A program made the position numbers and the translations under genes. A stretch of 64,000 nt of DNA, from assembly GCA_038049695.1 (NCBI GenBank), contig CP142453.1, forward strand, positions 126,703,001 to 126,767,000, written 5' to 3'. Positions 1 through 64,000 of this stretch are shown here, piece by piece. The stretch's first letter is position 1. Every line of letters starts with the position of its first letter. The notes beneath the pieces were generated by a model. That model was not told the origin of the DNA. It did not search any database and saw nothing but the letters and a program-made list of their open reading frames with translations. This DNA comes from Cinnamomum chago (taxonomy: Eukaryota; Streptophyta; Magnoliopsida; Laurales; Lauraceae).

Positions 1-189
1 TACTCTAACCTCCAAAGCTACCCCACCTAACCTACTTCTTATGGCACCAATACCTCCCCGTTCCAACCAGAGGCTTGACCCTAGTTGCCCTGCCTCCCCC
101 TGAAGGACTTCAATGTCCCTTAAAAGCTAAGCTAGCAAGCAGAATATTCACAATGTTTCAATGGTAAAGGAGACCATTTGAGAAATAAC

Positions 190-220
<31 letters not shown>

Positions 221-696
221 CACGCACACATCACTCAAAACTAAAATGAAATCAGTGCCCAGACATCAGAACCAGACAACACACAAATCCAACCCTTCAC
301 CTTCCTCAAACAGCAATCTAGACAATAATTTCCAACAACTCAATCCCACCAATCAATCAACTACATAGAAAATCATATCAGACCGCCCTAAAAAAAACAA
401 AATAAACAACAGTGAGTGCAAAACATGCAACATGATTAAATAGAAAAACTCACATATCGCCCACACTCAATAGAAAAGAAAGATAGCAACAAGAAAAAGA
501 ATACGAAAAACAAAACAGAGAGAGAAACAAAGACAGACCCACAAAACCCATTTCCAAATCATTAGCACCCATCAAAACAAAATTACAAGAGAAGAAAGAA
601 AACAGAACACCCCACTGACCAAAAACCCTGAAAAAGAAGAACCCCACAATCAAAATCATGAGAAAAAAATGGAGAGAGACAGAGAGAAGTAATTAC
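1..696 (-). other. First intron of the Alba-domain gene (partial)
   Basis: On the minus strand this follows the GT donor of the Alba exon. No stretch resembling the rest of an Alba domain appears before the window edge, so the second exon must lie outside. The intron holds an A-tract followed by a CA microsatellite at about 190-230 and is otherwise A-rich. Short open frames here have no family resemblance. Confidence 0.7.
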
Positions 697-819
697 TTGG
701 ACGAGAGTGGTTGCATAGCTGATGTAATTTCTAATGAGACCCTGTGTGGTGATTCTGATCTCGTTCTCGTGAATGGTTGTTTCAGGCCTCGGCCTCTCCA
801 CTCTCTGGTATCTGTCCAT
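697..819 (-). CDS. Alba-domain DNA/RNA-binding protein, first coding exon (partial gene)
   Basis: The exon encodes the first 41 residues, beginning MDRYQRVERPRPE and containing ENEIRITTQGLIRNYISYAT. I recognise this as the N-terminus of the longer plant Alba proteins, which carry an Alba domain followed by an Arg-Gly-rich tail and bind nucleic acid in the nucleus and cytoplasm. The reading frame ends at a phase-0 GTAATT donor at 696-691, inside the Alba fold. The remainder (the next conserved block normally starts Glu-Lys-Arg) lies off the left edge. The ATG at 819-817 is the first in frame and matches the usual family start. Upstream are two telo-box motifs. The family assignment rests on recalled homologues; the exon border is seen directly. 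Confidence 0.85.
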
Positions 820-925
820 GTCGTTTTCTAAACCCTTGGTTTCTGATTAGGGTTTATGGGTTTCTTTTGTCTTTCTCTCCTCTGAAGTTGGGGAAGAGGA
901 GAGAGGCGGATGAAAGGTAGTAGAG

Positions 926-954
926 AAACCCTAAAAAAAGGCCTAAAACCCTAA
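926..954 (-). promoter_or_regulatory. Two telo-box motifs upstream of the Alba gene
   Basis: AAACCCTAA occurs at 926-934 and 946-954, with AGGCC between them, about 110-135 bp upstream of the Alba start codon. Telo boxes near GGCC/GGGCC-type elements are typical of plant genes for translation and RNA-binding proteins. The motifs are seen; the function is inferred. Confidence 0.55.
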
Positions 955-999
955 CTGCGAAGTTGTTAGGAAGCATAAACCTCCGTGCTTTCTCCTTTT

Positions 1000-2721
1000 A
1001 AAGTAACAGCCACAAGTAACGAGTGTGTGGAGATTCCAAATGCAGATTCCAATGGGGGTTTTCTGACAGCCACAGGGAATGCAGCACTTGGACATGGACC
1101 AGGGCCCACATTATAAGTCCACGTCTCATTGTATTATGTTAGAAATTGTGTGGTCTTTGTTGAGCATTGATTAAGCTCATAAACAAACAGGTAAAGATAA
1201 AGAGTATCTCTCCATTGATTGAGCCAAAGAGTATCTCTCTATTGAAATCTTAAGATTCTCTATTCCGGGAGTTTTGGGTGGCAAAAGGGTCCCTTTTCGA
1301 AGGTTGCGCAAGTTTAGCATCGTAGGTTGCAAACGGGCCGGTTCAGGCTAGGGCCATGATGTCCTCAACCCGAACCCATTTTTTTGAAGGGTGGACTTGA
1401 AATCGGACCCATTTACCATTCGGGTTCTAAAATAGGTTGTGAACACAAACCTGTTTAGTAGCTGGGTCCAAAATATAGGTTTCAGATTGAGCTTTTAATG
1501 GGTCGGAACTCCGATTTATCAGATAACTAAAAGAGAGCTAGAGAGAAAATAAACTGTGTTTAGTTGAAGAATGGGAGGAAAAGTAGTTTTTGAGTGAAGG
1601 GGCTGTAGCATTTTAATAATAGGATTGTTTGGATGCACAAGAAAACACAAAAAAATAGTATTTCATAGAATATAATATTTCATTTTTTAAAGAAGAGAAT
1701 CTTGTGCGTTTGGTAATCCAAAAAAAACTTGAAGAAAATATTCTTTTCTTTTAAAAATCTCAATATTTTCTCCTATAGCTCCCCTCTATAGAAAACTTTT
1801 TACAAGATAAGAATATTTCAAAATAACGATTATAAAGAGGTAGAGTATAGTAAAGACTTTCAAATCCATCATGATGTTACATATATGGTAAAGTAAAGTA
1901 AAATTAAATGTCACAGTACGGTAAATGTGAGGTAAAGTTAAGGTAGGATAAAATATTTGGTAAAGTAAAATGGGAAGGAATGGTAAAGTATTTTCTTTTT
2001 ATTCAACTTTGCTTTATCACATTTTATCGTAGTTTTATATGGTAAGTAAAAGTGACTTGTTTACAGGTGTGATAAAATAAAACAAAGATTGATGTCATAT
2101 CATAGTAAATGTGAGGTAAAGTAAGGTGAGATGAGTATATGGTAAAACAAAGTGGGAGAGACAGTTGTAAGGTATTTATTTTTTGTATTGACTTTACTTT
2201 ACTATATTTACCATGATTTTATGTAATAAAAGAAAAGCAACTTGAGGTAAAAACATCGCAGTTGAACTTTATATCATACTACTTTTTTATCTAGATGTGG
2301 TAAATTATATTTAAATTAAAATATTTAATAAAAAATTATTCTAATAATGTAATTTATTTTAATCATAACACTTTCCAAACAACTCAATTTAAAATCTATA
2401 AAATTCTTCAAAAATCGCCAAACAGCAAAAATATTATAATATTATAATATTATATTATTCTATTCTATACTATTTTATTCTTGTAATAATTAAATTTGTA
2501 AATATTTTATTCTATATACATCCAGCCCTAAATAATGAACCCTACTTTCTATTTTAATTATACCTTGAAGGTTGGATGAGCCCATGGGTCAATAGGCCAG
2601 AACATGCATAGGTCTAGAACCGGATTCGTTTACCAATCGGGTCCTAAAATGAGTTTCATACCTAGACTCGTTTAGCCACATTGGTCCAAAATATAGATTC
2701 TAGACCTGGTTTTTAAAGGAA
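1000..2721. other. Intergenic, AT-rich; diverged 185-bp tandem duplication
   Basis: No gene seen. Two diverged copies of a block rich in GGTAAAGTAAA-like words lie at about 1910-2060 and 2094-2245. They sit within a stretch (about 1625-2530) whose ends are weakly inverted (TTTGGATG near 1630, CATCCAGCCC near 2520). This may be an old MITE-like element, but the ends are too degraded to be sure. Confidence 0.4.
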
Positions 2722-4162
2722 GTCTTATATAAAGACTAGTGCAACAGGCCCACTGGTAAAAAAAAAAAAAAAAACTTTTAAAATAAAAAAATTTATAAAT
2801 TATAAATGAATATTATCATACAATTAAAAGCGTAGATACAATTAAAATTGAACTTAAAAAATCAAAGGTTTAAAGGGAAAAAATAACTAAAAATGACCAA
2901 ATCAATTTATCTAAGTTTAGGACCTTTATTTTATGATGTTTGTACTTGGGCACTAATTTAGTACTATCAATTTCAAAATTAAATGTGGATTCTGGAATCA
3001 ATTGACCTCCACAATGGGCCGCACAGATTGATCGTGCAGAATGTTGAAAGGAAAATAATTACGGAGAAGAAAGTAGCAAAATGCGACCATTGGGGTACGA
3101 AAGCAACCCTCATAGATGTGAGATTGAAAAGGAAAAAAAAAACCGCCTTTCACAGTAGGACAAATAGAATATTCGAACTTGGGATAAAACAAAAAAGGGA
3201 GGAAAATGGCTTTGACAGTGGGCCCATAGATTGATAAAAACAACAAAGATGAAGCCAATTATAATTTGTAAGTGGATCCCAAATCTCTACAGTATGAACC
3301 CGACATGAAGGCCCCATAATGCCCACCTATAGTAAAAAATCAATGATGGTGCCCATTGATGGATGAAGAAAAAAGAAAGAATGATGAGAAAAAAGAAATT
3401 TGGGGGAGATCCGTTAGTAGAGCCCACCTCTCAAACCTAAATTATCCAAATGCACAATGGGGCAACTGATGATAGAGAAAGGGTAGAAAAATAAATTTGT
3501 TGGCCGACTTTTCACTTAATAAAGTCTAATGGCCAATGGGCCTACTGGATAATAAAAGGGAAAAGAATGGAGAGAGAAAAAAAGAAACCCCTATAACAAA
3601 AAGGATGTAGAAGACACAAAAAAGTCTCCTTGGTAAGAAGGACTGCAATGCGAGAGAGAAATTATTAAATAGAAAAGTGATTTGCATTCAAGTAAAAAGT
3701 AGGCCCGCAAAAACAAGAAAAAAAGTCCACATAAGATTCGAACCCCAAATAGGTAATAACTGAAGTTCCTGGCCACTTGAATAAGGGGCCGATTATAATA
3801 TATTAAGCTAAGAGGTTTTGGATTTAATTTTGACTGTTAGTTATAATTTTGACCGGAAGTTATATCAACTATCTTCTTTATCTCTTTATCATAACCATTC
3901 ATAACTGCTCTCTACTTTTTTTTGCTTTTCTATTTTTTTTTCCAAAGACTTTATTCAACCCAAACTCTATCATTTCCTTTCTACTTCAATTCTCTCTCTT
4001 TTTTTTTTCATTATATGGCACCAACTTTTGAATTACATAAATACATACTTATAAAAAAAATTCTTTTGCTTTCTTTCTAAAAAAGTTATGAATTTTTTTA
4101 TAAATTAATATTTAAATTGCAATGTTTGCCATATCCGTGCTGAGCACGGGTAATTATGCTAG
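2722..4162 (+). mobile_element. Probable non-autonomous Helitron
   Basis: The right end has the Helitron signature. A hairpin (CCGTGC at 4135-4140 pairing with GCACGG at 4144-4149) is followed after 9 bases by CTAG at 4159-4162, with T as the next base. Helitrons end in a hairpin plus CTRR and insert between A and T. The left end is less certain: TCTTATATAAAGAC at 2722 resembles Helitron 5' ends, but the preceding base is G instead of A. No Rep/helicase coding is present. A SINE copy lies inside. Confidence 0.5.
3590..3776 (-). mobile_element. tRNA-derived SINE copy
   Basis: On the minus strand this has a GGGGTTCGAATCTT B-box-like motif and a TTGCGGGC...TTTTCTATTT body. The body is shared with sequences at about 21.69-21.85 kb (minus) and 34.60-34.80 kb (plus). 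Three dispersed copies sharing a pol III-like head support a SINE family. The exact ends are uncertain. Confidence 0.5.
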
Positions 4163-4916
4163 TATTAATTATATAAGAGAGTTGGATTTAGATACCCTAG
4201 TCGTGCATCACATTCAACATTGCACTACGAGGAAATCCATATAGAGACTTTCCACCGTCTTAACTCATAACCGATACATATCACCGGCGATAAATGTCTC
4301 CGGCAGTGTGTCAGGAGTGCTCCATCTCCCGATCCTTTTACTTCCCAAGTTGTCAACTTGACTAAAGCACACCTGTTCCCTGTTTTTGTAAAAAGCCTTT
4401 CTTTCTGTCAACGAGTTGAAGCAGTTACGCTTACGGGAATGTGACCGATTGGAGATGGTATAAAAGTAGAGGACTGTCAGCCTGTCACACATTGATTTCT
4501 TCTTACTGCTTTAAGAGAGCCATTTTGAAGACAATGTGCATAATTACCGAATGCGCATAATCCCCAAGCTAATTGAAGGGTGGTTGGAGTTGGTAATATA
4601 TTCAGCACCATGTTTTTGGTAAAACCGGTTCCTCAATGATCTTGTGAAAATGGGCCGGAGTCATAAATTTGTTCACATTAATTTAAGGGTGATTCGGCGA
4701 CGGGCTCCTTAACCTTTCACTTTATTGTCTTACGTGCACAATCTTTTTTTTATAGTATGATAGGTCATTTTTTCAAATTTGAAAACCTAAAATATCTAAT
4801 TTACCCTTTCTTTAAATCATATCCTATTATTAGTGGGATATGCCATTAATCATGGTCAACTATCATTAAATTAGTCACGATTAATAAAATTCCACTAATG
4901 AAAATTTTAAATTAAT
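4163..4916. other. Intergenic, no gene recognised
   Basis: I see no convincing coding sequence. A TATAAAAG string at 4460-4467 is not followed by a recognisable gene. Confidence 0.4.
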
Positions 4917-5640
4917 TAAAAAAAAAAACACAAATAAGTTTCAAAAAACAGGAAAATTTTTTCAAATAAATTTAAAAAAAGCAAATAAAATTTAAAAAAG
5001 AAAAATAAATTTCAAAAGAAAGCAAATAAATTTCAAAAAATGAAATAAAATTCAAAAAACACAATAAATTTCAAAAAAAGCAATAAATTTCAAAAGAATG
5101 TAAATAAATTTAAAAAGACACAAATAAATCTAAAAAAATATAAATAAATTTCAAAAGATGAAAATAAATTTCAAAAAAATATAAATACATTTGTCAAAAC
5201 TAAGATAACCCCAATTTCCAAATTAGCGAACAATGTGGCAAAAAACTCAAGTCTTTTTGTCAAAAACTCAGTTAAATTTATTTCAAAAAATACAAATAAA
5301 TTTCAAAATACACAAATAAAATTCAAAAACACAAATAAATCTGCCAAAAACTAATATATATTTGTTTATAACTCAGATAGATTTGTTCCAGAACTCAAAT
5401 AAATATCCTAAAACTCGGATAGATTTGGCCAGAACTCAGATAATTGTCCAGAACTCAGATAAATTTGTTCCAGAAGTCAAATAAATAGTCAGAAACTCAG
5501 ATAGATTTGTTCAGAACTCAGATAAATTTATCCAGAACTCAGATAAATTTGTGTCAGAAGTCAAATAAATAGCCAAAACTCAGTCACATTTGTCCAGAAC
5601 TCAAATAAATTTATCCAGAACTCAGATAAATTTGATTGGA
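4917..5640. repeat. Two-part minisatellite (about 18- and 22-bp units)
   Basis: From about 4917 to 5340 the unit is close to AAATAAATTTCAAAAAA. From 5340 to 5640 it changes to units close to CAGAACTCAGATAAATTTGTC. The second unit recurs in inverted orientation at 10095-10430. Units are imperfect, so the array is not young. Confidence 0.8.
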
Positions 5641-7250
5641 ACGGGGATGGACTTCTAGAATGGGTCAGTTCAAACCTGACTTAGAACCAACCCGGAACTG
5701 CTGTAGATCCTTAGCCCACTTTCTTCTTCTTCTTCCTTCTGGAATCAGAAACACAAAAGCAAACTTCCATTCGCATTCTTCCTCGATTCCGACGATGGCA
5801 TAGCACGGCGTCTAATGGCAATCCCCCTTCTCTGGCAACATGTAGGAATGACGGTGGCATAGGAAATCCGGCGATGGCTCAAAAGATTGTCTTTTTCTTC
5901 TTTTCGTGTTCTGCAAGTCTTCGTCTTCTTGGTCGTCTTCTTCTTCTTCTTTGCACGTGTCTTTTTTTTTCTTCTTTTTCTTTTTCCTTTTCTTCTTTTT
6001 CATCTTCTTTGTAGGGGTCTTCTTCTTCATTGCAAGGGTCTTCTTCTTCAGAGATCAATCTCAACTGTTGAAATCCAATCCGTCAGTATCCATGTCCAGT
6101 TTGAAGTAATGAGGGGGAGAATGGAAGATTTGAAAATTTAAATTTCAAAATTAGATGCCTAAACAGTTAGAAGAGGGCAAATTAGTAATGTAAATTGTAT
6201 ACAGGGACATCTGGCTGCAAACAGTTTAGCTGATTGGACCAGAGCCCTTAAAAATAATTTGTCTAACAGTCTAGCTGCTTGGACCAAAGCCCTTAAAAAG
6301 AATTTGCCTGAACTGTAAGCTGGATAGATTCAATTCTAGAGACTTTTCGCTAATTATCTCTTAATTTAATCGGCACTATGGACGATTAAGGCCATTCCAT
6401 TAGAGATTTCGGTTTCTTACTTTCTTCATGAGAGTGATAGCCCCACTTGATATATAGTTTTGTATCTTGGGCTACTCCAAGCCTAACCATTTAGGAATTA
6501 CTTGGTACTTAATATATTTAATTTTCATGCTCTGATACCTAACACATCTAGTCTTGTCTAGCCAGTTTTCGATGGACAAGTGTCCTCTACGGCTACTACA
6601 GTAGGAGTCTGTTTTACTTCTTTTCTTCTTGGTTTTTTTGGTAGACTTTTACTTCCTTCTTAAAATAGTAAATGTCAACCAAAACTCAGTCCTTTTCAAA
6701 TGTTCCCAACTGTTTATGCTTATCATCTATTTGAAGGCCTTATATTGGGGGAGCTGTTAAAACCCACTTGACTTATTTTTATACAGTTGAGTAGATTCCA
6801 AAGCTCTGATATCCAGTAGGCCTGTGGTTTTTACAAGCTTTGCCGCATTCTATGTTATGTGATCCATTGCAAATGCTTTTGGCTTTTCCATCATTGGGTA
6901 AGATGTGTTGGTAGAAGGGGGAAAAAAAAGGCTAGCCCATAGTCTTGGTTAATGATGCGTGGAACTAAGAACATCCCATTAAGGCTTTAACTACTAGTCC
7001 AAATAGAACTCAGGTTTCAAAACAAAGCACAAAGTCGGTCTAATCTCTTAACAAGAAAGGGTGGAAGCTTATAAACTGATAAGATTTGATCTTTCAGTTA
7101 ATACTAAATCTAGTTAAATTAACATGAGTCATTTTAAATGAGCAGAGATTATACAGATGGCACTTCATACAGTGGTAATATATCTAATTTTGTCTGTCAG
7201 ACCCATGTAGTTGTATTATATTAACTAGTCCTAAAATAGGGTTGCAAATA
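5641..7250. other. Intergenic with CT-rich tract; no gene recognised
   Basis: A TTC/CTT-rich low-complexity block lies at about 5881-6045 and gives spurious lysine/glutamate-rich frames on the minus strand. A roughly 45-bp motif ending in CCCTTAAAAA is duplicated at about 6225-6310. The rest, to 7250, shows nothing I can identify. Confidence 0.5.
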
Positions 7251-7254
7251 TAAA

Positions 7255-8400
7255 TTATTCCCCGCTACTATCTGTGCTTGTAAAAGCAAAGATGTTAACC
7301 AAGTATCGTATCCACTGGGACAAAAAGGGTAAGTTGTGTTGTTTCCTAAATTCCTAAACTAATCCTATTAGAAAACAAAGTTCTGATTATTAAACTAATT
7401 CTATTAGAAAACGAAGTGTTGGTTTGATGAGTTTTGATTTCTAAATTAACAAATTAAAAGACATGGTTGATTCAATTAGAGAAAAGATCTCTAGATACGA
7501 ATCCACTCTAACCTCGAAATGGCAAGTATAGACCTAGGGTTTCACTATCAACGCTATAAGGACTCGTTCTGGTTACAAACCTTCAGAGTCAACAAATAAG
7601 GGATGTGGATGTAAATCGGGGCATAACCTATCTCTATGGCATAGATTATCCTAGATTTAACAAACACATTTATTCAAGTATCGTTATATAACTTAGTATT
7701 CAAATCTACAAGATTAGAATACCAAAGAAAGAGATATTGCATTAATAGAGTCCAGTCAATGGATTAACATCCTGTTATATAACCAAAAGCGTTTAAAATA
7801 AAACCCTAAACCTATACATTACCATAAACAAGAGATTATGGCTTCATCGCAACCCAAAGATAAAGATTTAGTTACGAATGGCAAGAGGTTGACGAATAAT
7901 CTCTGATGAAATCACCATAGACGCACTTCCAAAAGCTCCAAAACCTTGCTCCAGACATTCTCCCAAGATGTGAATTATTGCAAAAATGAGTTTTGGCTTT
8001 TATTTATAGGTTTTGAGATGAAAAACCTATTCAAAACGTGCATGAGGCGGACTCTCAGACGGTCCGGGTGTCCGGACGCCAGGACAAGTTTTTTTCCTGT
8101 GCGTCTCTGTGATTGGGTGTCAGGACGCCAGGACAAATTTTCATCTGGCGTCCTCTCTGTGATCGGGCGTCAGGACGCCCGACGTTCGGAGCCAGAGAGC
8201 TCTGATTTTTTGGATTTTTTGCATTTTTCTCCAATTTCGTTCTGTTTTGCACAAATCTCTTCCCAATGCTCGTAGGGATCTGTAAACATAAAAATAACTT
8301 AATTAGACTAATTAATTGCATCAAAGTGTATATCAAAATTTAAACTAAGGGGCCTAAATGGTACATTTTAGGCTCTTATCATATATGCATACAAATGGCT
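7255..8400. mobile_element. Unclassified retroelement-like noncoding sequence
   Basis: The stretch has the look of non-coding LTR-retrotransposon sequence (the phrase around ATCGTATCCACTGGGAC near 7310 is familiar from such elements) and no domain-bearing frame. At 8050-8195 a short palindromic word (GTCAGGACGCC and variants) repeats three to four times. The boundaries and class are uncertain. Confidence 0.3.
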
Positions 8401-8794
8401 ACAAACAAATTAACTTCCTCTCCACCTTGATAATCTAACAGTGCAATCACTCTAACCAACCAACATAATTCAAAAGTTATACAATAATCAAGTGGTGAAG
8501 TTCACAACCAACAATTTCTCATCGTCAAAAGATGGGCCACACAACGTAAATCTAAGTTCTCAACATTTGATAGCACCATGCAACACTATGCAATCTCCCA
8601 TTCATTTATTCCATCTATTACAAAAGGACCAACTCTTGAGATTTTCAGCACAACATTGACACCCTAGTTTCTAAACAAAAAGAAAGCTTTAGCAAACCTC
8701 CCACAAAACCAAGCGACACCCTCATAATAACACAAGTACTACCCAAAAGCCACCCACAAACAGTTCATGCCAATGGTTCTACCACCAAACCAAA

Positions 8795-9179
8795 TCAAGG
8801 TAATGGAAAAACACTACTACATGCGGCTCCCTTTTTAGCGGCGCAACCAGCTCCGCCACCGGCTCCGCCCAGGCCACCGATCCCACCAACGCCTCCGGCG
8901 CCACCAAGGCCACCGAGTCCACCAGTTCCGGCCGGTACACTGAGGCCACCGCCCAATGTGGGGAGCCCCGGCCACGATCCCGGCGACGCCGCCAACACCG
9001 CCGTAGCCGCCAATGCCGCCGAATGTGAGGAAATGCTTCTCGTCTTTAAGGCCTGCATCAGCTATCTTGTTGTTTCCACTCGTGTTGAGACAAGCTTTCT
9101 CATTTGGCAAGTTCCTGCCCCTCGTGTGAACTACCACAAGTGCAAGGACTAGCACTACATGCACGTAAAACCTCGCCAT
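8795..9179 (-). pseudogene. GRP1: secreted glycine-rich protein, frameshifted
   Basis: This is a paralogue of the intact gene at 13972-14424. From the ATG at 9179 it encodes an N-terminal hydrophobic signal peptide (about residues 1-21, rich in Val/Leu/Ala), a short polar segment with NLPNEK and KDEKHFLTFGG, and the start of a Gly-rich domain. At about 8967-8973 there are four extra bases (GGCC-type) relative to the paralogue. The frame then leaves the Gly-rich reading and gives a Trp/Arg-rich tail, while the original frame continues open to a stop at 8795-8797. A TATA motif (TATAAAA on the minus strand) lies about 75 bp upstream at 9253-9259. The gene is probably inactive as a full GRP, though the first half with signal peptide is intact. 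A base-calling error at the CCGGCC site is the main alternative. Confidence 0.75.
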
Positions 9180-9547
9180 ATTCTGTCTCTCTTGAGATTG
9201 TTTTCCTTTTCTTTAAAGAGTACGAGGAGATTGTGGTGGTGCTTGCATGGTTTTTATACAAGGTTGGCGATGTAGGGTGGTTGGCAGTAGTAAAAGCAAA
9301 GTTGAATGCTAACAAGAAAACATTTCCCAAGAAGGAGAAGGAGGAAGTGATTTCTGGTAAAATCACCCACAACCGTACAAGTGTGAACAGAATGTGTGCA
9401 TGTCAACCGAGACCGTCGAGATCGGAGATTAAATACAGTTTTTGGTATGAATGCTTACCCTCCATTACTGATGCCAGCCTGAAAATGTTAGAGTGTACGT
9501 TCTCTTTTAGAAATGGATTGGTTAGAGATACGCCCCACAAATTAGTA

Positions 9548-10895
9548 TCAGGATAAATTAGCAAATAGTCACTTAACTTTGTCATTCGAAGGCTCTAGTT
9601 TACGAGAGTTTTGTTTAAGGTCGGTAGTTCACGTGGTTGGACATATTTCAGCCGGAAGTAAATACGTGTGATCACACATTGTCATGAGTGATTTGCCCCG
9701 GCCTCAATACATCACATATAACCGTCTGAACATGTCACACAATTTAAGCCCTTGATTTAAGCTCATAAGCACAATTATTTATGACTGATTTACCCTGTAA
9801 TTTCTTGTAGACCAAGTTTTGAATTTCAAATGACAATGGCAATCCATAGTGATATGTATAGAAAATCTCATTTGTAAAAGAAATTCATATGCACTCGTTC
9901 TAGGCGTGAGGGATAGATTTTGCGACCTTTGAGTTTTCAAAGTAAACTTTTGTGAGGGATAGATTCTGCGACGTTGCCGGTTTAATATAGCATTTGCGAT
10001 CCGAATAAAAGAAATATGGTTCAGATCAATATGAATCAAAGAAATAGGGTCTAGATGATTTGATTTTGGTCTACATCCCACAATCTTCTTTCTTCTCTTT
10101 TTTTTCAATTCATCTGAGTTTTACACAAATTTATCTAAGATGTAATAAATTTATTGAGTTTTGGACAAACTTATCTGAGTTTTGGAACAAATTTATCTGA
10201 GTCTTGTACAAATTTATTTGAGTTTTTGGACAAATTTATCTGAGTGTCGCAACAAATTTATTTGAGTTATGGACAAATCAATCTGAGTTTTGGAAGAAAT
10301 TAATCTGAGTTCTGGAACAAATATATCTTAGTTCTGGATAATTTTATATAAGTTTTGGAACAGATGTATCTGAGTTTGTACAAATTTATTTGAGTTCGAG
10401 AATAATTTATCTGAGTTTGCGATAGACAGATAGGATTCCAACATGATGAAGGTTCGTAAATGAGAAGATATTCAATTTACTTGTCTTGAAGTGAGTAAGT
10501 GTTAACAGTTAGTATGAGGAGATGCCTGAACTGGTCTAAATTCTATATTTGATAGGTTTCGAAATCAAAGAAATCACTTCTACAATTACCAACTCAACGA
10601 TGGAACAATATCCTTCAAAAAGTTATGAATGCTTAATGTAATATGTTTACCAGATTCACTTTCCCACATTTGTATACAGTCGAAGCTCAAAAATTTTTTT
10701 TCCGCCTTTCGTTCCTTCTTTGGGAAGCTTCTATGATTTTAGCCTTTGCATTTTTTGAATAAAGCGATAAGAGGTGAAATGGACATTATTGCCTTTTCAA
10801 GCTTATGAAATGGTATGAGAGACCTTTGACTGTATGAGATTAAATCGTGGACTATTTGCAATAAAAATCAAAGTTGAGGGACATCCGGCCAAACT
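9548..10895. mobile_element. Insertion in GRP1 upstream flank, absent from the GRP2 copy
   Basis: Homology to the GRP2 upstream region stops near 9548 and resumes at about 10895. Both edges carry CAAATAGT- and CAAAGTT-like words, but I could not fit a clean terminal inverted repeat. It contains the inverted minisatellite at 10095-10430. This is probably a transposon of unknown class. Confidence 0.45.
10095..10430. repeat. Minisatellite, about 22-bp unit, inverted relative to 5340-5640
   Basis: Units close to GACAAATTTATCTGAGTTTTG repeat about 15 times. This is the reverse complement of the unit in the array at 5340-5640, so two related elements carrying the same satellite were inserted in opposite orientations. 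Confidence 0.8.
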
Positions 10896-11689
10896 CCCCT
10901 TATTATTATTATTATTATTAGTTACATTAGCGTGCCTCGTTGAAATCTAAGAGAATCCACACAATTGGAAAGAGGAAGTCCATAAAATACAAAAGATAGC
11001 CCACACAAGTGGGATACTATTAGAAAGATAGCCCATACAAGTGGGAGGAGCACCATAGCTAGAAATGATCTCCGAGCAATCAGGTGACATATGGGTTACT
11101 AATCAATTGAGCAACCCTTTGTTGTCATATGATATCAATTTAAACGTATCCTAACTTCTTTCATGATGAAAATATGAATATGTGTGATTTTTAATCTTTT
11201 ACATAAAATTGTTGCTGTGATCTAAATGAGGAATGATCATATAAGCTTAAGCACAGGATAAAGTCTGTGAAGGTCCAATAAGTTCATGCATCTGATGTCT
11301 ACTTTGCAAAGATCTAAACAGTTGCTAGGATGCATTCATCCGTTTTAGGTAGATTTATGATTCAATGAAACTATCGTGGTATGGATGATAAAAACACGTG
11401 TTTTAATTCCATATTTATTATGTTCTTGTAATGATATCATATGTATAGATTATATAATGCAAATTGGGATCGCATGCATCCAAACCAGCACATGAATTCC
11501 TCTTTCCTCAATTGGTAGATGAAACCGTAGATGTTTTTACATGTGAGATGAAATCAGTCGTCAGACAGGCGATTCTAGAATCGCACCATTTTATTTTCTT
11601 TTGTTTCTGGCTGGTGGGTCCCACCAACATGAAATTTGACACTAATTTAACAAGTTATGATAAGAGTAGAAATGCTAGATAAATTTATA

Positions 11690-12365
11690 GATGGCTCGTC
11701 CATATATAATTACTTGTTTTTGTCATGATTCCACAAAAAATGTCACATATTTACTGATGCAACAACAGAGGCTTACAAAAATAAATCACTTTCTCCAGCA
11801 AATGTTCTTGATATATTTTTGACATGGGTAGCATTAGACATTCTAAGATGATCATACTCCCACAGATATGGGTCATTCTAACTGATCAAGAGGGTGGCTA
11901 TACAATGTATTGTACGACTTGCTTCGATTCATAGGTGGATTTATTAAATGGTTAGGACCATTTCTTACTAATCAAAACCAGCAATATTGGCGGGCGGGGT
12001 TTAAATAGATGGGGGTTTCAACTCCAAACAATGCCATGCGGCATCTTATTAAGAGGGTGTTTGTTTCACCAGAAAAATCTATAAATTATTTTGAATTTCC
12101 ATGCAATCCATTATACTATTGTGTAGCGTTATACTCCTTTTCAGGAAGAAAAAAATGAAATGATTTTCCTTAATAGGAGGATTTTGATTTAGTATGGGAG
12201 GGATAAAAATATATAATTTCTCTCTATAAGGAAACTTAAAATTTGTGGAGCCCAGAGTCCTCTCATTGAACACAAGTGCTGACGGACTAAAAAGTCATTT
12301 GGTATTATTATTTTAAAGCTCCCTTTAAATAGTTGAAGCACATTTAATACTCATCTCAAAATTAT
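11690..12365. other. Intergenic, no feature recognised
   Basis: AT-rich sequence between the two GRP duplication units. No coding or repeat signal that I can support. Confidence 0.4.
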
Positions 12366-12601
12366 TTACTTCCTCTCCACCTTGATAGTCTAATAGTGCA
12401 ATCACTCTAACCAACATGATTCAAAAGTCATAAAATAATCAAACGGTGAAGTTCACATCCAACAATTTTTCCTCGTCAAAGATGGCCCACACCACGCAAA
12501 TCTAAGTTCACAACATTTTCTAGAACCATGCAATCTCTCATTCATTTATTCCATCTATAACAAAAGGACTAACTCTAAAATTTTCAGCACAGCCTTGGCA
12601 C

Positions 12602-13814
12602 TAGGGATGAAAGTGGGCCGGGCCGAGCCGGGCTTTGACAGGCCCTAGGCTCGGCCCTAGTATTTTTCAGTAGGCCCTAGCTCGGCCCTAGCCCTAAAGG
12701 GCCTCAAAAACCCTGGCTCGGGCTCGGCCCTTATTAAATTATGAGGCCCTAGGGCCGGCCCTTTGAGCCCGGCTAATGATATAACACTAGCTGAAAGAAA
12801 ATATTTTTCGAAAAAAAAATTCTTGTAGGAATTCAAAGAAATCTACATATGCAAACCAGAACAAAAAATGGTCAAATGCATGCATTCATCCCATATTCCC
12901 ATAATTTGGATTGCAACAATAAAATTAACTAAAATAAGAAAGACTCCATAAAAGCAAAGGGAGCTCAGTTCCAACACTCCATAATAGTTCAATGTTAATG
13001 TAGATGAGCATTATCAAACTCCAACAATAATACAAATCAAATTAAACTCCAATAGCATCATAGAATAAAATAAAGTATTCGGCTAGCATCATAAAATAAA
13101 GTCTCTAGCATCACCAGTATCACCTAAAACAACAACAATAGAGCATTGTTAATAAATTAATAATAACAACAAAGGAAAGGTTGTTCCAGAGTTACAAGAC
13201 TTTAAAAAATGACTTCTAGACCATTAATATACATGCATCCTCAAGGTTGTTTAGGGATTATTTATATTGGATTAAAATTAGGGTTTAAGGTTTAGTGCTT
13301 AGGTTTAGGATTTATGGATTATTTAGTGCTTAGGGTTTAGGGATTATTTATATTGGATTAAAACTAAGGTTTATGATTTATGGATTATTTAGTATCATAG
13401 ATTCATATATGTATTATATGCTGTATAGTGTACACATACATATAATATATGGATTAATATATGTAGGCCCTATGGCTTACTGCTTAGGTTTATGATTTAT
13501 GGATTATTTAGTGTTTAGGATTTAGAGATTATTTATATTGATTAAAACTAAGGTTTAGGATTTATGGATTATGTTATATCATATATGTATTATATATTGT
13601 ATAGTGTACATATATATAATATATGTATTAATATATGTAGGCCCTAGGGCTTACGAGCCGGGCTTCATCAAGCCCGAGCTCGGCCCCTTTAAGCAAACGG
13701 GCCTCCTACTAGGCCCTAGCTCGGCTCTTTTGTCTTTTGACCCAAGCTCGGGCCGAGCCTATGACGAGCCGTCCGCGGGCGGCCCTAGGACGGCCCGGCC
13801 CACTTTCACCCCTA
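12602..13814. mobile_element. Non-autonomous hAT element with 8-bp target duplication
   Basis: It begins TAGGGATGAAAGTGGGCCGG and ends with the matching inverted CCGGCCCACTTTCACCCCTA. It is flanked on both sides by CTTGGCAC (12594-12601 and 13815-13822), the 8-bp duplication expected of hAT elements. The empty site is visible in the GRP1 flank near 8655-8672. GC-rich subterminal regions surround an AT-rich core (13250-13640) made of imperfect repeats of a GGATTTATGGATTATTTAGTG-like unit. No transposase coding. Confidence 0.85.
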
Positions 13815-13971
13815 CTTGGCACCCCACCCTAGTTTCTAAATAAAGCAAAAACGAAAAGCAGGCAACGTAGTACCTACTCTAGCAAACAACACAAAACCAA
13901 ACAACACCGTCGTAAGAACACAAGTACCAGACACAGACACTTGATTGCAACGGTTCTTCAACCAAACCAAA

Positions 13972-14424
13972 TCAAGGTAATGGAGCAACACCACCAGATG
14001 CGGCTCCCGTCTTAGCGGCGCAACCAGCTCCGCCACCAGCTCCGCCCAGGCCACCGATCCCACCAACGCCTCCAGCACCACCAAGGCCGCCGATCCCACC
14101 AGCGCCTCCGGCACCACCAAGGCCGCCGGTCCCACCAGCGCCTCCAGCACCACCAAGGCCACCGAGTCCACCAGTTCCGGACGGTACACCGAGGCCACCG
14201 CCCAATGTGGGGAGCCCCACGATCCCGGCGACGCCGCCAACACCGCCGTAGCCACCAATGCCGCCGAATGTGAGGAAATTCTTCTCGTCTTTAAGGCCTG
14301 CATTAGCTATCTTGTTGTTTCCACTCGTGTTGAGTCCTGCTTTCTCATTTGGCAAGTTCCTGCCACTCGTGTGAACTACCACAAGTGCAAGGACTAGCAT
14401 TACATGCACGTAAAACCTCGCCAT
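13972..14424 (-). CDS. GRP2: secreted glycine-rich protein
   Basis: Intact 150-residue single-exon frame. A Val/Leu/Ala-rich signal peptide covers about residues 1-21 and is followed by GRNLPNEK. A charged linker with KDEKNFLTFGG follows, then a long domain of GGLGGAGGAGG-type repeats. A single cysteine (GAGCAAK) lies near a short C-terminus ending APLP. The architecture is that of plant extracellular (class I-like) glycine-rich proteins, which are cell-wall or secreted structural or stress proteins. The exact role is unknown. A TATA motif lies at about 14503-14509, 80 bp upstream of the ATG. It is a tandem duplicate of the frameshifted GRP1 and has more Gly-rich repeat units. Its distal upstream region is split by the solo LTR at 15072-17534. 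Confidence 0.85.
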   Translation of the reverse strand: MARFYVHVMLVLALVVVHTSGRNLPNEKAGLNTSGNNKIANAGLKDEKNFLTFGGIGGYGGVGGVAGIVGLPTLGGGLGVPSGTGGLGGLGGAGGAGGTGGLGGAGGAGGIGGLGGAGGVGGIGGLGGAGGGAGCAAKTGAASGGVAPLP

Positions 14425-14929
14425 CTCTCCCTCTCTCTCTCTTCAGATTGTTTTCCTTTTCTTTGGAGAGTATGAGGAGATTGTGTTGGTGCTTGTATGG
14501 TTTTTATACAAGGTTGGCGATGTGGGGTAGTTAGCAGTAGTAAAAGCAAAGTTGAATGCAAACCAGAAAACATTTCCCAAAAGGAGGAGAAAGAGGAAGT
14601 GCTTTCTGGCAAAATCATCCACAACCGTACAAGTGTGAACCGAATGTGTGCATGCCTACCGAGACCGTCGAGATTGGAGATTAAATACTGTTTGTGGTAT
14701 TAATGCTTACCCTTCGTTACTGATGCCAGGTCCTGAAGGTTGTAAGTGTGAGTTCTCTTTCAGCAATTGAATGATTAGAGATATCAGATATCGCAGACAA
14801 ATTATTATTATGAGCAACAGCTACTCTAAGCCTAAGGTGCCTGCGTTGAAATCTAAAATAGCACACATAATTGGAAAGATAAATTCAAGAAAGTAGGAAA
14901 TAAGAAGGATAGTCCATACAAGTGGGAGT

Positions 14930-14937
14930 AATATATG

Positions 14938-14971
<34 letters not shown>

Positions 14972-14975
14972 GCAT
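14930..14975. repeat. AT microsatellite
   Basis: TA/GTATA repeats at about 14935-14972 in the GRP2 upstream region. Confidence 0.8.
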
Positions 14976-15071
14976 ATCTAAGAATTCATCCACGAGCAGT
15001 CAAGTTACATATGGGTTACTAATCAATTGAGCAACCATTTATTAATTTATCATATGACCGACAACATGTGC

Positions 15072-17534
15072 TGTCACATCCCGATCCCGAAATCACCCCG
15101 GCCTAGGGTAATTCCCGAGGTGTATCACATGTACTCCCGCATGTTGTACCTGTCTCGAGCCACATACAACACACGAAGGAGAGAAAAACGACTAATCCAC
15201 AAGTGAGAACAAATAACATTTAATATAGCAGAAGTCGTAAATCATTTATAGAGGGTATCATTTCTCATTCAGTGCAATTTAACCTTTAAGTTTGATACAG
15301 CTGCATTTGCGTCTGTGACACCAAATGTAGTATCTCAATACGACGATTTTTAGCAAGTATTAGCACAATAAGAAATTTCATAATGTTACGACTTTGAATT
15401 TAATACAAGCAAATCAGTGGATGGCAATGATAAGTATCAACTATGCAAATTGTGCTTGAATAAATATGCTGATAGATCAATAAATAAGAAACCATACTAA
15501 TTTGGCTACTACTTAAAGCTCATCCTCTCAAAGAGAGCAAAATCTTGTTGGGATGTCACCAGCGGCCCGGCCAAAGGCTAACTGGCTACCCAGTTCTGGA
15601 GTTCCGGTGCTTCAGGCGACTTACTGCAGTAGTCTCTCAAAACTAAACCATGTGCTGGCCCCGTCGGGCGTCACAAGGTCGAAGCTGTGTAGTGCCGACT
15701 CAATCGAATCAAACAAATCAAATAATAAGTGGACTCAAGTGAGTTGTATTCCAAATCAAAATAAAAATCACTTCGATTTATATATCATCGTATCTTATAC
15801 TCACTCAATCCACATTTCACATTTCACAAGTACTGAATCAATGTACCATATATAGAGGATGACGGAGGAAAATAAAGCTATTGAACCTCAAAGGATCTGA
15901 GAAATGAAATAAACTTATTTATTTAAAATGATTGATCTGTCAAATGAAGATATAATCCAATATGAAATGCAAATCAAGGAATCAAGGAAATTTACTAGCC
16001 AATACACTATTATAATATTGAATTTAGTCCTTCACCGTCCAATACAAGGTGAATTCAGAAAGTCAACGTATTACTACATGTTCGGTGTCACTAATTAGGA
16101 GAATTAAGTTAAATTTCCAAATAACCTTCATGTCATAGTGTTGGACTAATAATTATTCAATGGCCCATTTATTTGAGGTTAATGGTTCCATTTTATGATC
16201 CTAGGAGTCAACATGGTCACTAATTTCCTATGGAATAAGGTATGCACCTTAAGTATCCATTTGAAACATTTAAGGTGAGTTTAGATAGGTTAAGTGTGAT
16301 AATTCACCCTAAAATTTGGGGTAAAAAAGGGCCTAGCTACAGGATTAGGTTCGCTCGAGCGGACAATGTTCGCTCGAGCGGACCCTTTCCAGAGAGTTGA
16401 AGGTTCGAGCGCACTTATTCGTTCGCTCGAACGGTTTGTTCGCTCGAGCGATGTGTCCAGTTCGCTCGAGCGAACTGTCCAGAATCCCAAACTTCCGAAC
16501 TCCCTTTTCCCTCAATTCCTCATTCCCTTACATCTTTCCTCCCACTACTAACCTGCAAAAGAATGGAGCCTTCATGCTCCCATTCATCATATACACCCTA
16601 ATACTTCTTCCAATCCATTCCATTAACTTGAAACCATTCCAAATCATTCATTTATTAAGAATTAAGAATATTGAATAAAAATATCATTGAGTCAATGAAA
16701 TTAACAAGAATGTAAAGTCATATTATGCATATACTTGCCTCAATTTATGCTTTCTAAACCTCTTCTACTCTCTTGGTGTTCCAAGCCCTAAAATTCCCAA
16801 ATGACTCAAACCCTAGACACAATATCCATAAAAACACAATTCAAAGTCTATACATGTTTATGAGAGGTTCCTTTGACTCTAATGCAACTAAAAAAAAATC
16901 CAAAGGAAGGAGTGTTAGCTCATACCTCAACAAAGAAATTCGAATTGGAGGGAATAGAAGATGATGGGGTAATTCCTTGTCACATAGAGGAGAGGAAGAT
17001 GAAGGAGATGGAGAAGGTGGCCTCCTTCACTTGCACAAACAAGGATTTGGAGAAAGAAAAGAGATTGAAAGGAAGAAGAGAGGAGGAGTTCTCTCCACCA
17101 TCCACATGCACAATCGAATGAAGTGAAACAAATGGAGTTGAGTTTGAGTGGTTTTAAGTGATAAGGATAGGAAGTTTACGGAAAAGTCCGTTCCTTTTGT
17201 ATATTTCCAGTTTGAGTCAAACGATGGTCCGTTTCCTCAACGAGTGATCAAATGAAGTAAAGTCGAATACGAAAATTGACGAGCTTAACGAAATACACAC
17301 GTTGACGCCAAAATGACGTGAAAACGATGCAAAACGAGAAAATCTATAATTACGAAAAAGGCCTTGACTTAATCCAATTGAGTCAATTCAATTCCACTCA
17401 ACCAATCAAAACTCAAGACTCAATTTAACTCGGTCTAAGAGACTAAGTTAATGATTTACAACTAAACAAAATTAATTAAACTAAATCTCTATTAATTAAC
17501 ATTAATGAAGATTAAATTGGGTTGGGGTGTAACA
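15072..17534. mobile_element. Solo LTR, 2.46 kb, probably Ty3/gypsy-type
   Basis: It starts TGTCACATCCCG, ends GGGGTGTAACA, and is flanked by the 5-bp duplication TGTGC (15067-15071 and 17535-17539). There is one LTR only and no gag-pol. It is related to the element at 42229-45261: both share a block around AGTTCTGGAGTTCCGGTGCT (15593 here, about 43043 there) at similar relative positions. At 16350-16480 it carries repeated palindromes CGCTCGAGCG. Open frames inside have no domain. The superfamily is inferred from the start motif and the length. Confidence 0.8.
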
Positions 17535-18510
17535 TGTGCTGACTTCTTTCAATAATAAAAAGTGAAATTATATAAACATGTGTGGTTTGTTTTTCTTTTA
17601 CATATATAAAGATGTTGGTGTAATCTAAAACTGGAATGATCAAATAAGCTTAAGCACATGATAAACTCTGGGAAGGTCCAATAATATATATAAGTTCATG
17701 CATCTGATGTCTACTCTGCAAAGATCTAAACAGTTCCTAGGATGCATTCATCCGTTTTATGTAGATTTATGATGTAATGAAACTATCGTGGTATGGATGA
17801 TAAAAACATGATGTTTTAATTCCATTGTACTTTTTATGTTTTATTAATGAAATCACATTTTTAGATGATATAATACAAATTGGGATGCATGCATCCAAAC
17901 CAGCACATGAATTCCTCCTTCCTAAATTGGCTGGATTGCTAAGTTTCAGGCTAATAAGAGAATGATGGACGGTTGTATCAGTAAATATGTCAACGCACTC
18001 ATTGTTGATTGATGTTGGCACCTTAGTTTTGCACACATGTCTAGAGATTGATCCATGTGCCCTCAAGAGTTAAAGTATCACACCTGGACCAATAGCTTAA
18101 GATAGCAAAACTCATGGCTACGAATTTGATATGTCTTGATCGTATGATTTGGTTAACATTACATAATCATTTCTCAAATTGAGATGATATATGTATATAT
18201 ATATATTTATTATTAAGTATTTTATTCATTGTTAACTTCTTATCCTTTTGCAATTATATCAGGCACGCCTATAGTATTCTTATGCTTGTATATGGTAAAT
18301 ATTTGACGAGTCCCAATGAATAAGCCAAATGACAATTCTCTTGATATTGACCTTTTGTCAATATTACTCCTTGATGAAAGATTGGTGTCAACGCTGGGAA
18401 ATTCCATTTCGAATTGCCTCAAGATTCCAAGCAATGACGCAATGACAAATCATGTGTTCTTGATCTTGATCTAGATTGGCTATCAAATCGGATAAGCATC
18501 ATTTTCTTAG
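17535..18510. other. Distal GRP2 upstream region and unassigned sequence
   Basis: 17535-17935 is homologous to 11140-11530 upstream of GRP1. From 17936 to 18510 I see no gene; a TATATA run sits near 18190-18205. Confidence 0.5.
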
Positions 18511-18524
18511 GGCCCGTTTGGCAC

Positions 18525-18812
18525 TTTACTAATACAATCAAAGTTAAGTAAAGTCTCCATTTTTTAAACAAGATGTCACATCAAATGTACTTTATTCAAA
18601 ACCGTACCCCTTCTATCATTTTCATACAAAAAGTCAAAAAGCAACGACCTTTATCCACTAAAATATAAAAAAACTTCACTTTTTCATATAAAAAGTTAAA
18701 AAAATTCTATAACAAACAACTAAAACCAAAATACCATCATAACCCACTTATATTTTATTCTTTCTTTAAAATCAACTTGACTTGACTTGACTATATTAGT
18801 AGAGTTACCAAA
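18525..18812. mobile_element. MITE, about 290 bp (family also at 28.8, 53.5 and 60.7 kb)
   Basis: The inverted ends read TTTACTAATACAATCAA at the left and, complemented, CTCTACTAATATAGTCAAG at the right. The body has alternating AAAAAGTCAAAAA-like words and matches three other copies in this window. The superfamily is not assigned because the target duplication is unclear. Confidence 0.65.
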
Positions 18813-19009
18813 GTGGCCCGGGTAGATGTGTTGGATAGTTTGAATAGACATTTAGATCCATTATACTTAGATTTGTTGTTTCCACACATGAGTATTGTAT
18901 TATTTAATGCTACGCATGGGTAACTTTTTCTATTTTCATCATACTGCAGTCTTAATGGTATTGACCTTTTAAAAAAGAAAATTTTCAAAAGGTATAAAAG
19001 CTTTGGTGC

Positions 19010-19520
19010 ATTTTTTGAAAAGGGCATGAAGCATGAATATTTGAATCTTTCAAAAAAGTATAAAAGTTTTCTATAATTCTTTCAATATAGTCTCTCCATA
19101 AAAGAATTTTTGAGAAATGACAAAGATATATACCCTTATATCATTTTTCAAAAATTTCCTTTAATAAAATAATATTTAAGAGAAATGACTAAGTCCAACC
19201 CAAATGACCTAGTGAGGCCCAGTCAACTACGTTATGCATGGATGATTGAAACAAAGGGGATTCCAAATGACTAAAAACTTAATTTTACTAAATCGATATG
19301 TTCATCAAAATCAAATTTGTCGGTTCCAGAGAAGGAAGAGATTAGGAAGAGATTAGAAAAGGATAAAAACTTGTCATAAGGGAAGGGTACTATTTTTATC
19401 ATTTTTCAAAAAAGTTTATAGAGAGGACTTTAATTGATATAATTGTGGAAAACTTTTATACTTTTATTGAAACATTTAGATCTCCATGCACTTTTTTTGA
19501 AAATGAGACAAAATCTTATT
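19010..19520. mobile_element. Foldback element, about 0.5 kb (copy 1)
   Basis: The two halves are inverted copies: AAAAGTTTTCTATAATTCTTTCAAT near 19065 against TTGATATAATTGTGGAAAACTTTTA near 19433. A second copy in opposite orientation lies at 20365-20910. The interior carries TCCAACCCAAATGACCTAGTG, also found inverted in copy 2. Confidence 0.6.
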
Positions 19521-19763
19521 CCTTTCTGAAAATTTTCTTTAAAAAAATGGTATAGGCCTTTGTCAATCACAGAAGCCTATGCGGGAAAATGTTCTCAGAC
19601 AAAGGGCCGTTAAACAAGGGCTACAATAGTATATATATGATGGGGTGATTTTTTTGGCTTCCCTTTTCAGAACGTGACATTTCCATTTTCCCTCCTCCAA
19701 TTAATAGACGTTATCTGAGTGAGTCCCACAAGCTCAACTTCATATAAATAATATATAGTCTCC

Positions 19764-20005
19764 CTATAGGAGAACATTCTCCGCCTATGTGAGTCGCATG
19801 TGCAGTCAATGACTCAAATCTAACTCCGTCATACTGGTAGTGGACCTACTCACCTTTGATTTACATGTGTGAATGGGGGGTGGACTATAGGAGAACATTC
19901 TCCGCCTATGTGAGTCGCATGTGCAGTCAATGACTCAAATCTAACTCCGTCATACTGGTAGTGGACCTACTCACCTTTGATTTACATGTGTGAATGGGGG
20001 GTGGA
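19764..20005. repeat. 121-bp exact tandem duplication (two copies)
   Basis: The block starting CTATAGGAGAACATTCTCCG at 19764 restarts at 19885 with essentially no differences, so the duplication is very recent. It ends just before a long poly-G tract. Confidence 0.9.
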
Positions 20006-20016
20006 CCTATGGGGAT

Positions 20017-20018
<2 letters not shown>

Positions 20019-20050
<32 letters not shown>

Positions 20051-20060
20051 CGGGGGGGCG
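20019..20060. repeat. Poly-G tract (32 G plus GC-rich tail)
   Basis: An uninterrupted G run covers 20019-20050, followed by C, seven G, C, G. This could be a genuine homopolymer able to form quadruplexes, or an assembly artefact of uncertain length. Confidence 0.9.
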
Positions 20061-20364
20061 GTATCAGACACATCTTAAGTTCAGAGGCCGTTTTTATCAC
20101 CCAAGTAAATTGAAATCTAAAATGGAGGCATGAGATATGCTCCACATGGTCATCTACCAATTGATACATTTATTCTCTAATATTATGGCAACCGATCTTA
20201 TTTACTACTTAATATTATAGGGACTTATTTCTTTATCATCCTTGAATATAATGTTTTGGAGAGTGGTCCATAAATTAAATTTTATCATGGAAGCTATGAG
20301 GGCTTTTCCCCCTTTCCATGCAACTTGCATTTTCCAATATTAAAAATAACCCCCTTTATTTTTA

Positions 20365-20629
20365 ATTGGGGAATTTATAGAAAAGTATAAAACTTTTGGC
20401 TAATTTTCAAAAAAGAATATGAAGATTTGAATATTGAAAAAAATGTATATAAGTTATCCACAAATTTTTCAATCAAGTTCTCTCCATAGGTTTTTTGAGA
20501 AACGACAAAAATACCCTTCCCCTATTACATATTTTTATATTTTCTTAACCTCTTTCCTCCCTAAAAGAGCCATTTTGATTTTGATGATAATAACCATTTA
20601 ATGAAACTAGTTTTTAGTCATTTGGAATC

Positions 20630-20665
<36 letters not shown>

Positions 20666-20910
20666 CTATATCCACGCATAAATGTAGTTGAAGTGTGCCC
20701 CGCTAGGTCATTTGGGTTGGATTAGATCATTTCTCTTAAATGATTTATTAAAGGAAAATTTTGAAAAATAATATAGGGGTACTTTTGTTGTTTGTCAAAA
20801 GTTTTTTTTTATAGGGAGAACTTGATTGAAAGAATTGTAAAAAACTTTATACTTTTTAAAAATATTCAAATCTACATATTAGTTTTTAGAGCCAAAAGTT
20901 CTATACCTTT
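20365..20910. mobile_element. Foldback element (copy 2, inverted relative to copy 1)
   Basis: It shares its arms and interior with 19010-19520 in reverse orientation, for example GGTCATTTGGGTTGGATTAG near 20707. A TA microsatellite (about 20632-20662) has expanded in its centre. Confidence 0.6.
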
Positions 20911-21690
20911 TTTAAAATCCCCTTTTAATTATTACATATAATAACTTTTAATTATTCAAATCGGTCAACCACCTTCATGAAAATTACAAAAATCTCATTA
21001 GGCCTTGTTTGTTTGGATGCAATTGAATTCTTCTTTAGGCTTGTTTGTTTGGATGAAATTGAATTTCTAGGGTTCAAGTAGTATGAGCTTCAACAAAGTA
21101 TTATTAGAGATGTGAGAGGTGAATGACATAAAATGAAGAGGTAGGGACACTAACTTTTATAGGGGAGACGATTTCATAACTTTTAGCTAACCACTTTTAA
21201 ATTTTTAGAACTGATTTCTTAAAGTTCACATGAATTCTATTTCATGCAAACATATAATAAGGCCTTAGTGGAAATTATCCCAGGAATTCATTATAAGACC
21301 GATCAAATTGGCATTCTGTATACATGTTCATTTTGATGGTGGGCACATCATTTTAAAGTTTTATCAGTGAGCCTCACTGTGGACCCAGACGAATTCCCCA
21401 GGAATCCGAGCACCAGTGGAGCTAGAGTCTTCAATGGAAGTTGTGTTCTATGGCACATCACCTGCATCCAGGTTGGACAAGTGTTCTATGGCACATCACT
21501 TGTGATGATGTCAAAAAGTATTTTCGGGCACCACCGGTCAAGTGATGAGTAATTATAAAATGATTCTTTATTTTACGAATGAAATACAGTGCTAAGCACA
21601 GGTTATTGAGCTGGTCAAGATTAAGGGATGTGGTTTTTTTGGCGGTAGAAATCTCAAACGTAACTTTTCGGAACCAATTACGTCGGGGAG
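20911..21690. other. Intergenic, short local duplications
   Basis: A 45-bp repeat containing TTGTTTGTTTGGATG occurs twice near 21005-21065. GTTCTATGGCACATCAC is duplicated at about 21445 and 21482. No gene seen. Confidence 0.5.
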
Positions 21691-21691
21691 G

Positions 21692-21850
21692 GTTTTTTTT
21701 TTTTTTTTTTTTGATCTTTGGTACCTTGACTAAAGGGACTAGGACCCAAGACAAGGCTCGTATTCACAAGGAAAGGTAGCCCATTTAAATAGAAAAGATG
21801 CCCGCAAAAGTAGAAAAAAAGTCAAGTAGACATCCCAGTTCTTGAATAAA
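21692..21850 (-). mobile_element. SINE copy with poly-A tail (minus strand)
   Basis: The TTTTGCGGGC...TTTTCTATTT body is shared with the copies at 3.59-3.78 and 34.60-34.80 kb. On the minus strand it ends GGTACCAAAGATC followed by 20 A (T tract at 21693-21712), a retroposon tail. The 5' limit is uncertain. Confidence 0.55.
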
Positions 21851-22218
21851 CTACTAAGACCCACAAGTAAAAAAAAATTCGATCTTGTACACAACAAAAC
21901 GTACGTAAACATTCCACGACTTGAGCATTTGATCTCCTGTAAACTTGACAAAAACAAAATTAAACTCTATAATCATAGTTTCAAGCATTATTCAAGTTAG
22001 CCATGAGTAGATTTCAACTGATTTATTGTTACTTCTGATAACCAAACTACAAAAGTAACCTTTCTACTTGACACGACACATAACAAAAGAGAACTAGAGA
22101 GAGAAATTCACCCAAGTGATCCATGACATAACTAACATACCTGCCAAACCAAACAAACACCACCCTAACAACATAACAAGTAGACAACGTACACCATGGT
22201 TCTTCAACCAAACCAACT

Positions 22219-22629
22219 CTAAGGCATTGGGTCACCACCACTTCGGGTGGCCACCTGTGTTTTACCCCCGCCAGCCCCATCCAATGCACTGGCTCCCGCT
22301 GCACCGCCCGTGCCACCCGCGCTGCAGCCGGTTCCACCAGTTCCACCGGTGGATGGGACCCCACCAGTTCCGCCAGTGGAGGGGACCCCAACTATTCCAC
22401 CACCGAGAGTGGGGAGCCCCACGATGCCAGCGACACCGCCGACGCCGCCAAGGCCGCCGAATGTGAGGAAATGCTTCTCGTCTTTGAGGCCTGCGTCATC
22501 AGCTGGGGCGTTTTTCGCACTCGTGTTGAGTCCTGCTGACTCAGTTGGCACGCTTCTGCCACTCGTGTGAACCAGCACCAGTGCAAGTACTAGCAGCACT
22601 GCTACATACTGATTCAACAACTTCGCCAT
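22219..22629 (-). CDS. GRP3: secreted glycine-rich protein
   Basis: Intact 136-residue single-exon frame, a more distant paralogue of GRP1/GRP2. The signal peptide covers about residues 1-25 (LLVLALVLVHTSGR). A linker shares KDEKHFLTFGG with the other two. The Gly-rich domain then differs: after GGVGGVAGIVGLPTLGGG it has repeats of VPSTGGTGG, so it is Thr/Ser/Pro-Gly-rich instead of the GGLGGAGG type. One cysteine (TGCSAGG) is conserved in relative position. The C-terminus is charged and ends DPMP. A TATA motif (TATAAAA on the minus strand) lies about 65 bp upstream at 22694-22700. Likely secreted or cell-wall associated; the role is unknown. Confidence 0.85.
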   Translation of the reverse strand: MAKLLNQYVAVLLVLALVLVHTSGRSVPTESAGLNTSAKNAPADDAGLKDEKHFLTFGGLGGVGGVAGIVGLPTLGGGIVGVPSTGGTGGVPSTGGTGGTGCSAGGTGGAAGASALDGAGGGKTQVATRSGGDPMP

Positions 22630-24499
22630 CTCTCTCTTTCTATCTCTATCTATCAGTTGATGGGTTGTTTTGTGATGGTAAGATGATGAGGGGTTTTATA
22701 CATGCGTGTGGGTGTAGGACAGTTAAGTGGAGTGAAGGGAATGTTAAATGCAATCACGAAAACAGTTCCACGAGGAAGAGGAAGAAGAAGAAGCAAAGAC
22801 TTTATGGAAAAGATCATCCACCACCGTACATATGGGGATGGATTTTATGCATGTCAATTTGGACCGTCCATATGGGATTTTGCTTTTATTGCTAATTACC
22901 GTCCATTGATGGCCTCTGATCACTAGGACGACGGCTGTAAACGAATCTTTTATGATTGGAACTGGATGGCATGCAATATCCTCCTGGCTGTAATGAGTTA
23001 CGTCCGAGCAACGAGTCCAGATCTCTAGCTAAGTGGTACCCTACATGCTTTTTTTTTTTTTTTTTTTTTGAACGATCAGTATTGTGACAATTCGACAGGA
23101 TAAGGTGCAAGATAAGGTGCAAGTAGATATCCCAATTCGACAGGATGTAGAGGAGATACAAAGCTCAAACGAGAAAACTGCAGTTCCAAATGATTACATG
23201 CTTACCAGGGACAGAGAGAGGATGTCGATTAAGCAGCTTCAGAGATACGGGTATGAAGATATTGTTGCCTATGCTCTTAATACAGCCGAGAGTACTGAAT
23301 TAGAGCCAATTACATATCGGGATGCCATCACTGACAAAGAATCAGTAAGATGGGCTATAACCATGGGTGAGAAGATTGAATCTCTTCACAAAAATCAAAC
23401 TTGGGAGCTGGTAAAACCTCCCAAAGGCCAGAAGATTGGTGGTTGCAAATGGGTCTTCAAGAAAAAGGAAGGAACTCCAGGGGTGGAAGATGCTAAGTTT
23501 AAAGCACGACTGGTTGCAAAATGCTATACTCAAAGGGATGGTGTTAACTTCAATGAAGTGTTCTCTCCTGTGGTGAAGCATAGTTCTATCCGGGTGCTAT
23601 ATGCTATGGTTGCTAAATTGAATTTAGAACTGGAGCAACTTGATGTTAAGACTGTGTTCTTACATGGCAAGCGAGATGAACAGATTTATATGTATCAACC
23701 AGAGGGGTTTGAAATTCATGGAAAGGAAGACCACGTATGTTTGCTGAAAAAATCTTTATATGGCCTGAAACAGTCTCCTAGGCAGTGGTACAAGCATTTC
23801 GATACCTTTATGGTTGGAAACGGTTATTGCAGGAGTGCACACGACAATTGTGTCTATCACAAGAAGCACTCAAATGACTCGTATATCTATTTGCTGTTAT
23901 ATGTTGGTGACATGTTGATTGCTGCAAATGACATATCTGAAATCAACAAGTTAAAGGCTCAGTTAAATGGTGAATTTGAGATAAAAGACTTATGTGCTGC
24001 AAAGAAAATTCTTGAAATGGAGATTCGAAGGGACTGGAAAGTGGGCAAATTGTCTTTCTCACAAAAGGGGTACCTTGAGAAAGTTTTGGAGCACTTTGAT
24101 ATGCAAAGTACGAAACCTGTGAACACTCCATTGGTAGCCCATTTCAAAATTTCCGTTGCTTTGTCACCACAAACTGAGGAAGAGGTGGAGCACATGTCTC
24201 GTGTTCCTTATGCTAGTGCAGTTGGGAGTATCATGTATGCCATGGTTTGCACGAGGCCAGATATTTCTCATGCGGTTAGTGTAGTTAGTAGATATATGGA
24301 TAACTTCGGGAAGGCCCATTGGCAGGCAATGAAATGGATACTCTGTTACTTGAAATGTACTACTGATGTTTGCATAGTGTATGACAAAAGCAACAACACT
24401 TCTGAAAGTGTTATTGGATATCACTACAAGAAATTTAGGCTGTTGCGACGAAATCTGATGACGAATTTTTTTTTGTCTTAAAAGAACACCCAAAGGGGA

Positions 24500-25230
24500 C
24501 AAAATATAAATTTTGTCGTCTGTTTTCATTTTTTTCAAAAGTATAGGAGATGAAAACAAAACTTCGTCTACAAAAATATGGCGCCAACTTGTTTTGCGTT
24601 GGTGCCAATTATTTTAGCTCATTAGAGACGAAAATTGTTGTCACAAAATATCTTTTTTTTGTGACGAACGTAATTCGTCACCAATGAGGATAAGTTATGG
24701 AAGACGAACATATTTCATCATCAAAATAAGGCGCCAATTTCATTTGCTTTGGCGCGGATTATTTTAGCTCATTAGAGACGAACATTTTTGTCACAAAATA
24801 TAATTTGTTTTTGTGACGAACTTAATTCGTCACTAATAAGGATAAGTTATGGAAGACGAAAATATTTCGTCACTAGAATAAGGTGCCAATTTCATTTGTG
24901 GGCGCGAATTATTTTAGCTCATTGGAGACGAAAATTTTTGTCACAAAATATAATTTGTTTTTGCGACGAACGTAATTCGTCACCAATAAGGATAAGTTAG
25001 AGACAACGAACATATTTCGTCACCAAAATAAGACGCCAATTTCATTTGCTTTGGCGCGAATTATTTTAGCTCATTGGAGACAAAAAAAATTGTCACAAAA
25101 TATAATTTGTTTTTGTGACGAATATAATTCGTCACTATTAAGGATAAGTTATGGAAAACGAAAATATTTGGTCACCAAAATAAGGCGTCAATTTCATTTG
25201 CAGTGGCACCAATTTCTTTCGCACTTGAGC
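24500..25230. repeat. About 150-bp subterminal tandem repeats of the CACTA element
   Basis: Anchors of GCTCATTRGAGAC recur at about 24620, 24770, 24920 and 25072, a period of 150 bp. Each unit has several GACGAA...TTCGTC pairs. They probably act as transposase-binding sites. Confidence 0.8.
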
Positions 25231-25735
25231 TTATTCCTCTCTTATAAGTATTGCTTTGGAAAAGCCTTTAAAATGACTAAAATGAGCCTCCCAAGGCCCT
25301 AACATCCATTCCCCCCCCACCCCAATCCAACGCCCCTTTTCCAAAATCCATTTCCCCCTTTGTCCCTCCATCTATCCCGGTCTCTCTTTTCCAAAACCCT
25401 TTTCCTCCTTTTCCAAAACCCTTTTCCAGAAGAGGAGAGAAGAACCATTTTCCCCATTTTCCAAAACCATTTTCCAACATCTCCCACCCATTGTCTCAAG
25501 CAGCAGCCCCATGGTCCATTATTGGCCCCCATCAATCATCATCACCCTCCATCAACACACGCAGTGCAGACCCATCCCTGATCAGTGATCCCTCTCATCT
25601 CTACTTCTCTCAGTCTCTCTCGCCTAGAATTCCCAGACGCCGCCACCATCACCAATCACCATCATCTATGCCTATCATCCTCCATCCAGGAGTCCGCCAC
25701 CACCAGGTACACCTACCTCTCTCAGTCTATGCTAC

Positions 25736-26700
25736 TGTGAGAACTTGGTCCGGGCGGTACCCTTGACCACGGGGAGTAACATGTCAATCACGAGCTTCAA
25801 ACGGTGAGTCTCCGTTAGCCCACATCAGAAATATCCAAGTCCTGACCTTGGGCTTATAAGTCAAACCCCGTATTAACTTAACATGAGGCTTTTTAAAACC
25901 ATGGGTCCCCGGAAATCGTAAGAACTCCGAAGTTAAGCGTGCTCGGGCAGGAGCAGTATTAGGATGGGTGACCTCCTGGGAAGTCCTCGCGCGTGCACGT
26001 GGGTCAAAGCGGACAATTTCATGCTGAGTTGTGCGGGGCTGTGACAGTTGGTATCAGAGCCGAAGACGACTCTATTTCTAGTGGGGGAGAATGTGAGATC
26101 TTGGTCCGGGCGGTACCCTTAACAACTGGGCGTAGCGTGTCAATCACGGGCTTCAAACGACGAGTCTACGATAGCCCGGATTGGAAATATCCAAGTCCTG
26201 ACCATGGGCTTATAAGTTAAACCCTGTACTAACTTAGCATGAGGCTTTTTAAAACCGTGCGGCCCCGAAAATCGTAAGAACTCCGAAGTTAAGCGTGCTC
26301 AGGCGGGAGCAGTACTAGGATGGGTGACCTCCTAGGAAGTCATCGCACGTACACGTGGGCCAAAGCGGACAATTTCATGCTAAGTTGGGCGGGGCTGTGA
26401 CAGTTGGTATCAGAGCTGAGGACGACTCTATTTCTAGTGGGGGAGAATGTGAGATCTTGGTCCGGGCGGTACTCTTAATCACGGGGCGTAGCGTGTCAAC
26501 CATCGGCTTCAAACGATGAGTCTCCGTTAGCCCGCATCGGAAATATCAAAGTCTTTACCATGGATTATAAGTCAAACCCCGTATTAACTTAGTATGAAGT
26601 CTTCTAAAATCGTGCGGCTCCAAAAATCATAAGAACTCTGAAGTTAAGTGTGCTCGGGCGGGAGCAGTGCTAAGATGGGTGACCTCCTGGGAAGTCCTTG
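25736..26700 (+). mobile_element. Tandem Cassandra TRIM array (three LTRs, two internal regions)
   Basis: Three LTR copies start TGTGAGA(A/T)CTTGGTCCGGGC at 25736, 26092 and 26448, an exact 356-bp period. LTR1 (25736-26046) and LTR2 (26092-26402) are both 311 bp and end GCTGTGACA. Each is followed by TGGTATCAGAGC (primer-binding site for initiator tRNA-Met) and a GTGGGGGAGA polypurine tract, leaving a 45-bp interior. The LTRs hold a 5S-rRNA-derived block with GAAGTTAAGCGTGCTC and GGATGGGTGACCTCCTGG, the hallmark of Cassandra. The third LTR stops at about 26700 within the 5S block. Confidence 0.9.
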
Positions 26701-27614
26701 AGTTGGCCGGGGTAAATGCGACAAAATTCTTTCGTCTCTATTTCTTATATTTATGACAAAATATTTTTGTCTCTAATTTCTTCCTTTAATGACAAAATAT
26801 TTTGTCACTAATTACTTAGAAGTATGTTTCCAACATAGTGTATTGGAGACGAAAAAAAATTACTTATTTCCAACAGAGTGTATTGGAGACAAAAAAAAAT
26901 AGTCACAAATTTATCTTTTTCAATGACGAATTTTTTTTTCGTCACCAATACCTTTTAGTGACAAGGCTTTGGCAATGAAACGGGTGATGAAAAATTTTCG
27001 TCTCAATTAGTTTTGGTGACGAAATATGTACATTTTGGGACAAATTTGTGTTGTCCTTAAACCCCAAATTTCTTGTAGTGTATGTTGATTCAGATTTTGC
27101 TAGAGATTTAGACAGAAGAAGGTCATTGACAGGTTATGTCTTCACTTTTGTTAGCGGTGCCATTAGTTGGAAGGCAGCATTGCAATCCAAAGTTGTCTTG
27201 TCTACCATTGAAGCATGATATATGACAGCTACAGTGGCAGTAAAGGAAGCTATTTGGCTGACAGGCTTGATTGGAGATCTGGGATTGGAACAGAAGCTGA
27301 CTACTGTTTTTTGTGACAGTCAGAGTGTGATCGATCTGACACAATCCTAAGTATCATGAAAAGACCAAACACATTGATGTTAGGGCACACTTTATTCGAG
27401 ATGTCATCGCCGATGGTGCTATTGCAATAATTAAGATTGCAACGATGGAGAATCCAGCAGACATGATGATCAAGACGATTCTAGCAGACAAGTTTAAGCA
27501 TTGCTTGGACTTGATCAATGTGGTTAGTACCTGAGTGCCCTCAGGAGCAGGTGGAGACGGTGGGACGTGTTTTGTGCATAAGGATTGGCTTCAATGTTTG
27601 CCAAGGTGGAGATT

Positions 27615-27913
27615 TGTTAATTAGTATAGCTCACTAATAATTAGTAAGTCTTGGTTAACCGGGTCCCTGGATTGCCCAAGTTGTACTGTGATTAGAAGTA
27701 TGCCTATTATAGTAAGTCTACTGTGATTAGAAGTAGGGTTTTTGTGTAATAGGGTTTGTGGCTGATATTATAAATAGAGACCTAGAGTCTTTAGGATGTA
27801 CACAACCTCTGATTGTATAGTGATTCTCCTGTCTTCCCTGTGGACGTAGGTCAAAAATATCTCTGTGTTCTTCTTGCGTGATTGATCTCTTCTTGTAGCC
27901 CTAGATCATAACA
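27615..27913 (+). repeat. 3' LTR of the Ty1/copia element
   Basis: Begins TGTTAATTAG directly after the purine tract and ends CATAACA. No matching 5' LTR is present in the window. Confidence 0.8.
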
Positions 27914-28191
27914 TGTTCCATTTAAAGACCTAAGATACATTATCATACATCCAAACGCACCATCCATTTTTCAGCTACTCTACTGGTTAATAGATTTAAT
28001 AGATTACAAGACATGGACCTAAAAGGGGAATAGAATAAACAGTAAATAGCCTACTCTTCACCATTCATTTTACTTCATTTAAACATGACATTGCCAACAT
28101 GCTTACATTGGGTATGTATGCAGTTTATTTCAATATAATAATATTATATTTCTTGGGCACATATGTAAGTAAAGATAACATATAGAAGTTG
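27914..28191. other. Short intergenic spacer 3' of DEFL1
   Basis: No feature beyond the likely 3' untranslated region of DEFL1. Confidence 0.5.
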
Positions 28192-28501
28192 TTATCCAGC
28201 AATTTGGCAGCAACAGATCAACGTGTGACCAGCAGCCTCACAGTGGCCATCACTATATCCATCATGGATGCAGTCGTCACGGCACGATGGGAAACAGTCT
28301 GTCGTACAATGATACTTGGGGCGATGCAAATCTGCTGCTTCTGCATGTCACATGTAACCTTGATTTAGATTGTATAACTATAGGACAAATTTTAATCATG
28401 CTTCAAATAAAAAACTTACCCATGACAGTGACTGAAGATGAGATGAAAATCAGAAGTGTAAAAGCTACCAGAGAAACCTTGCTTACTCTGAGAGCTGCCA
28501 T
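28192..28501 (-). CDS. DEFL1: secreted eight-cysteine defensin-like peptide
   Basis: Two exons: 28420-28501 and 28192-28340, with a 79-bp phase-1 GT/AG intron (donor GTAAGT, acceptor ATGCAG). Together they give 76 residues. Exon 1 encodes a signal peptide (about residues 1-26; hydrophobic VAFTLLIFISSSV). Exon 2 encodes the mature peptide with cysteine spacing C-x3-C-x3-C-x3-C-x9-C-x8-CCC and a GYSDGHC core. Two-exon genes with a signal exon and a cysteine-rich exon are typical of plant defensin-like (LCR/DEFL) peptides, which act outside the cell as antimicrobials or pollination/signalling ligands. The terminal CCC is not the classic defensin pattern. A TATA box lies 50 bp upstream. This is the most diverged member of the array and the only one with a compact intron. 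Splice sites are seen directly; the family is inferred. Confidence 0.8.
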
Positions 28502-28550
28502 TCTTGAAAGTTGAAATGCATGACCTACTCCAATGAACATCCAAGGCCCC

Positions 28551-28558
28551 CTTTTATA
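28551..28558 (-). promoter_or_regulatory. TATA box of DEFL1
   Basis: TATAAAAG on the minus strand, followed by a GGGGGCC block, 50 bp upstream of the ATG. The same arrangement sits upstream of DEFL2-5. Confidence 0.75.
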
Positions 28559-28559
28559 G

Positions 28560-28700
28560 GAAATGGACATTAGAGAGAGGAGATCAAAAGTGCAGTGAAT
28601 AGAATCTTCGCCTCTGAACTAGATATGTTCTTGCCATAAATAGGAGATGACTCCATAAACAGAGCTCCAAGGATCTCTTGTGGATTTTCTGTACTCAGAT
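28560..28700 (-). promoter_or_regulatory. Conserved upstream block of DEFL1
   Basis: About 140 bp containing CTAGATATGTTCTTG, AAATAGGAGATGACTCCATAAA and CCAAGGATCT is shared, in the same order, with the regions upstream of DEFL2 (39180-39400), DEFL3, DEFL4 (51550-51740) and DEFL5 (58700-58900). Its retention in the most diverged member suggests a regulatory role; ordinary duplication is the alternative. Confidence 0.5.
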
Positions 28701-28796
28701 TTCCTGTTACTTCTTTTAACTATACAATACATGGGTACCTAATATGTTGGTAGGGTTGAGAATATGTAGATTGAGAACCAACCCTTGTTTTGGCAA

Positions 28797-29078
28797 CTCT
28801 ACTAATAGTATCAAGTAAAGTGAAGCCTCATTTATCAAAAAAATGTCACATGAAAAATACTTTAATTCAAAATTTTCCATCATAACAAAAAAAAAGAGTA
28901 AAAAAACAACCTCCATTCTCCACTAAAAAACAAAAAAATCTACTTTCTTATACAAAAGTCAAAAAAATTCTACACCAAACAACTAAAAATAAAATACTAT
29001 TATAATCCACTTTTATTTTATTATTTCTTTAAAATAATCTTTACTTCAGGCAATTCCATTAGTAAAACCCTTGTACTC
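28797..29078. mobile_element. MITE, about 280 bp (same family as 18.5 kb)
   Basis: The left end CTCTACTAATAGTATCAAGTAAAG and the right end CTTTACTTCAGGCAATTCCATTAGTAAA are inverted. The interior matches 18525-18812. Confidence 0.65.
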
Positions 29079-30480
29079 TTGTACAAATCCTATTCGACCC
29101 ATAAAAGTTACGGGCCGGTTGGTGAAACGGATCCGAGATGGGCTCAAAAAATAAGTTTTGGTTTTGCCTCAAATTAGTGACAAACAGGTCCGTTTGAGAG
29201 GGGGGATATTCAGGTTTAAAATTAACCCATAAACAATCCAATTATTAGACTGGTCAAACCTATATTTTGTGACCCGCACCTGACCATATAGGCTGTGGGT
29301 CATCCACGACTTGTATTAGATGGGTTCGATTCACTCACTGGATAGGTTGGGTTTGTCTACCGCTGTGGAATTGATAGACATTGCTCATCCTACTTATTTT
29401 TCTAATTATTTGTCCATTTATAGACCGCGCTCACAACGTTGATATTGTCCAATTGCTGCAACTTTTAGGGCCCTACTGCAGATTAATCCTGACTCCTAAC
29501 TAAGGATTGAGTGGGTCAGGTTAAATGGGCGACTCACACAATCTTGCCCGCCTAATAGGAATAAAATTTGGTTGTGGTTTTATCAAGTTCGCGACAAGTA
29601 TAGATTTATTGAATTTGGCCTAAGCTTTCTTTCGGACAATGTTCATCTAAGAGTAGGAATTTTTGAACTGAGTTGCCAGGCGAACCAAAGCCCGACCTGA
29701 TAATTCAAGATTCAGATTGACCATTTTCATTTTCAAAACTAAGTAAGGTATTTGGCCTGTCAATTTTCAACCAGTGAATAATGGGTTAAGTTCATGCGGG
29801 TTGAACTCTTTTTTGCTATTTGATGTGCCAATCTAACTCAAACATAAAACTTGTTAATTCAACCATTCAGATTGACCTGTTAACTCCTATGTTGGGTTCG
29901 CGTAGATAAATGGTTTAATATTTCTTGATCCAATACAAATTACCTATAACACTCAACACGACCCTATTTAATGTAACCTATTGCGCGTGACTGCTATGTT
30001 TGGGTTTGCTTAGACTCTTCTTTTTGTCGGTGGTTAAAATTAAAGAACCAAAGGTAAATATCCAGAAGTAACCGTCAAATAACCTACTCTTTACTGGTAA
30101 TTAAATCAATGGGATGATAGAGAAAAGAATACCCAGCGGTCATTATATCAATTCAAATCCTTGGAAAATCAATATGTTCCATCTACATTGCTACCTTTCA
30201 CTTTTCTCCTTGTCTCGTTCACTCCTCGCCCTCTTTATTAATCCTTTGGTGGAACTGATTCAATCATGTATGTATTTTATGCAAACAAATAGGCCCTAAG
30301 TAACCTATACCAAACCCATTCAGATTAATTTCCATCAAGACATGGGCTTGTGTACCTATCCTAAACCACAAACCACCTGGGTCGTGGGTTTACACAAGCC
30401 AAATCTTACCCATTGCAATTGCTATTTGCAACTCCTTCCAATAGGAGCTGATCATGTCTTCGGGTCTTCATTTTAGCTCG
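29079..30480. other. Distal DEFL1 flank; no gene recognised
   Basis: Parts (about 29270-29480) resemble the region upstream of the other DEFL copies around 39925-40080 and 51770-51900, so this belongs to the oldest array unit. Nothing else identified. Confidence 0.4.
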
Positions 30481-30907
30481 GCAGATTAGGGCTTGTTTGG
30501 CATCATTTTTGTTCACAAAATATTTTTATTCTGAGACTTCATTATACTGAGAATGATTCAATTCTACGAATGGACGGTGCAAAACTTGTTTTGCAATAAA
30601 TTCTCAAAATTATTCTCACCAATCATTTTCATCGTAACAGAATCCGCAGATTCTCATAACCCAACTCCCATAAAAGAAAACACTGGTTAGTGCATTCTTA
30701 GCAAATTTGGAAGTCTATAGAATAGAGATTTAGGAGTTTTGGATCGATAGAATTTGGAGGTGTGGAGTCATCTCCCATGTGCCTAACCACATCAAATGGT
30801 CCTTTAATGGCCATGCTAGGCTCATTTGACTAGAAATGAGTCTAGAGAGGGGGCAGATTACAGGGGAGGCTTGGACCTCAAGAGAGAGGGATAAGCAGTG
30901 CATGAAT

Positions 30908-30910
<3 letters not shown>
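30481..30910. other. Intergenic, no gene recognised
   Basis: AT-rich sequence; TTAGGGCTTGTTTGGCATC near 30490 resembles a transposon end, but no partner end was found. Confidence 0.3.

Positions 30911-30972
<62 letters not shown>
30911..30972. repeat. GA microsatellite (31 repeats)
   Basis: Uninterrupted GA repeats. Confidence 0.95.
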
Positions 30973-30976
<4 letters not shown>

Positions 30977-31224
30977 ATATGGGCATTACAATGTGGTCCA
31001 CTAGTCCAGTAAGATGTATATGTGGGTAGTGGTTTCAAGGCTAATAAAAAAATAATTCATATGAGCGTTTTTTAACCATCTGATGTAAGAACATCAGTTC
31101 AGAGAAAATGTCTCAATCTGTTTTACTGTCCACGTGATGAACGGGTGCCTTAATTTCCTATCACATATCATAAACCCATCATTGTTGAAATGGATATCAA
31201 CCGGATAAGAGGAAGCCCCCAATG

Positions 31225-32590
31225 AATTTTGTGTATATCCCGATTCATATCAATTTACATTAAAAAAATGTTTAGACTTTTTACACATTTGAATGCATGC
31301 TAATCATAGAGAGGAGTTCTTGATTGTAAGGCTTTTGCATGACCTGTTACCACGTGGATGTCTGGTTGCCTTCAATGTTTAGCGATTATTAGCCATTAGG
31401 TAAAATCAAGTTAGTACCATACTTTGGTAATCTCTTCAAGACTTAGTGCATGTCTGGCGTCTTTATTTGTATCATGTATTTATCTAAATCGCTAAAGCGG
31501 GCAGAGGTTTTAAAAAATAGAGCATTTGGTATCTATTTCTAGCCTCTGCCCACTTTAGAGGATAGGAGGCAAAGCCTCATAAATCCACATGCCCTTTCCC
31601 TACCCACTTGAAAAGAGAGGAAATAAAAAATAGGTGGATGAACAGGGGATGCTAGTCCACAACCCCTAGTCCTATTTTTTTTTTAAATCTAAAAAAGTAA
31701 ATTAAGATCCAAACTGTTGAAATCGTCCTTAAAATCAAGCACGGCCATGCGACTAAATCTCAGCCCTTGGATGATCACCAATTTAGAGATATGGCCCAAA
31801 AAAAAAAAAAAAAAGAGTAAGTGGATGAAATTTTATGGACACACAAAACTTATTATGGAGTAAACGTGCTCCAATATGTAAAATGAACAGTTTGGATATA
31901 TAAATGTAGGACAACAATCCATCAAATATAATATCACTTAGATGTTGTTTGGTGCGGCTGTTGATTCCTTATAAAAAATTAAAATTTCTTATTTGGTGAT
32001 ATGATTTTTTGAAGAAAACTAACATAACATGTATATTATTTATTTAATATTAAATAATAATTTATATAAAGAAATAAAAAATGAAAGAGTTATAGGGTTT
32101 TTAAGTTGAAATGGACAAGAGTAAGGAAAAGAGGGAGAAGTTTTTCGAGGAAATCCATTTCCCATACCCCCTCATGGGAAACCCATTTTCACAATTATCA
32201 AGGAAAATGCTGACAATGCAGGAAAGCATTTCCACAAAATTGTTCCGCACCCAACGCCGAAAAAATAGGTTTTCCACGGAAAAGTGTTACACAAACATGC
32301 CCTTAGTCTTCCTAGCTCGGTATTAGACAATTACATAAACCCTTCATGAATAATATATATGGGTGAGCCCGGATTTGTTTTGTGTTTATCCTGATTCATA
32401 CCAATTTATATGAAAAAAAAAAAAATGTACACTTGAATGCATATCAATCATAGAGGGAGGAGTTGGGATTGAAATGTTTTTGCATGACCTATTTTTTGGT
32501 GATCATCTGGTTCTCTTCAAAGTTTAACAATTATAAGCCATTAAATAAAATCAAATTAGTACCAAATTCTGGTAATCTCTTCAAGACTTG
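31225..32590. repeat. Duplicated 220-bp block flanking a 0.9-kb spacer
   Basis: 31225-31445 and 32370-32590 are direct, diverged copies (shared words include TTTTGCATGACCT and GGTAATCTCTTCAAGACTT). The spacer shows no coding. Confidence 0.7.
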
Positions 32591-32899
32591 ATTAAACTAA
32601 AAATAAGCATCAAAACTAATTAAGAAATTGCTGGATCTGGATTTGGAGACTCCAAGCTCAACAGATCTCTCCATTTCCATAACTTTGACATATGCGAAGA
32701 GATCTGTGGAACTTATCAAAACACACAGATCTCCACTCCATATCCAGATACAACAGAAACTACCAATTCATGGGGCAGCTGTGAATTGTGATTATAAAGG
32801 GTTGGAATTGATCACATAGAGCCTAATGGCCATGCAATGATCTGAGATACCTACATCAATAATCACCATACACTGCACATCTGGTCTGGTGGATTGGTT

Positions 32900-34092
32900 T
32901 AACCTTAGGGATTGTTTCGCAAATCTTATCTTTACGAAACAGATCTATATGATATAGATCTATTTCAAATGGAGCGGTTTGAAATTGATGTTTTACAAAT
33001 AGACTGTTTGGTAAGACATAGATATTTTAAAAATAGACTGTTTGGTAAGACACATGTAAAAATAGATCTAATGGTCTGGGCATTTTGCAAATATCTCAAG
33101 ATCTGTGATCATCCAAAGGTTGAAATTTTATTTCAAAACGTGTTCCACATTTTAATGACTATAGGCGGTTTGGATCTTCATTTTGGTTTGGATCTTGCAT
33201 TTAGGGGCCATGATTTAAAAAAAAGTATATATAAATGTTTGTCGTTTTTTTGTAAATATCTCAAAATCTATGATGATCCAATGGCTAAAATTTGGACCCA
33301 TAACCTTCCAAATAGCTTTAACGGTTTGGATCTAATTTGTGGGGCCCATAAAACCTAAATAATAATGTCAAATGATATACATTTTTTTGTAAATATCTCG
33401 AGATCCACGATAGATCAATGGCTCAAATTTGAGTCCATACTCGTGTTTGGATTGGTGAATATTTCCAATGGTTCAGATCTTAGTTTACTGGCATGGAACT
33501 CAAGAAAAAAATTTGAAAAAAGGACTGTACAATTCACATTCCAACTGCAGTGTTCTAACCTAAGTTATCCGACGGCTATCATGTTTTCATCATTATCTTG
33601 AGATCTGGAAAAAATCAGAGGATGGAATTTGGAGTCTCAGTCATTTTTAGTCTTCCAATGAGGGTTATTGGCTCTGATCATGATTATGGGGCCCACAAAA
33701 GTCCAAAATTCCAAATCCATGGTCCTGCAGTTTTTTGCAAATATCTCAAGATCTGTAACATATCAATGGTTCGGATTTGGTCCTATAGCCATGTGTGGTC
33801 TTCTTGAGACTCCCAACGGTTCAGATCATCCTGTGGGATCCATGAATTCTTTTAAAAATAGAAAAGAGCGGTGATGTCAATATCACCGCCCAAATGCCGA
33901 CTCTTTCCGCTTCAGACGTTTCTGTCTGTTTCAATTCACTTGGAAAACGGGGCTGGGCGGAATAGACGTGGGAGGTCTATGTGAGCTTTCTAATGGAGGT
34001 GGTTCCAATCGTTACCAAACACGTTTAAAGAGTTTTCAAACCTTTTTAAGATAATAAGAGCCTCCAAAATAGAGTTTCCAAACAGCCCCTTA
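32900..34092. mobile_element. Probable non-autonomous DNA transposon with diverged internal repeats
   Basis: The left end TTAGGGATTGTTTCGCAAATC and the right end, complemented, AAGGGGCTGTTTGGAAACTC are roughly inverted. Inside, a unit with TTTGCAAATATCTCAAGATCTGTGAT recurs near 33087, 33252, 33392, 33590 and 33737. Small open frames across it are repeat artefacts. No target duplication could be fixed. Confidence 0.45.
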
Positions 34093-34596
34093 GACTACAA
34101 GAAAAGAACTGCAGAGAAGAATACTAAAGCTTTGCCAATGCCTACTTTCTTACTTTCCATATGAATTATATATGTTTCTTTATCATCTCATATGATTGTC
34201 TTATCATATTTCAATACATGTTTGCTACTTTGAGCAACAGCATAAGTAACCCTCATCGGTTTGTTCACACTGGCCAGACCTATATCCAGCTTGGGGGCGT
34301 GGTGGTTTCAGATGTTATGCAGTGTAACCATTAACCAAGCCAGCCAATAAACAAAATGAGAATCGGATTAGATTTTTTTTAAAAATGCATCAGGTGGTTT
34401 ATGAAGCTGCAGAGATAAACTTTTTGTGGGCCCCTGGCGAAGTTTATGCCTTTCTCATTAACTCAAATGGACCGTCAAAACTGCCTCACCCTTTTTATAC
34501 TGCATGTATTGTGTCCGGATCCGTCTCAATGGTATGGACCATTCAATCAAGGGTCATTTTTTTTTTCTTTGATATAAACTAAACTTTTGGGGCATG

Positions 34597-34795
34597 GAGA
34601 ACGACTCCTTACCTGAGTGGCAAGGAGAGACAGTTCTCACTTGGTTGGCCACGGTTCCAACCCTAGGTACCACCTTTTTTCGCTTGTACAGGTTTTCTTT
34701 CTGCATGCGCGGGCTCCTTTTCTATTTGAGTATGCTGTCTTCTCATGTGTGTGTGTAGGCTCTCAGTTGGGACCCAACCCCTTTAAGTGGCGGAC
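34597..34795 (+). mobile_element. SINE copy (plus strand)
   Basis: The head has CTGAGTGGCAAGG and GTTCCAACCC, resembling pol III A and B boxes; the body GCGGGCTCCTTTTCTATTT is shared with the minus-strand copies. It interrupts sequence homologous to the introns of DEFL3-5 (CTAAACTTTTGG...CATGGA). Confidence 0.55.
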
Positions 34796-35700
34796 CTAGG
34801 AGTAGGGTTGGGGGGCTAAAGCCCCGACCTATATCTAAAAAAATTCCTAAGAAACCCAACCCCCCTGGCGTCCTTTGAATTTCCTGGGTCCTCCATTGGC
34901 TGCAAAAAAAAGAAAAAAAAAGAAAATTGGGACATGAATATCACTACAAAAAGGGACTTTTAGCAGCAAAAAAGGGCCTTTCGAGAAGAAAATTGATTTC
35001 CACCCCTAAAAGTGCCGTGTTTGACTCCCCTCCAACCATCTAAGATTTTCCACCCATTTTAGTAGCGGAAAATAACTCAACACATCTAACTTTTAGCGGT
35101 GGAAAAACCTACCACTAAAGGCAATTTTTCTTTACTACAACAGATTACACCTTCAGCGACGTTTTTTTTCGTCGCTAAAAGTCCAAAAAACGTCGGTAAA
35201 ACCTTTACCGACGTTTTTTTTTTCGTCGGACGGTCGTCGGTAAAAAAATGTCAAGAAAACACTTTACCGACGAATTAATTTTTCGTCGGTAAAGTTATAA
35301 TTTTCACCGACGCTTATATGAGTTTTACCGACGCTTATATGAGTTTTCCCGGCAAAATTATTTTATTATTTAAAAAAAATAAATTTATTTTTTTAAAAAA
35401 TTTTACCGACGAAAATTAAACGTCGGTAAAAGTATTTTAAAAATAAAAAATAAATAAAATACTTTTACCGACGTTTATTTTTCGTCGGTAAAATTATTTT
35501 AAAAATAAAAAAATAAATAAAATAAACTCAATTTATTCAACACTGTGATTCAGTTTGTTCTATAACCAATTTCAAAGAGAAAAGCAGAACAGTATTCTCA
35601 TATTCACTAACAAATCTCAATTTCAAGAAGCATGCTTCAAGATGCCTTGAGGTGGTGTTTTAATAAATAGGTCAGAGGATGCGATAGAACAGAAAGTGAC

Positions 35701-36101
35701 CTGTGTAGTTCCATGGGGCAGGCAACAAAACACTGCATCCACATTAGAAAAATCCGCATCTTTGATAGCAACCATATTTGGCAACTCCTGCAAATCAAAA
35801 TAAACAAAAGCATTTCCATATCACTTTCAAAAGCTATTAGGAAGCATTGCAGAAGCCTTTTTAAATTAATCTGTCCTATAAAATAGCCAATTTATGTCTG
35901 AATTTAGAGATTTGGTGGACCCAACATTTAAAAAAAAAAAGTCCAGAATCACAAGCACAGGAGAAAAAAATTGGGAAAACTATAGACTCGGACCTGTGTG
36001 ATCAAGTGCGGAAATACAGATCCTATTGATTGACCAGCTTTTCTATCCGCAGTCATGACAGTAATACAAAAATGAGGATGATTTGCCAGGAGACGCACAA
36101 T
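35701..36101 (-). pseudogene. argC: Captured exons of N-acetyl-gamma-glutamyl-phosphate reductase
   Basis: Two adjacent exons with their intron. Exon A (35994-36101, 36 codons) reads IVRLLANHPHF...TADRKAGQSIGSVFPH; exon B (35701-35787, 29 codons) reads ELPNMVAIKDADF...VFCCLPHGTTQ. I recognise this as the Rossmann-fold part of plastid N-acetyl-gamma-glutamyl-phosphate reductase, the NADPH-dependent third step of arginine synthesis. All four splice borders still have AG/GT and both frames are open. The rest of the enzyme, including the GCYPT catalytic cysteine region, is absent. The fragment sits wholly inside the inner CACTA element, on the strand opposite to window numbering. It cannot make enzyme, but could yield transcripts or small RNAs matching the parental gene. 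Confidence 0.8.
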
Positions 36102-36410
36102 CTGCCAAAAGAATATGTGATCAGCTAATCTGACACCATAGGAGCAACAGCCAACAAGAAAATGAACATAAAAATAATTCTCAAAAAAGCACAGAGAGAG
36201 AGAGCATCAGTATACCATCAAAACAACTTTCCTCCATCCATCGCTTAAAAAAAAAGCAAGACACAAAACAAAAACCATCAATCACTTCCAAATCCCACTT
36301 CAAATCCACCACGATCACAAATCTCACCCCCAAAAAAAGAATCACAAAAGCAACAACAAAAACTCGTAAAGAATCTCTACCGAAGTCATACATTGAAAAT
36401 CTAGAATCAA

Positions 36411-37262
36411 TACCCCTCTCTCTCTCTCTAACTTCGTCTCCAGTTCAAATCGGCAACAGCTAAAATCTCACAAGAGAAATCTTAAAAAGGAATTCCCCTG
36501 TTCTGTAAGTATGAGTTTTCAATCGCGAATCAAAAGCACAGAGAGAGAGAGCATCAGTATACCTGAGTTTTCAAGGCAGCAGGTTTTTTCTTCCTCTTTT
36601 CCTCCTCTTCTTCGTTCCCTACCTTCGTCTTATGTTGCGTGGAAAGCGAGAGAGTGAAGAGAGTTCACTTGCACGCCAGAGAGGTTGTAGGAGAAGGTCT
36701 GAAACAGTTTTTATTTGGGGTTTTCGAATGGAGAGGGTTTTCGATGATGGGATGGACGATGGTTCGAGAGAGACGAGGGTAAGGGTTGGAGATTTGGGGG
36801 TTTTCGAATGGAGAGGAATTTCAGTCGGATCGGCTGAGAGAGTGGGAGTGATGTGCTAGCGCAGATGATGGAGAGGGCTAGAGAGATGAAGGGTTGCAGG
36901 GGATGGAAAGGACGGCGAGATGATGGAGAGGGCTAGAGAGATGAAGGGTTGCAGGGGAGAGACGGTGAGAGAGTGAGAGAGAAGAGATGGGGAGGGCTGC
37001 GCAGGGGAGAGAGAAGAGATGGGGAGAGCTGTGCAGGGGAAATGAGGGTTACAAAGGGGAGACGGTGAGAGAGAAGAGATGGGGGAGGGCTGCGCAGGGG
37101 AGAGATGAGCGAGAGAATGAGAGAGCGAGAGAGAGAGAGAAGATCGAGAGGCGAGAGAGAGAGAAGATCGAGAGAGGCGAGAGTGAACGAGTGAGAGAGA
37201 GAGAGGGAAAAGAGAGGAAAAAAGAGGGGAAAAGAGGGTCCGGTGGCGGGAGAGTGAAAAAT
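36411..37262. repeat. CT/GA-rich captured segment inside the CACTA element
   Basis: GA-rich sequence with local tandem copies, for example GGCTAGAGAGATGAAGGGTTG near 36876 and 36929 and GAGATGGGG(A)GGGCTG units near 36985-37090. A block with TCAGTATACC recurs at about 36206 and 36560. A minus-strand stretch ending AAACTCAG before GTATAC (about 36562-36620) looks like a captured exon end of an unknown gene. Serine-rich frames here are composition artefacts. Confidence 0.5.
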
Positions 37263-38079
37263 GGATCTTCACCGACGTTTTTTTTCGTCGGAAATTACAT
37301 ATTTTCGTCGGTAAATATTAATAAGTTTTTATTAATAAAAAATAACATAAAAATTAACAAATTTTACCGACGTTTTTTTTCGTCGGCAAAACACACATTT
37401 CGTCGGCCAATATTAATAAGTTTTTATTATTAAAAATAATTTAAAATTTAACATTAATAAAAAAACATAAATTTCGTCGGTAAAATAAAAACATTAATAA
37501 AAAATAAATACCATTTACCGACGTTTTATCTTTCGTCGGCAAATAAAAAATAAAATTCATTAGAATTTTACCGACGTTGTTTTTCGTCGGCAAAACGAAA
37601 ATAGAAAAGTAAATAAAAAATATAAAGACTCTTACCGACGTTTTTTTTCGTCGGCGAAAAGAAAACAGAAAAATAAACAAAAAAATGTAAACACTTTACC
37701 GACGTTTTTTTTCGTCGGTAAAATTAAATAGAAAAATAAATAAAAAATAAAAAGTATTTTACCGACGTTTTTTATCGTCGGTATCATAAATAAAACGTCG
37801 CTGAAACTCAATTTACCGACGTTTTATAATTCGTCGGTAATAATCCTTCATTTTATATTGCACTTTGAACTTTACCGACGTTTTTATAAAAGCGTCGCTA
37901 AAAAACGTCGCTAAAAAACGTCGCTAAAAGTGCATATTGTTGTAGTGCTTCTTTGTCGCTAAAATCGCATTTTTGGAGTGGATCAAGGGGTTAGATGTAT
38001 CGGATTGACTCCAAAATTGAATTATGCTTCAATCATGTGCGGATCTTTCCATCCCCCTAGTCAGATCATCAATGATGGC

Positions 38080-38919
38080 CAGGGGCGGACCCAAGTTGTG
38101 ACCATATGGGGCGGCCACCCCAGGTCACATCTTAAAGTCCCTAGGCCATGCCCTACGTATGTTTGAAAAATTGCCCCACATGTCTTATGTCTAAGACTTC
38201 GTCTCCTTCTCTCTTTTTCTTTTTCTCTTTTTAAATGTTCTATTTTTTTACACCATTTTCTCTCTTGCCGTGTGTCTCCCCACAAAACTCATGGTTCCAT
38301 CATTCACAAACTATCCAAATCTCAGGAAACCCATCTCGATTTGATCCAGCTCTGTTGCCTGTAAGGGTTTTTGGATTTCTCTCCCCCCCTTCTTCCTTTT
38401 TTGCTTTCCCTTTTGGATGATTTGGTATTAGAAGTCAATTATTTCTTTATTTTTTACTAATTCATGGAGAAAAGATAATCAAAACTTTTGCATGTTTCTT
38501 CTTCCACTTTCATTACGATTTCAAACACTTGTCTAACATTTCATTTTGTTGATCCGCAATATAACTCTTATTGTCCTTGTAATTTGTGTCTATTGAATCT
38601 CATATTGAAGGAAGAGATTTTGATTTATAGGTTTTAGGCATAGACTATTTGATTTAAAGAAATTAAAAATTGGATCTAGTGTGAATTGTATTTCTTATTG
38701 ACCATTTAACTTTGGGTTTATGATTTGCTTTGATTGTTGTTGTATCATGTTTGCCTTAATTTTTACATTTATTGGCTAATTTTCACAATTATGGTCTCCA
38801 TCTTGTATTCTTGCTCTTACGGAAGCAAATGATATTGTAGGTTTTCTTGCAAAGGGTATCATTTTTTTCAATTGACCATTATCTGCCCCATCTAAATGAA
38901 AATCCTGGGTCCGCCACTG
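38080..38919. mobile_element. Non-autonomous hAT element with 8-bp target duplication
   Basis: It starts CAGGGGCGGACCCAAG and ends TCCTGGGTCCGCCACTG. The flanks are ATGATGGC on both sides (38072-38079 and 38920-38927). No transposase. It is inserted in the DEFL2 intron; the paralogous introns lack it. Confidence 0.85.
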
Positions 38920-39167
38920 ATGATGGCCTAGGTGGGCCCTATCTAGTTTCCTCTTATGGTGCTTCCATGCGAAGAACAGGGGTTGTGCCCATGCATATTA
39001 TGACAAATTATTAATCAAGAAGCAAATAAAAACCTTACCCATGACTGCTAATGAAGATGAGATGAAAAGCAGCAGCAGAAGAGAAGCAACCATAGAGACC
39101 TTATTTACTCCGAGAACTGCCATTTGTGGAATGTATATGACATACTCATGTAAACAACAATCGCCCT

Positions 39168-39175
39168 CTTTTATA
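39168..39175 (-). promoter_or_regulatory. TATA box of DEFL2
   Basis: TATAAAAG on the minus strand, 45 bp upstream of the exon 1 ATG, as in the other members. Confidence 0.65.
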
Positions 39176-39179
39176 AGAA

Positions 39180-40560
39180 ATGGAAAGTAGAGAAAGGGGA
39201 AATCAGGTGCAGTGTCCTCTAGATTAGAGATGTTTTTTTGCTTGTTATGGGCCACAAATAGGAGACTGGACTCCATAAATATTAGACTTCCAAGGATCTT
39301 TTTTGGCGATTTTTCTGTACAAATCAAGTTTCTAGGTACTTCTTGCACAAATAAGAGACTAAACTCCATAAATAGACTTCCAAGGATCATTTTTAGTGAA
39401 ACAATCCAAGGGGTAGCAATTCGTGATTTGGTCATCTTCAGACTTGTAGATATTCTCTGTGATTTAGGGCTTAGTGTTTGGATTAAGATTTGAGGATTTA
39501 AGGTTTGAAAATAGGATTTGGAAATTAAGGGTTCACATTCAAGTATAGAGTGATTATGATTATATTACAACTGAGGAGGAAGATTATTTTATTTAGAATT
39601 ATTTGGTGAGAGAGAGACTAACTGACCACAAGAGGACCGGCGATGAAAAGCTCGATCAGCTCGAAGAGGATCTTAGACTCTCAACAGAAAGAAGATGTCG
39701 AAAGAGATCGGCGCGAGAAGATGGTTTGTTTTCAATCCTTTCAGGTTTGTAATATAGGACGATCACAAGGTTTTGACGTGAGGCGACCACTTATTAAATA
39801 TATTGAGAAAGGTCCAATACCCATTCCAGTAGCATGTAATTTCAAAATTGACCTGGGGCGCATCTAGGTCCGCCACTGCCTCCTAGTATGAACTGCTTGT
39901 TATTATAAGGGTCATACTCACCTAACCTATAATTCTTGAGCTACACTGGACAATATGAGCTGCGGGTTGGATTACATGGGATCAATTCATAGGCAAGGTC
40001 AGGAATGTCACTCCCCACCCGCTTATGTTTCTAATTAACCATCCGTCCATTTATATTAACCACCAACAAACCATTGTGTTAGAGATTAGTACGTTTGATA
40101 AAGTGTGGTTTAGTTGTTAGAGATTTTAGGTAATTTGAATTTAAATAATTTTTAATTAAGCTTTCTCTTCATTGTATAAATTAAGATCATTTTCCAATTG
40201 AAAGGTATGGTTGAATATGTAATGAATTTGTTTCTTTGAAATTATTTACATTAAGATTCTTCAATTGTTGCAACTTAAGCAAAAGGTCCTCACGTGCATT
40301 GTGCGGGCGCGTGTGCGTAGGGTAAAATGGCCCCATGTCGCCTCTTATAGAGGCGTGTGCTTTTAGTCGGACAGGATATGAGATTTTTTCATAATTAAGA
40401 ACGATTTATGTGTTTGAAGTGGGTTAATGACCATATCCATGATGTTTAGAATCCAATCTTCCATGATGAATGGCACGAGATTCCTCAAATATCAGTAATT
40501 CGTCGTTCCTGCATGCAATGATATGAGATACGTACGTTTCACTTTCTTACATTAATGCAA
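39180..40560. other. DEFL2 upstream region, partly replaced
   Basis: 39180-39420 is the conserved upstream block. At about 39420 homology to the other copies breaks off; it resumes near 39885 after TCCGCCACTG, which looks like the end of another hAT element. The rest matches the distal flanks of the other units. No gene. Confidence 0.5.
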
Positions 40561-40710
40561 GAAAAGAACCCCATTGAAGAACAGGAAAAGCTTTGCCAGC
40601 ATTCTTACATTAATTCATGTGTATGTTTCTTCATTCATCATCGTAATTAAAGTCTTATTCCAACTCTATCTCTTTATTATTTCATATAATTATCATATAT
40701 CAATACATGT

Positions 40711-42082
40711 TTACAACATTGCGCAACAGCACCAGACATTATCATCGGTTGGCACACAATGGCCATAGTTATATCCAGAACGAACGCAGTCGGCGTTGCA
40801 AGAAGGGAGGCACACATCCATACAGCCATTCAAGAGAGGGACATCCGCTCCTGCAGCTGCATGTCATTTTATGATATGAGAATAAATTTTTTTATAAAAA
40901 TAAAATATCTTTTTGTCATTTGGTGGAACAAGAGAATAACTTTTTTGCCTTTTTATTTAATATGAGATATTTTTTATAAAAAAATTATCCTTTTTTATAT
41001 TACCCATCGTCTTCTTCTCTTGTACCTTAAAGTTACTTTTCACTTCAATTCATCATACAAGTGAAGTACCCAAATAGGGTTGCCTAGTTGGACATAACCT
41101 TGGTCCAATATGCTTTCAGATGGGCTTTTTTTTTTTTTAATAACCCATGGAATCTCCTACCCCGCCCAACCCAACCCAACCCAAGGGCCAAAGGCCCTAT
41201 GCCTGAGGAACACTCGAATCTGGACTGCCGAAAATTAATCTCAAAGGGCACATGCAAATCCTCTTATCATGATTGGCCTTCAATTAATTGTTAGAAAGCT
41301 TGAAGCCATACTTGGTCTTACACGAATAAAAAATGTTTGTAATTTAGTGACTGATTTTTCCAATCAAGTAATAGAAGCCAGGGTTGTTCTTACCCATTTG
41401 ACTAAATTGGCGGCCTGCATGGGCCGGACACTATCCGCCCATGCTGCGGTTGGGGGAAATGGGCTTATATCTTTAAAGTCAAGTCAGGCCAAGATTTGCC
41501 TCAGTTCAACTTGACCCGACCATGAAGCCCTAGTTATAATCTACAATTATTTTAAATTTTAGCTAGAAGCGACTATCAGAAAATAGTGGCAAAACTTTAC
41601 TGGGTTAGAATACTTTTTTACAATTGGAGAACTCATCTACTTGATGTGGCAGCACATGGGGGACGCCTAGTTTCTAATCTGAATGGACCATGAAAACCGC
41701 ACTCCCTATTCACAACGGATCTATTGGGTCATCCGAATAGACCGGACCGTTGGTGCAAGGGCCAAATTCTCTCTTTGATATAAAATTGTTAAATTTTTGG
41801 TCCATGGATAAAGGGGTTGGATGCATGGGATTGACCCAGTTTTGATAGGTGGATCCTTCCATTCCCCTAATTAGATCATCAATGGGGCCCTAGAGGGGTC
41901 CAATCTAGCTACCTCGTATGGAGCTTAAATGAGAAGTGCCGGAGTAGGGGCCATATATATGAGAAATTATTAATCAAGCTGCAAATAAAAACCTTACCCA
42001 TGACTGTGAATGAAGATGAGATGAAAAGCAGCAGGAGAACAAAAGCTACCACATAAACCTTGTTTACTCCGAGGACTGCCAT
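40711..42082 (-). CDS. DEFL3: secreted eight-cysteine defensin-like peptide
   Basis: Exon 1 is 41998-42082 and exon 2 is 40711-40856; the 1141-bp phase-1 intron has a GTAAG donor and an ATGCAG acceptor. The product is 76 residues. Residues 1-28 (MAVLGVNKVYVV...FISSSFTVM) form the signal peptide. The mature part has spacing C-x3-C-x3-C-x3-C-x9-C-x8-CCC with the GYNYGHC core, the same as DEFL1. A second in-frame AG six bases further on (CTGCAG) could give a product two residues shorter. The TATA box lies 40 bp upstream. A 3.0-kb solo LTR sits 147 bp upstream of the ATG, separating the core promoter from the conserved distal block. Likely extracellular; function unknown. Confidence 0.8.
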
Positions 42083-42121
42083 TTTTTAAATGTACCTACT
42101 CTTGTGAACATCAATGGCCCC

Positions 42122-42129
42122 CTTTTATA
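42122..42129 (-). promoter_or_regulatory. TATA box of DEFL3
   Basis: TATAAAAG on the minus strand, 40 bp upstream of the ATG and about 100 bp from the solo LTR. Confidence 0.75.
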
Positions 42130-42228
42130 AGAGATATCAAGTGTAGTGGGTACCTGTATTCCCCTCTAGATTAGATATGTTCTTGGCTTGTTATGGGCCA
42201 AAAATAGGTGATTGGACTATATAACTAG

Positions 42229-45200
42229 TGTCACATCCCGGACCCGAGAATCCCCTTATTAGGGTGGTTCCCAAGGCGTGACACGCGTACTCCCGTGAAC
42301 TCGCACCTGTTCCGGACCAAGTCCGAATTCACGAAGGAGAAAATTCCACATTTCACGTGTGAGGATTACTCACCAACACCTGTCAATGAACATTTATTTG
42401 CGGAAGTATGTACAATATCAATATCAAAGCCATGAGCGGTCCATTAACCAATCTATTATATTACAATTGTCTTTATTAAGCTAATAATTTAAACATCTAA
42501 AATGCATAGTACACTAGTACGCTAATGACCATCTACTAGATGCTTATCTAAGATTGAACATAATTCTAATACAAATGCAAAATAGAACTAATCATATGCA
42601 TTACCTTAAACTAAGTGCAAGATTAAATGGCTAATCTTAAACTCATCAAAACCACTCTTGTACGTACTCCGGAGTCAAGCTAACCAATACCTTAACCGAT
42701 TCAATCAATAGTCTGTAGAGCTATCAGTTATCCTCTTCGGAAACATGAATTCCTGTGACACCAAGTGTAGCACCATGAATACGACAATTCAACAATATAT
42801 ATGAGCAATTAAGATTCAACGCATGTTATTCAAATTTCGAATTTAAAGACGAATAGATTAAAGAGCTCAAATAAATGTCAACTAGGCATATTATGCATTA
42901 TGAGTAAATCATGCTTTATCGAATCAAGAATCGAATACTTACTTTCTAATTGGCTACTACATTTGCTCATCCTCTCCGATAGAGAGCGAATCTAGTTGGG
43001 ATGTCACCAGTGACCCGGCCAAAGGTTCACCTAGCTACCCGGTTCTGGAGTTCCGGTGCTCCAGACGACATACTGCAGCAGTCTCTAATAAATAAACAAA
43101 GTGCTGACCCCGTCAGGCGTCACAAGGTCGAAGCTAGGTAGTGCCGACTCAATCGAATCAAATAATAATAAACTGGAGTAAGACTCTACGAACTGAATCA
43201 TTTCTAATCATATCCATTATTTTCATTTCATAATCTCGAATCATTTCTAATTGAATCGAATCACATACTCCCTTCGAATAACACATAAATGAATGATAAC
43301 ATTTGTAAGACAATTTAATACAATTTGTGAAATAATACGAAGAATGCAATATAATAATCATTTGAATATTTGAGGGCAATAATGAATTAATCCCAATATG
43401 CATATGCAAATAAATTAATGGAATCAATAATATTTACTAGCCAATCCTAATCTAATTATCCGTCATCTCTAACTGTCCATGACGATGTAGTTTTAGATGA
43501 TTCAATGCACGTGCTACATCTCGTTGGTGTCACGTTGTGTATGTGTAATGTGCATTGAAGTCCTCTAAACCAACACCCATGGCAAAGTTCTAGATGAGTC
43601 AGATAAGTATATGAGATAATCTCAGCCAAAGATTTCCCATATGATATAATTCCATCGGACTATGATAATCGGTTAGGATACCATGTCTAAGGACCTACAA
43701 GGTCAATCTTTTACACCCTAAAAACCTTATTGGTTTAGTGTTTATGTCACAATCATCCTCAGGGATTGATTATGAAGAGTTTAGGCCCTTTTGAAGTGGC
43801 ATTGACTCCCCTTAATGGCCAATGGTTCCAACCTAAGAGTCCAACTAGAGTTAAAAGTCCCTTTTTCCAAAAGAGATAGGGCCCGGTTCAATGGTCCTAA
43901 TATTTACTTTCTCTCCCAATCTTTGGTCATTAAGTGGTGTATACCACTGGATTCCACCATTCAAGAGCTTTCCAACGGTATGTGGAACTCCAAAATCCGA
44001 TATACGGGTAAAAAGTTATGGCCATTCGAAGTTGGCACTGTCGGGCCGAATGGGCCGACCCGCTCGAGCGGGCCCAATTCGGCTGGCCCAACTCTAGGCA
44101 ATTTCTGAGTCTGAAAATGCCCAATTTCAGCCATTCTTCTCCTATTTCAATTACCAATCATCCTTAGACCATGTTAAACAGGATTTGAGCCTCGAAAGCT
44201 CCATGTACAAGCTATTTCATCAAGCCACATCATTCCATTATCCATTAACACTAATATATATAGAACCCATTTCACATTATGAATTCCATTCAAATAAAAA
44301 GGCTGAATTATGATATCCAAGAGAAATATAGCATTCAATCAAGGAATCAATTAACATGCATAAATCCCATTTGCTCATACTTGCCTCAAATGGTGCTTTA
44401 CAACTCAATACCCTCTTCTTGGTTCAAGTTATGGAAAATCCCCAAAACACTAGCTCATATATTGTAATCCCTACAATGGTGAATGACTGAAATGAGATAA
44501 AATCAGTATGCATGCACTGTAAATTACTTCCAACTAGCATTACTAAGCCATAGAACACTTTAGGAGAAAGAAAGCTTACCAAGGAAATGGGCATAGAGAA
44601 GATAATGATGAATGAAGCTTGAGGTTGGGGAAAATGACGAATTTGAAGATGGGTTGCTCCCTAACTCCTCAATCCAACATGCACAGTCCTCTTAGCTTCT
44701 TTGGAAGCAAGGAAAGGTGATTGGGAAGAAACCTTGTTGATGGAGAACATGTGGAAAGATGGGTCTTTGCAAAGGATGAAGGAAGGCTTGAGGAAGAAGA
44801 TATAGTCCATAACCCCACATGCATTCTCAATCGGAAGATGAAATCAAGAGGTGAAGTAGGGAAGAAGGAGGGCAAAATGAGGGGAAGGAGAGAACCTCTC
44901 TCAGCCGAAATGCATAAGAGAAATGGGGATAGATGGTGACTGAGTCCAAGGGTTTAAAGATAATTTTGGGGAAAGGGCTTTTTATGTTGAAATGGGCCTA
45001 GATATGAGTTGGGTTGGGTCCAATTAAGTTGGGTCCAAACATGAAAATCAATACTAATGACATGCTTAATGAAATGCACATGAAGACCTATAAAACTTAT
45101 ACACACACTAATAAAACTAGTAAAAGGTCAAATTCTACATAACTAAGGTCAAACCCCACTAATCTAACTAATCCAACATAAAACCAACCAAAACAAATAT

Positions 45201-45261
45201 TATACACCTAATCAAGATTAATTAAGCAGTAAATACACTTATGTGGGGTCGGGGTCTAACA
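42229..45261. mobile_element. Solo LTR, 3.03 kb, in the DEFL3 upstream region
   Basis: It starts TGTCACATCCCGGACC, ends GGGGTCTAACA, and is flanked by ACTAG (42224-42228 and 45262-45266). The empty site is visible upstream of DEFL4 and DEFL5 (ATAACTAGACTTCCAAGG). It is related to the solo LTR at 15072-17534. A single CCCGCTCGAGCGGG-type palindrome lies near 44060. No coding domains. Confidence 0.85.
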
Positions 45262-46380
45262 ACTAGACTTCCAAGGATCTATTTTGGTGATTTTTCTGTA
45301 CGAATCAATTCTCTAGATATATCTGGCACAAATAGGAGAGTAGACTCCATATATAAATAGACTTCCAAGGATCTGTTTTGGCATTTTGCTATACGAATCA
45401 ATTTTCTAGATATGTCTGGCACAAATAGGAGATTGAACTCCATAAATAGACTTTCAATGATCTTTTTTAGTGAAACAATTTAAGGGGCAACAAATGGGTT
45501 GCTATCTGACCGGCCGGGTTGAGAAGGAGAATTTGTCAATCGAGATCTGACCCTACTATTCTGCTCGTATTTGACCCATATAAGTTGTGGGTCAATTTAC
45601 ATTGGATGGATATGTGAGATGGGTTAATATATTATTTATGATCTTGCCACCTCTATCAGCACACTGGTGCAGTTGGGACTCGATCCATCGAGAGGAGGGA
45701 TTTGTATATTAAAAGTAGTGACATAACTCACACAAGCGAAGAGAACACAAACTCGCACAAGTGAGTAGAAGGAACATACATGAGCAGCAAAAACTACACG
45801 TGGGGGTTGCTAATAGTTAGTTTTCCGCACTTTAACTTTTAGGCATTTTGGATATATTGATTAGCAACTTGGATTTATACAATGAGCTTTTTACTTTAAA
45901 ACTCTTTATCTTATCAGAGCTGAGGCCTGGAGATGATCTTGCTATTAAGCCGGGTATTATCCTACTTCCATAATTATTACCATTGATTTTTCTATTTCAA
46001 TAAAAAAAAAATCAACTTCCTTTTCGCAATCCTTATTATCTTTCCATCATCTTCATCAAATTCCTATCTCCATCATCAATTTGAAAAATTAAAGGACAAA
46101 GCTTTTAAAAGAGATCATCAGCTAGTGGACAACCGACACTGACAGACTCAACAAGAGCAAGACATCATCATTTATTTTTTACATTGAGGTTCTTTAATTG
46201 CTGCAACCTTGACCTACTAGGAGGAATAGTTTTGGTAGTGATCTTATCAAGTACAGGGCATATGCGGTTTAATTTGGTAGTGATTTTATCAACCTTGCCC
46301 TACTAGGATTGCTTTCCTTTCTATTTCAGCTACTTCATAATATGTGCTTGTGTCGATTAATGTTCTTCCTCATGGGGCAT
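45262..46380. other. Displaced upstream region of DEFL3
   Basis: It continues the homology to the DEFL4/DEFL5 upstream regions that was broken by the solo LTR. The ACTTCCAAGGATCT block appears twice (45266 and 45361), a local duplication. It contains no gene. Confidence 0.6.
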
Positions 46381-46494
46381 TAATTTCATAAAGAATTTAG
46401 AGTTCTTTTTTGTTGTTGAAATGGCATTCCCTTCTGGATTTTATTATAAACTCTTTGTTCTTTGCTAATCTTGAAGCTGTTACATTCACTGCAG

Positions 46495-47294
46495 CAGATA
46501 TGCTCTGCTGCAAAACGGGAACGAGATGTCATGGGAAAAGGAATGAAGGCTTTCGAGTAGGGGTGTACACGAATTGGATTGATGCGGATTGGGCCAAATC
46601 CGTCACCAATCCGTTAACTACGGATTGACGGATTTGGAATCCTCTACCAATCCATGGCCATTAAAATCCGATCCATGGAGGATCAGATCAGATCGGATTA
46701 ATCCGTTGAATCAGTTTAAAAGAAAAATATCAAACATATTGTAAAAAAATTACATTTTAACCCCTTAAAATTTTTTCTTATTTTAAATTTAGACATCTTA
46801 ATTTATATTTAGACCCCTTATATATATTTTTTATATTTAATGTCAACGGATCGGATCAGATTGAAACCGCAGATTCACGGTGAAATCCGCCACCGATCTG
46901 TTGCTAACAGATTACAAAATCTTCAATCTGTCACCAATCCATTTACTTTCGGATCGGATAAAAACTCGCGGATCGAATTGGATCGGATTTGGTTTACGGA
47001 TCAACAGATTTTTTGTGCACACCCACTTTCTAGTCATATATCCGAGCATGAAAGAACCATCACTGCTCTTACATTTTCAGGTTGTTGCAGTCCCTATTTG
47101 CAGATTTGCTAGAAATGGCGGTTTCAACATTCTCGTATCATATTTTGCAGATGGAAAGAACTGAAGATTGGGAAGTTGGCCATGGGATATGGTCTACTGC
47201 AACTACCTTCAATGGCTGAGGCGAGACGGCATTCCTTCTTAATTGATGGTTTCATGCCTGCTGACAATGTTTGTGTGGCACAGATTAAGTACTA
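46495..47294 (+). pseudogene. DEAD-box RNA helicase fragment (RH18/DDX55-like)
   Basis: The exons are recognisable. 46495-46554 reads QICSAAKRERDVMGKGMKAF. After a hAT insertion, 47026-47080 reads SYIRA then KNHHCSYIF. A 70-bp GT/AG intron (47081-47150) follows. 47151-47294 reads [25 protein letters not shown] and ends QIKY. These match my recollection of the C-terminal extension of plant RH18 (DDX55/Spb4 family), which works in large-subunit rRNA processing. Two in-frame stops (at the insertion scar and before KNHH) and a final stop at the exon border show that it is dead. The intron is retained, so it arose from genomic DNA and not by retroposition. No helicase motifs are present. Confidence 0.7.
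46558..47025. mobile_element. hAT MITE (468 bp) inside the helicase fragment
   Basis: It starts TAGGGGTGTACACGAATTGG and ends TTGTGCACACCCA. It is flanked by CTTTCGAG (46550-46557) and CTTTCTAG (47026-47033), an 8-bp duplication with one difference. GGATCGGAT/ATCCG words fill the arms. Confidence 0.8.
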
Positions 47295-47409
47295 GTAAGC
47301 AAACTTATATTTATCTGTTTTCCTATTTGCTCTTTCAAGCATAAATCTAGGTGAAGCCATAACAGCAATCATGTGATATTTACCAAAAAATAAAGCAGCA
47401 ATAATGCAA

Positions 47410-47581
47410 GTGATGCCCAATAGAGAAAGCACGATGTTTTTGTGCAAGCCTGCTATGTAACAGTGGGGCTCAACTTCTGCTAATCGATAATGCATGTGAT
47501 GCCGAATAGAGAAAGCACAATGTTTTTGTGCAAGCCTGCTATGTAACAGTGGGGCTCAACTTCTGCTAATCGAAGCAATTA
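47410..47581. repeat. 86-bp tandem duplication
   Basis: A block starting GTGATGCC(C/G)AATAGAGAAAGCAC is repeated at 47410 and 47496 with few changes. Confidence 0.85.
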
Positions 47582-47649
47582 ATCTGTTGGTGTTGGCCTC
47601 AACCATGGAATAGACAATACCAAGATTCTTTGTTTTTTATTTTTTATGT

Positions 47650-47739
47650 GGGGGGGGGGGGGAGGATATCCCTGTGGCTTCCTATATGAGGAATTTTGTC
47701 ACAAAATGTTGGGGTGGGGTGGGGGGGGGGGGGGGGGGG
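47650..47739. repeat. Two poly-G tracts around a 74-bp duplication
   Basis: G13 at 47650-47662 and G19 at 47721-47739 each precede the same GGATATCCCTGTGGCTTCC sequence. The second tract is exactly at the left boundary of the large tandem unit. Confidence 0.9.
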
Positions 47740-47889
47740 ATATCCCTGTGGCTTCCTATATGAGGAATTTTGTCACAAAATGTGGGCTTCTTCGCAATTA
47801 TATATAGTCTGGCACGTACAAAAATCCTTGATCAAGTATTGATTTAACTCATCAACGGTCCTTACAGCTCAATTGGATTAACTATGTTA

Positions 47890-48462
47890 TAGGAGGGCGG
47901 CCCAAGCCCAGCATGGATCTGACAGGGAAAAACTGTTCCTAGGCCATTGACTTGGTCAAGGGCCGGCCCGGTCCAGCCTAGCAGTCCCCCGCTAGGCCGT
48001 GCTGGGCCAGCGCTCCAAGCCTGAGGTGGCACTGCCCAGGCCTGGCCCGCCCAAGCTCAACGATCCGATTTTAAAGTATTATCTATTTTTTAGAATGTAT
48101 CATAGGTTTTTAAAGTTGTAATTTTTTTATTTTTTATCATAAGGTTTGAATTTCTATATATATTGATCCAAGTTCAAAGTGGTAAATTTTTTGAACTTTC
48201 GTAACTTAAATTTCAAGGAAATCTAATCTACTTGATGTATTTTTTCAAAACATCATTAGTATCATTCTACTTATTTATTTATCTTAATGAAATTGGTCCA
48301 AGAGTTTCGGTCTAAGTTTGTGTCCGTCCAAGTCCAACTTAAAATTTATATATATATATATATACATATAAATATAAAAAGGGTAGGGGAACCCATGGGC
48401 CGCCCACAGGCCGCATGGCATAGCACGGCCCGTATAATTTTCAAGGGCCGTGCCCATGCCTA
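47890..48462. mobile_element. hAT-like element at the start of unit A
   Basis: GC-rich ends (TAGGAGGGCGGCCCAAGCCC at the left, GGGCCGTGCCCATGCCTA at the right) flank an AT-rich core. TGTTATAG/AGTTATAG at the ends looks like an 8-bp target duplication. Copies recur at about 55178-55792 and 62309-62898. Confidence 0.55.
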
Positions 48463-49189
48463 GTTATAGCACAAGGAGTAGTAAAAAGGTTGAGTAAAAA
48501 TAGGAAAGTGGCGTGACATTGTTTACTTCACCATGTTTGGACAAAAAAGAAAAAGAGAGAGTGGAGGACCCATAATCTTTGTTTGAGGGTTTATATCCTA
48601 ATAGGTAAGTTGGTTTTCGGGTCAAACTAAGGATTTTATGTGAATTTTAAAGGCGGTCTCACAATTTTTATTGGATTTTTTGGAAGCAGATATGAAATCT
48701 TCATATAAGTTTTGAAAGCGCACTGCAGTTTGACAGGTGCGGCTGCACCCGTATACCCATACTTGGGTCAACCTCTAAATAGATTAGAGAAGTAAACGTA
48801 TGATGCAATATCCATAACCTTTTTCTCCTCCTCCTCTATATGCCTCTTTACTTTTTAGCATAAAATGTGTAATATATTGTAATGCAGTAAACTTTTATAA
48901 CAAAAAGCACTTTTTACTCCCCCTCGCTTATACTTTGCCTCTACTATCCAAATTAGGCTCGTACCCAACCTGTGTTTCTACCTAATATACCTTACTTTTT
49001 ACTTTTTCTATGACTTTTGACATTTATCTCCCCTCTACTCCACACATGTGAACAGTCCGTCCAGTCCAGAACTTGAGAGGGAATAGTAAATAGTAAAAAA
49101 GCTTGAGTACCAACATGCATTCTTACATTGCATGTGAATGCTTATTTATTTATTACTCACATCATTTTGTTACATTTCAATACACACAG

Positions 49190-51279
49190 CTATGGAATGT
49201 AGCAACAACAGAGGACCGATTCACCGGTTGGTACACAACGGCCACTCATAAATCCATTGCGGATGCAGTCGTTAGTGCACCAAGAGGGGCTCAGGCACTG
49301 GTACGAACATTGCTTCTTAAACACATCAACATCTGCAGCTGCATTTCAATGTGTATTGGATTAGATTTAGAAAAATTCATGAGGTGTACAAAACTATACC
49401 GCCCTTATCTTCAGATGGGGTGTGTTGTAGAAAATCACAAGAAACAATTTATCATATTTTTATTTACTGTGATTTTGCAAAATTGGTTTTGGAAGACTTA
49501 ACTCCCTTCATATATATTTAGTTAGCCCTACCAACTTTGCGAACTTAGGAGACTGGTTTTGGCCTTCTTCTAAAACTACTGCTTCTGGCCTCATCACCCT
49601 CTGGTACATTTGGAAAGCCTGTAATTCCTATCTCTTCCTGTTCACGCCCTTACATCTGGCCAGCTTCTGTTCATGCCAAATCAGCCTCTCTTTTACATGA
49701 ATGGTATATTTCAAATGACTTGTCTGGATGTGTGCCACCTACAGAAGCCACTGCAACATAGGAACCTCCACCTTCTGATTTTGTGAGGCTAAATTTTGAT
49801 GGTTTAGTTGATTTGGCTACTCGATCATTATGCTCGATATGGAGACATATGATGTTGGAGATGCCTCTCCATTAAGAATAAGTAAAACAAAAACATGGAG
49901 ATTCCCTGTGCATGAAATTCCCAAAAGATATGCACCCCAAACAAACACGTGAGCCTTAATATTTAGGGGATTTGACAATTTAATACCCCTTAAACACCTA
50001 ATTCCCAAATTCATGATTAAAAGTATCTAAATGTCACTATAGTCGTTTAACTCTGGTACATTTTTTTGTTTTTTTAGCCTTTAATCCCATGATATCATGT
50101 GTTTTTAAAAACTTATGATATCATCATATCCAACGTCAAACGACTCTAGTGACATTTAGTGACTTTAGTTATGAATTTGGAGATTGAGCGTCTAAATGGC
50201 ATTGAATTGTTAAATCCCCTTTTTTTTTTTTGTTAGTTATAGTATTAGTGTCTTTTCTCTGTATCGCAACTTTGTATGCTACACTCGACCTTTTCTTTTA
50301 ATGTAATCTCCTTTCAGCAAAAAATAAAAAAATCCATTACATGGATTATCAAGCTGGAAAGAGAAACTTTTGTAGGACCCATGGCCAAGTTCATACTATA
50401 ACATCAATGGATGCCCATAAATGTCGATATGGGCTGTTCATGGGGTAGAAGAGTTGACATGACCCAGGTCCATCATGCTTTCAGCCAGGCTTGAGCTTTG
50501 AATTCTTATAGATGGGCAAGGGCCGAATCTAAAACTTGGACTTGTTTAATGTTAGGATTGGACTTGGATTAAGTAATATAATTCTTGAAGCCTGAACTGT
50601 CCTGGCCCGATTGATTAATGCTTGCAGTTTTGTGAATGGTACTTTGTCCAAACAAGTGATGGAAAGGTTGTGTCATTCTGGCCCGATTGGCTAAAATTAC
50701 TGGGCTCAAGCCTGATTTGCCTCAGTTTGGCTTGACCCAACCATGAAGCCCTAGTTATATATAATCTACAATTATTTTAAATTCTAGCGAGAAGCGACTA
50801 TCAGAAAATAGTGACACAACTTTACAATTGGAGAACTCATCCACTTGATGTGGCAGCACATGGGGCCCACCTAGTTGCTGATCTGAATGGACCATGAAAA
50901 CTGCACTCCCCATTTACAAGTGATCTATTGGATCTGCTCCCATAGGAATAGACCGGACTGCTGGAGCAAGGGTCAAATTCCTTCTTTGATAGAACACTGC
51001 TAAACTTTTGTTCCATGGATCAACGGATTAGATGCAGGGGACTAACCCCAGTTTTAATGGGTGGATCTTTCCATTCCCCTAATCAGATCATCAGTGGGGC
51101 GCTAGAGGTACTGGAGTAGAGCCCATATATATATATATATATATATATGAGAAATTATTAATCAAGCTGCAACTAAAAACCTTACCCATGACTATGAATG
51201 AAGATGAGATGAAAAGCAGGAAGAGAACAAGAGCTACCATAGAAACCTTGTTTACTTTGTTTACTCCGAGATCTGCCAT
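49190..51279 (-). CDS. DEFL4: secreted eight-cysteine defensin-like peptide
   Basis: Exon 1 is 51186-51279 and exon 2 is 49190-49338; the 1847-bp phase-1 intron has a GTAAG donor and an AATGCAG acceptor. The product is 80 residues. The signal peptide starts MADLG and has VNK duplicated (VNKVNKV), which no other member shows; the duplication adds nine bases. The mature peptide spacing is C-x3-C-x5-C-x3-C-x9-C-x8-CCC with GFMSGRC as core, and two residues more between cysteines 2 and 3 than in DEFL1 and DEFL3. A second AG six bases into exon 2 keeps frame. The intron carries an antisense LINE fragment. A 0.2-kb foldback element sits just upstream of the TATA box. Likely extracellular; function unknown. 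Confidence 0.8.
49385..50335 (+). mobile_element. LINE fragment (zinc-knuckle and RNase H remnants) in the DEFL4 intron
   Basis: In the plus direction, near 49420-49500, it reads CRKSQETIYHIFIYCDFAKL. This is the zinc-binding motif that follows the reverse transcriptase of plant L1-type LINEs. PPSDFVRLNFDG near 49770-49805 is the start of the RNase H domain. Several stops intervene. The 3' end has CTTTTAATGTAATCTCCTTTCAGC and an A-rich tail at about 50320. It is antisense to the DEFL gene. Confidence 0.65.
51127..51149. repeat. AT microsatellite in the DEFL4 intron
   Basis: TA repeats near the donor side; the homologous tract in DEFL5 is at about 58503-58518. Confidence 0.85.
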
Positions 51280-51321
51280 TTTTTAAATGTATGACCTACT
51301 CCTGTGAGCATCTGAAGCCCC

Positions 51322-51329
51322 CTTTTATA
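51322..51329 (-). promoter_or_regulatory. TATA box of DEFL4
   Basis: TATAAAAG on the minus strand, 43 bp upstream of the ATG. The foldback insertion begins about 10 bp further upstream. Confidence 0.75.
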
Positions 51330-51332
51330 ATG

Positions 51333-51536
51333 GCAAGAGAATGTCCACTTGGACAAACTGGGGGGACCGATTCTTGGCCCGGTCCCCCCAGAGCACCCTT
51401 GGATCCCAGACCTGGGGGGACCGATTCTTGGCCCAGTCCCCCCAGAGCACCCTTGTCTGGGATCCAAGGGTTCTCTGGGGGGACCGGGCCAAGAATCGGT
51501 CCCCCCAGTTTGTCCAAGTAGCATGGTTGTAATGGC
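51333..51536. mobile_element. Foldback element in the DEFL4 promoter
   Basis: The long inverted arms start ACTTGGACAAACTGGGGGG at 51347 and, complemented, end at about 51519. A motif GGGGGGACCG...CGGTCCCCCC, itself a hairpin, occurs three times (about 51360, 51415 and inverted at 51477). Near-identical TATAATGGCA and TGTAATGGCA at the two edges suggest a 9-10-bp target duplication, as for Mutator-type elements. Unit B (58680-58700) lacks it. Confidence 0.75.
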
Positions 51537-52472
51537 AATAGGAGATATCAAATGTAGTGGGTATTAGATATGTTCTTGGCTTGTTATGGGCCACAAATAG
51601 GTCACTGGACTTCATAACTAGACTTCCAAGGATCTAGTTTGGTGATTTTGCTATAAGAATCAAATTTTTAGATACTTCTGGTACAACTAGGAGATTGGAT
51701 TCCATAAATAGATTTCCAATGATCTTTTTTAGTGAAACAATTCAAGGGGCGGTAAGTGGTTTGCTATTTGACCGGGTTGAGAAGGAGAATTTGTCAATTG
51801 AGATCCAACTGTATTCTGCTCGTATTTGATCCATATAAGTTGTGGGTCAGTTTACATTTGATGGATGTGAGATGGATTCATAGATCAATAATGATTTCGC
51901 CACCTCTACCAGCACATAGTTGGGACTTGGGAGGGGGCATTTTCATGTTAAAAATAAACCCTTATCTCACCCAATATAGCTTTTTTGGTAGCCCACGTAA
52001 GGGGTAGGGACGTAACCCGCACAAGCGAAGAGAACACCAAACTTGCACAAGCAAGTAGAAGTAACACATGAGCAAGGGGAGGGTGGAGGCCAAAGTCAAA
52101 ACCCTATCCTCCTAGTAAGAACTGCACGTGGGGTTCGTTAATATTAGTTAGTTTTCCATACTTTAACATTTAGGCATTTTGGATGTATAGATTAGCAACT
52201 TGGATTTACCTCTCCATCTTCATCAAATTCCTATCTCCATCATCAATTTGCCAAATTAAAGGACAAAGCTTTTGGAAGATATCGCACCATATCAGAACTA
52301 GTGGACAACCGACGCCGATAAACTCAATAAGAGCAAGAAATCATCATTTCTGCAAAATATCATGTATTTTTTACGTTGAGGTTCTTTAATTGCTGCAACC
52401 TTGACTTACTAGGATTAGTTTTGTAGGGATTTTATCACGTACGGGGCAGCTGCAGTTTAATTTGGTAGTGAT

Positions 52473-53267
52473 AGTAAGAGTCTTAGTTGGCAAATTCAAC
52501 TGATTTGAACAAAACTCAAAGTCCACTTTGAGTTGTAAGTAGTGTTCTTTTAGATTTGGACTTAGATGACACTTCAAGAGAGAGATCGGAGATTTTTGGC
52601 CGCTTCAAACTCCTCAAAACAAGCCAATACGAGCAGCGCCCCCCCCCCCCCCCCCCCCCCTCCCCGCCAGAGAGCACTGCGCCAAGCAGAGACTCTCCTA
52701 TTTCTTCAACATGAATTGGTAACCTTATTGCACGAACCCTAGACTATTTATATGACTCATTGCATCCCATGCATAGAGATATCTCGAGCTCTCTACTCAT
52801 CCTTAGCATCAAGCATTCATCTAGAGACTCTTTGTAGGGTGATTCAAGCAATGAAATTGCGCTAAAGACGAAGATTCTTTCTTCCTCTCTCAAGCACCTT
52901 GAAGAGGCATTCAAGGTGGGTTCTTATCAAGCACGTGGAAGATGAACGACGGGTAGTTGGCAAGTTCACTTTCCTTTAGGTTGAGTTCCAACTGGGTCGA
53001 AGGTCTTGTGAGTTCACTTGTAATTTTCGCTTATTTAGTCCTTGGTTTTTCTAGTGGTCTCTATCACCCATGTTTTTTTCCCAAGTAGGGTTTTCCACGT
53101 AAGAAATCGTGTGCCTCCTATTCTTTTTGTGGTTGATTGATTTTCTGATATTACATTAATCTACTATTTAAATTAATTGGAATTAGATTTAATATCAAAA
53201 TCCGAGTTAGGACCTTAGCCTACTTTAAGGCTTAAATTCAGGTTGAATTAGGCATTCATCCCCTTCC
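52473..53267. mobile_element. 795-bp insertion, LTR-like, in unit A
   Basis: It is flanked by GTGAT on both sides (52468-52472 and 53268-53272). The DEFL3 unit has the empty site near 46285. The right half (GTTTTCCACGTAAGAAATCG near 53090) resembles the end of a Ty1/copia LTR, but the TG...CA termini are not clear, so the class is uncertain. The same insertion is in unit B at 59634-60406, so it predates that duplication. Confidence 0.6.
52639..52660. repeat. Poly-C tract (22 C)
   Basis: Present in unit A only; unit B has GAGGCCCCCAGCC at this place (about 59788). Confidence 0.85.
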
Positions 53268-53389
53268 GTGATTTCATCGACCTTGCCCTACTAGGAATTC
53301 CTTCCTTTCTATTTCAGCTACTCCGTGATATGTGCTTGTGTCGATTAATGCTCTTCCTTAGTTCCTCTTCATGGGAGGATAAAACTAGG

Positions 53390-53965
53390 ACACGATTAAA
53401 TTGATTAATAAATGGGTTAGGAACTACTTCATGATATAGTTGCCTCTCGGTAAGAGTAAGTAAAACAAATACATGAGATTCCCCATGCATGAAATTCCCA
53501 AAAGACGTGCACCCAAACACCTGAACCTCCTGTTTGGATATATAGTGAATTGAAGTACGGTGAGATGAAGCATCAAGTCAGGAGAGAATAAAACATAATG
53601 TGTTATGATGGTGTTTTATTTTTAATTGTTTGGTATGAAATCTTTTTGACTTTTTGTATAGAAAAGTAGAGTTTTTACATTTTTTTCATGGAGAAAAGAG
53701 GTTGCTTTTTTTTCTTTTTTTTGAAAAATTCAGAGGGATTTTAAAATTGTGTACTTTTGATATGATCTCTTATCATTTCTTGTCTAGATTTACTTTACTT
53801 TAACCTAACTAGTTAATTGCCAAACACGCCATAATGAATTTTCTATTTTGTTACTAGGTGTTATATTACTATCTTTTCTCTGTATCGTAGCTTTGTATGC
53901 TACGCTCGACTTTTTCTTTTAATGTAATCTCCTTTCAGCAAAAAAAATAAAAATACATGACATGG
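53390..53965 (+). mobile_element. Second LINE 3' end, interrupted by a MITE
   Basis: It matches the end of the intronic LINE (AGAGTAAGTAAAACAAA... and TTTTAATGTAATCTCCTTTCAGC plus an A-rich tail). A MITE of the 18.5-kb family (about 53525-53835, inverted) is inserted. The copy in unit B is at about 60530-61095. Confidence 0.6.
53525..53835 (-). mobile_element. MITE copy in unit A
   Basis: The reverse complement of the 18.5- and 28.8-kb copies (GGCGTGTTTGGCAATTAACTAG at one end, TATATCCAAACA at the other). Confidence 0.6.
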
Positions 53966-54616
53966 ATTATCAAGCTGGAAAGAAAATAGTTTTGTGGGAC
54001 CCATGGACAAGTTCATACTTTAACATCAATCAATGCCCATAAATGGGCCTGATATGCTTGAGATGGGCCGAACTTTAGTCAAGCAATTTAATTCAGGAGG
54101 ATAGTATGCTCCTGCATTACCATTAAGCCTTGTGTTGGGCTTGGGAATAGGAGTCTGAACTTTAAAGTCAGACTGGGCTTATATATGCCACAGCCCAGTT
54201 CATGAACAGCTCTAGAAATGATATATAATTATTTGAGCTTTTTGTATATTCCACCCTAAGGTTTTCAGGATTTTTAAATAAGCCCCGGAGGTTTTAATAT
54301 TTGTAAATAGGCCTCTGCCTTTTCTTTTTAATACCTTTCATGTCCCCAAAATCATAATTCTTAACGAGAATGGACAGCCACCCTGAGATTTGTGTATAAT
54401 TTTTATATAAATGACAGTTTTGCCCTTACATTCATTAAACAAAAATGAGTATATTATTATTTACAAAAATACCATTATTTTACCTGAAGTCCCCAATGAT
54501 TTCTCTCTAATAACTCTCTCATGCACATGATTAGGGGTGGACCCAAATACAAGGGCCTGGGGACGGAACCACCCCCCATATCTGAGAAAAGTTTGAACCC
54601 CACCCCTTCTCAAATC

Positions 54617-54623
54617 CTAAAAG

Positions 54624-54652
<29 letters not shown>
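54617..54652. repeat. AT microsatellite
   Basis: TA repeats within a decayed element (54530-54720) whose start AGGGGTGGACCCAAAT resembles a hAT end. Confidence 0.8.
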
Positions 54653-54656
<4 letters not shown>

Positions 54657-55656
54657 CATTTGCCCCTTCCCCCAATATATTTTTTACATAGAGCCAACCT
54701 TGACACCCACCCCCACGAAGCATCATCATGTATTTTGAAACTTTCATCAACCCAACGGTAGGTTATGTATTGATTAGATAAATAAATAATCAGTTATAAG
54801 TACATGTGTTAATTATCGTTTTGATCAATTTGGAGTTAATGAAATGAGCCCTATATTGATAAAAAGAAATTATGTGGGGTTATTCTCTCCCATTAAGTGC
54901 AATCGTTAATGTTACATGCTTTATTAAAAAAAAATTGAGTACAAGCTTTTGAAATTATGCATATAAGGATAAAAGAAATGGGCAAAAGTGTCATTTCTCT
55001 TTAAAAACCTATGGTGGTGGATATCCCTGTGGCTTCCTATATGAGGAATTTTGTTACAAAATGTGGACTTCTTCTCAATTATATATAGTCTGGCACGTAC
55101 AAAAATCCTTGATCAAGTATTGATTTAACTCATCAACGATCCTTACAGCTCAATTGGATTAACTATGTTATAGGCCTATAGGAGGGCGGCCCAAGCCCAG
55201 CATGGACCTGACAGGGAAAAACTGTGCCTAGGCCGTTGACTTGGTCAAGGGCCGGCCCGGTCCTGCCTAGCAGTCCCCCGCTAGGCCGTGTTGGGCCAGC
55301 GCTCCAAGCCTGAGGTGGCACTGCCCAGGCCTGGCCAGCCCAAGCTCAACGATCCGATTTTAAAGTATTATCTATTTTCTAGAATGTATCATAGGTTTTT
55401 AAAGTTGTAATTATTTTTATTTTTTATCATAAGGTTTGAATTTCTATATATATATATATTGATCCAAGTTCAAACTTGTAATTTTTTTTAACTTTCCTAA
55501 CTTAAATTTCAAGGAAATCTAATCTACTTGATGTATTTTTTCAAAACATCATTAGTATCATTCTACTTATTTATTTCTCGTGATTTTATTTATCTTAATG
55601 AAATTGGTCCAAGAGTTTCGGTCTAAGTTTGTGTCCGTCCAAGTCCAACTTAAAAA

Positions 55657-55702
<46 letters not shown>

Positions 55703-56513
55703 GGTAGGGGAACCCATGGGGCGCCCACAGGCCGCATGGCATAGCACGGCCCGTATAATTTTCATGGTATGTGCCCATGCCTAGTTATAGCACAATGAGT
55801 AGTAAAAAGGTTGGGTAAAAATAGGAAAGTGATGTGACATTGTTTACTTCACCATGTTTGGACAAAAAAAAGAAAAAGAAAGAAAAAGAGAGTGGAGGAC
55901 CCATAATTTTTGTTTGAGGGTTTATATCCTAATAGGTAAGTTGGTTTTCGGGTCAAAATAAGAATTTTATGTGAATTTTAAAGGCGGTCTCACAATTTTT
56001 ATTAGATTTTCTTGAAGCAAATATGGAAACTTCATGTAAGTTTTGAAAGCGCACTGCAGTTTAACAGGTGCGGCTGCACCCGTATACCCATACTTGGGTG
56101 AACCTCTTAATGGATTAGAGAAGTAAACGTATGATGCAATATCCATAACCTTTTTCTCCACTACATGCCTCTTTATTTTTTAGCATAAAATGTGTAATAA
56201 ATTGTAATGCAGTAAACTTTTATAACAAAAGCACTTTTTACTCCCCCTCGCTTATACTTTGCCTCTACTATCGAAATTAGGCTCGTACCCAACCTGTGTT
56301 TCTACCTAATATACCTTACTTTTTACTTTTTCTATGACTTTTGACATTTATCTCCCCTCTACTCCACACATGTGAACAAACAGTCCAGTCCAGAACTTGA
56401 ACGGGAATAGTAAATAGTAAGCAAGCGTAAGTACCAACATGCATTCTTACATTGCATGTGAATGCTTATTTATTTATTACTCACATCATTTTGTTACATT
56501 TCAATACACACAA

Positions 56514-58640
56514 CTATGGAATGTAGCAACAACAGAGGACCGATTCACCGGTTGGTACACAACGGCCACTCATAAATCCATTGCGGATGCAGTCGTTAGT
56601 GCACCAAGAGGGGCTCAGGCACTGGTACGAACATTGCTTCTTAAACTCATCAACATCTGCAGCTGCATTTCAATGTGTATTGGATTAGATTTAGAAAAAT
56701 TCATGAGGTGTACAAAACTATACCGCCCTTATCTTTAGATGGGGTGTGTCGTAGAAAATCACAAGAAACAATTTATCATATTTTTATTTACTGTGATTTT
56801 GCAAAATTGGTTTTGGAAGACTTAACTCCCTTTATATATATTTAGTTAGCCCTACCAACTTTGCGAACTTAGGAGACTGGTTTTGGCCTTCTTCTAAAAC
56901 TACAGCTTCTTTTGGCCTTATCACCCTCTGGTACATTTGGAAAGCCTGTAATTCCTATCTCTTCCTGTTCACGCCCTTACATCTGGCCAGCTTCTGTTCA
57001 TGCCAAATCAGCCTCTCTTTTAGATGAATGGTATATTTCAAATGACTTGTCTGGATGTGTGCCACCTACAGAAGCCACTGCAACATAGGAACCTCCACCT
57101 TCTGATTTTGTGAGGCTAAATTTTGATGGTTTAGTTGATTTGGCTACTCGATCATTATGCTCGATATGGAGACATATGATGTTGGAGATGCCTCTCCAGT
57201 AAGAGTAAGTAAAACAAAAACATGGAGATTCCCCGTGCATGAAATTCCCTAAAGACATGCACCCCAAACAAACACGTGAGCCTTAATCTTTAGGGGATTT
57301 GACAATTTAATACCCCTTAGACACCTAATTCCCAAATTCATGATTAAAAGTATCTAAATGTCATCAGAGTCATTTGACTCTATTACATTTTATTTATTTA
57401 TTTATTTTTTACCTTGGATCCCTTGATATCATGGGTTTTTTTTTGTTTTTTGTTTTTTGTGGCCATGGAACCCATGATATCATGGGATCCAAGGTCAAAC
57501 GACTCTGGTGACAATTAGTGACTTTTAGTTATGAATTTGGGGATTGAGCGTCTAAAAGGTATTGAATTGTTAAATTCCCTTTTTTATTGTTGTTAGTTAT
57601 AATATTAGTTTCTTTTCTCTGTATCGCAACTTTGTATGCTACACTCGACCTTTTCTTTTAATGTAATCTCCTTTCAGCAAAAAATAAAAAAATCCATTAC
57701 ATGGATTATCAAGCTGGAAAGAGAAACTTTTTGTAGGACCCATGGCCAAGTTCATACTATAACATCAATGGATGCCCATAAATGTCGATATGGGCTGTTC
57801 ATGGGGTAGAAGAGTTGACATGACCCAGGTCCATCATGCTTTCAGCCAGGCTTCAGCTTTGAATTCTTATAGATGGGCAAGGGCCGAATCTAAAACTTGG
57901 ACTTGTTTAATGTTAGGATTGGACTTGGATTTAAGTAATATAATTCTTGAAGCCTGAACTGTCCTGGCCCGATTGATTAGTGCTTTGCAGTTTAGTGAAT
58001 GGTACTTTGTCCAAACAAGTGATGGAAAGGTTGTGTCATTCTGTCCCGATTGGCTAAAATAACTGGGCTCAAGCCTGATATGATTTGCCTCAGTTCGGCT
58101 TGACCCAACCATGAAGCCCTAGTTATATATATATAATCTACAATTATTTTAAATTCTAGCGAGAAGCGACTATCAGAAAATAGTGACACAACTTTACAAT
58201 TGGAGAACTCATCTACTTGATGTGGCAGCACATGGGGCCCACCTAGTTGCTGATCTGAATGGACCATGAAAACTGCACTCCCCGTTTACAAGTGATCTAT
58301 TGGATGTGCTCCCATCGGAATAGACCGGACTGTTGGAGCAAGAGTAAAATTCTTTTTTTTATAGAACACTGCTAAACTTTTGGTCCATAGACCAAGGGGT
58401 TAGATGCATGGGATTGACCCCAGTTTTAATGGGTGGATCTTTCCATTCCCCTAATCAGATCATCAGTGGGGTGCTAGAGGTACTGGAATAAAGCCCATAT
58501 AAATATATATATATATATGAGAAATTATTAATCAAGCTGCAAATAAGAACCTTACCCATGACAATAAATGAAGATGAGATGAAAAGCAGGAAGAGAACAA
58601 GAGCTACCACATAAACCTTGTTTACTCCGAGAACTGCCAT
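56514..58640 (-). CDS. DEFL5: secreted eight-cysteine defensin-like peptide
   Basis: Exon 1 is 58556-58640 and exon 2 is 56514-56662; the phase-1 intron is 1893 bp. The product is 77 residues. The signal peptide MAVLGVNKVYVV...FIVM lacks the VNK duplication of DEFL4. The mature peptide is identical to DEFL4 except for one Val-to-Glu change a few residues after the start, so spacing is again C-x3-C-x5-C-x3-C-x9-C-x8-CCC. The TATA box is at 58684-58691. The upstream region is free of the insertions seen in DEFL3 and DEFL4, so this copy is the best candidate for native expression. The intron holds the same antisense LINE fragment (about 56710-57705). Confidence 0.8.
56710..57705 (+). mobile_element. 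LINE fragment in the DEFL5 intron
   Basis: Copy of the unit A fragment, with the same zinc-knuckle and RNase H remnants and the same stops; it was duplicated with the gene. Confidence 0.65.
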
Positions 58641-58683
58641 TTGTTAAATGTTATGACCTACTCCTGTGAGCATCTGAGGCCCC

Positions 58684-58691
58684 CTTTTATA
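58684..58691 (-). promoter_or_regulatory. TATA box of DEFL5
   Basis: TATAAAAG on the minus strand, 44 bp upstream of the ATG. Confidence 0.75.
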
Positions 58692-59633
58692 ATGGCTATA
58701 TGAGATATCAAGTGTAGTGGTTAGTAGATATGTTCTTGGCTTGTTATGGGCCACAAATAGGTAACTGGACTTCATAACTAGACTTCCAAGGATCTGTTTT
58801 GGTGATTTTGCTATAAGAATCAAATTTTTAGATACTTCTGGTACATGAACTAGGAGATTGGATTCCATAAATAGATTTCCAATGATCTTTTTTAGTGAAA
58901 CAATTCAAGGGGCAGTAAATGGTTTGCTATTTGACGGGTTGAGAAGGAGAATTTGTCAATAGAGATCCAACTGTATTCTGCTCGTATTTGACCCATATAT
59001 GTTGTGGGTCAGTTTACATTTGATGGATGTGAGATGGATTCATAGATCAATAATGATTTCGCCACCTCTACCAGCACATAGTTGGGACTTGGGAGGGGGC
59101 ATTTTCATGTTAAAAATTAACCCTTATCTCACCCAATATAGCTTTTTTGGTAGCCCACGAAAGGGGTAGGGGCGTAACCCGCACAAGCGAAGAGAACACC
59201 AAACTCGCACAAGCAAGTAGAAGTAACACTTGAGCAAGGGGAGGGTGGAGGCCAAAGTCAAAACCCTATCCTCCTAGTAAGAACTGCACGTGGGGGTTGT
59301 TAATATTAGTTAGTTTTCCATACTTAAACATTTAGGCATTTCGGATGTATAGATTAGCAACTTGAATTTATCTCTCCATCTTCATCAAATTCCTATCTCC
59401 ATCACCAATTTGCCAAATTAAAGGACGAAGCTTTTGGAAGATATCGCACCAGATCAAATCTAGTGGACAACCGACACCGATAAACTCAATAAGAGCAAGA
59501 CATCATCATTTCTGCAAAATATCATTTATTTTTTACGTTGTGGTTCTTTAATTGCTGCAACCTTGACTTACTAGGATTAGTTTTGTAGGGACTTTATCAC
59601 GTACTGGGTAGTGCAGTTTAATTTGGTAGTGAT

Positions 59634-60406
59634 AGTAAGAGTCTTAGTTGGCAAATTCATCTAATTCTTCGAACAAAACTCAAAGTCCACTTTGAGTTGT
59701 AAGTAGTGTTCTTTTAGATTTAGATGACACTTCAAGAGAGAGATCAGAGAATTCTGGCCGCTTCAAACTCCTCAAAACAAGCCAATACGAGGCCCCCAGC
59801 CAGAGAGCAAGCTCGTTCCCTGCGCCAAGCAGAGACTCTCCTATTTCTTCAACATGAATTGGTAACCTTAATGCACGAACCCTAGACTATTTTTATGACT
59901 CATTGCATCCCATGGAGATATCTTGAGCTCTCTACTCATCCTTAGCATCAAGCATTCATCTAGAGACTCTTTGTAGGGTGATTCAAGCAAGGAAACCGCG
60001 CTAAAGACAAAGATTCTCTCTTCTTCTCTCAAGCACCTTGAAGAGGCATTCATGGTGGGTTCTTATCAAGCATGTGGAAGATGAACGACGGGTAGTTGGC
60101 AAGTTCACATTCCTTTAGGTTGAGTTCCAACTGGGTCGAAGGTCTTGTGAGTTCACTTGTAATTTTCGCTTATTTAGTCCTTCGTTTTTCTAGTGGTCTC
60201 TATCACTCGTGTTTTTTTCCTGAGTAGGGTTTTCCACGTAAGAAATCGTGTGCCTCCTATTCTTTTTGTGGTTGATTGATTTTCTAATATTACATTAATC
60301 TACTAGTTTAATTAATTGGAATTAGATTTCATATCAAAATCCGAGTTAGGACCTTCGCCTACTTTAAGGCTTAAAGTCAGGTTGAATTAGGCATTCATCC
60401 CCTTCA
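59634..60406. mobile_element. LTR-like insertion in unit B
   Basis: Orthologous to 52473-53267, flanked by GTGAT (59629-59633 and 60407-60411). Here the right end reads CCTTCA, compatible with an LTR CA terminus. Confidence 0.6.
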
Positions 60407-60666
60407 GTGATTTCATCGACCTTGCCCTACTAGGAATTCCTTCCTTTCTATTTCAGCTACTCCGTGATATGTGCTTGTGTCGATTAATGCTCTTCCTTAG
60501 TTCCTCTTCATGGGAGGATAAAACTAGGACACGATTAAATTGATTAATAAATGGGTTAGGAACTACTTCATGATATAGTTGCCTCTCCGATAAGAGTAAG
60601 TAAAACAAAAACATGAGATTCCCCATGCATGAAATTCCCAAAAGATGTGCACTCAAACACCTGAAC

Positions 60667-60985
60667 CTACTGTTTGGATGTATAGCGAATTGAAGTACGG
60701 TGAGATGAAGCATCAAGTCAGGAGAGAATAAAACATAATGTGTAATGATGGTGTTTTATTTTTAATTGTTTGGTATTAAATCTTTTTGACTTTTTGTATA
60801 GAAAAGTAGAGTTTTTTTTATTTTTTAATGGAGAAAAGAGGTTGCTTTTTTTTACTTATTTTTGAAAATTTCAGAGGGATTTTAAAATTGTGTACTTTTG
60901 ATATGATCTCTTGTCATTTCTTGTCTAGATTTACTTTAATTTAACCTAACTAGTTACTTGCCAAACACGCCATAATGATTTTTCT
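60667..60985 (-). mobile_element. MITE copy in unit B
   Basis: Orthologous to the unit A MITE at 53525-53835. Confidence 0.6.
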
Positions 60986-62149
60986 TTTTTGTTACTAGGT
61001 GTAATATTACTTTCTTTTCTCTGTATCGTATGCTTTGTATGCTACACTCGACTTTTTCTTTTAATGTAATCTCCTTTCAGCAAAACAAAAAATACATGAC
61101 ATGGATTATCAAGCTGGAAAGAAAAAAGTTTTGTGGGACCCATGGACAAGTTCATACTTTAACATCAATCAATGCCCATAAATGGGCCTGATATGCATGA
61201 GATGGGCCGAACTTTAGTCAAGCAATTTAATTCAGGAGGATAGTATGCTCCTGCATTAACATTAAGCCTTGTGTTGGGCTTGGGAATAGGAGTCTGAACT
61301 TTAAAGTCAGACTGGGGTTATATATGCCACAGCCCAGTCCATGAACAGCTCTAGAAATGATATATAATTATTTGAGCTTTTTGTATATTCCACCCTAAGG
61401 TTTGCAGGATTTTTAAATGAGCCCCGGAGGTTTGTATATTTGTAAATAGGCCCCTGCATTTTCTTTTTAATACCTTTCATGTCCACAAAATCATAATTCT
61501 TAACGAGAATGGACAGCCACCCTGAGATTTGTGTATAATTTTTATATAAATGACAGCTTTGCCCTTACATTCATTAAACAAAAATGAGTATATTATTATT
61601 TACAAAAATACCATTATTTTACCTGAAGTCCCCAATGATTTCTCTCTAATAACACTCTCATGCACATGATTAGGGGTGGATCCAAATACAAGGGCCTGGG
61701 GACGGAACCACCCCCCATATCTGAGAAAAGTTTGAACCCCACCCCTTCTCAAATCCTAAAAGCTTATATATATATATATATATATATTACATTTGCCCCT
61801 TCCCCCAATATATTTTTTACATAGAGCCAACCTTGACACCCGCCCCCACAAAGCATCATCATGTATTTTGAAACTTTCATCAACCCAACGGTAGGTTATG
61901 TATTGATTAGATAAATAAATAATCAGTTATAAGTACATGTGTTAATTATCGTTTTGATCAATTTGGAGTTAATGAAATGCTCCTATATTGATAAAAAGAA
62001 ATTATGTGGGGTTATTCTCTCCCATTAAGTGCAATCGTTAATGTTACATGCTTTATTAAAAAAAATTGAGTACAAGCTTTTGAAATTATGCATATAAGGA
62101 TAAAAGAAATGGGCAAAAGTGTCATTTCTCTTTAAAAACCTATGGTGGT

Positions 62150-64000
62150 GGATATCCCTGTGGCTTCCTATATGAGGAATTTTGTTACAAAATGTGGACT
62201 TCTTCTCAATTATATATAGTCTGGCACGTACAAAAATCCTTGATCAAGTATTGATTTAACTCATCAACGATCCTTACAGCTCAATTGAATTAACTATATT
62301 ATAGGCCTATAGGAGGGCGGCCCAAGCCCAGCATGCACCTGACAGGGAAAAACTGTGCCTAGGCCGTTGACTTGGTCAAGGGCCGGCCCGGTCCTGCCTA
62401 GCAGTCCCCCGCTAGGCCGTGTTGGGCCAGCGCTCCAAGCCTGAGGTGGCACCGCCCGGGCCTGGCCCGCCCAAGCTCAACGATCCGATTTTAAAGTATT
62501 ATCTATTTTCTAGAATGTATCATAGGTTTTTAAAGTTGTAATTATTTTTATTTTTTATCATAAGGTTTGAATTTCTATATATATATATATTGATCCAAGT
62601 TCAAACTTGTAATTTTTTTTAACTTTCCTAACTTAAATTTCAAGGAAATCTAATCTACTTGATGTATTTTTTCAAAACATCATTAGTATCATTCTACTTA
62701 TTTATTTCTCGTGATTTTATTTATCTTAATGAAATTGGTCCAAGAGTTTCGGTCTAAGTTTGTGTCCGTCCAAGTCCAACTTAAAAAAAATAAAAAAAAT
62801 ATATATATATAAAGGGCAGGGGAACCCATGGGGCGCCCACAGGCCGCATGACATAGCACGGCCCGTATAATTTTCATGGTATGTGCCCATGCCTAGTTAT
62901 AGCACAAGGAGTAGTAAAAAGGTTGAGTAAAAATAGGAAAGCGACGTGACATTGTTTACTTCACCATGTTTGGACAAAAAAGAAAAAGAGAGAGTTGAGG
63001 ACCCATAACTTTTGTTTGAGGGTTTATATCATAATAGGTAAGTTGGTTTTCGGGTCAAACTAAGGATTTTATGTGAATTTTAAAGGCGGTCTCACAATTT
63101 TTATTGGATTTTTTGGAAGCAGATTTGGAATCTTTATATAAGTTTTGAAAGCACACTGCAGTTTGACAGGTGCGGCTGCACCCGTATACCCATACTTGGG
63201 TCAACCTCTAAATAGATTAGAGAAGTAAATGTATGATGCAATATCCATAACCTTTTTCTCCTCTATATGCCTCTTTATTTTTTAGCATAAAATGTGTAAT
63301 AAATTGTAATGCAGTAAACTTTTATAACAAAAAGCACTTTTTACTCCCCCTCGCTTATACTTTGCCTCTACTATACAAATTAGGCTCGTACCCAACCTGT
63401 GTTTCTACCTAATATACCTTACTTTTTACTTTTTCTATGACTTTTAACATTAATCTCCCTCTACTCCACACATGTGAACAAACAGTCCAGTCCAGAACTT
63501 GAAAGGGAATAGTAAATATTAAGAAAGCTTAAGTACCAACATGCATTCTTACATTGCATGTGAATGCTTATTTATTTATTTATTACTCACATCATTTTGT
63601 TACATTTCAATACACACAACTATGGAATGTAGCAACAACAGAGGACCGATTCACCGGTTGGTACACAACGGCCACTCATAAATCCATTGCGGATGCAGTC
63701 GTTAGTGCACCAAGAGGGGCTCAGACACTGGTACGAACATTGCTTCTTAAACTCATCAACATCTGCAGCTGCATTTCAATGTGTATTGGATTAGATTTAG
63801 AAAAATTCATGAGGTGTACAAAACTATACCGCCCTTATCTTCAGATGGGGTGTGTTGTAGAAAATCACAAGAAACAATTTATCATATTTTTATTTACTGT
63901 GATTTTGCAAAATTGGTTTGGGAAGACTTAATTCCCTTCATATATATTTAGTTAGCCCTACCAACTTTGCGACCTTAGGAGACTGGTTTTGGCCTTCTTC
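62150..64000. repeat. Tandem unit C of the DEFL array (partial)
   Basis: Starts with the shared GGATATCCC junction and runs off the right edge inside the DEFL6 intron. Its first part is closer to unit B than to unit A, for example GTCCTGCCTAG where A has GTCCAGCCTAG. Confidence 0.9.
63620..63768 (-). CDS. DEFL6: second exon of a defensin-like peptide gene (partial)
   Basis: Only exon 2 is in the window. It is 149 bp, open, has the same ATGCAG acceptor with the in-frame alternative AG, and encodes the same mature peptide as DEFL5; a synonymous TGC-to-TGT change separates the DNA. Exon 1 with the signal peptide should lie about 1.9 kb further right. LINE-derived sequence follows in the intron from about 63815. 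Whether the gene is intact cannot be judged here. Confidence 0.75.

Follow-up and report, generated by a model that had tools for sequence, protein, structure and literature searches.

A tandem array of genes for defensin-like, putatively secreted peptides ending in three adjacent cysteines in Cinnamomum chago

Defensin-like (DEFL) peptides whose last three cysteines are adjacent have already been described. The group 2 DEFL of the wheat Triticum kiharae and the lyme grass Leymus arenarius share the motif C-x3-21-C-x2-12-C-x3-4-C-x3-15-C-x4-23-CCC, and the accessible portion of that source gives them a signal peptide and a mature domain with a pI of 6.37-7.10, i.e., not basic (PMC6329339). Another described system is Arabidopsis PDFL2.1 (CRP0240; structure 2mz0), which the accessible part of its report presents as a DEFL gene whose coding sequence contains a small intron (PMC8460643).

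We analysed a window of Cinnamomum chago DNA, the whole stretch measuring 64 kb, and found in it a minus-strand tandem cluster of genes for defensin-like peptides, putatively secreted, with their last three cysteines adjacent. The original prediction had six members sharing a signal-peptide exon; we counted five signal-peptide exons and five intact mature exons (eight cysteines ending in CCC), all on the minus strand, and the shared structure stands for the four genes that have both. We assign a probability of about 0.88 to the reading of the locus as a birth-and-death tandem array of two-exon genes encoding secreted, disulfide-rich DEFL of the CCC type (group 2) in a plant close to avocado (Persea americana). 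The sixth member, CCC6, is seen without a first exon because the window ends there, and its exon 1 would lie beyond. The parts of the five members with an intact mature exon are as follows.

28192..28340, minus strand: CCC1 exon 2, mature peptide with eight cysteines and CCC (model m2999157501b7)
28341..28419, minus strand: CCC1 intron, 79 nt, phase 1, GT-AG
28420..28501, minus strand: CCC1 exon 1, signal peptide, from ATG to ATGG/GTAAGT; aligns with the four other signal exons
28552..28558, minus strand: CCC1 TATAAAA box, 57 bp before ATG, sequence match only
40711..40856, minus strand: CCC3 exon 2, mature peptide
40857..41997, minus strand: CCC3 intron, 1141 nt
41998..42082, minus strand: CCC3 exon 1, signal peptide
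49190..49338, minus strand: CCC4 exon 2, mature peptide (model mbfc3291e57c9)
49339..51185, minus strand: CCC4 intron, 1847 nt
51186..51279, minus strand: CCC4 exon 1, signal peptide, with 9 in-frame extra bases
56514..56662, minus strand: CCC5 exon 2, mature peptide
56663..58555, minus strand: CCC5 intron, 1893 nt
58556..58640, minus strand: CCC5 exon 1, signal peptide
63620..63768, minus strand: CCC6 exon 2, mature peptide with the same sequence as that of CCC5

Exon 1 codes for the putative signal peptide and exon 2 for the whole mature domain of approximately 48 residues. The four complete genes all have ATGG/GTAAG at the end of exon 1 and begin exon 2 after ATGCAG. The original prediction of a shared phase-1 intron site was confirmed at this same junction in all four, and its intron boundaries (28341-28419, 40857-41997, 49339-51185 and 56663-58555; lengths 79, 1141, 1847 and 1893 nt) proved exact. 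Read by eye, a hydrophobic stretch behind a short start was plain in all five signal exons, consistent with a putative signal peptide, and a TATAAAA box lies 47-57 bp 5' of the ATG at each of them (sequence match only). The predicted cysteine spacing, C-x3-C-x3/5-C-x3-C-x9-C-x8-CCC, was present in all four distinct intact mature sequences (five exons). A loose form of the pattern was found five times when all six frames of the window were searched, always inside the array, and never in 200 first-order Markov sequences of window length. Assuming cleavage close to where exon 2 begins, the mature peptides of the window would be acidic (pI 4.1-6.1). Rfam at its gathering thresholds gave no match, ARAGORN found no tRNA and a 'near'-mode search of a plasmid collection with CCC1 as the query returned no match.

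The array was also predicted to consist mostly of recently duplicated DNA. This holds from position 47732 on, approximately 16 of 35.6 kb, and fails for the 28-46 kb part, where matches of at least 100 bases show 69-87% identity; the recently duplicated share of the array is less than half. The recent duplicates are units of 7.1-7.3 kb with 96% identity, spanning 47.7-64 kb. Units A and B share 6689 identical of 6951 aligned bases (96.2%), and unit C is 93.8% identical to unit A over 1873 columns, gaps included. The mature exons of CCC4-6 carry 1-2 differences per 149 bases, compared with 8-11 in the next 299 bases 3'; the adjoining intron is also alike, with 3-6 differences per 232 bases. An inverted-repeat insert resembling a MITE lies directly upstream of the CCC4 TATA box and is missing at the matching place in CCC5. 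CCC2 is probably a pseudogene, judging from its sequence: its mature-exon remnant lies 4.7 kb from its signal exon, is truncated at the 5' end and retains the C-terminal half of the peptide (C5-C8), and no other mature-exon sequence for CCC2 was found beyond the remnant at 34225-34293.

34225..34293, minus strand: CCC2 mature-exon remnant, C5 to CCC only, without C1-C4, in-frame stop upstream
39039..39123, minus strand: CCC2 orphan signal exon, open, donor GTAAGG
47732..55012, plus strand: repeat unit A, unit borders arbitrary
55013..62143, plus strand: repeat unit B, unit borders arbitrary
62144..64000, plus strand: repeat unit C, ending with the window
51347..51519, no strand assigned: inverted-repeat (MITE-like) insert, seen as an opposite-strand self-match of 83.5%, a gap in the unit alignment and a split in the match to CCC3

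Protein-database searches found relatives only in avocado, namely four proteins (MRB53_002146, 003739, 003741 and 003763). All four are annotated, as 'hypothetical proteins', and for these relatives the expectation that automatic annotation would probably miss such genes does not hold. Conservation of the cysteines in other species had been named beforehand as a test; all four avocado proteins keep the eight cysteines, and their signal peptide is of the same type as that of the array. CCC4 and CCC5 are identical to 002146 at 42 of 49 positions of the mature domain, and CCC3 shares 67% identity with 003741 and 72% with 003739. The signal exon of CCC2 is closest to that of 003763 (24/28), which is intact whereas CCC2 is broken. 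The signal exon of CCC4 and CCC5 is unlike that of 002146 (16/28), a mismatch for which a fast-changing signal exon in 002146 alone could account. For CCC1, the same protein-database searches revealed no counterpart in avocado.

The group 2 DEFL motif fits all four distinct mature sequences of the window (five exons) and all four avocado proteins. The CCC ending is the one already described for group 2 DEFL (PMC6329339), to which the array is assigned by its cysteine motif. A magnoliid array thereby joins a DEFL type described, in the literature consulted, from grasses and one fungal protein. As the CCC type occurs in a magnoliid as well as in grasses, it would be old or have arisen more than once. 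The window members are more acidic than the pI range given there for the grass peptides (PMC6329339), and the avocado proteins have a pI of 6.7-6.9 in three cases and 4.7 in one. PDFL2.1, a recurrent match in both sequence and fold, shares the gamma-core and, by prediction, the CS-alpha-beta motif with the array; its mature peptide, as far as its accessible description extends, has six cysteines and no CCC, whereas the array peptides have eight and the CCC.

The defensin-like reading of the original prediction is backed by Pfam ranking, by a CxxxC, GxC and CxC signature and by two structural models. PF24552 'Defensin-like' was the top family for all four complete precursors and exceeded its cut-off of 27 bits in one of them (CCC3, 28.2; CCC1, 21; CCC4, 23.7; CCC5, 23.9). 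The avocado proteins scored 25.1, 24.7, 22.7 and 9.6 bits, none reaching the cut-off, though two of the four carry PF24552 in the database's own record. NCBIfam gave only meaningless matches for two of four proteins and none for the other two. AlphaFold models of CCC4 and CCC1 (mean pLDDT 81.1 and 83.4) both have the strand-helix-strand-strand order of plant defensins, with the helix predicted to carry CxxxC and the last strand CxC. The array resembles classical plant defensins (gamma-thionin, PF00304) in predicted fold, CxxxC, GxC, CxC (inside CCC) and gamma-core. It differs from them in that the group 1 motif, ending CXC-x1-6-C, fits none of the eight window and avocado sequences, as expected from the prediction that the CCC ending departs from the classic pattern, and in the probable placement of the fourth disulfide; PF00304 itself scored 16.6-18 bits where reported, against a cut-off of 25.1.

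It is very improbable that these peptides belong to another cysteine-rich family (scorpion-toxin-like, thionin or hevein) and resemble defensins by chance. By sequence only, the leading matches were not plant defensins, as CCC4 and the profile matched solved scorpion toxins best and CCC3 matched insect defensins best; in addition, CCC4 stands at the cut-off of Toxin_3 PF00537 (21.5 of 21.5 bits) and avocado 002146 above it (22.7). However, plant defensins came first by a narrow margin when folds were compared using the CCC4 model (best Foldseek E 0.0091, none reaching 0.001); VIA-align Z values were below 8, with scorpion toxins and brazzein next at 5.1-5.7, barely apart from most plant defensins. 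Scorpion toxins of this kind also have a CS-alpha-beta core, and such matches are expected because the core is common to both. We therefore rejected scorpion-toxin membership, as the matches follow the shared fold.

For the peptides of the array, a role as extracellular defence peptides against microbes or herbivores would have an about even chance. Since the mature peptides are acidic, binding to a specific target would be likelier than a simple membrane attack by positive charge. A cell-cell signal, e.g., in pollen-pistil recognition, is somewhat unlikely; the genes would then encode reproductive signalling peptides, like the Arabidopsis LURE cluster, and not defence peptides. The AtLURE1 pollen-tube attractants are one example of a tandem DEFL cluster, according to the accessible part of that report (PMC3525529), and the window peptides are acidic, unlike basic classical defensins; however, the family is also present in avocado and thus lacks the species-specificity ascribed to the AtLURE1 cluster. 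An array in decay, whose duplicate copies, some of them hit by transposons, have lost expression, is improbable. The broken CCC2, the inverted-repeat insert just 5' of the CCC4 TATA box and three introns of 1.1-1.9 kb, compared with 79 nt in CCC1, would suit such decay, whereas the other five mature exons are intact, the four genes with introns inside the window have canonical junctions and none of the five signal exons is interrupted, each having its TATA box at 47-57 bp. The mature exons of CCC4-6 also differ less than their 3' flank, which argues weakly against decay as the adjoining intron is alike too.

In classical defensins the fourth bond is a clasp from C1 to the C-terminus. Judging by where the cysteines lie in the predicted secondary structure, with all three terminal ones in the last strand, we infer that the peptide, secreted and oxidised, would form the bonds C2-C5, C3-C6 and C4-C8, equivalent to the usual defensin core. 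C1, in the first strand, would pair with the middle cysteine of the CCC triplet, on the sheet face away from the helix, and this bond would replace the classical clasp. Bonding through the middle cysteine would allow a clear test of the way in which the defensin fold can shift its fourth disulfide.

The older members resemble one another far more closely in promoter, signal exon and early intron than in their mature exons, silent sites included, and this likeness conflicts with the avocado relationships. These comparisons suggest that the 5' module (promoter, signal exon and early intron) may have been exchanged between members. We tentatively propose a two-module array joined at the intron, in which the 5' part would be recopied between neighbours, through gene conversion or intronic crossing-over, with the older mature exons diverging behind it. 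If true, new secreted peptides would come under a promoter and secretion signal that are shared and refreshed, and the mismatch between signal and mature exons would make this peptide array a small, testable example of module exchange. A hypermutating mature exon in place of exchange was considered and set aside, as the avocado comparison suits exchange better. Among the divergent mature exons, dS was 0.76-1.84, near saturation, so that dN/dS without cysteine codons (0.58-0.86) is a weak measure; 1-3 of the eight cysteine codons differ between divergent members, too few for a claim of position-specific conservation. In the recent pair CCC4 and CCC5 the trend is opposite, with 80 of 85 bases alike in exon 1 and 148 of 149 in exon 2.

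We searched the whole window in six frames for a loose eight-cysteine pattern with a CCC ending. The pattern occurred at five places, all within the range reported for the array, and was absent from 200 first-order Markov sequences. Four complete genes (CCC1, CCC3, CCC4 and CCC5) were found in the window, with an open reading of 76-80 residues apiece; exon 1 encodes the signal peptide and exon 2 the mature peptide.

Members of the tandem array
28192-28340 (exon 2) and 28420-28501 (exon 1), minus strand: CCC1, complete gene
34225-34293, minus strand: CCC2 mature-exon remnant, beginning just before the fifth cysteine (C5), with an in-frame stop upstream
39039-39123, minus strand: CCC2 signal exon, open, with a good donor
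40711-40856 (exon 2) and 41998-42082 (exon 1), minus strand: CCC3, complete gene
49190-49338 (exon 2) and 51186-51279 (exon 1), minus strand: CCC4, complete gene
56514-56662 (exon 2) and 58556-58640 (exon 1), minus strand: CCC5, complete gene
63620-63768, minus strand: CCC6 exon 2, intact; exon 1 lies outside the window

The intron of each complete gene was GT-AG, in phase 1 and placed after ATGG, and the junctions named in the original prediction coincided with the exact intron ends. A TATAAAA box was located 47-57 bp upstream of the ATG in all five signal exons. Of the six members originally claimed, four stand as complete genes and CCC6 has an intact mature exon; CCC2, however, is not a working gene in the window. 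The remnant at 34225-34293 was the only mature-exon sequence found that might pair with the CCC2 signal exon. The likely avocado (Persea americana) counterpart of CCC2 is intact, because the signal peptide nearest to that of CCC2 belongs to MRB53_003763 (24/28 residues; runners-up, 22/28), whose mature domain is intact.

According to a wheat survey, group 2 DEFL (defensin-like) peptides carry the motif C-x3-21-C-x2-12-C-x3-4-C-x3-15-C-x4-23-CCC, comprise four wheat peptides, earlier lyme-grass peptides and one Fusarium protein, and are neutral, in contrast to classical defensins (PMC6329339). Four distinct window sequences and four avocado sequences were compared; the group 2 motif matched 8/8 and the classical defensin motif 0/8. 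Because all of them match the former, the CCC ending is, as placed by cysteine motif, of an already described kind. The wordings "defensin-like" and "three consecutive cysteines" together led to PMC6329339 alone, where other wordings could hide more, and we found no earlier description of such peptides in the array's plant group. The array is real, mostly intact and tandem, and its peptides are of a known kind, ordinary in type.

Among divergent members, exon 2 dN/dS was 0.32-0.64 (0.58-0.86 with cysteine codons excluded) at a dS of 0.76-1.84, where silent sites are near saturation and codons very few, which makes these ratios a weak guide to positive selection. Exon 1 dN/dS was scattered from 0.24 to 1.39, resting on 5-14 changes per pair. 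At the sequence level, the cysteines are retained and the loops are almost free to change. Secretion would remove the signal peptide, after which the mature domain would be oxidised to a CS-alpha-beta fold. Judged by cysteine position, the core disulfides would be C2-C5, C3-C6 and C4-C8, leaving C1, on the first strand, to pair with the central CCC cysteine, expected to point away from the helix. The window mature peptides are acidic (pI 4.05-6.14, with the cut assumed near the exon 2 start); therefore, crude membrane attack is disfavoured. As a candidate function we put defence against a specific target at about 50%, ahead of a reproductive signal, which we consider rather unlikely.

From 47.7 kb to the window end, two full repeat units and part of a third were spaced 7.1-7.3 kb, and the two full units, A and B, were identical at 6689 of 6951 aligned bases. 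The mature exons of CCC4-CCC6, which lie in these units, differed pairwise at 1-2/149 bases and the DNA immediately 3' of them at 8-11/299. Their local likeness need not reflect selection on the peptide because the adjoining intron is also alike (226-229/232 bases identical). At 28-46 kb, shared sequence was limited to older patches.

Across 28192-58918, the signal-exon and promoter modules of the older members were far more alike than the mature exons, silent sites included. Exon 1 silent divergence was 0.10-0.21. Between CCC3 and CCC5, the 5' module (promoter, signal exon and early intron) was alike at 45/54 bases before the ATG and 123/145 from the ATG into the intron, whereas exon 2 was alike at only 85/140. 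Fisher tests of silent changes in exon 1 versus exon 2, made on rounded counts and non-independent pairs, gave p values of 0.036, 0.0012, 0.008 and 0.005 for the four of six pairs tested. Outside these tests, CCC1-CCC4 pointed in the same direction (dS 0.16 in exon 1, 0.90 in exon 2) and the recent pair CCC4-CCC5 in the opposite one (0.10 and 0). BLAST homology of CCC3 with CCC4/5 ran from the promoter through approximately 500 bases of intron, interrupted in CCC4 by an insert; beyond this it was confined to short patches and then reappeared only in exon 2.

The mature domain of CCC4/5 grouped with avocado MRB53_002146 (42/49), whereas their signal peptides did not (16/28). These grouped with CCC3, MRB53_003741 and MRB53_003739, against which the signal peptide of CCC5 scored 25, 23 and 22 of 28, and that of CCC4 scored 22, 22 and 20. 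In site counts, CCC5 sided with CCC3 over MRB53_002146 by 9 to 0 in the signal, and with MRB53_002146 over CCC3 by 21 to 2 in the mature domain. Neighbouring genes trading their 5' modules would account for both the silent-divergence contrast and the conflicting avocado relationships, which we regard as a modestly interesting sign of such exchange. The MRB53_002146 signal reached just 50-64% likeness to each of the others in the comparison; an unusually fast signal exon in that gene would explain the avocado conflict alone, leaving the exon 1 versus exon 2 contrast within the array unaccounted for. For Arabidopsis DEFL genes, one study reports infrequent recombination; one method placed it about equally in signal and mature parts, and another chiefly in the mature part (PMC5731061).

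An inverted-repeat (MITE-like) insert at 51347-51519, missing in CCC5, lies directly upstream of the CCC4 TATA box and may have separated CCC4 from upstream control DNA. The CCC4 intron holds a palindromic stretch (49965-50220, 71% to its own complement), and a 200-base patch beside it recurs at 53.8, 57.6 and 61.0 kb. Elsewhere, a related trio (8687-9530, 13877-14783 and 22397-22877; 69-81% pairwise) includes in its second copy a glycine-rich frame of 150 aa on the minus strand (13972-14424), whose start looks signal-like and which had no Pfam match at E 0.01. A 465-aa open frame at 23084-24481 carries the RVT_2 domain (PF07727, E 8.5e-66), a reverse transcriptase that we take to be of copia type. 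Local tandem repeats at 24563-25222 and 25736-26698 have periods of ~150 and ~356 bases (83-88% alike), and 19764-20006 is an exact tandem duplication, with a 122-base match without mismatch at a 121-base shift.
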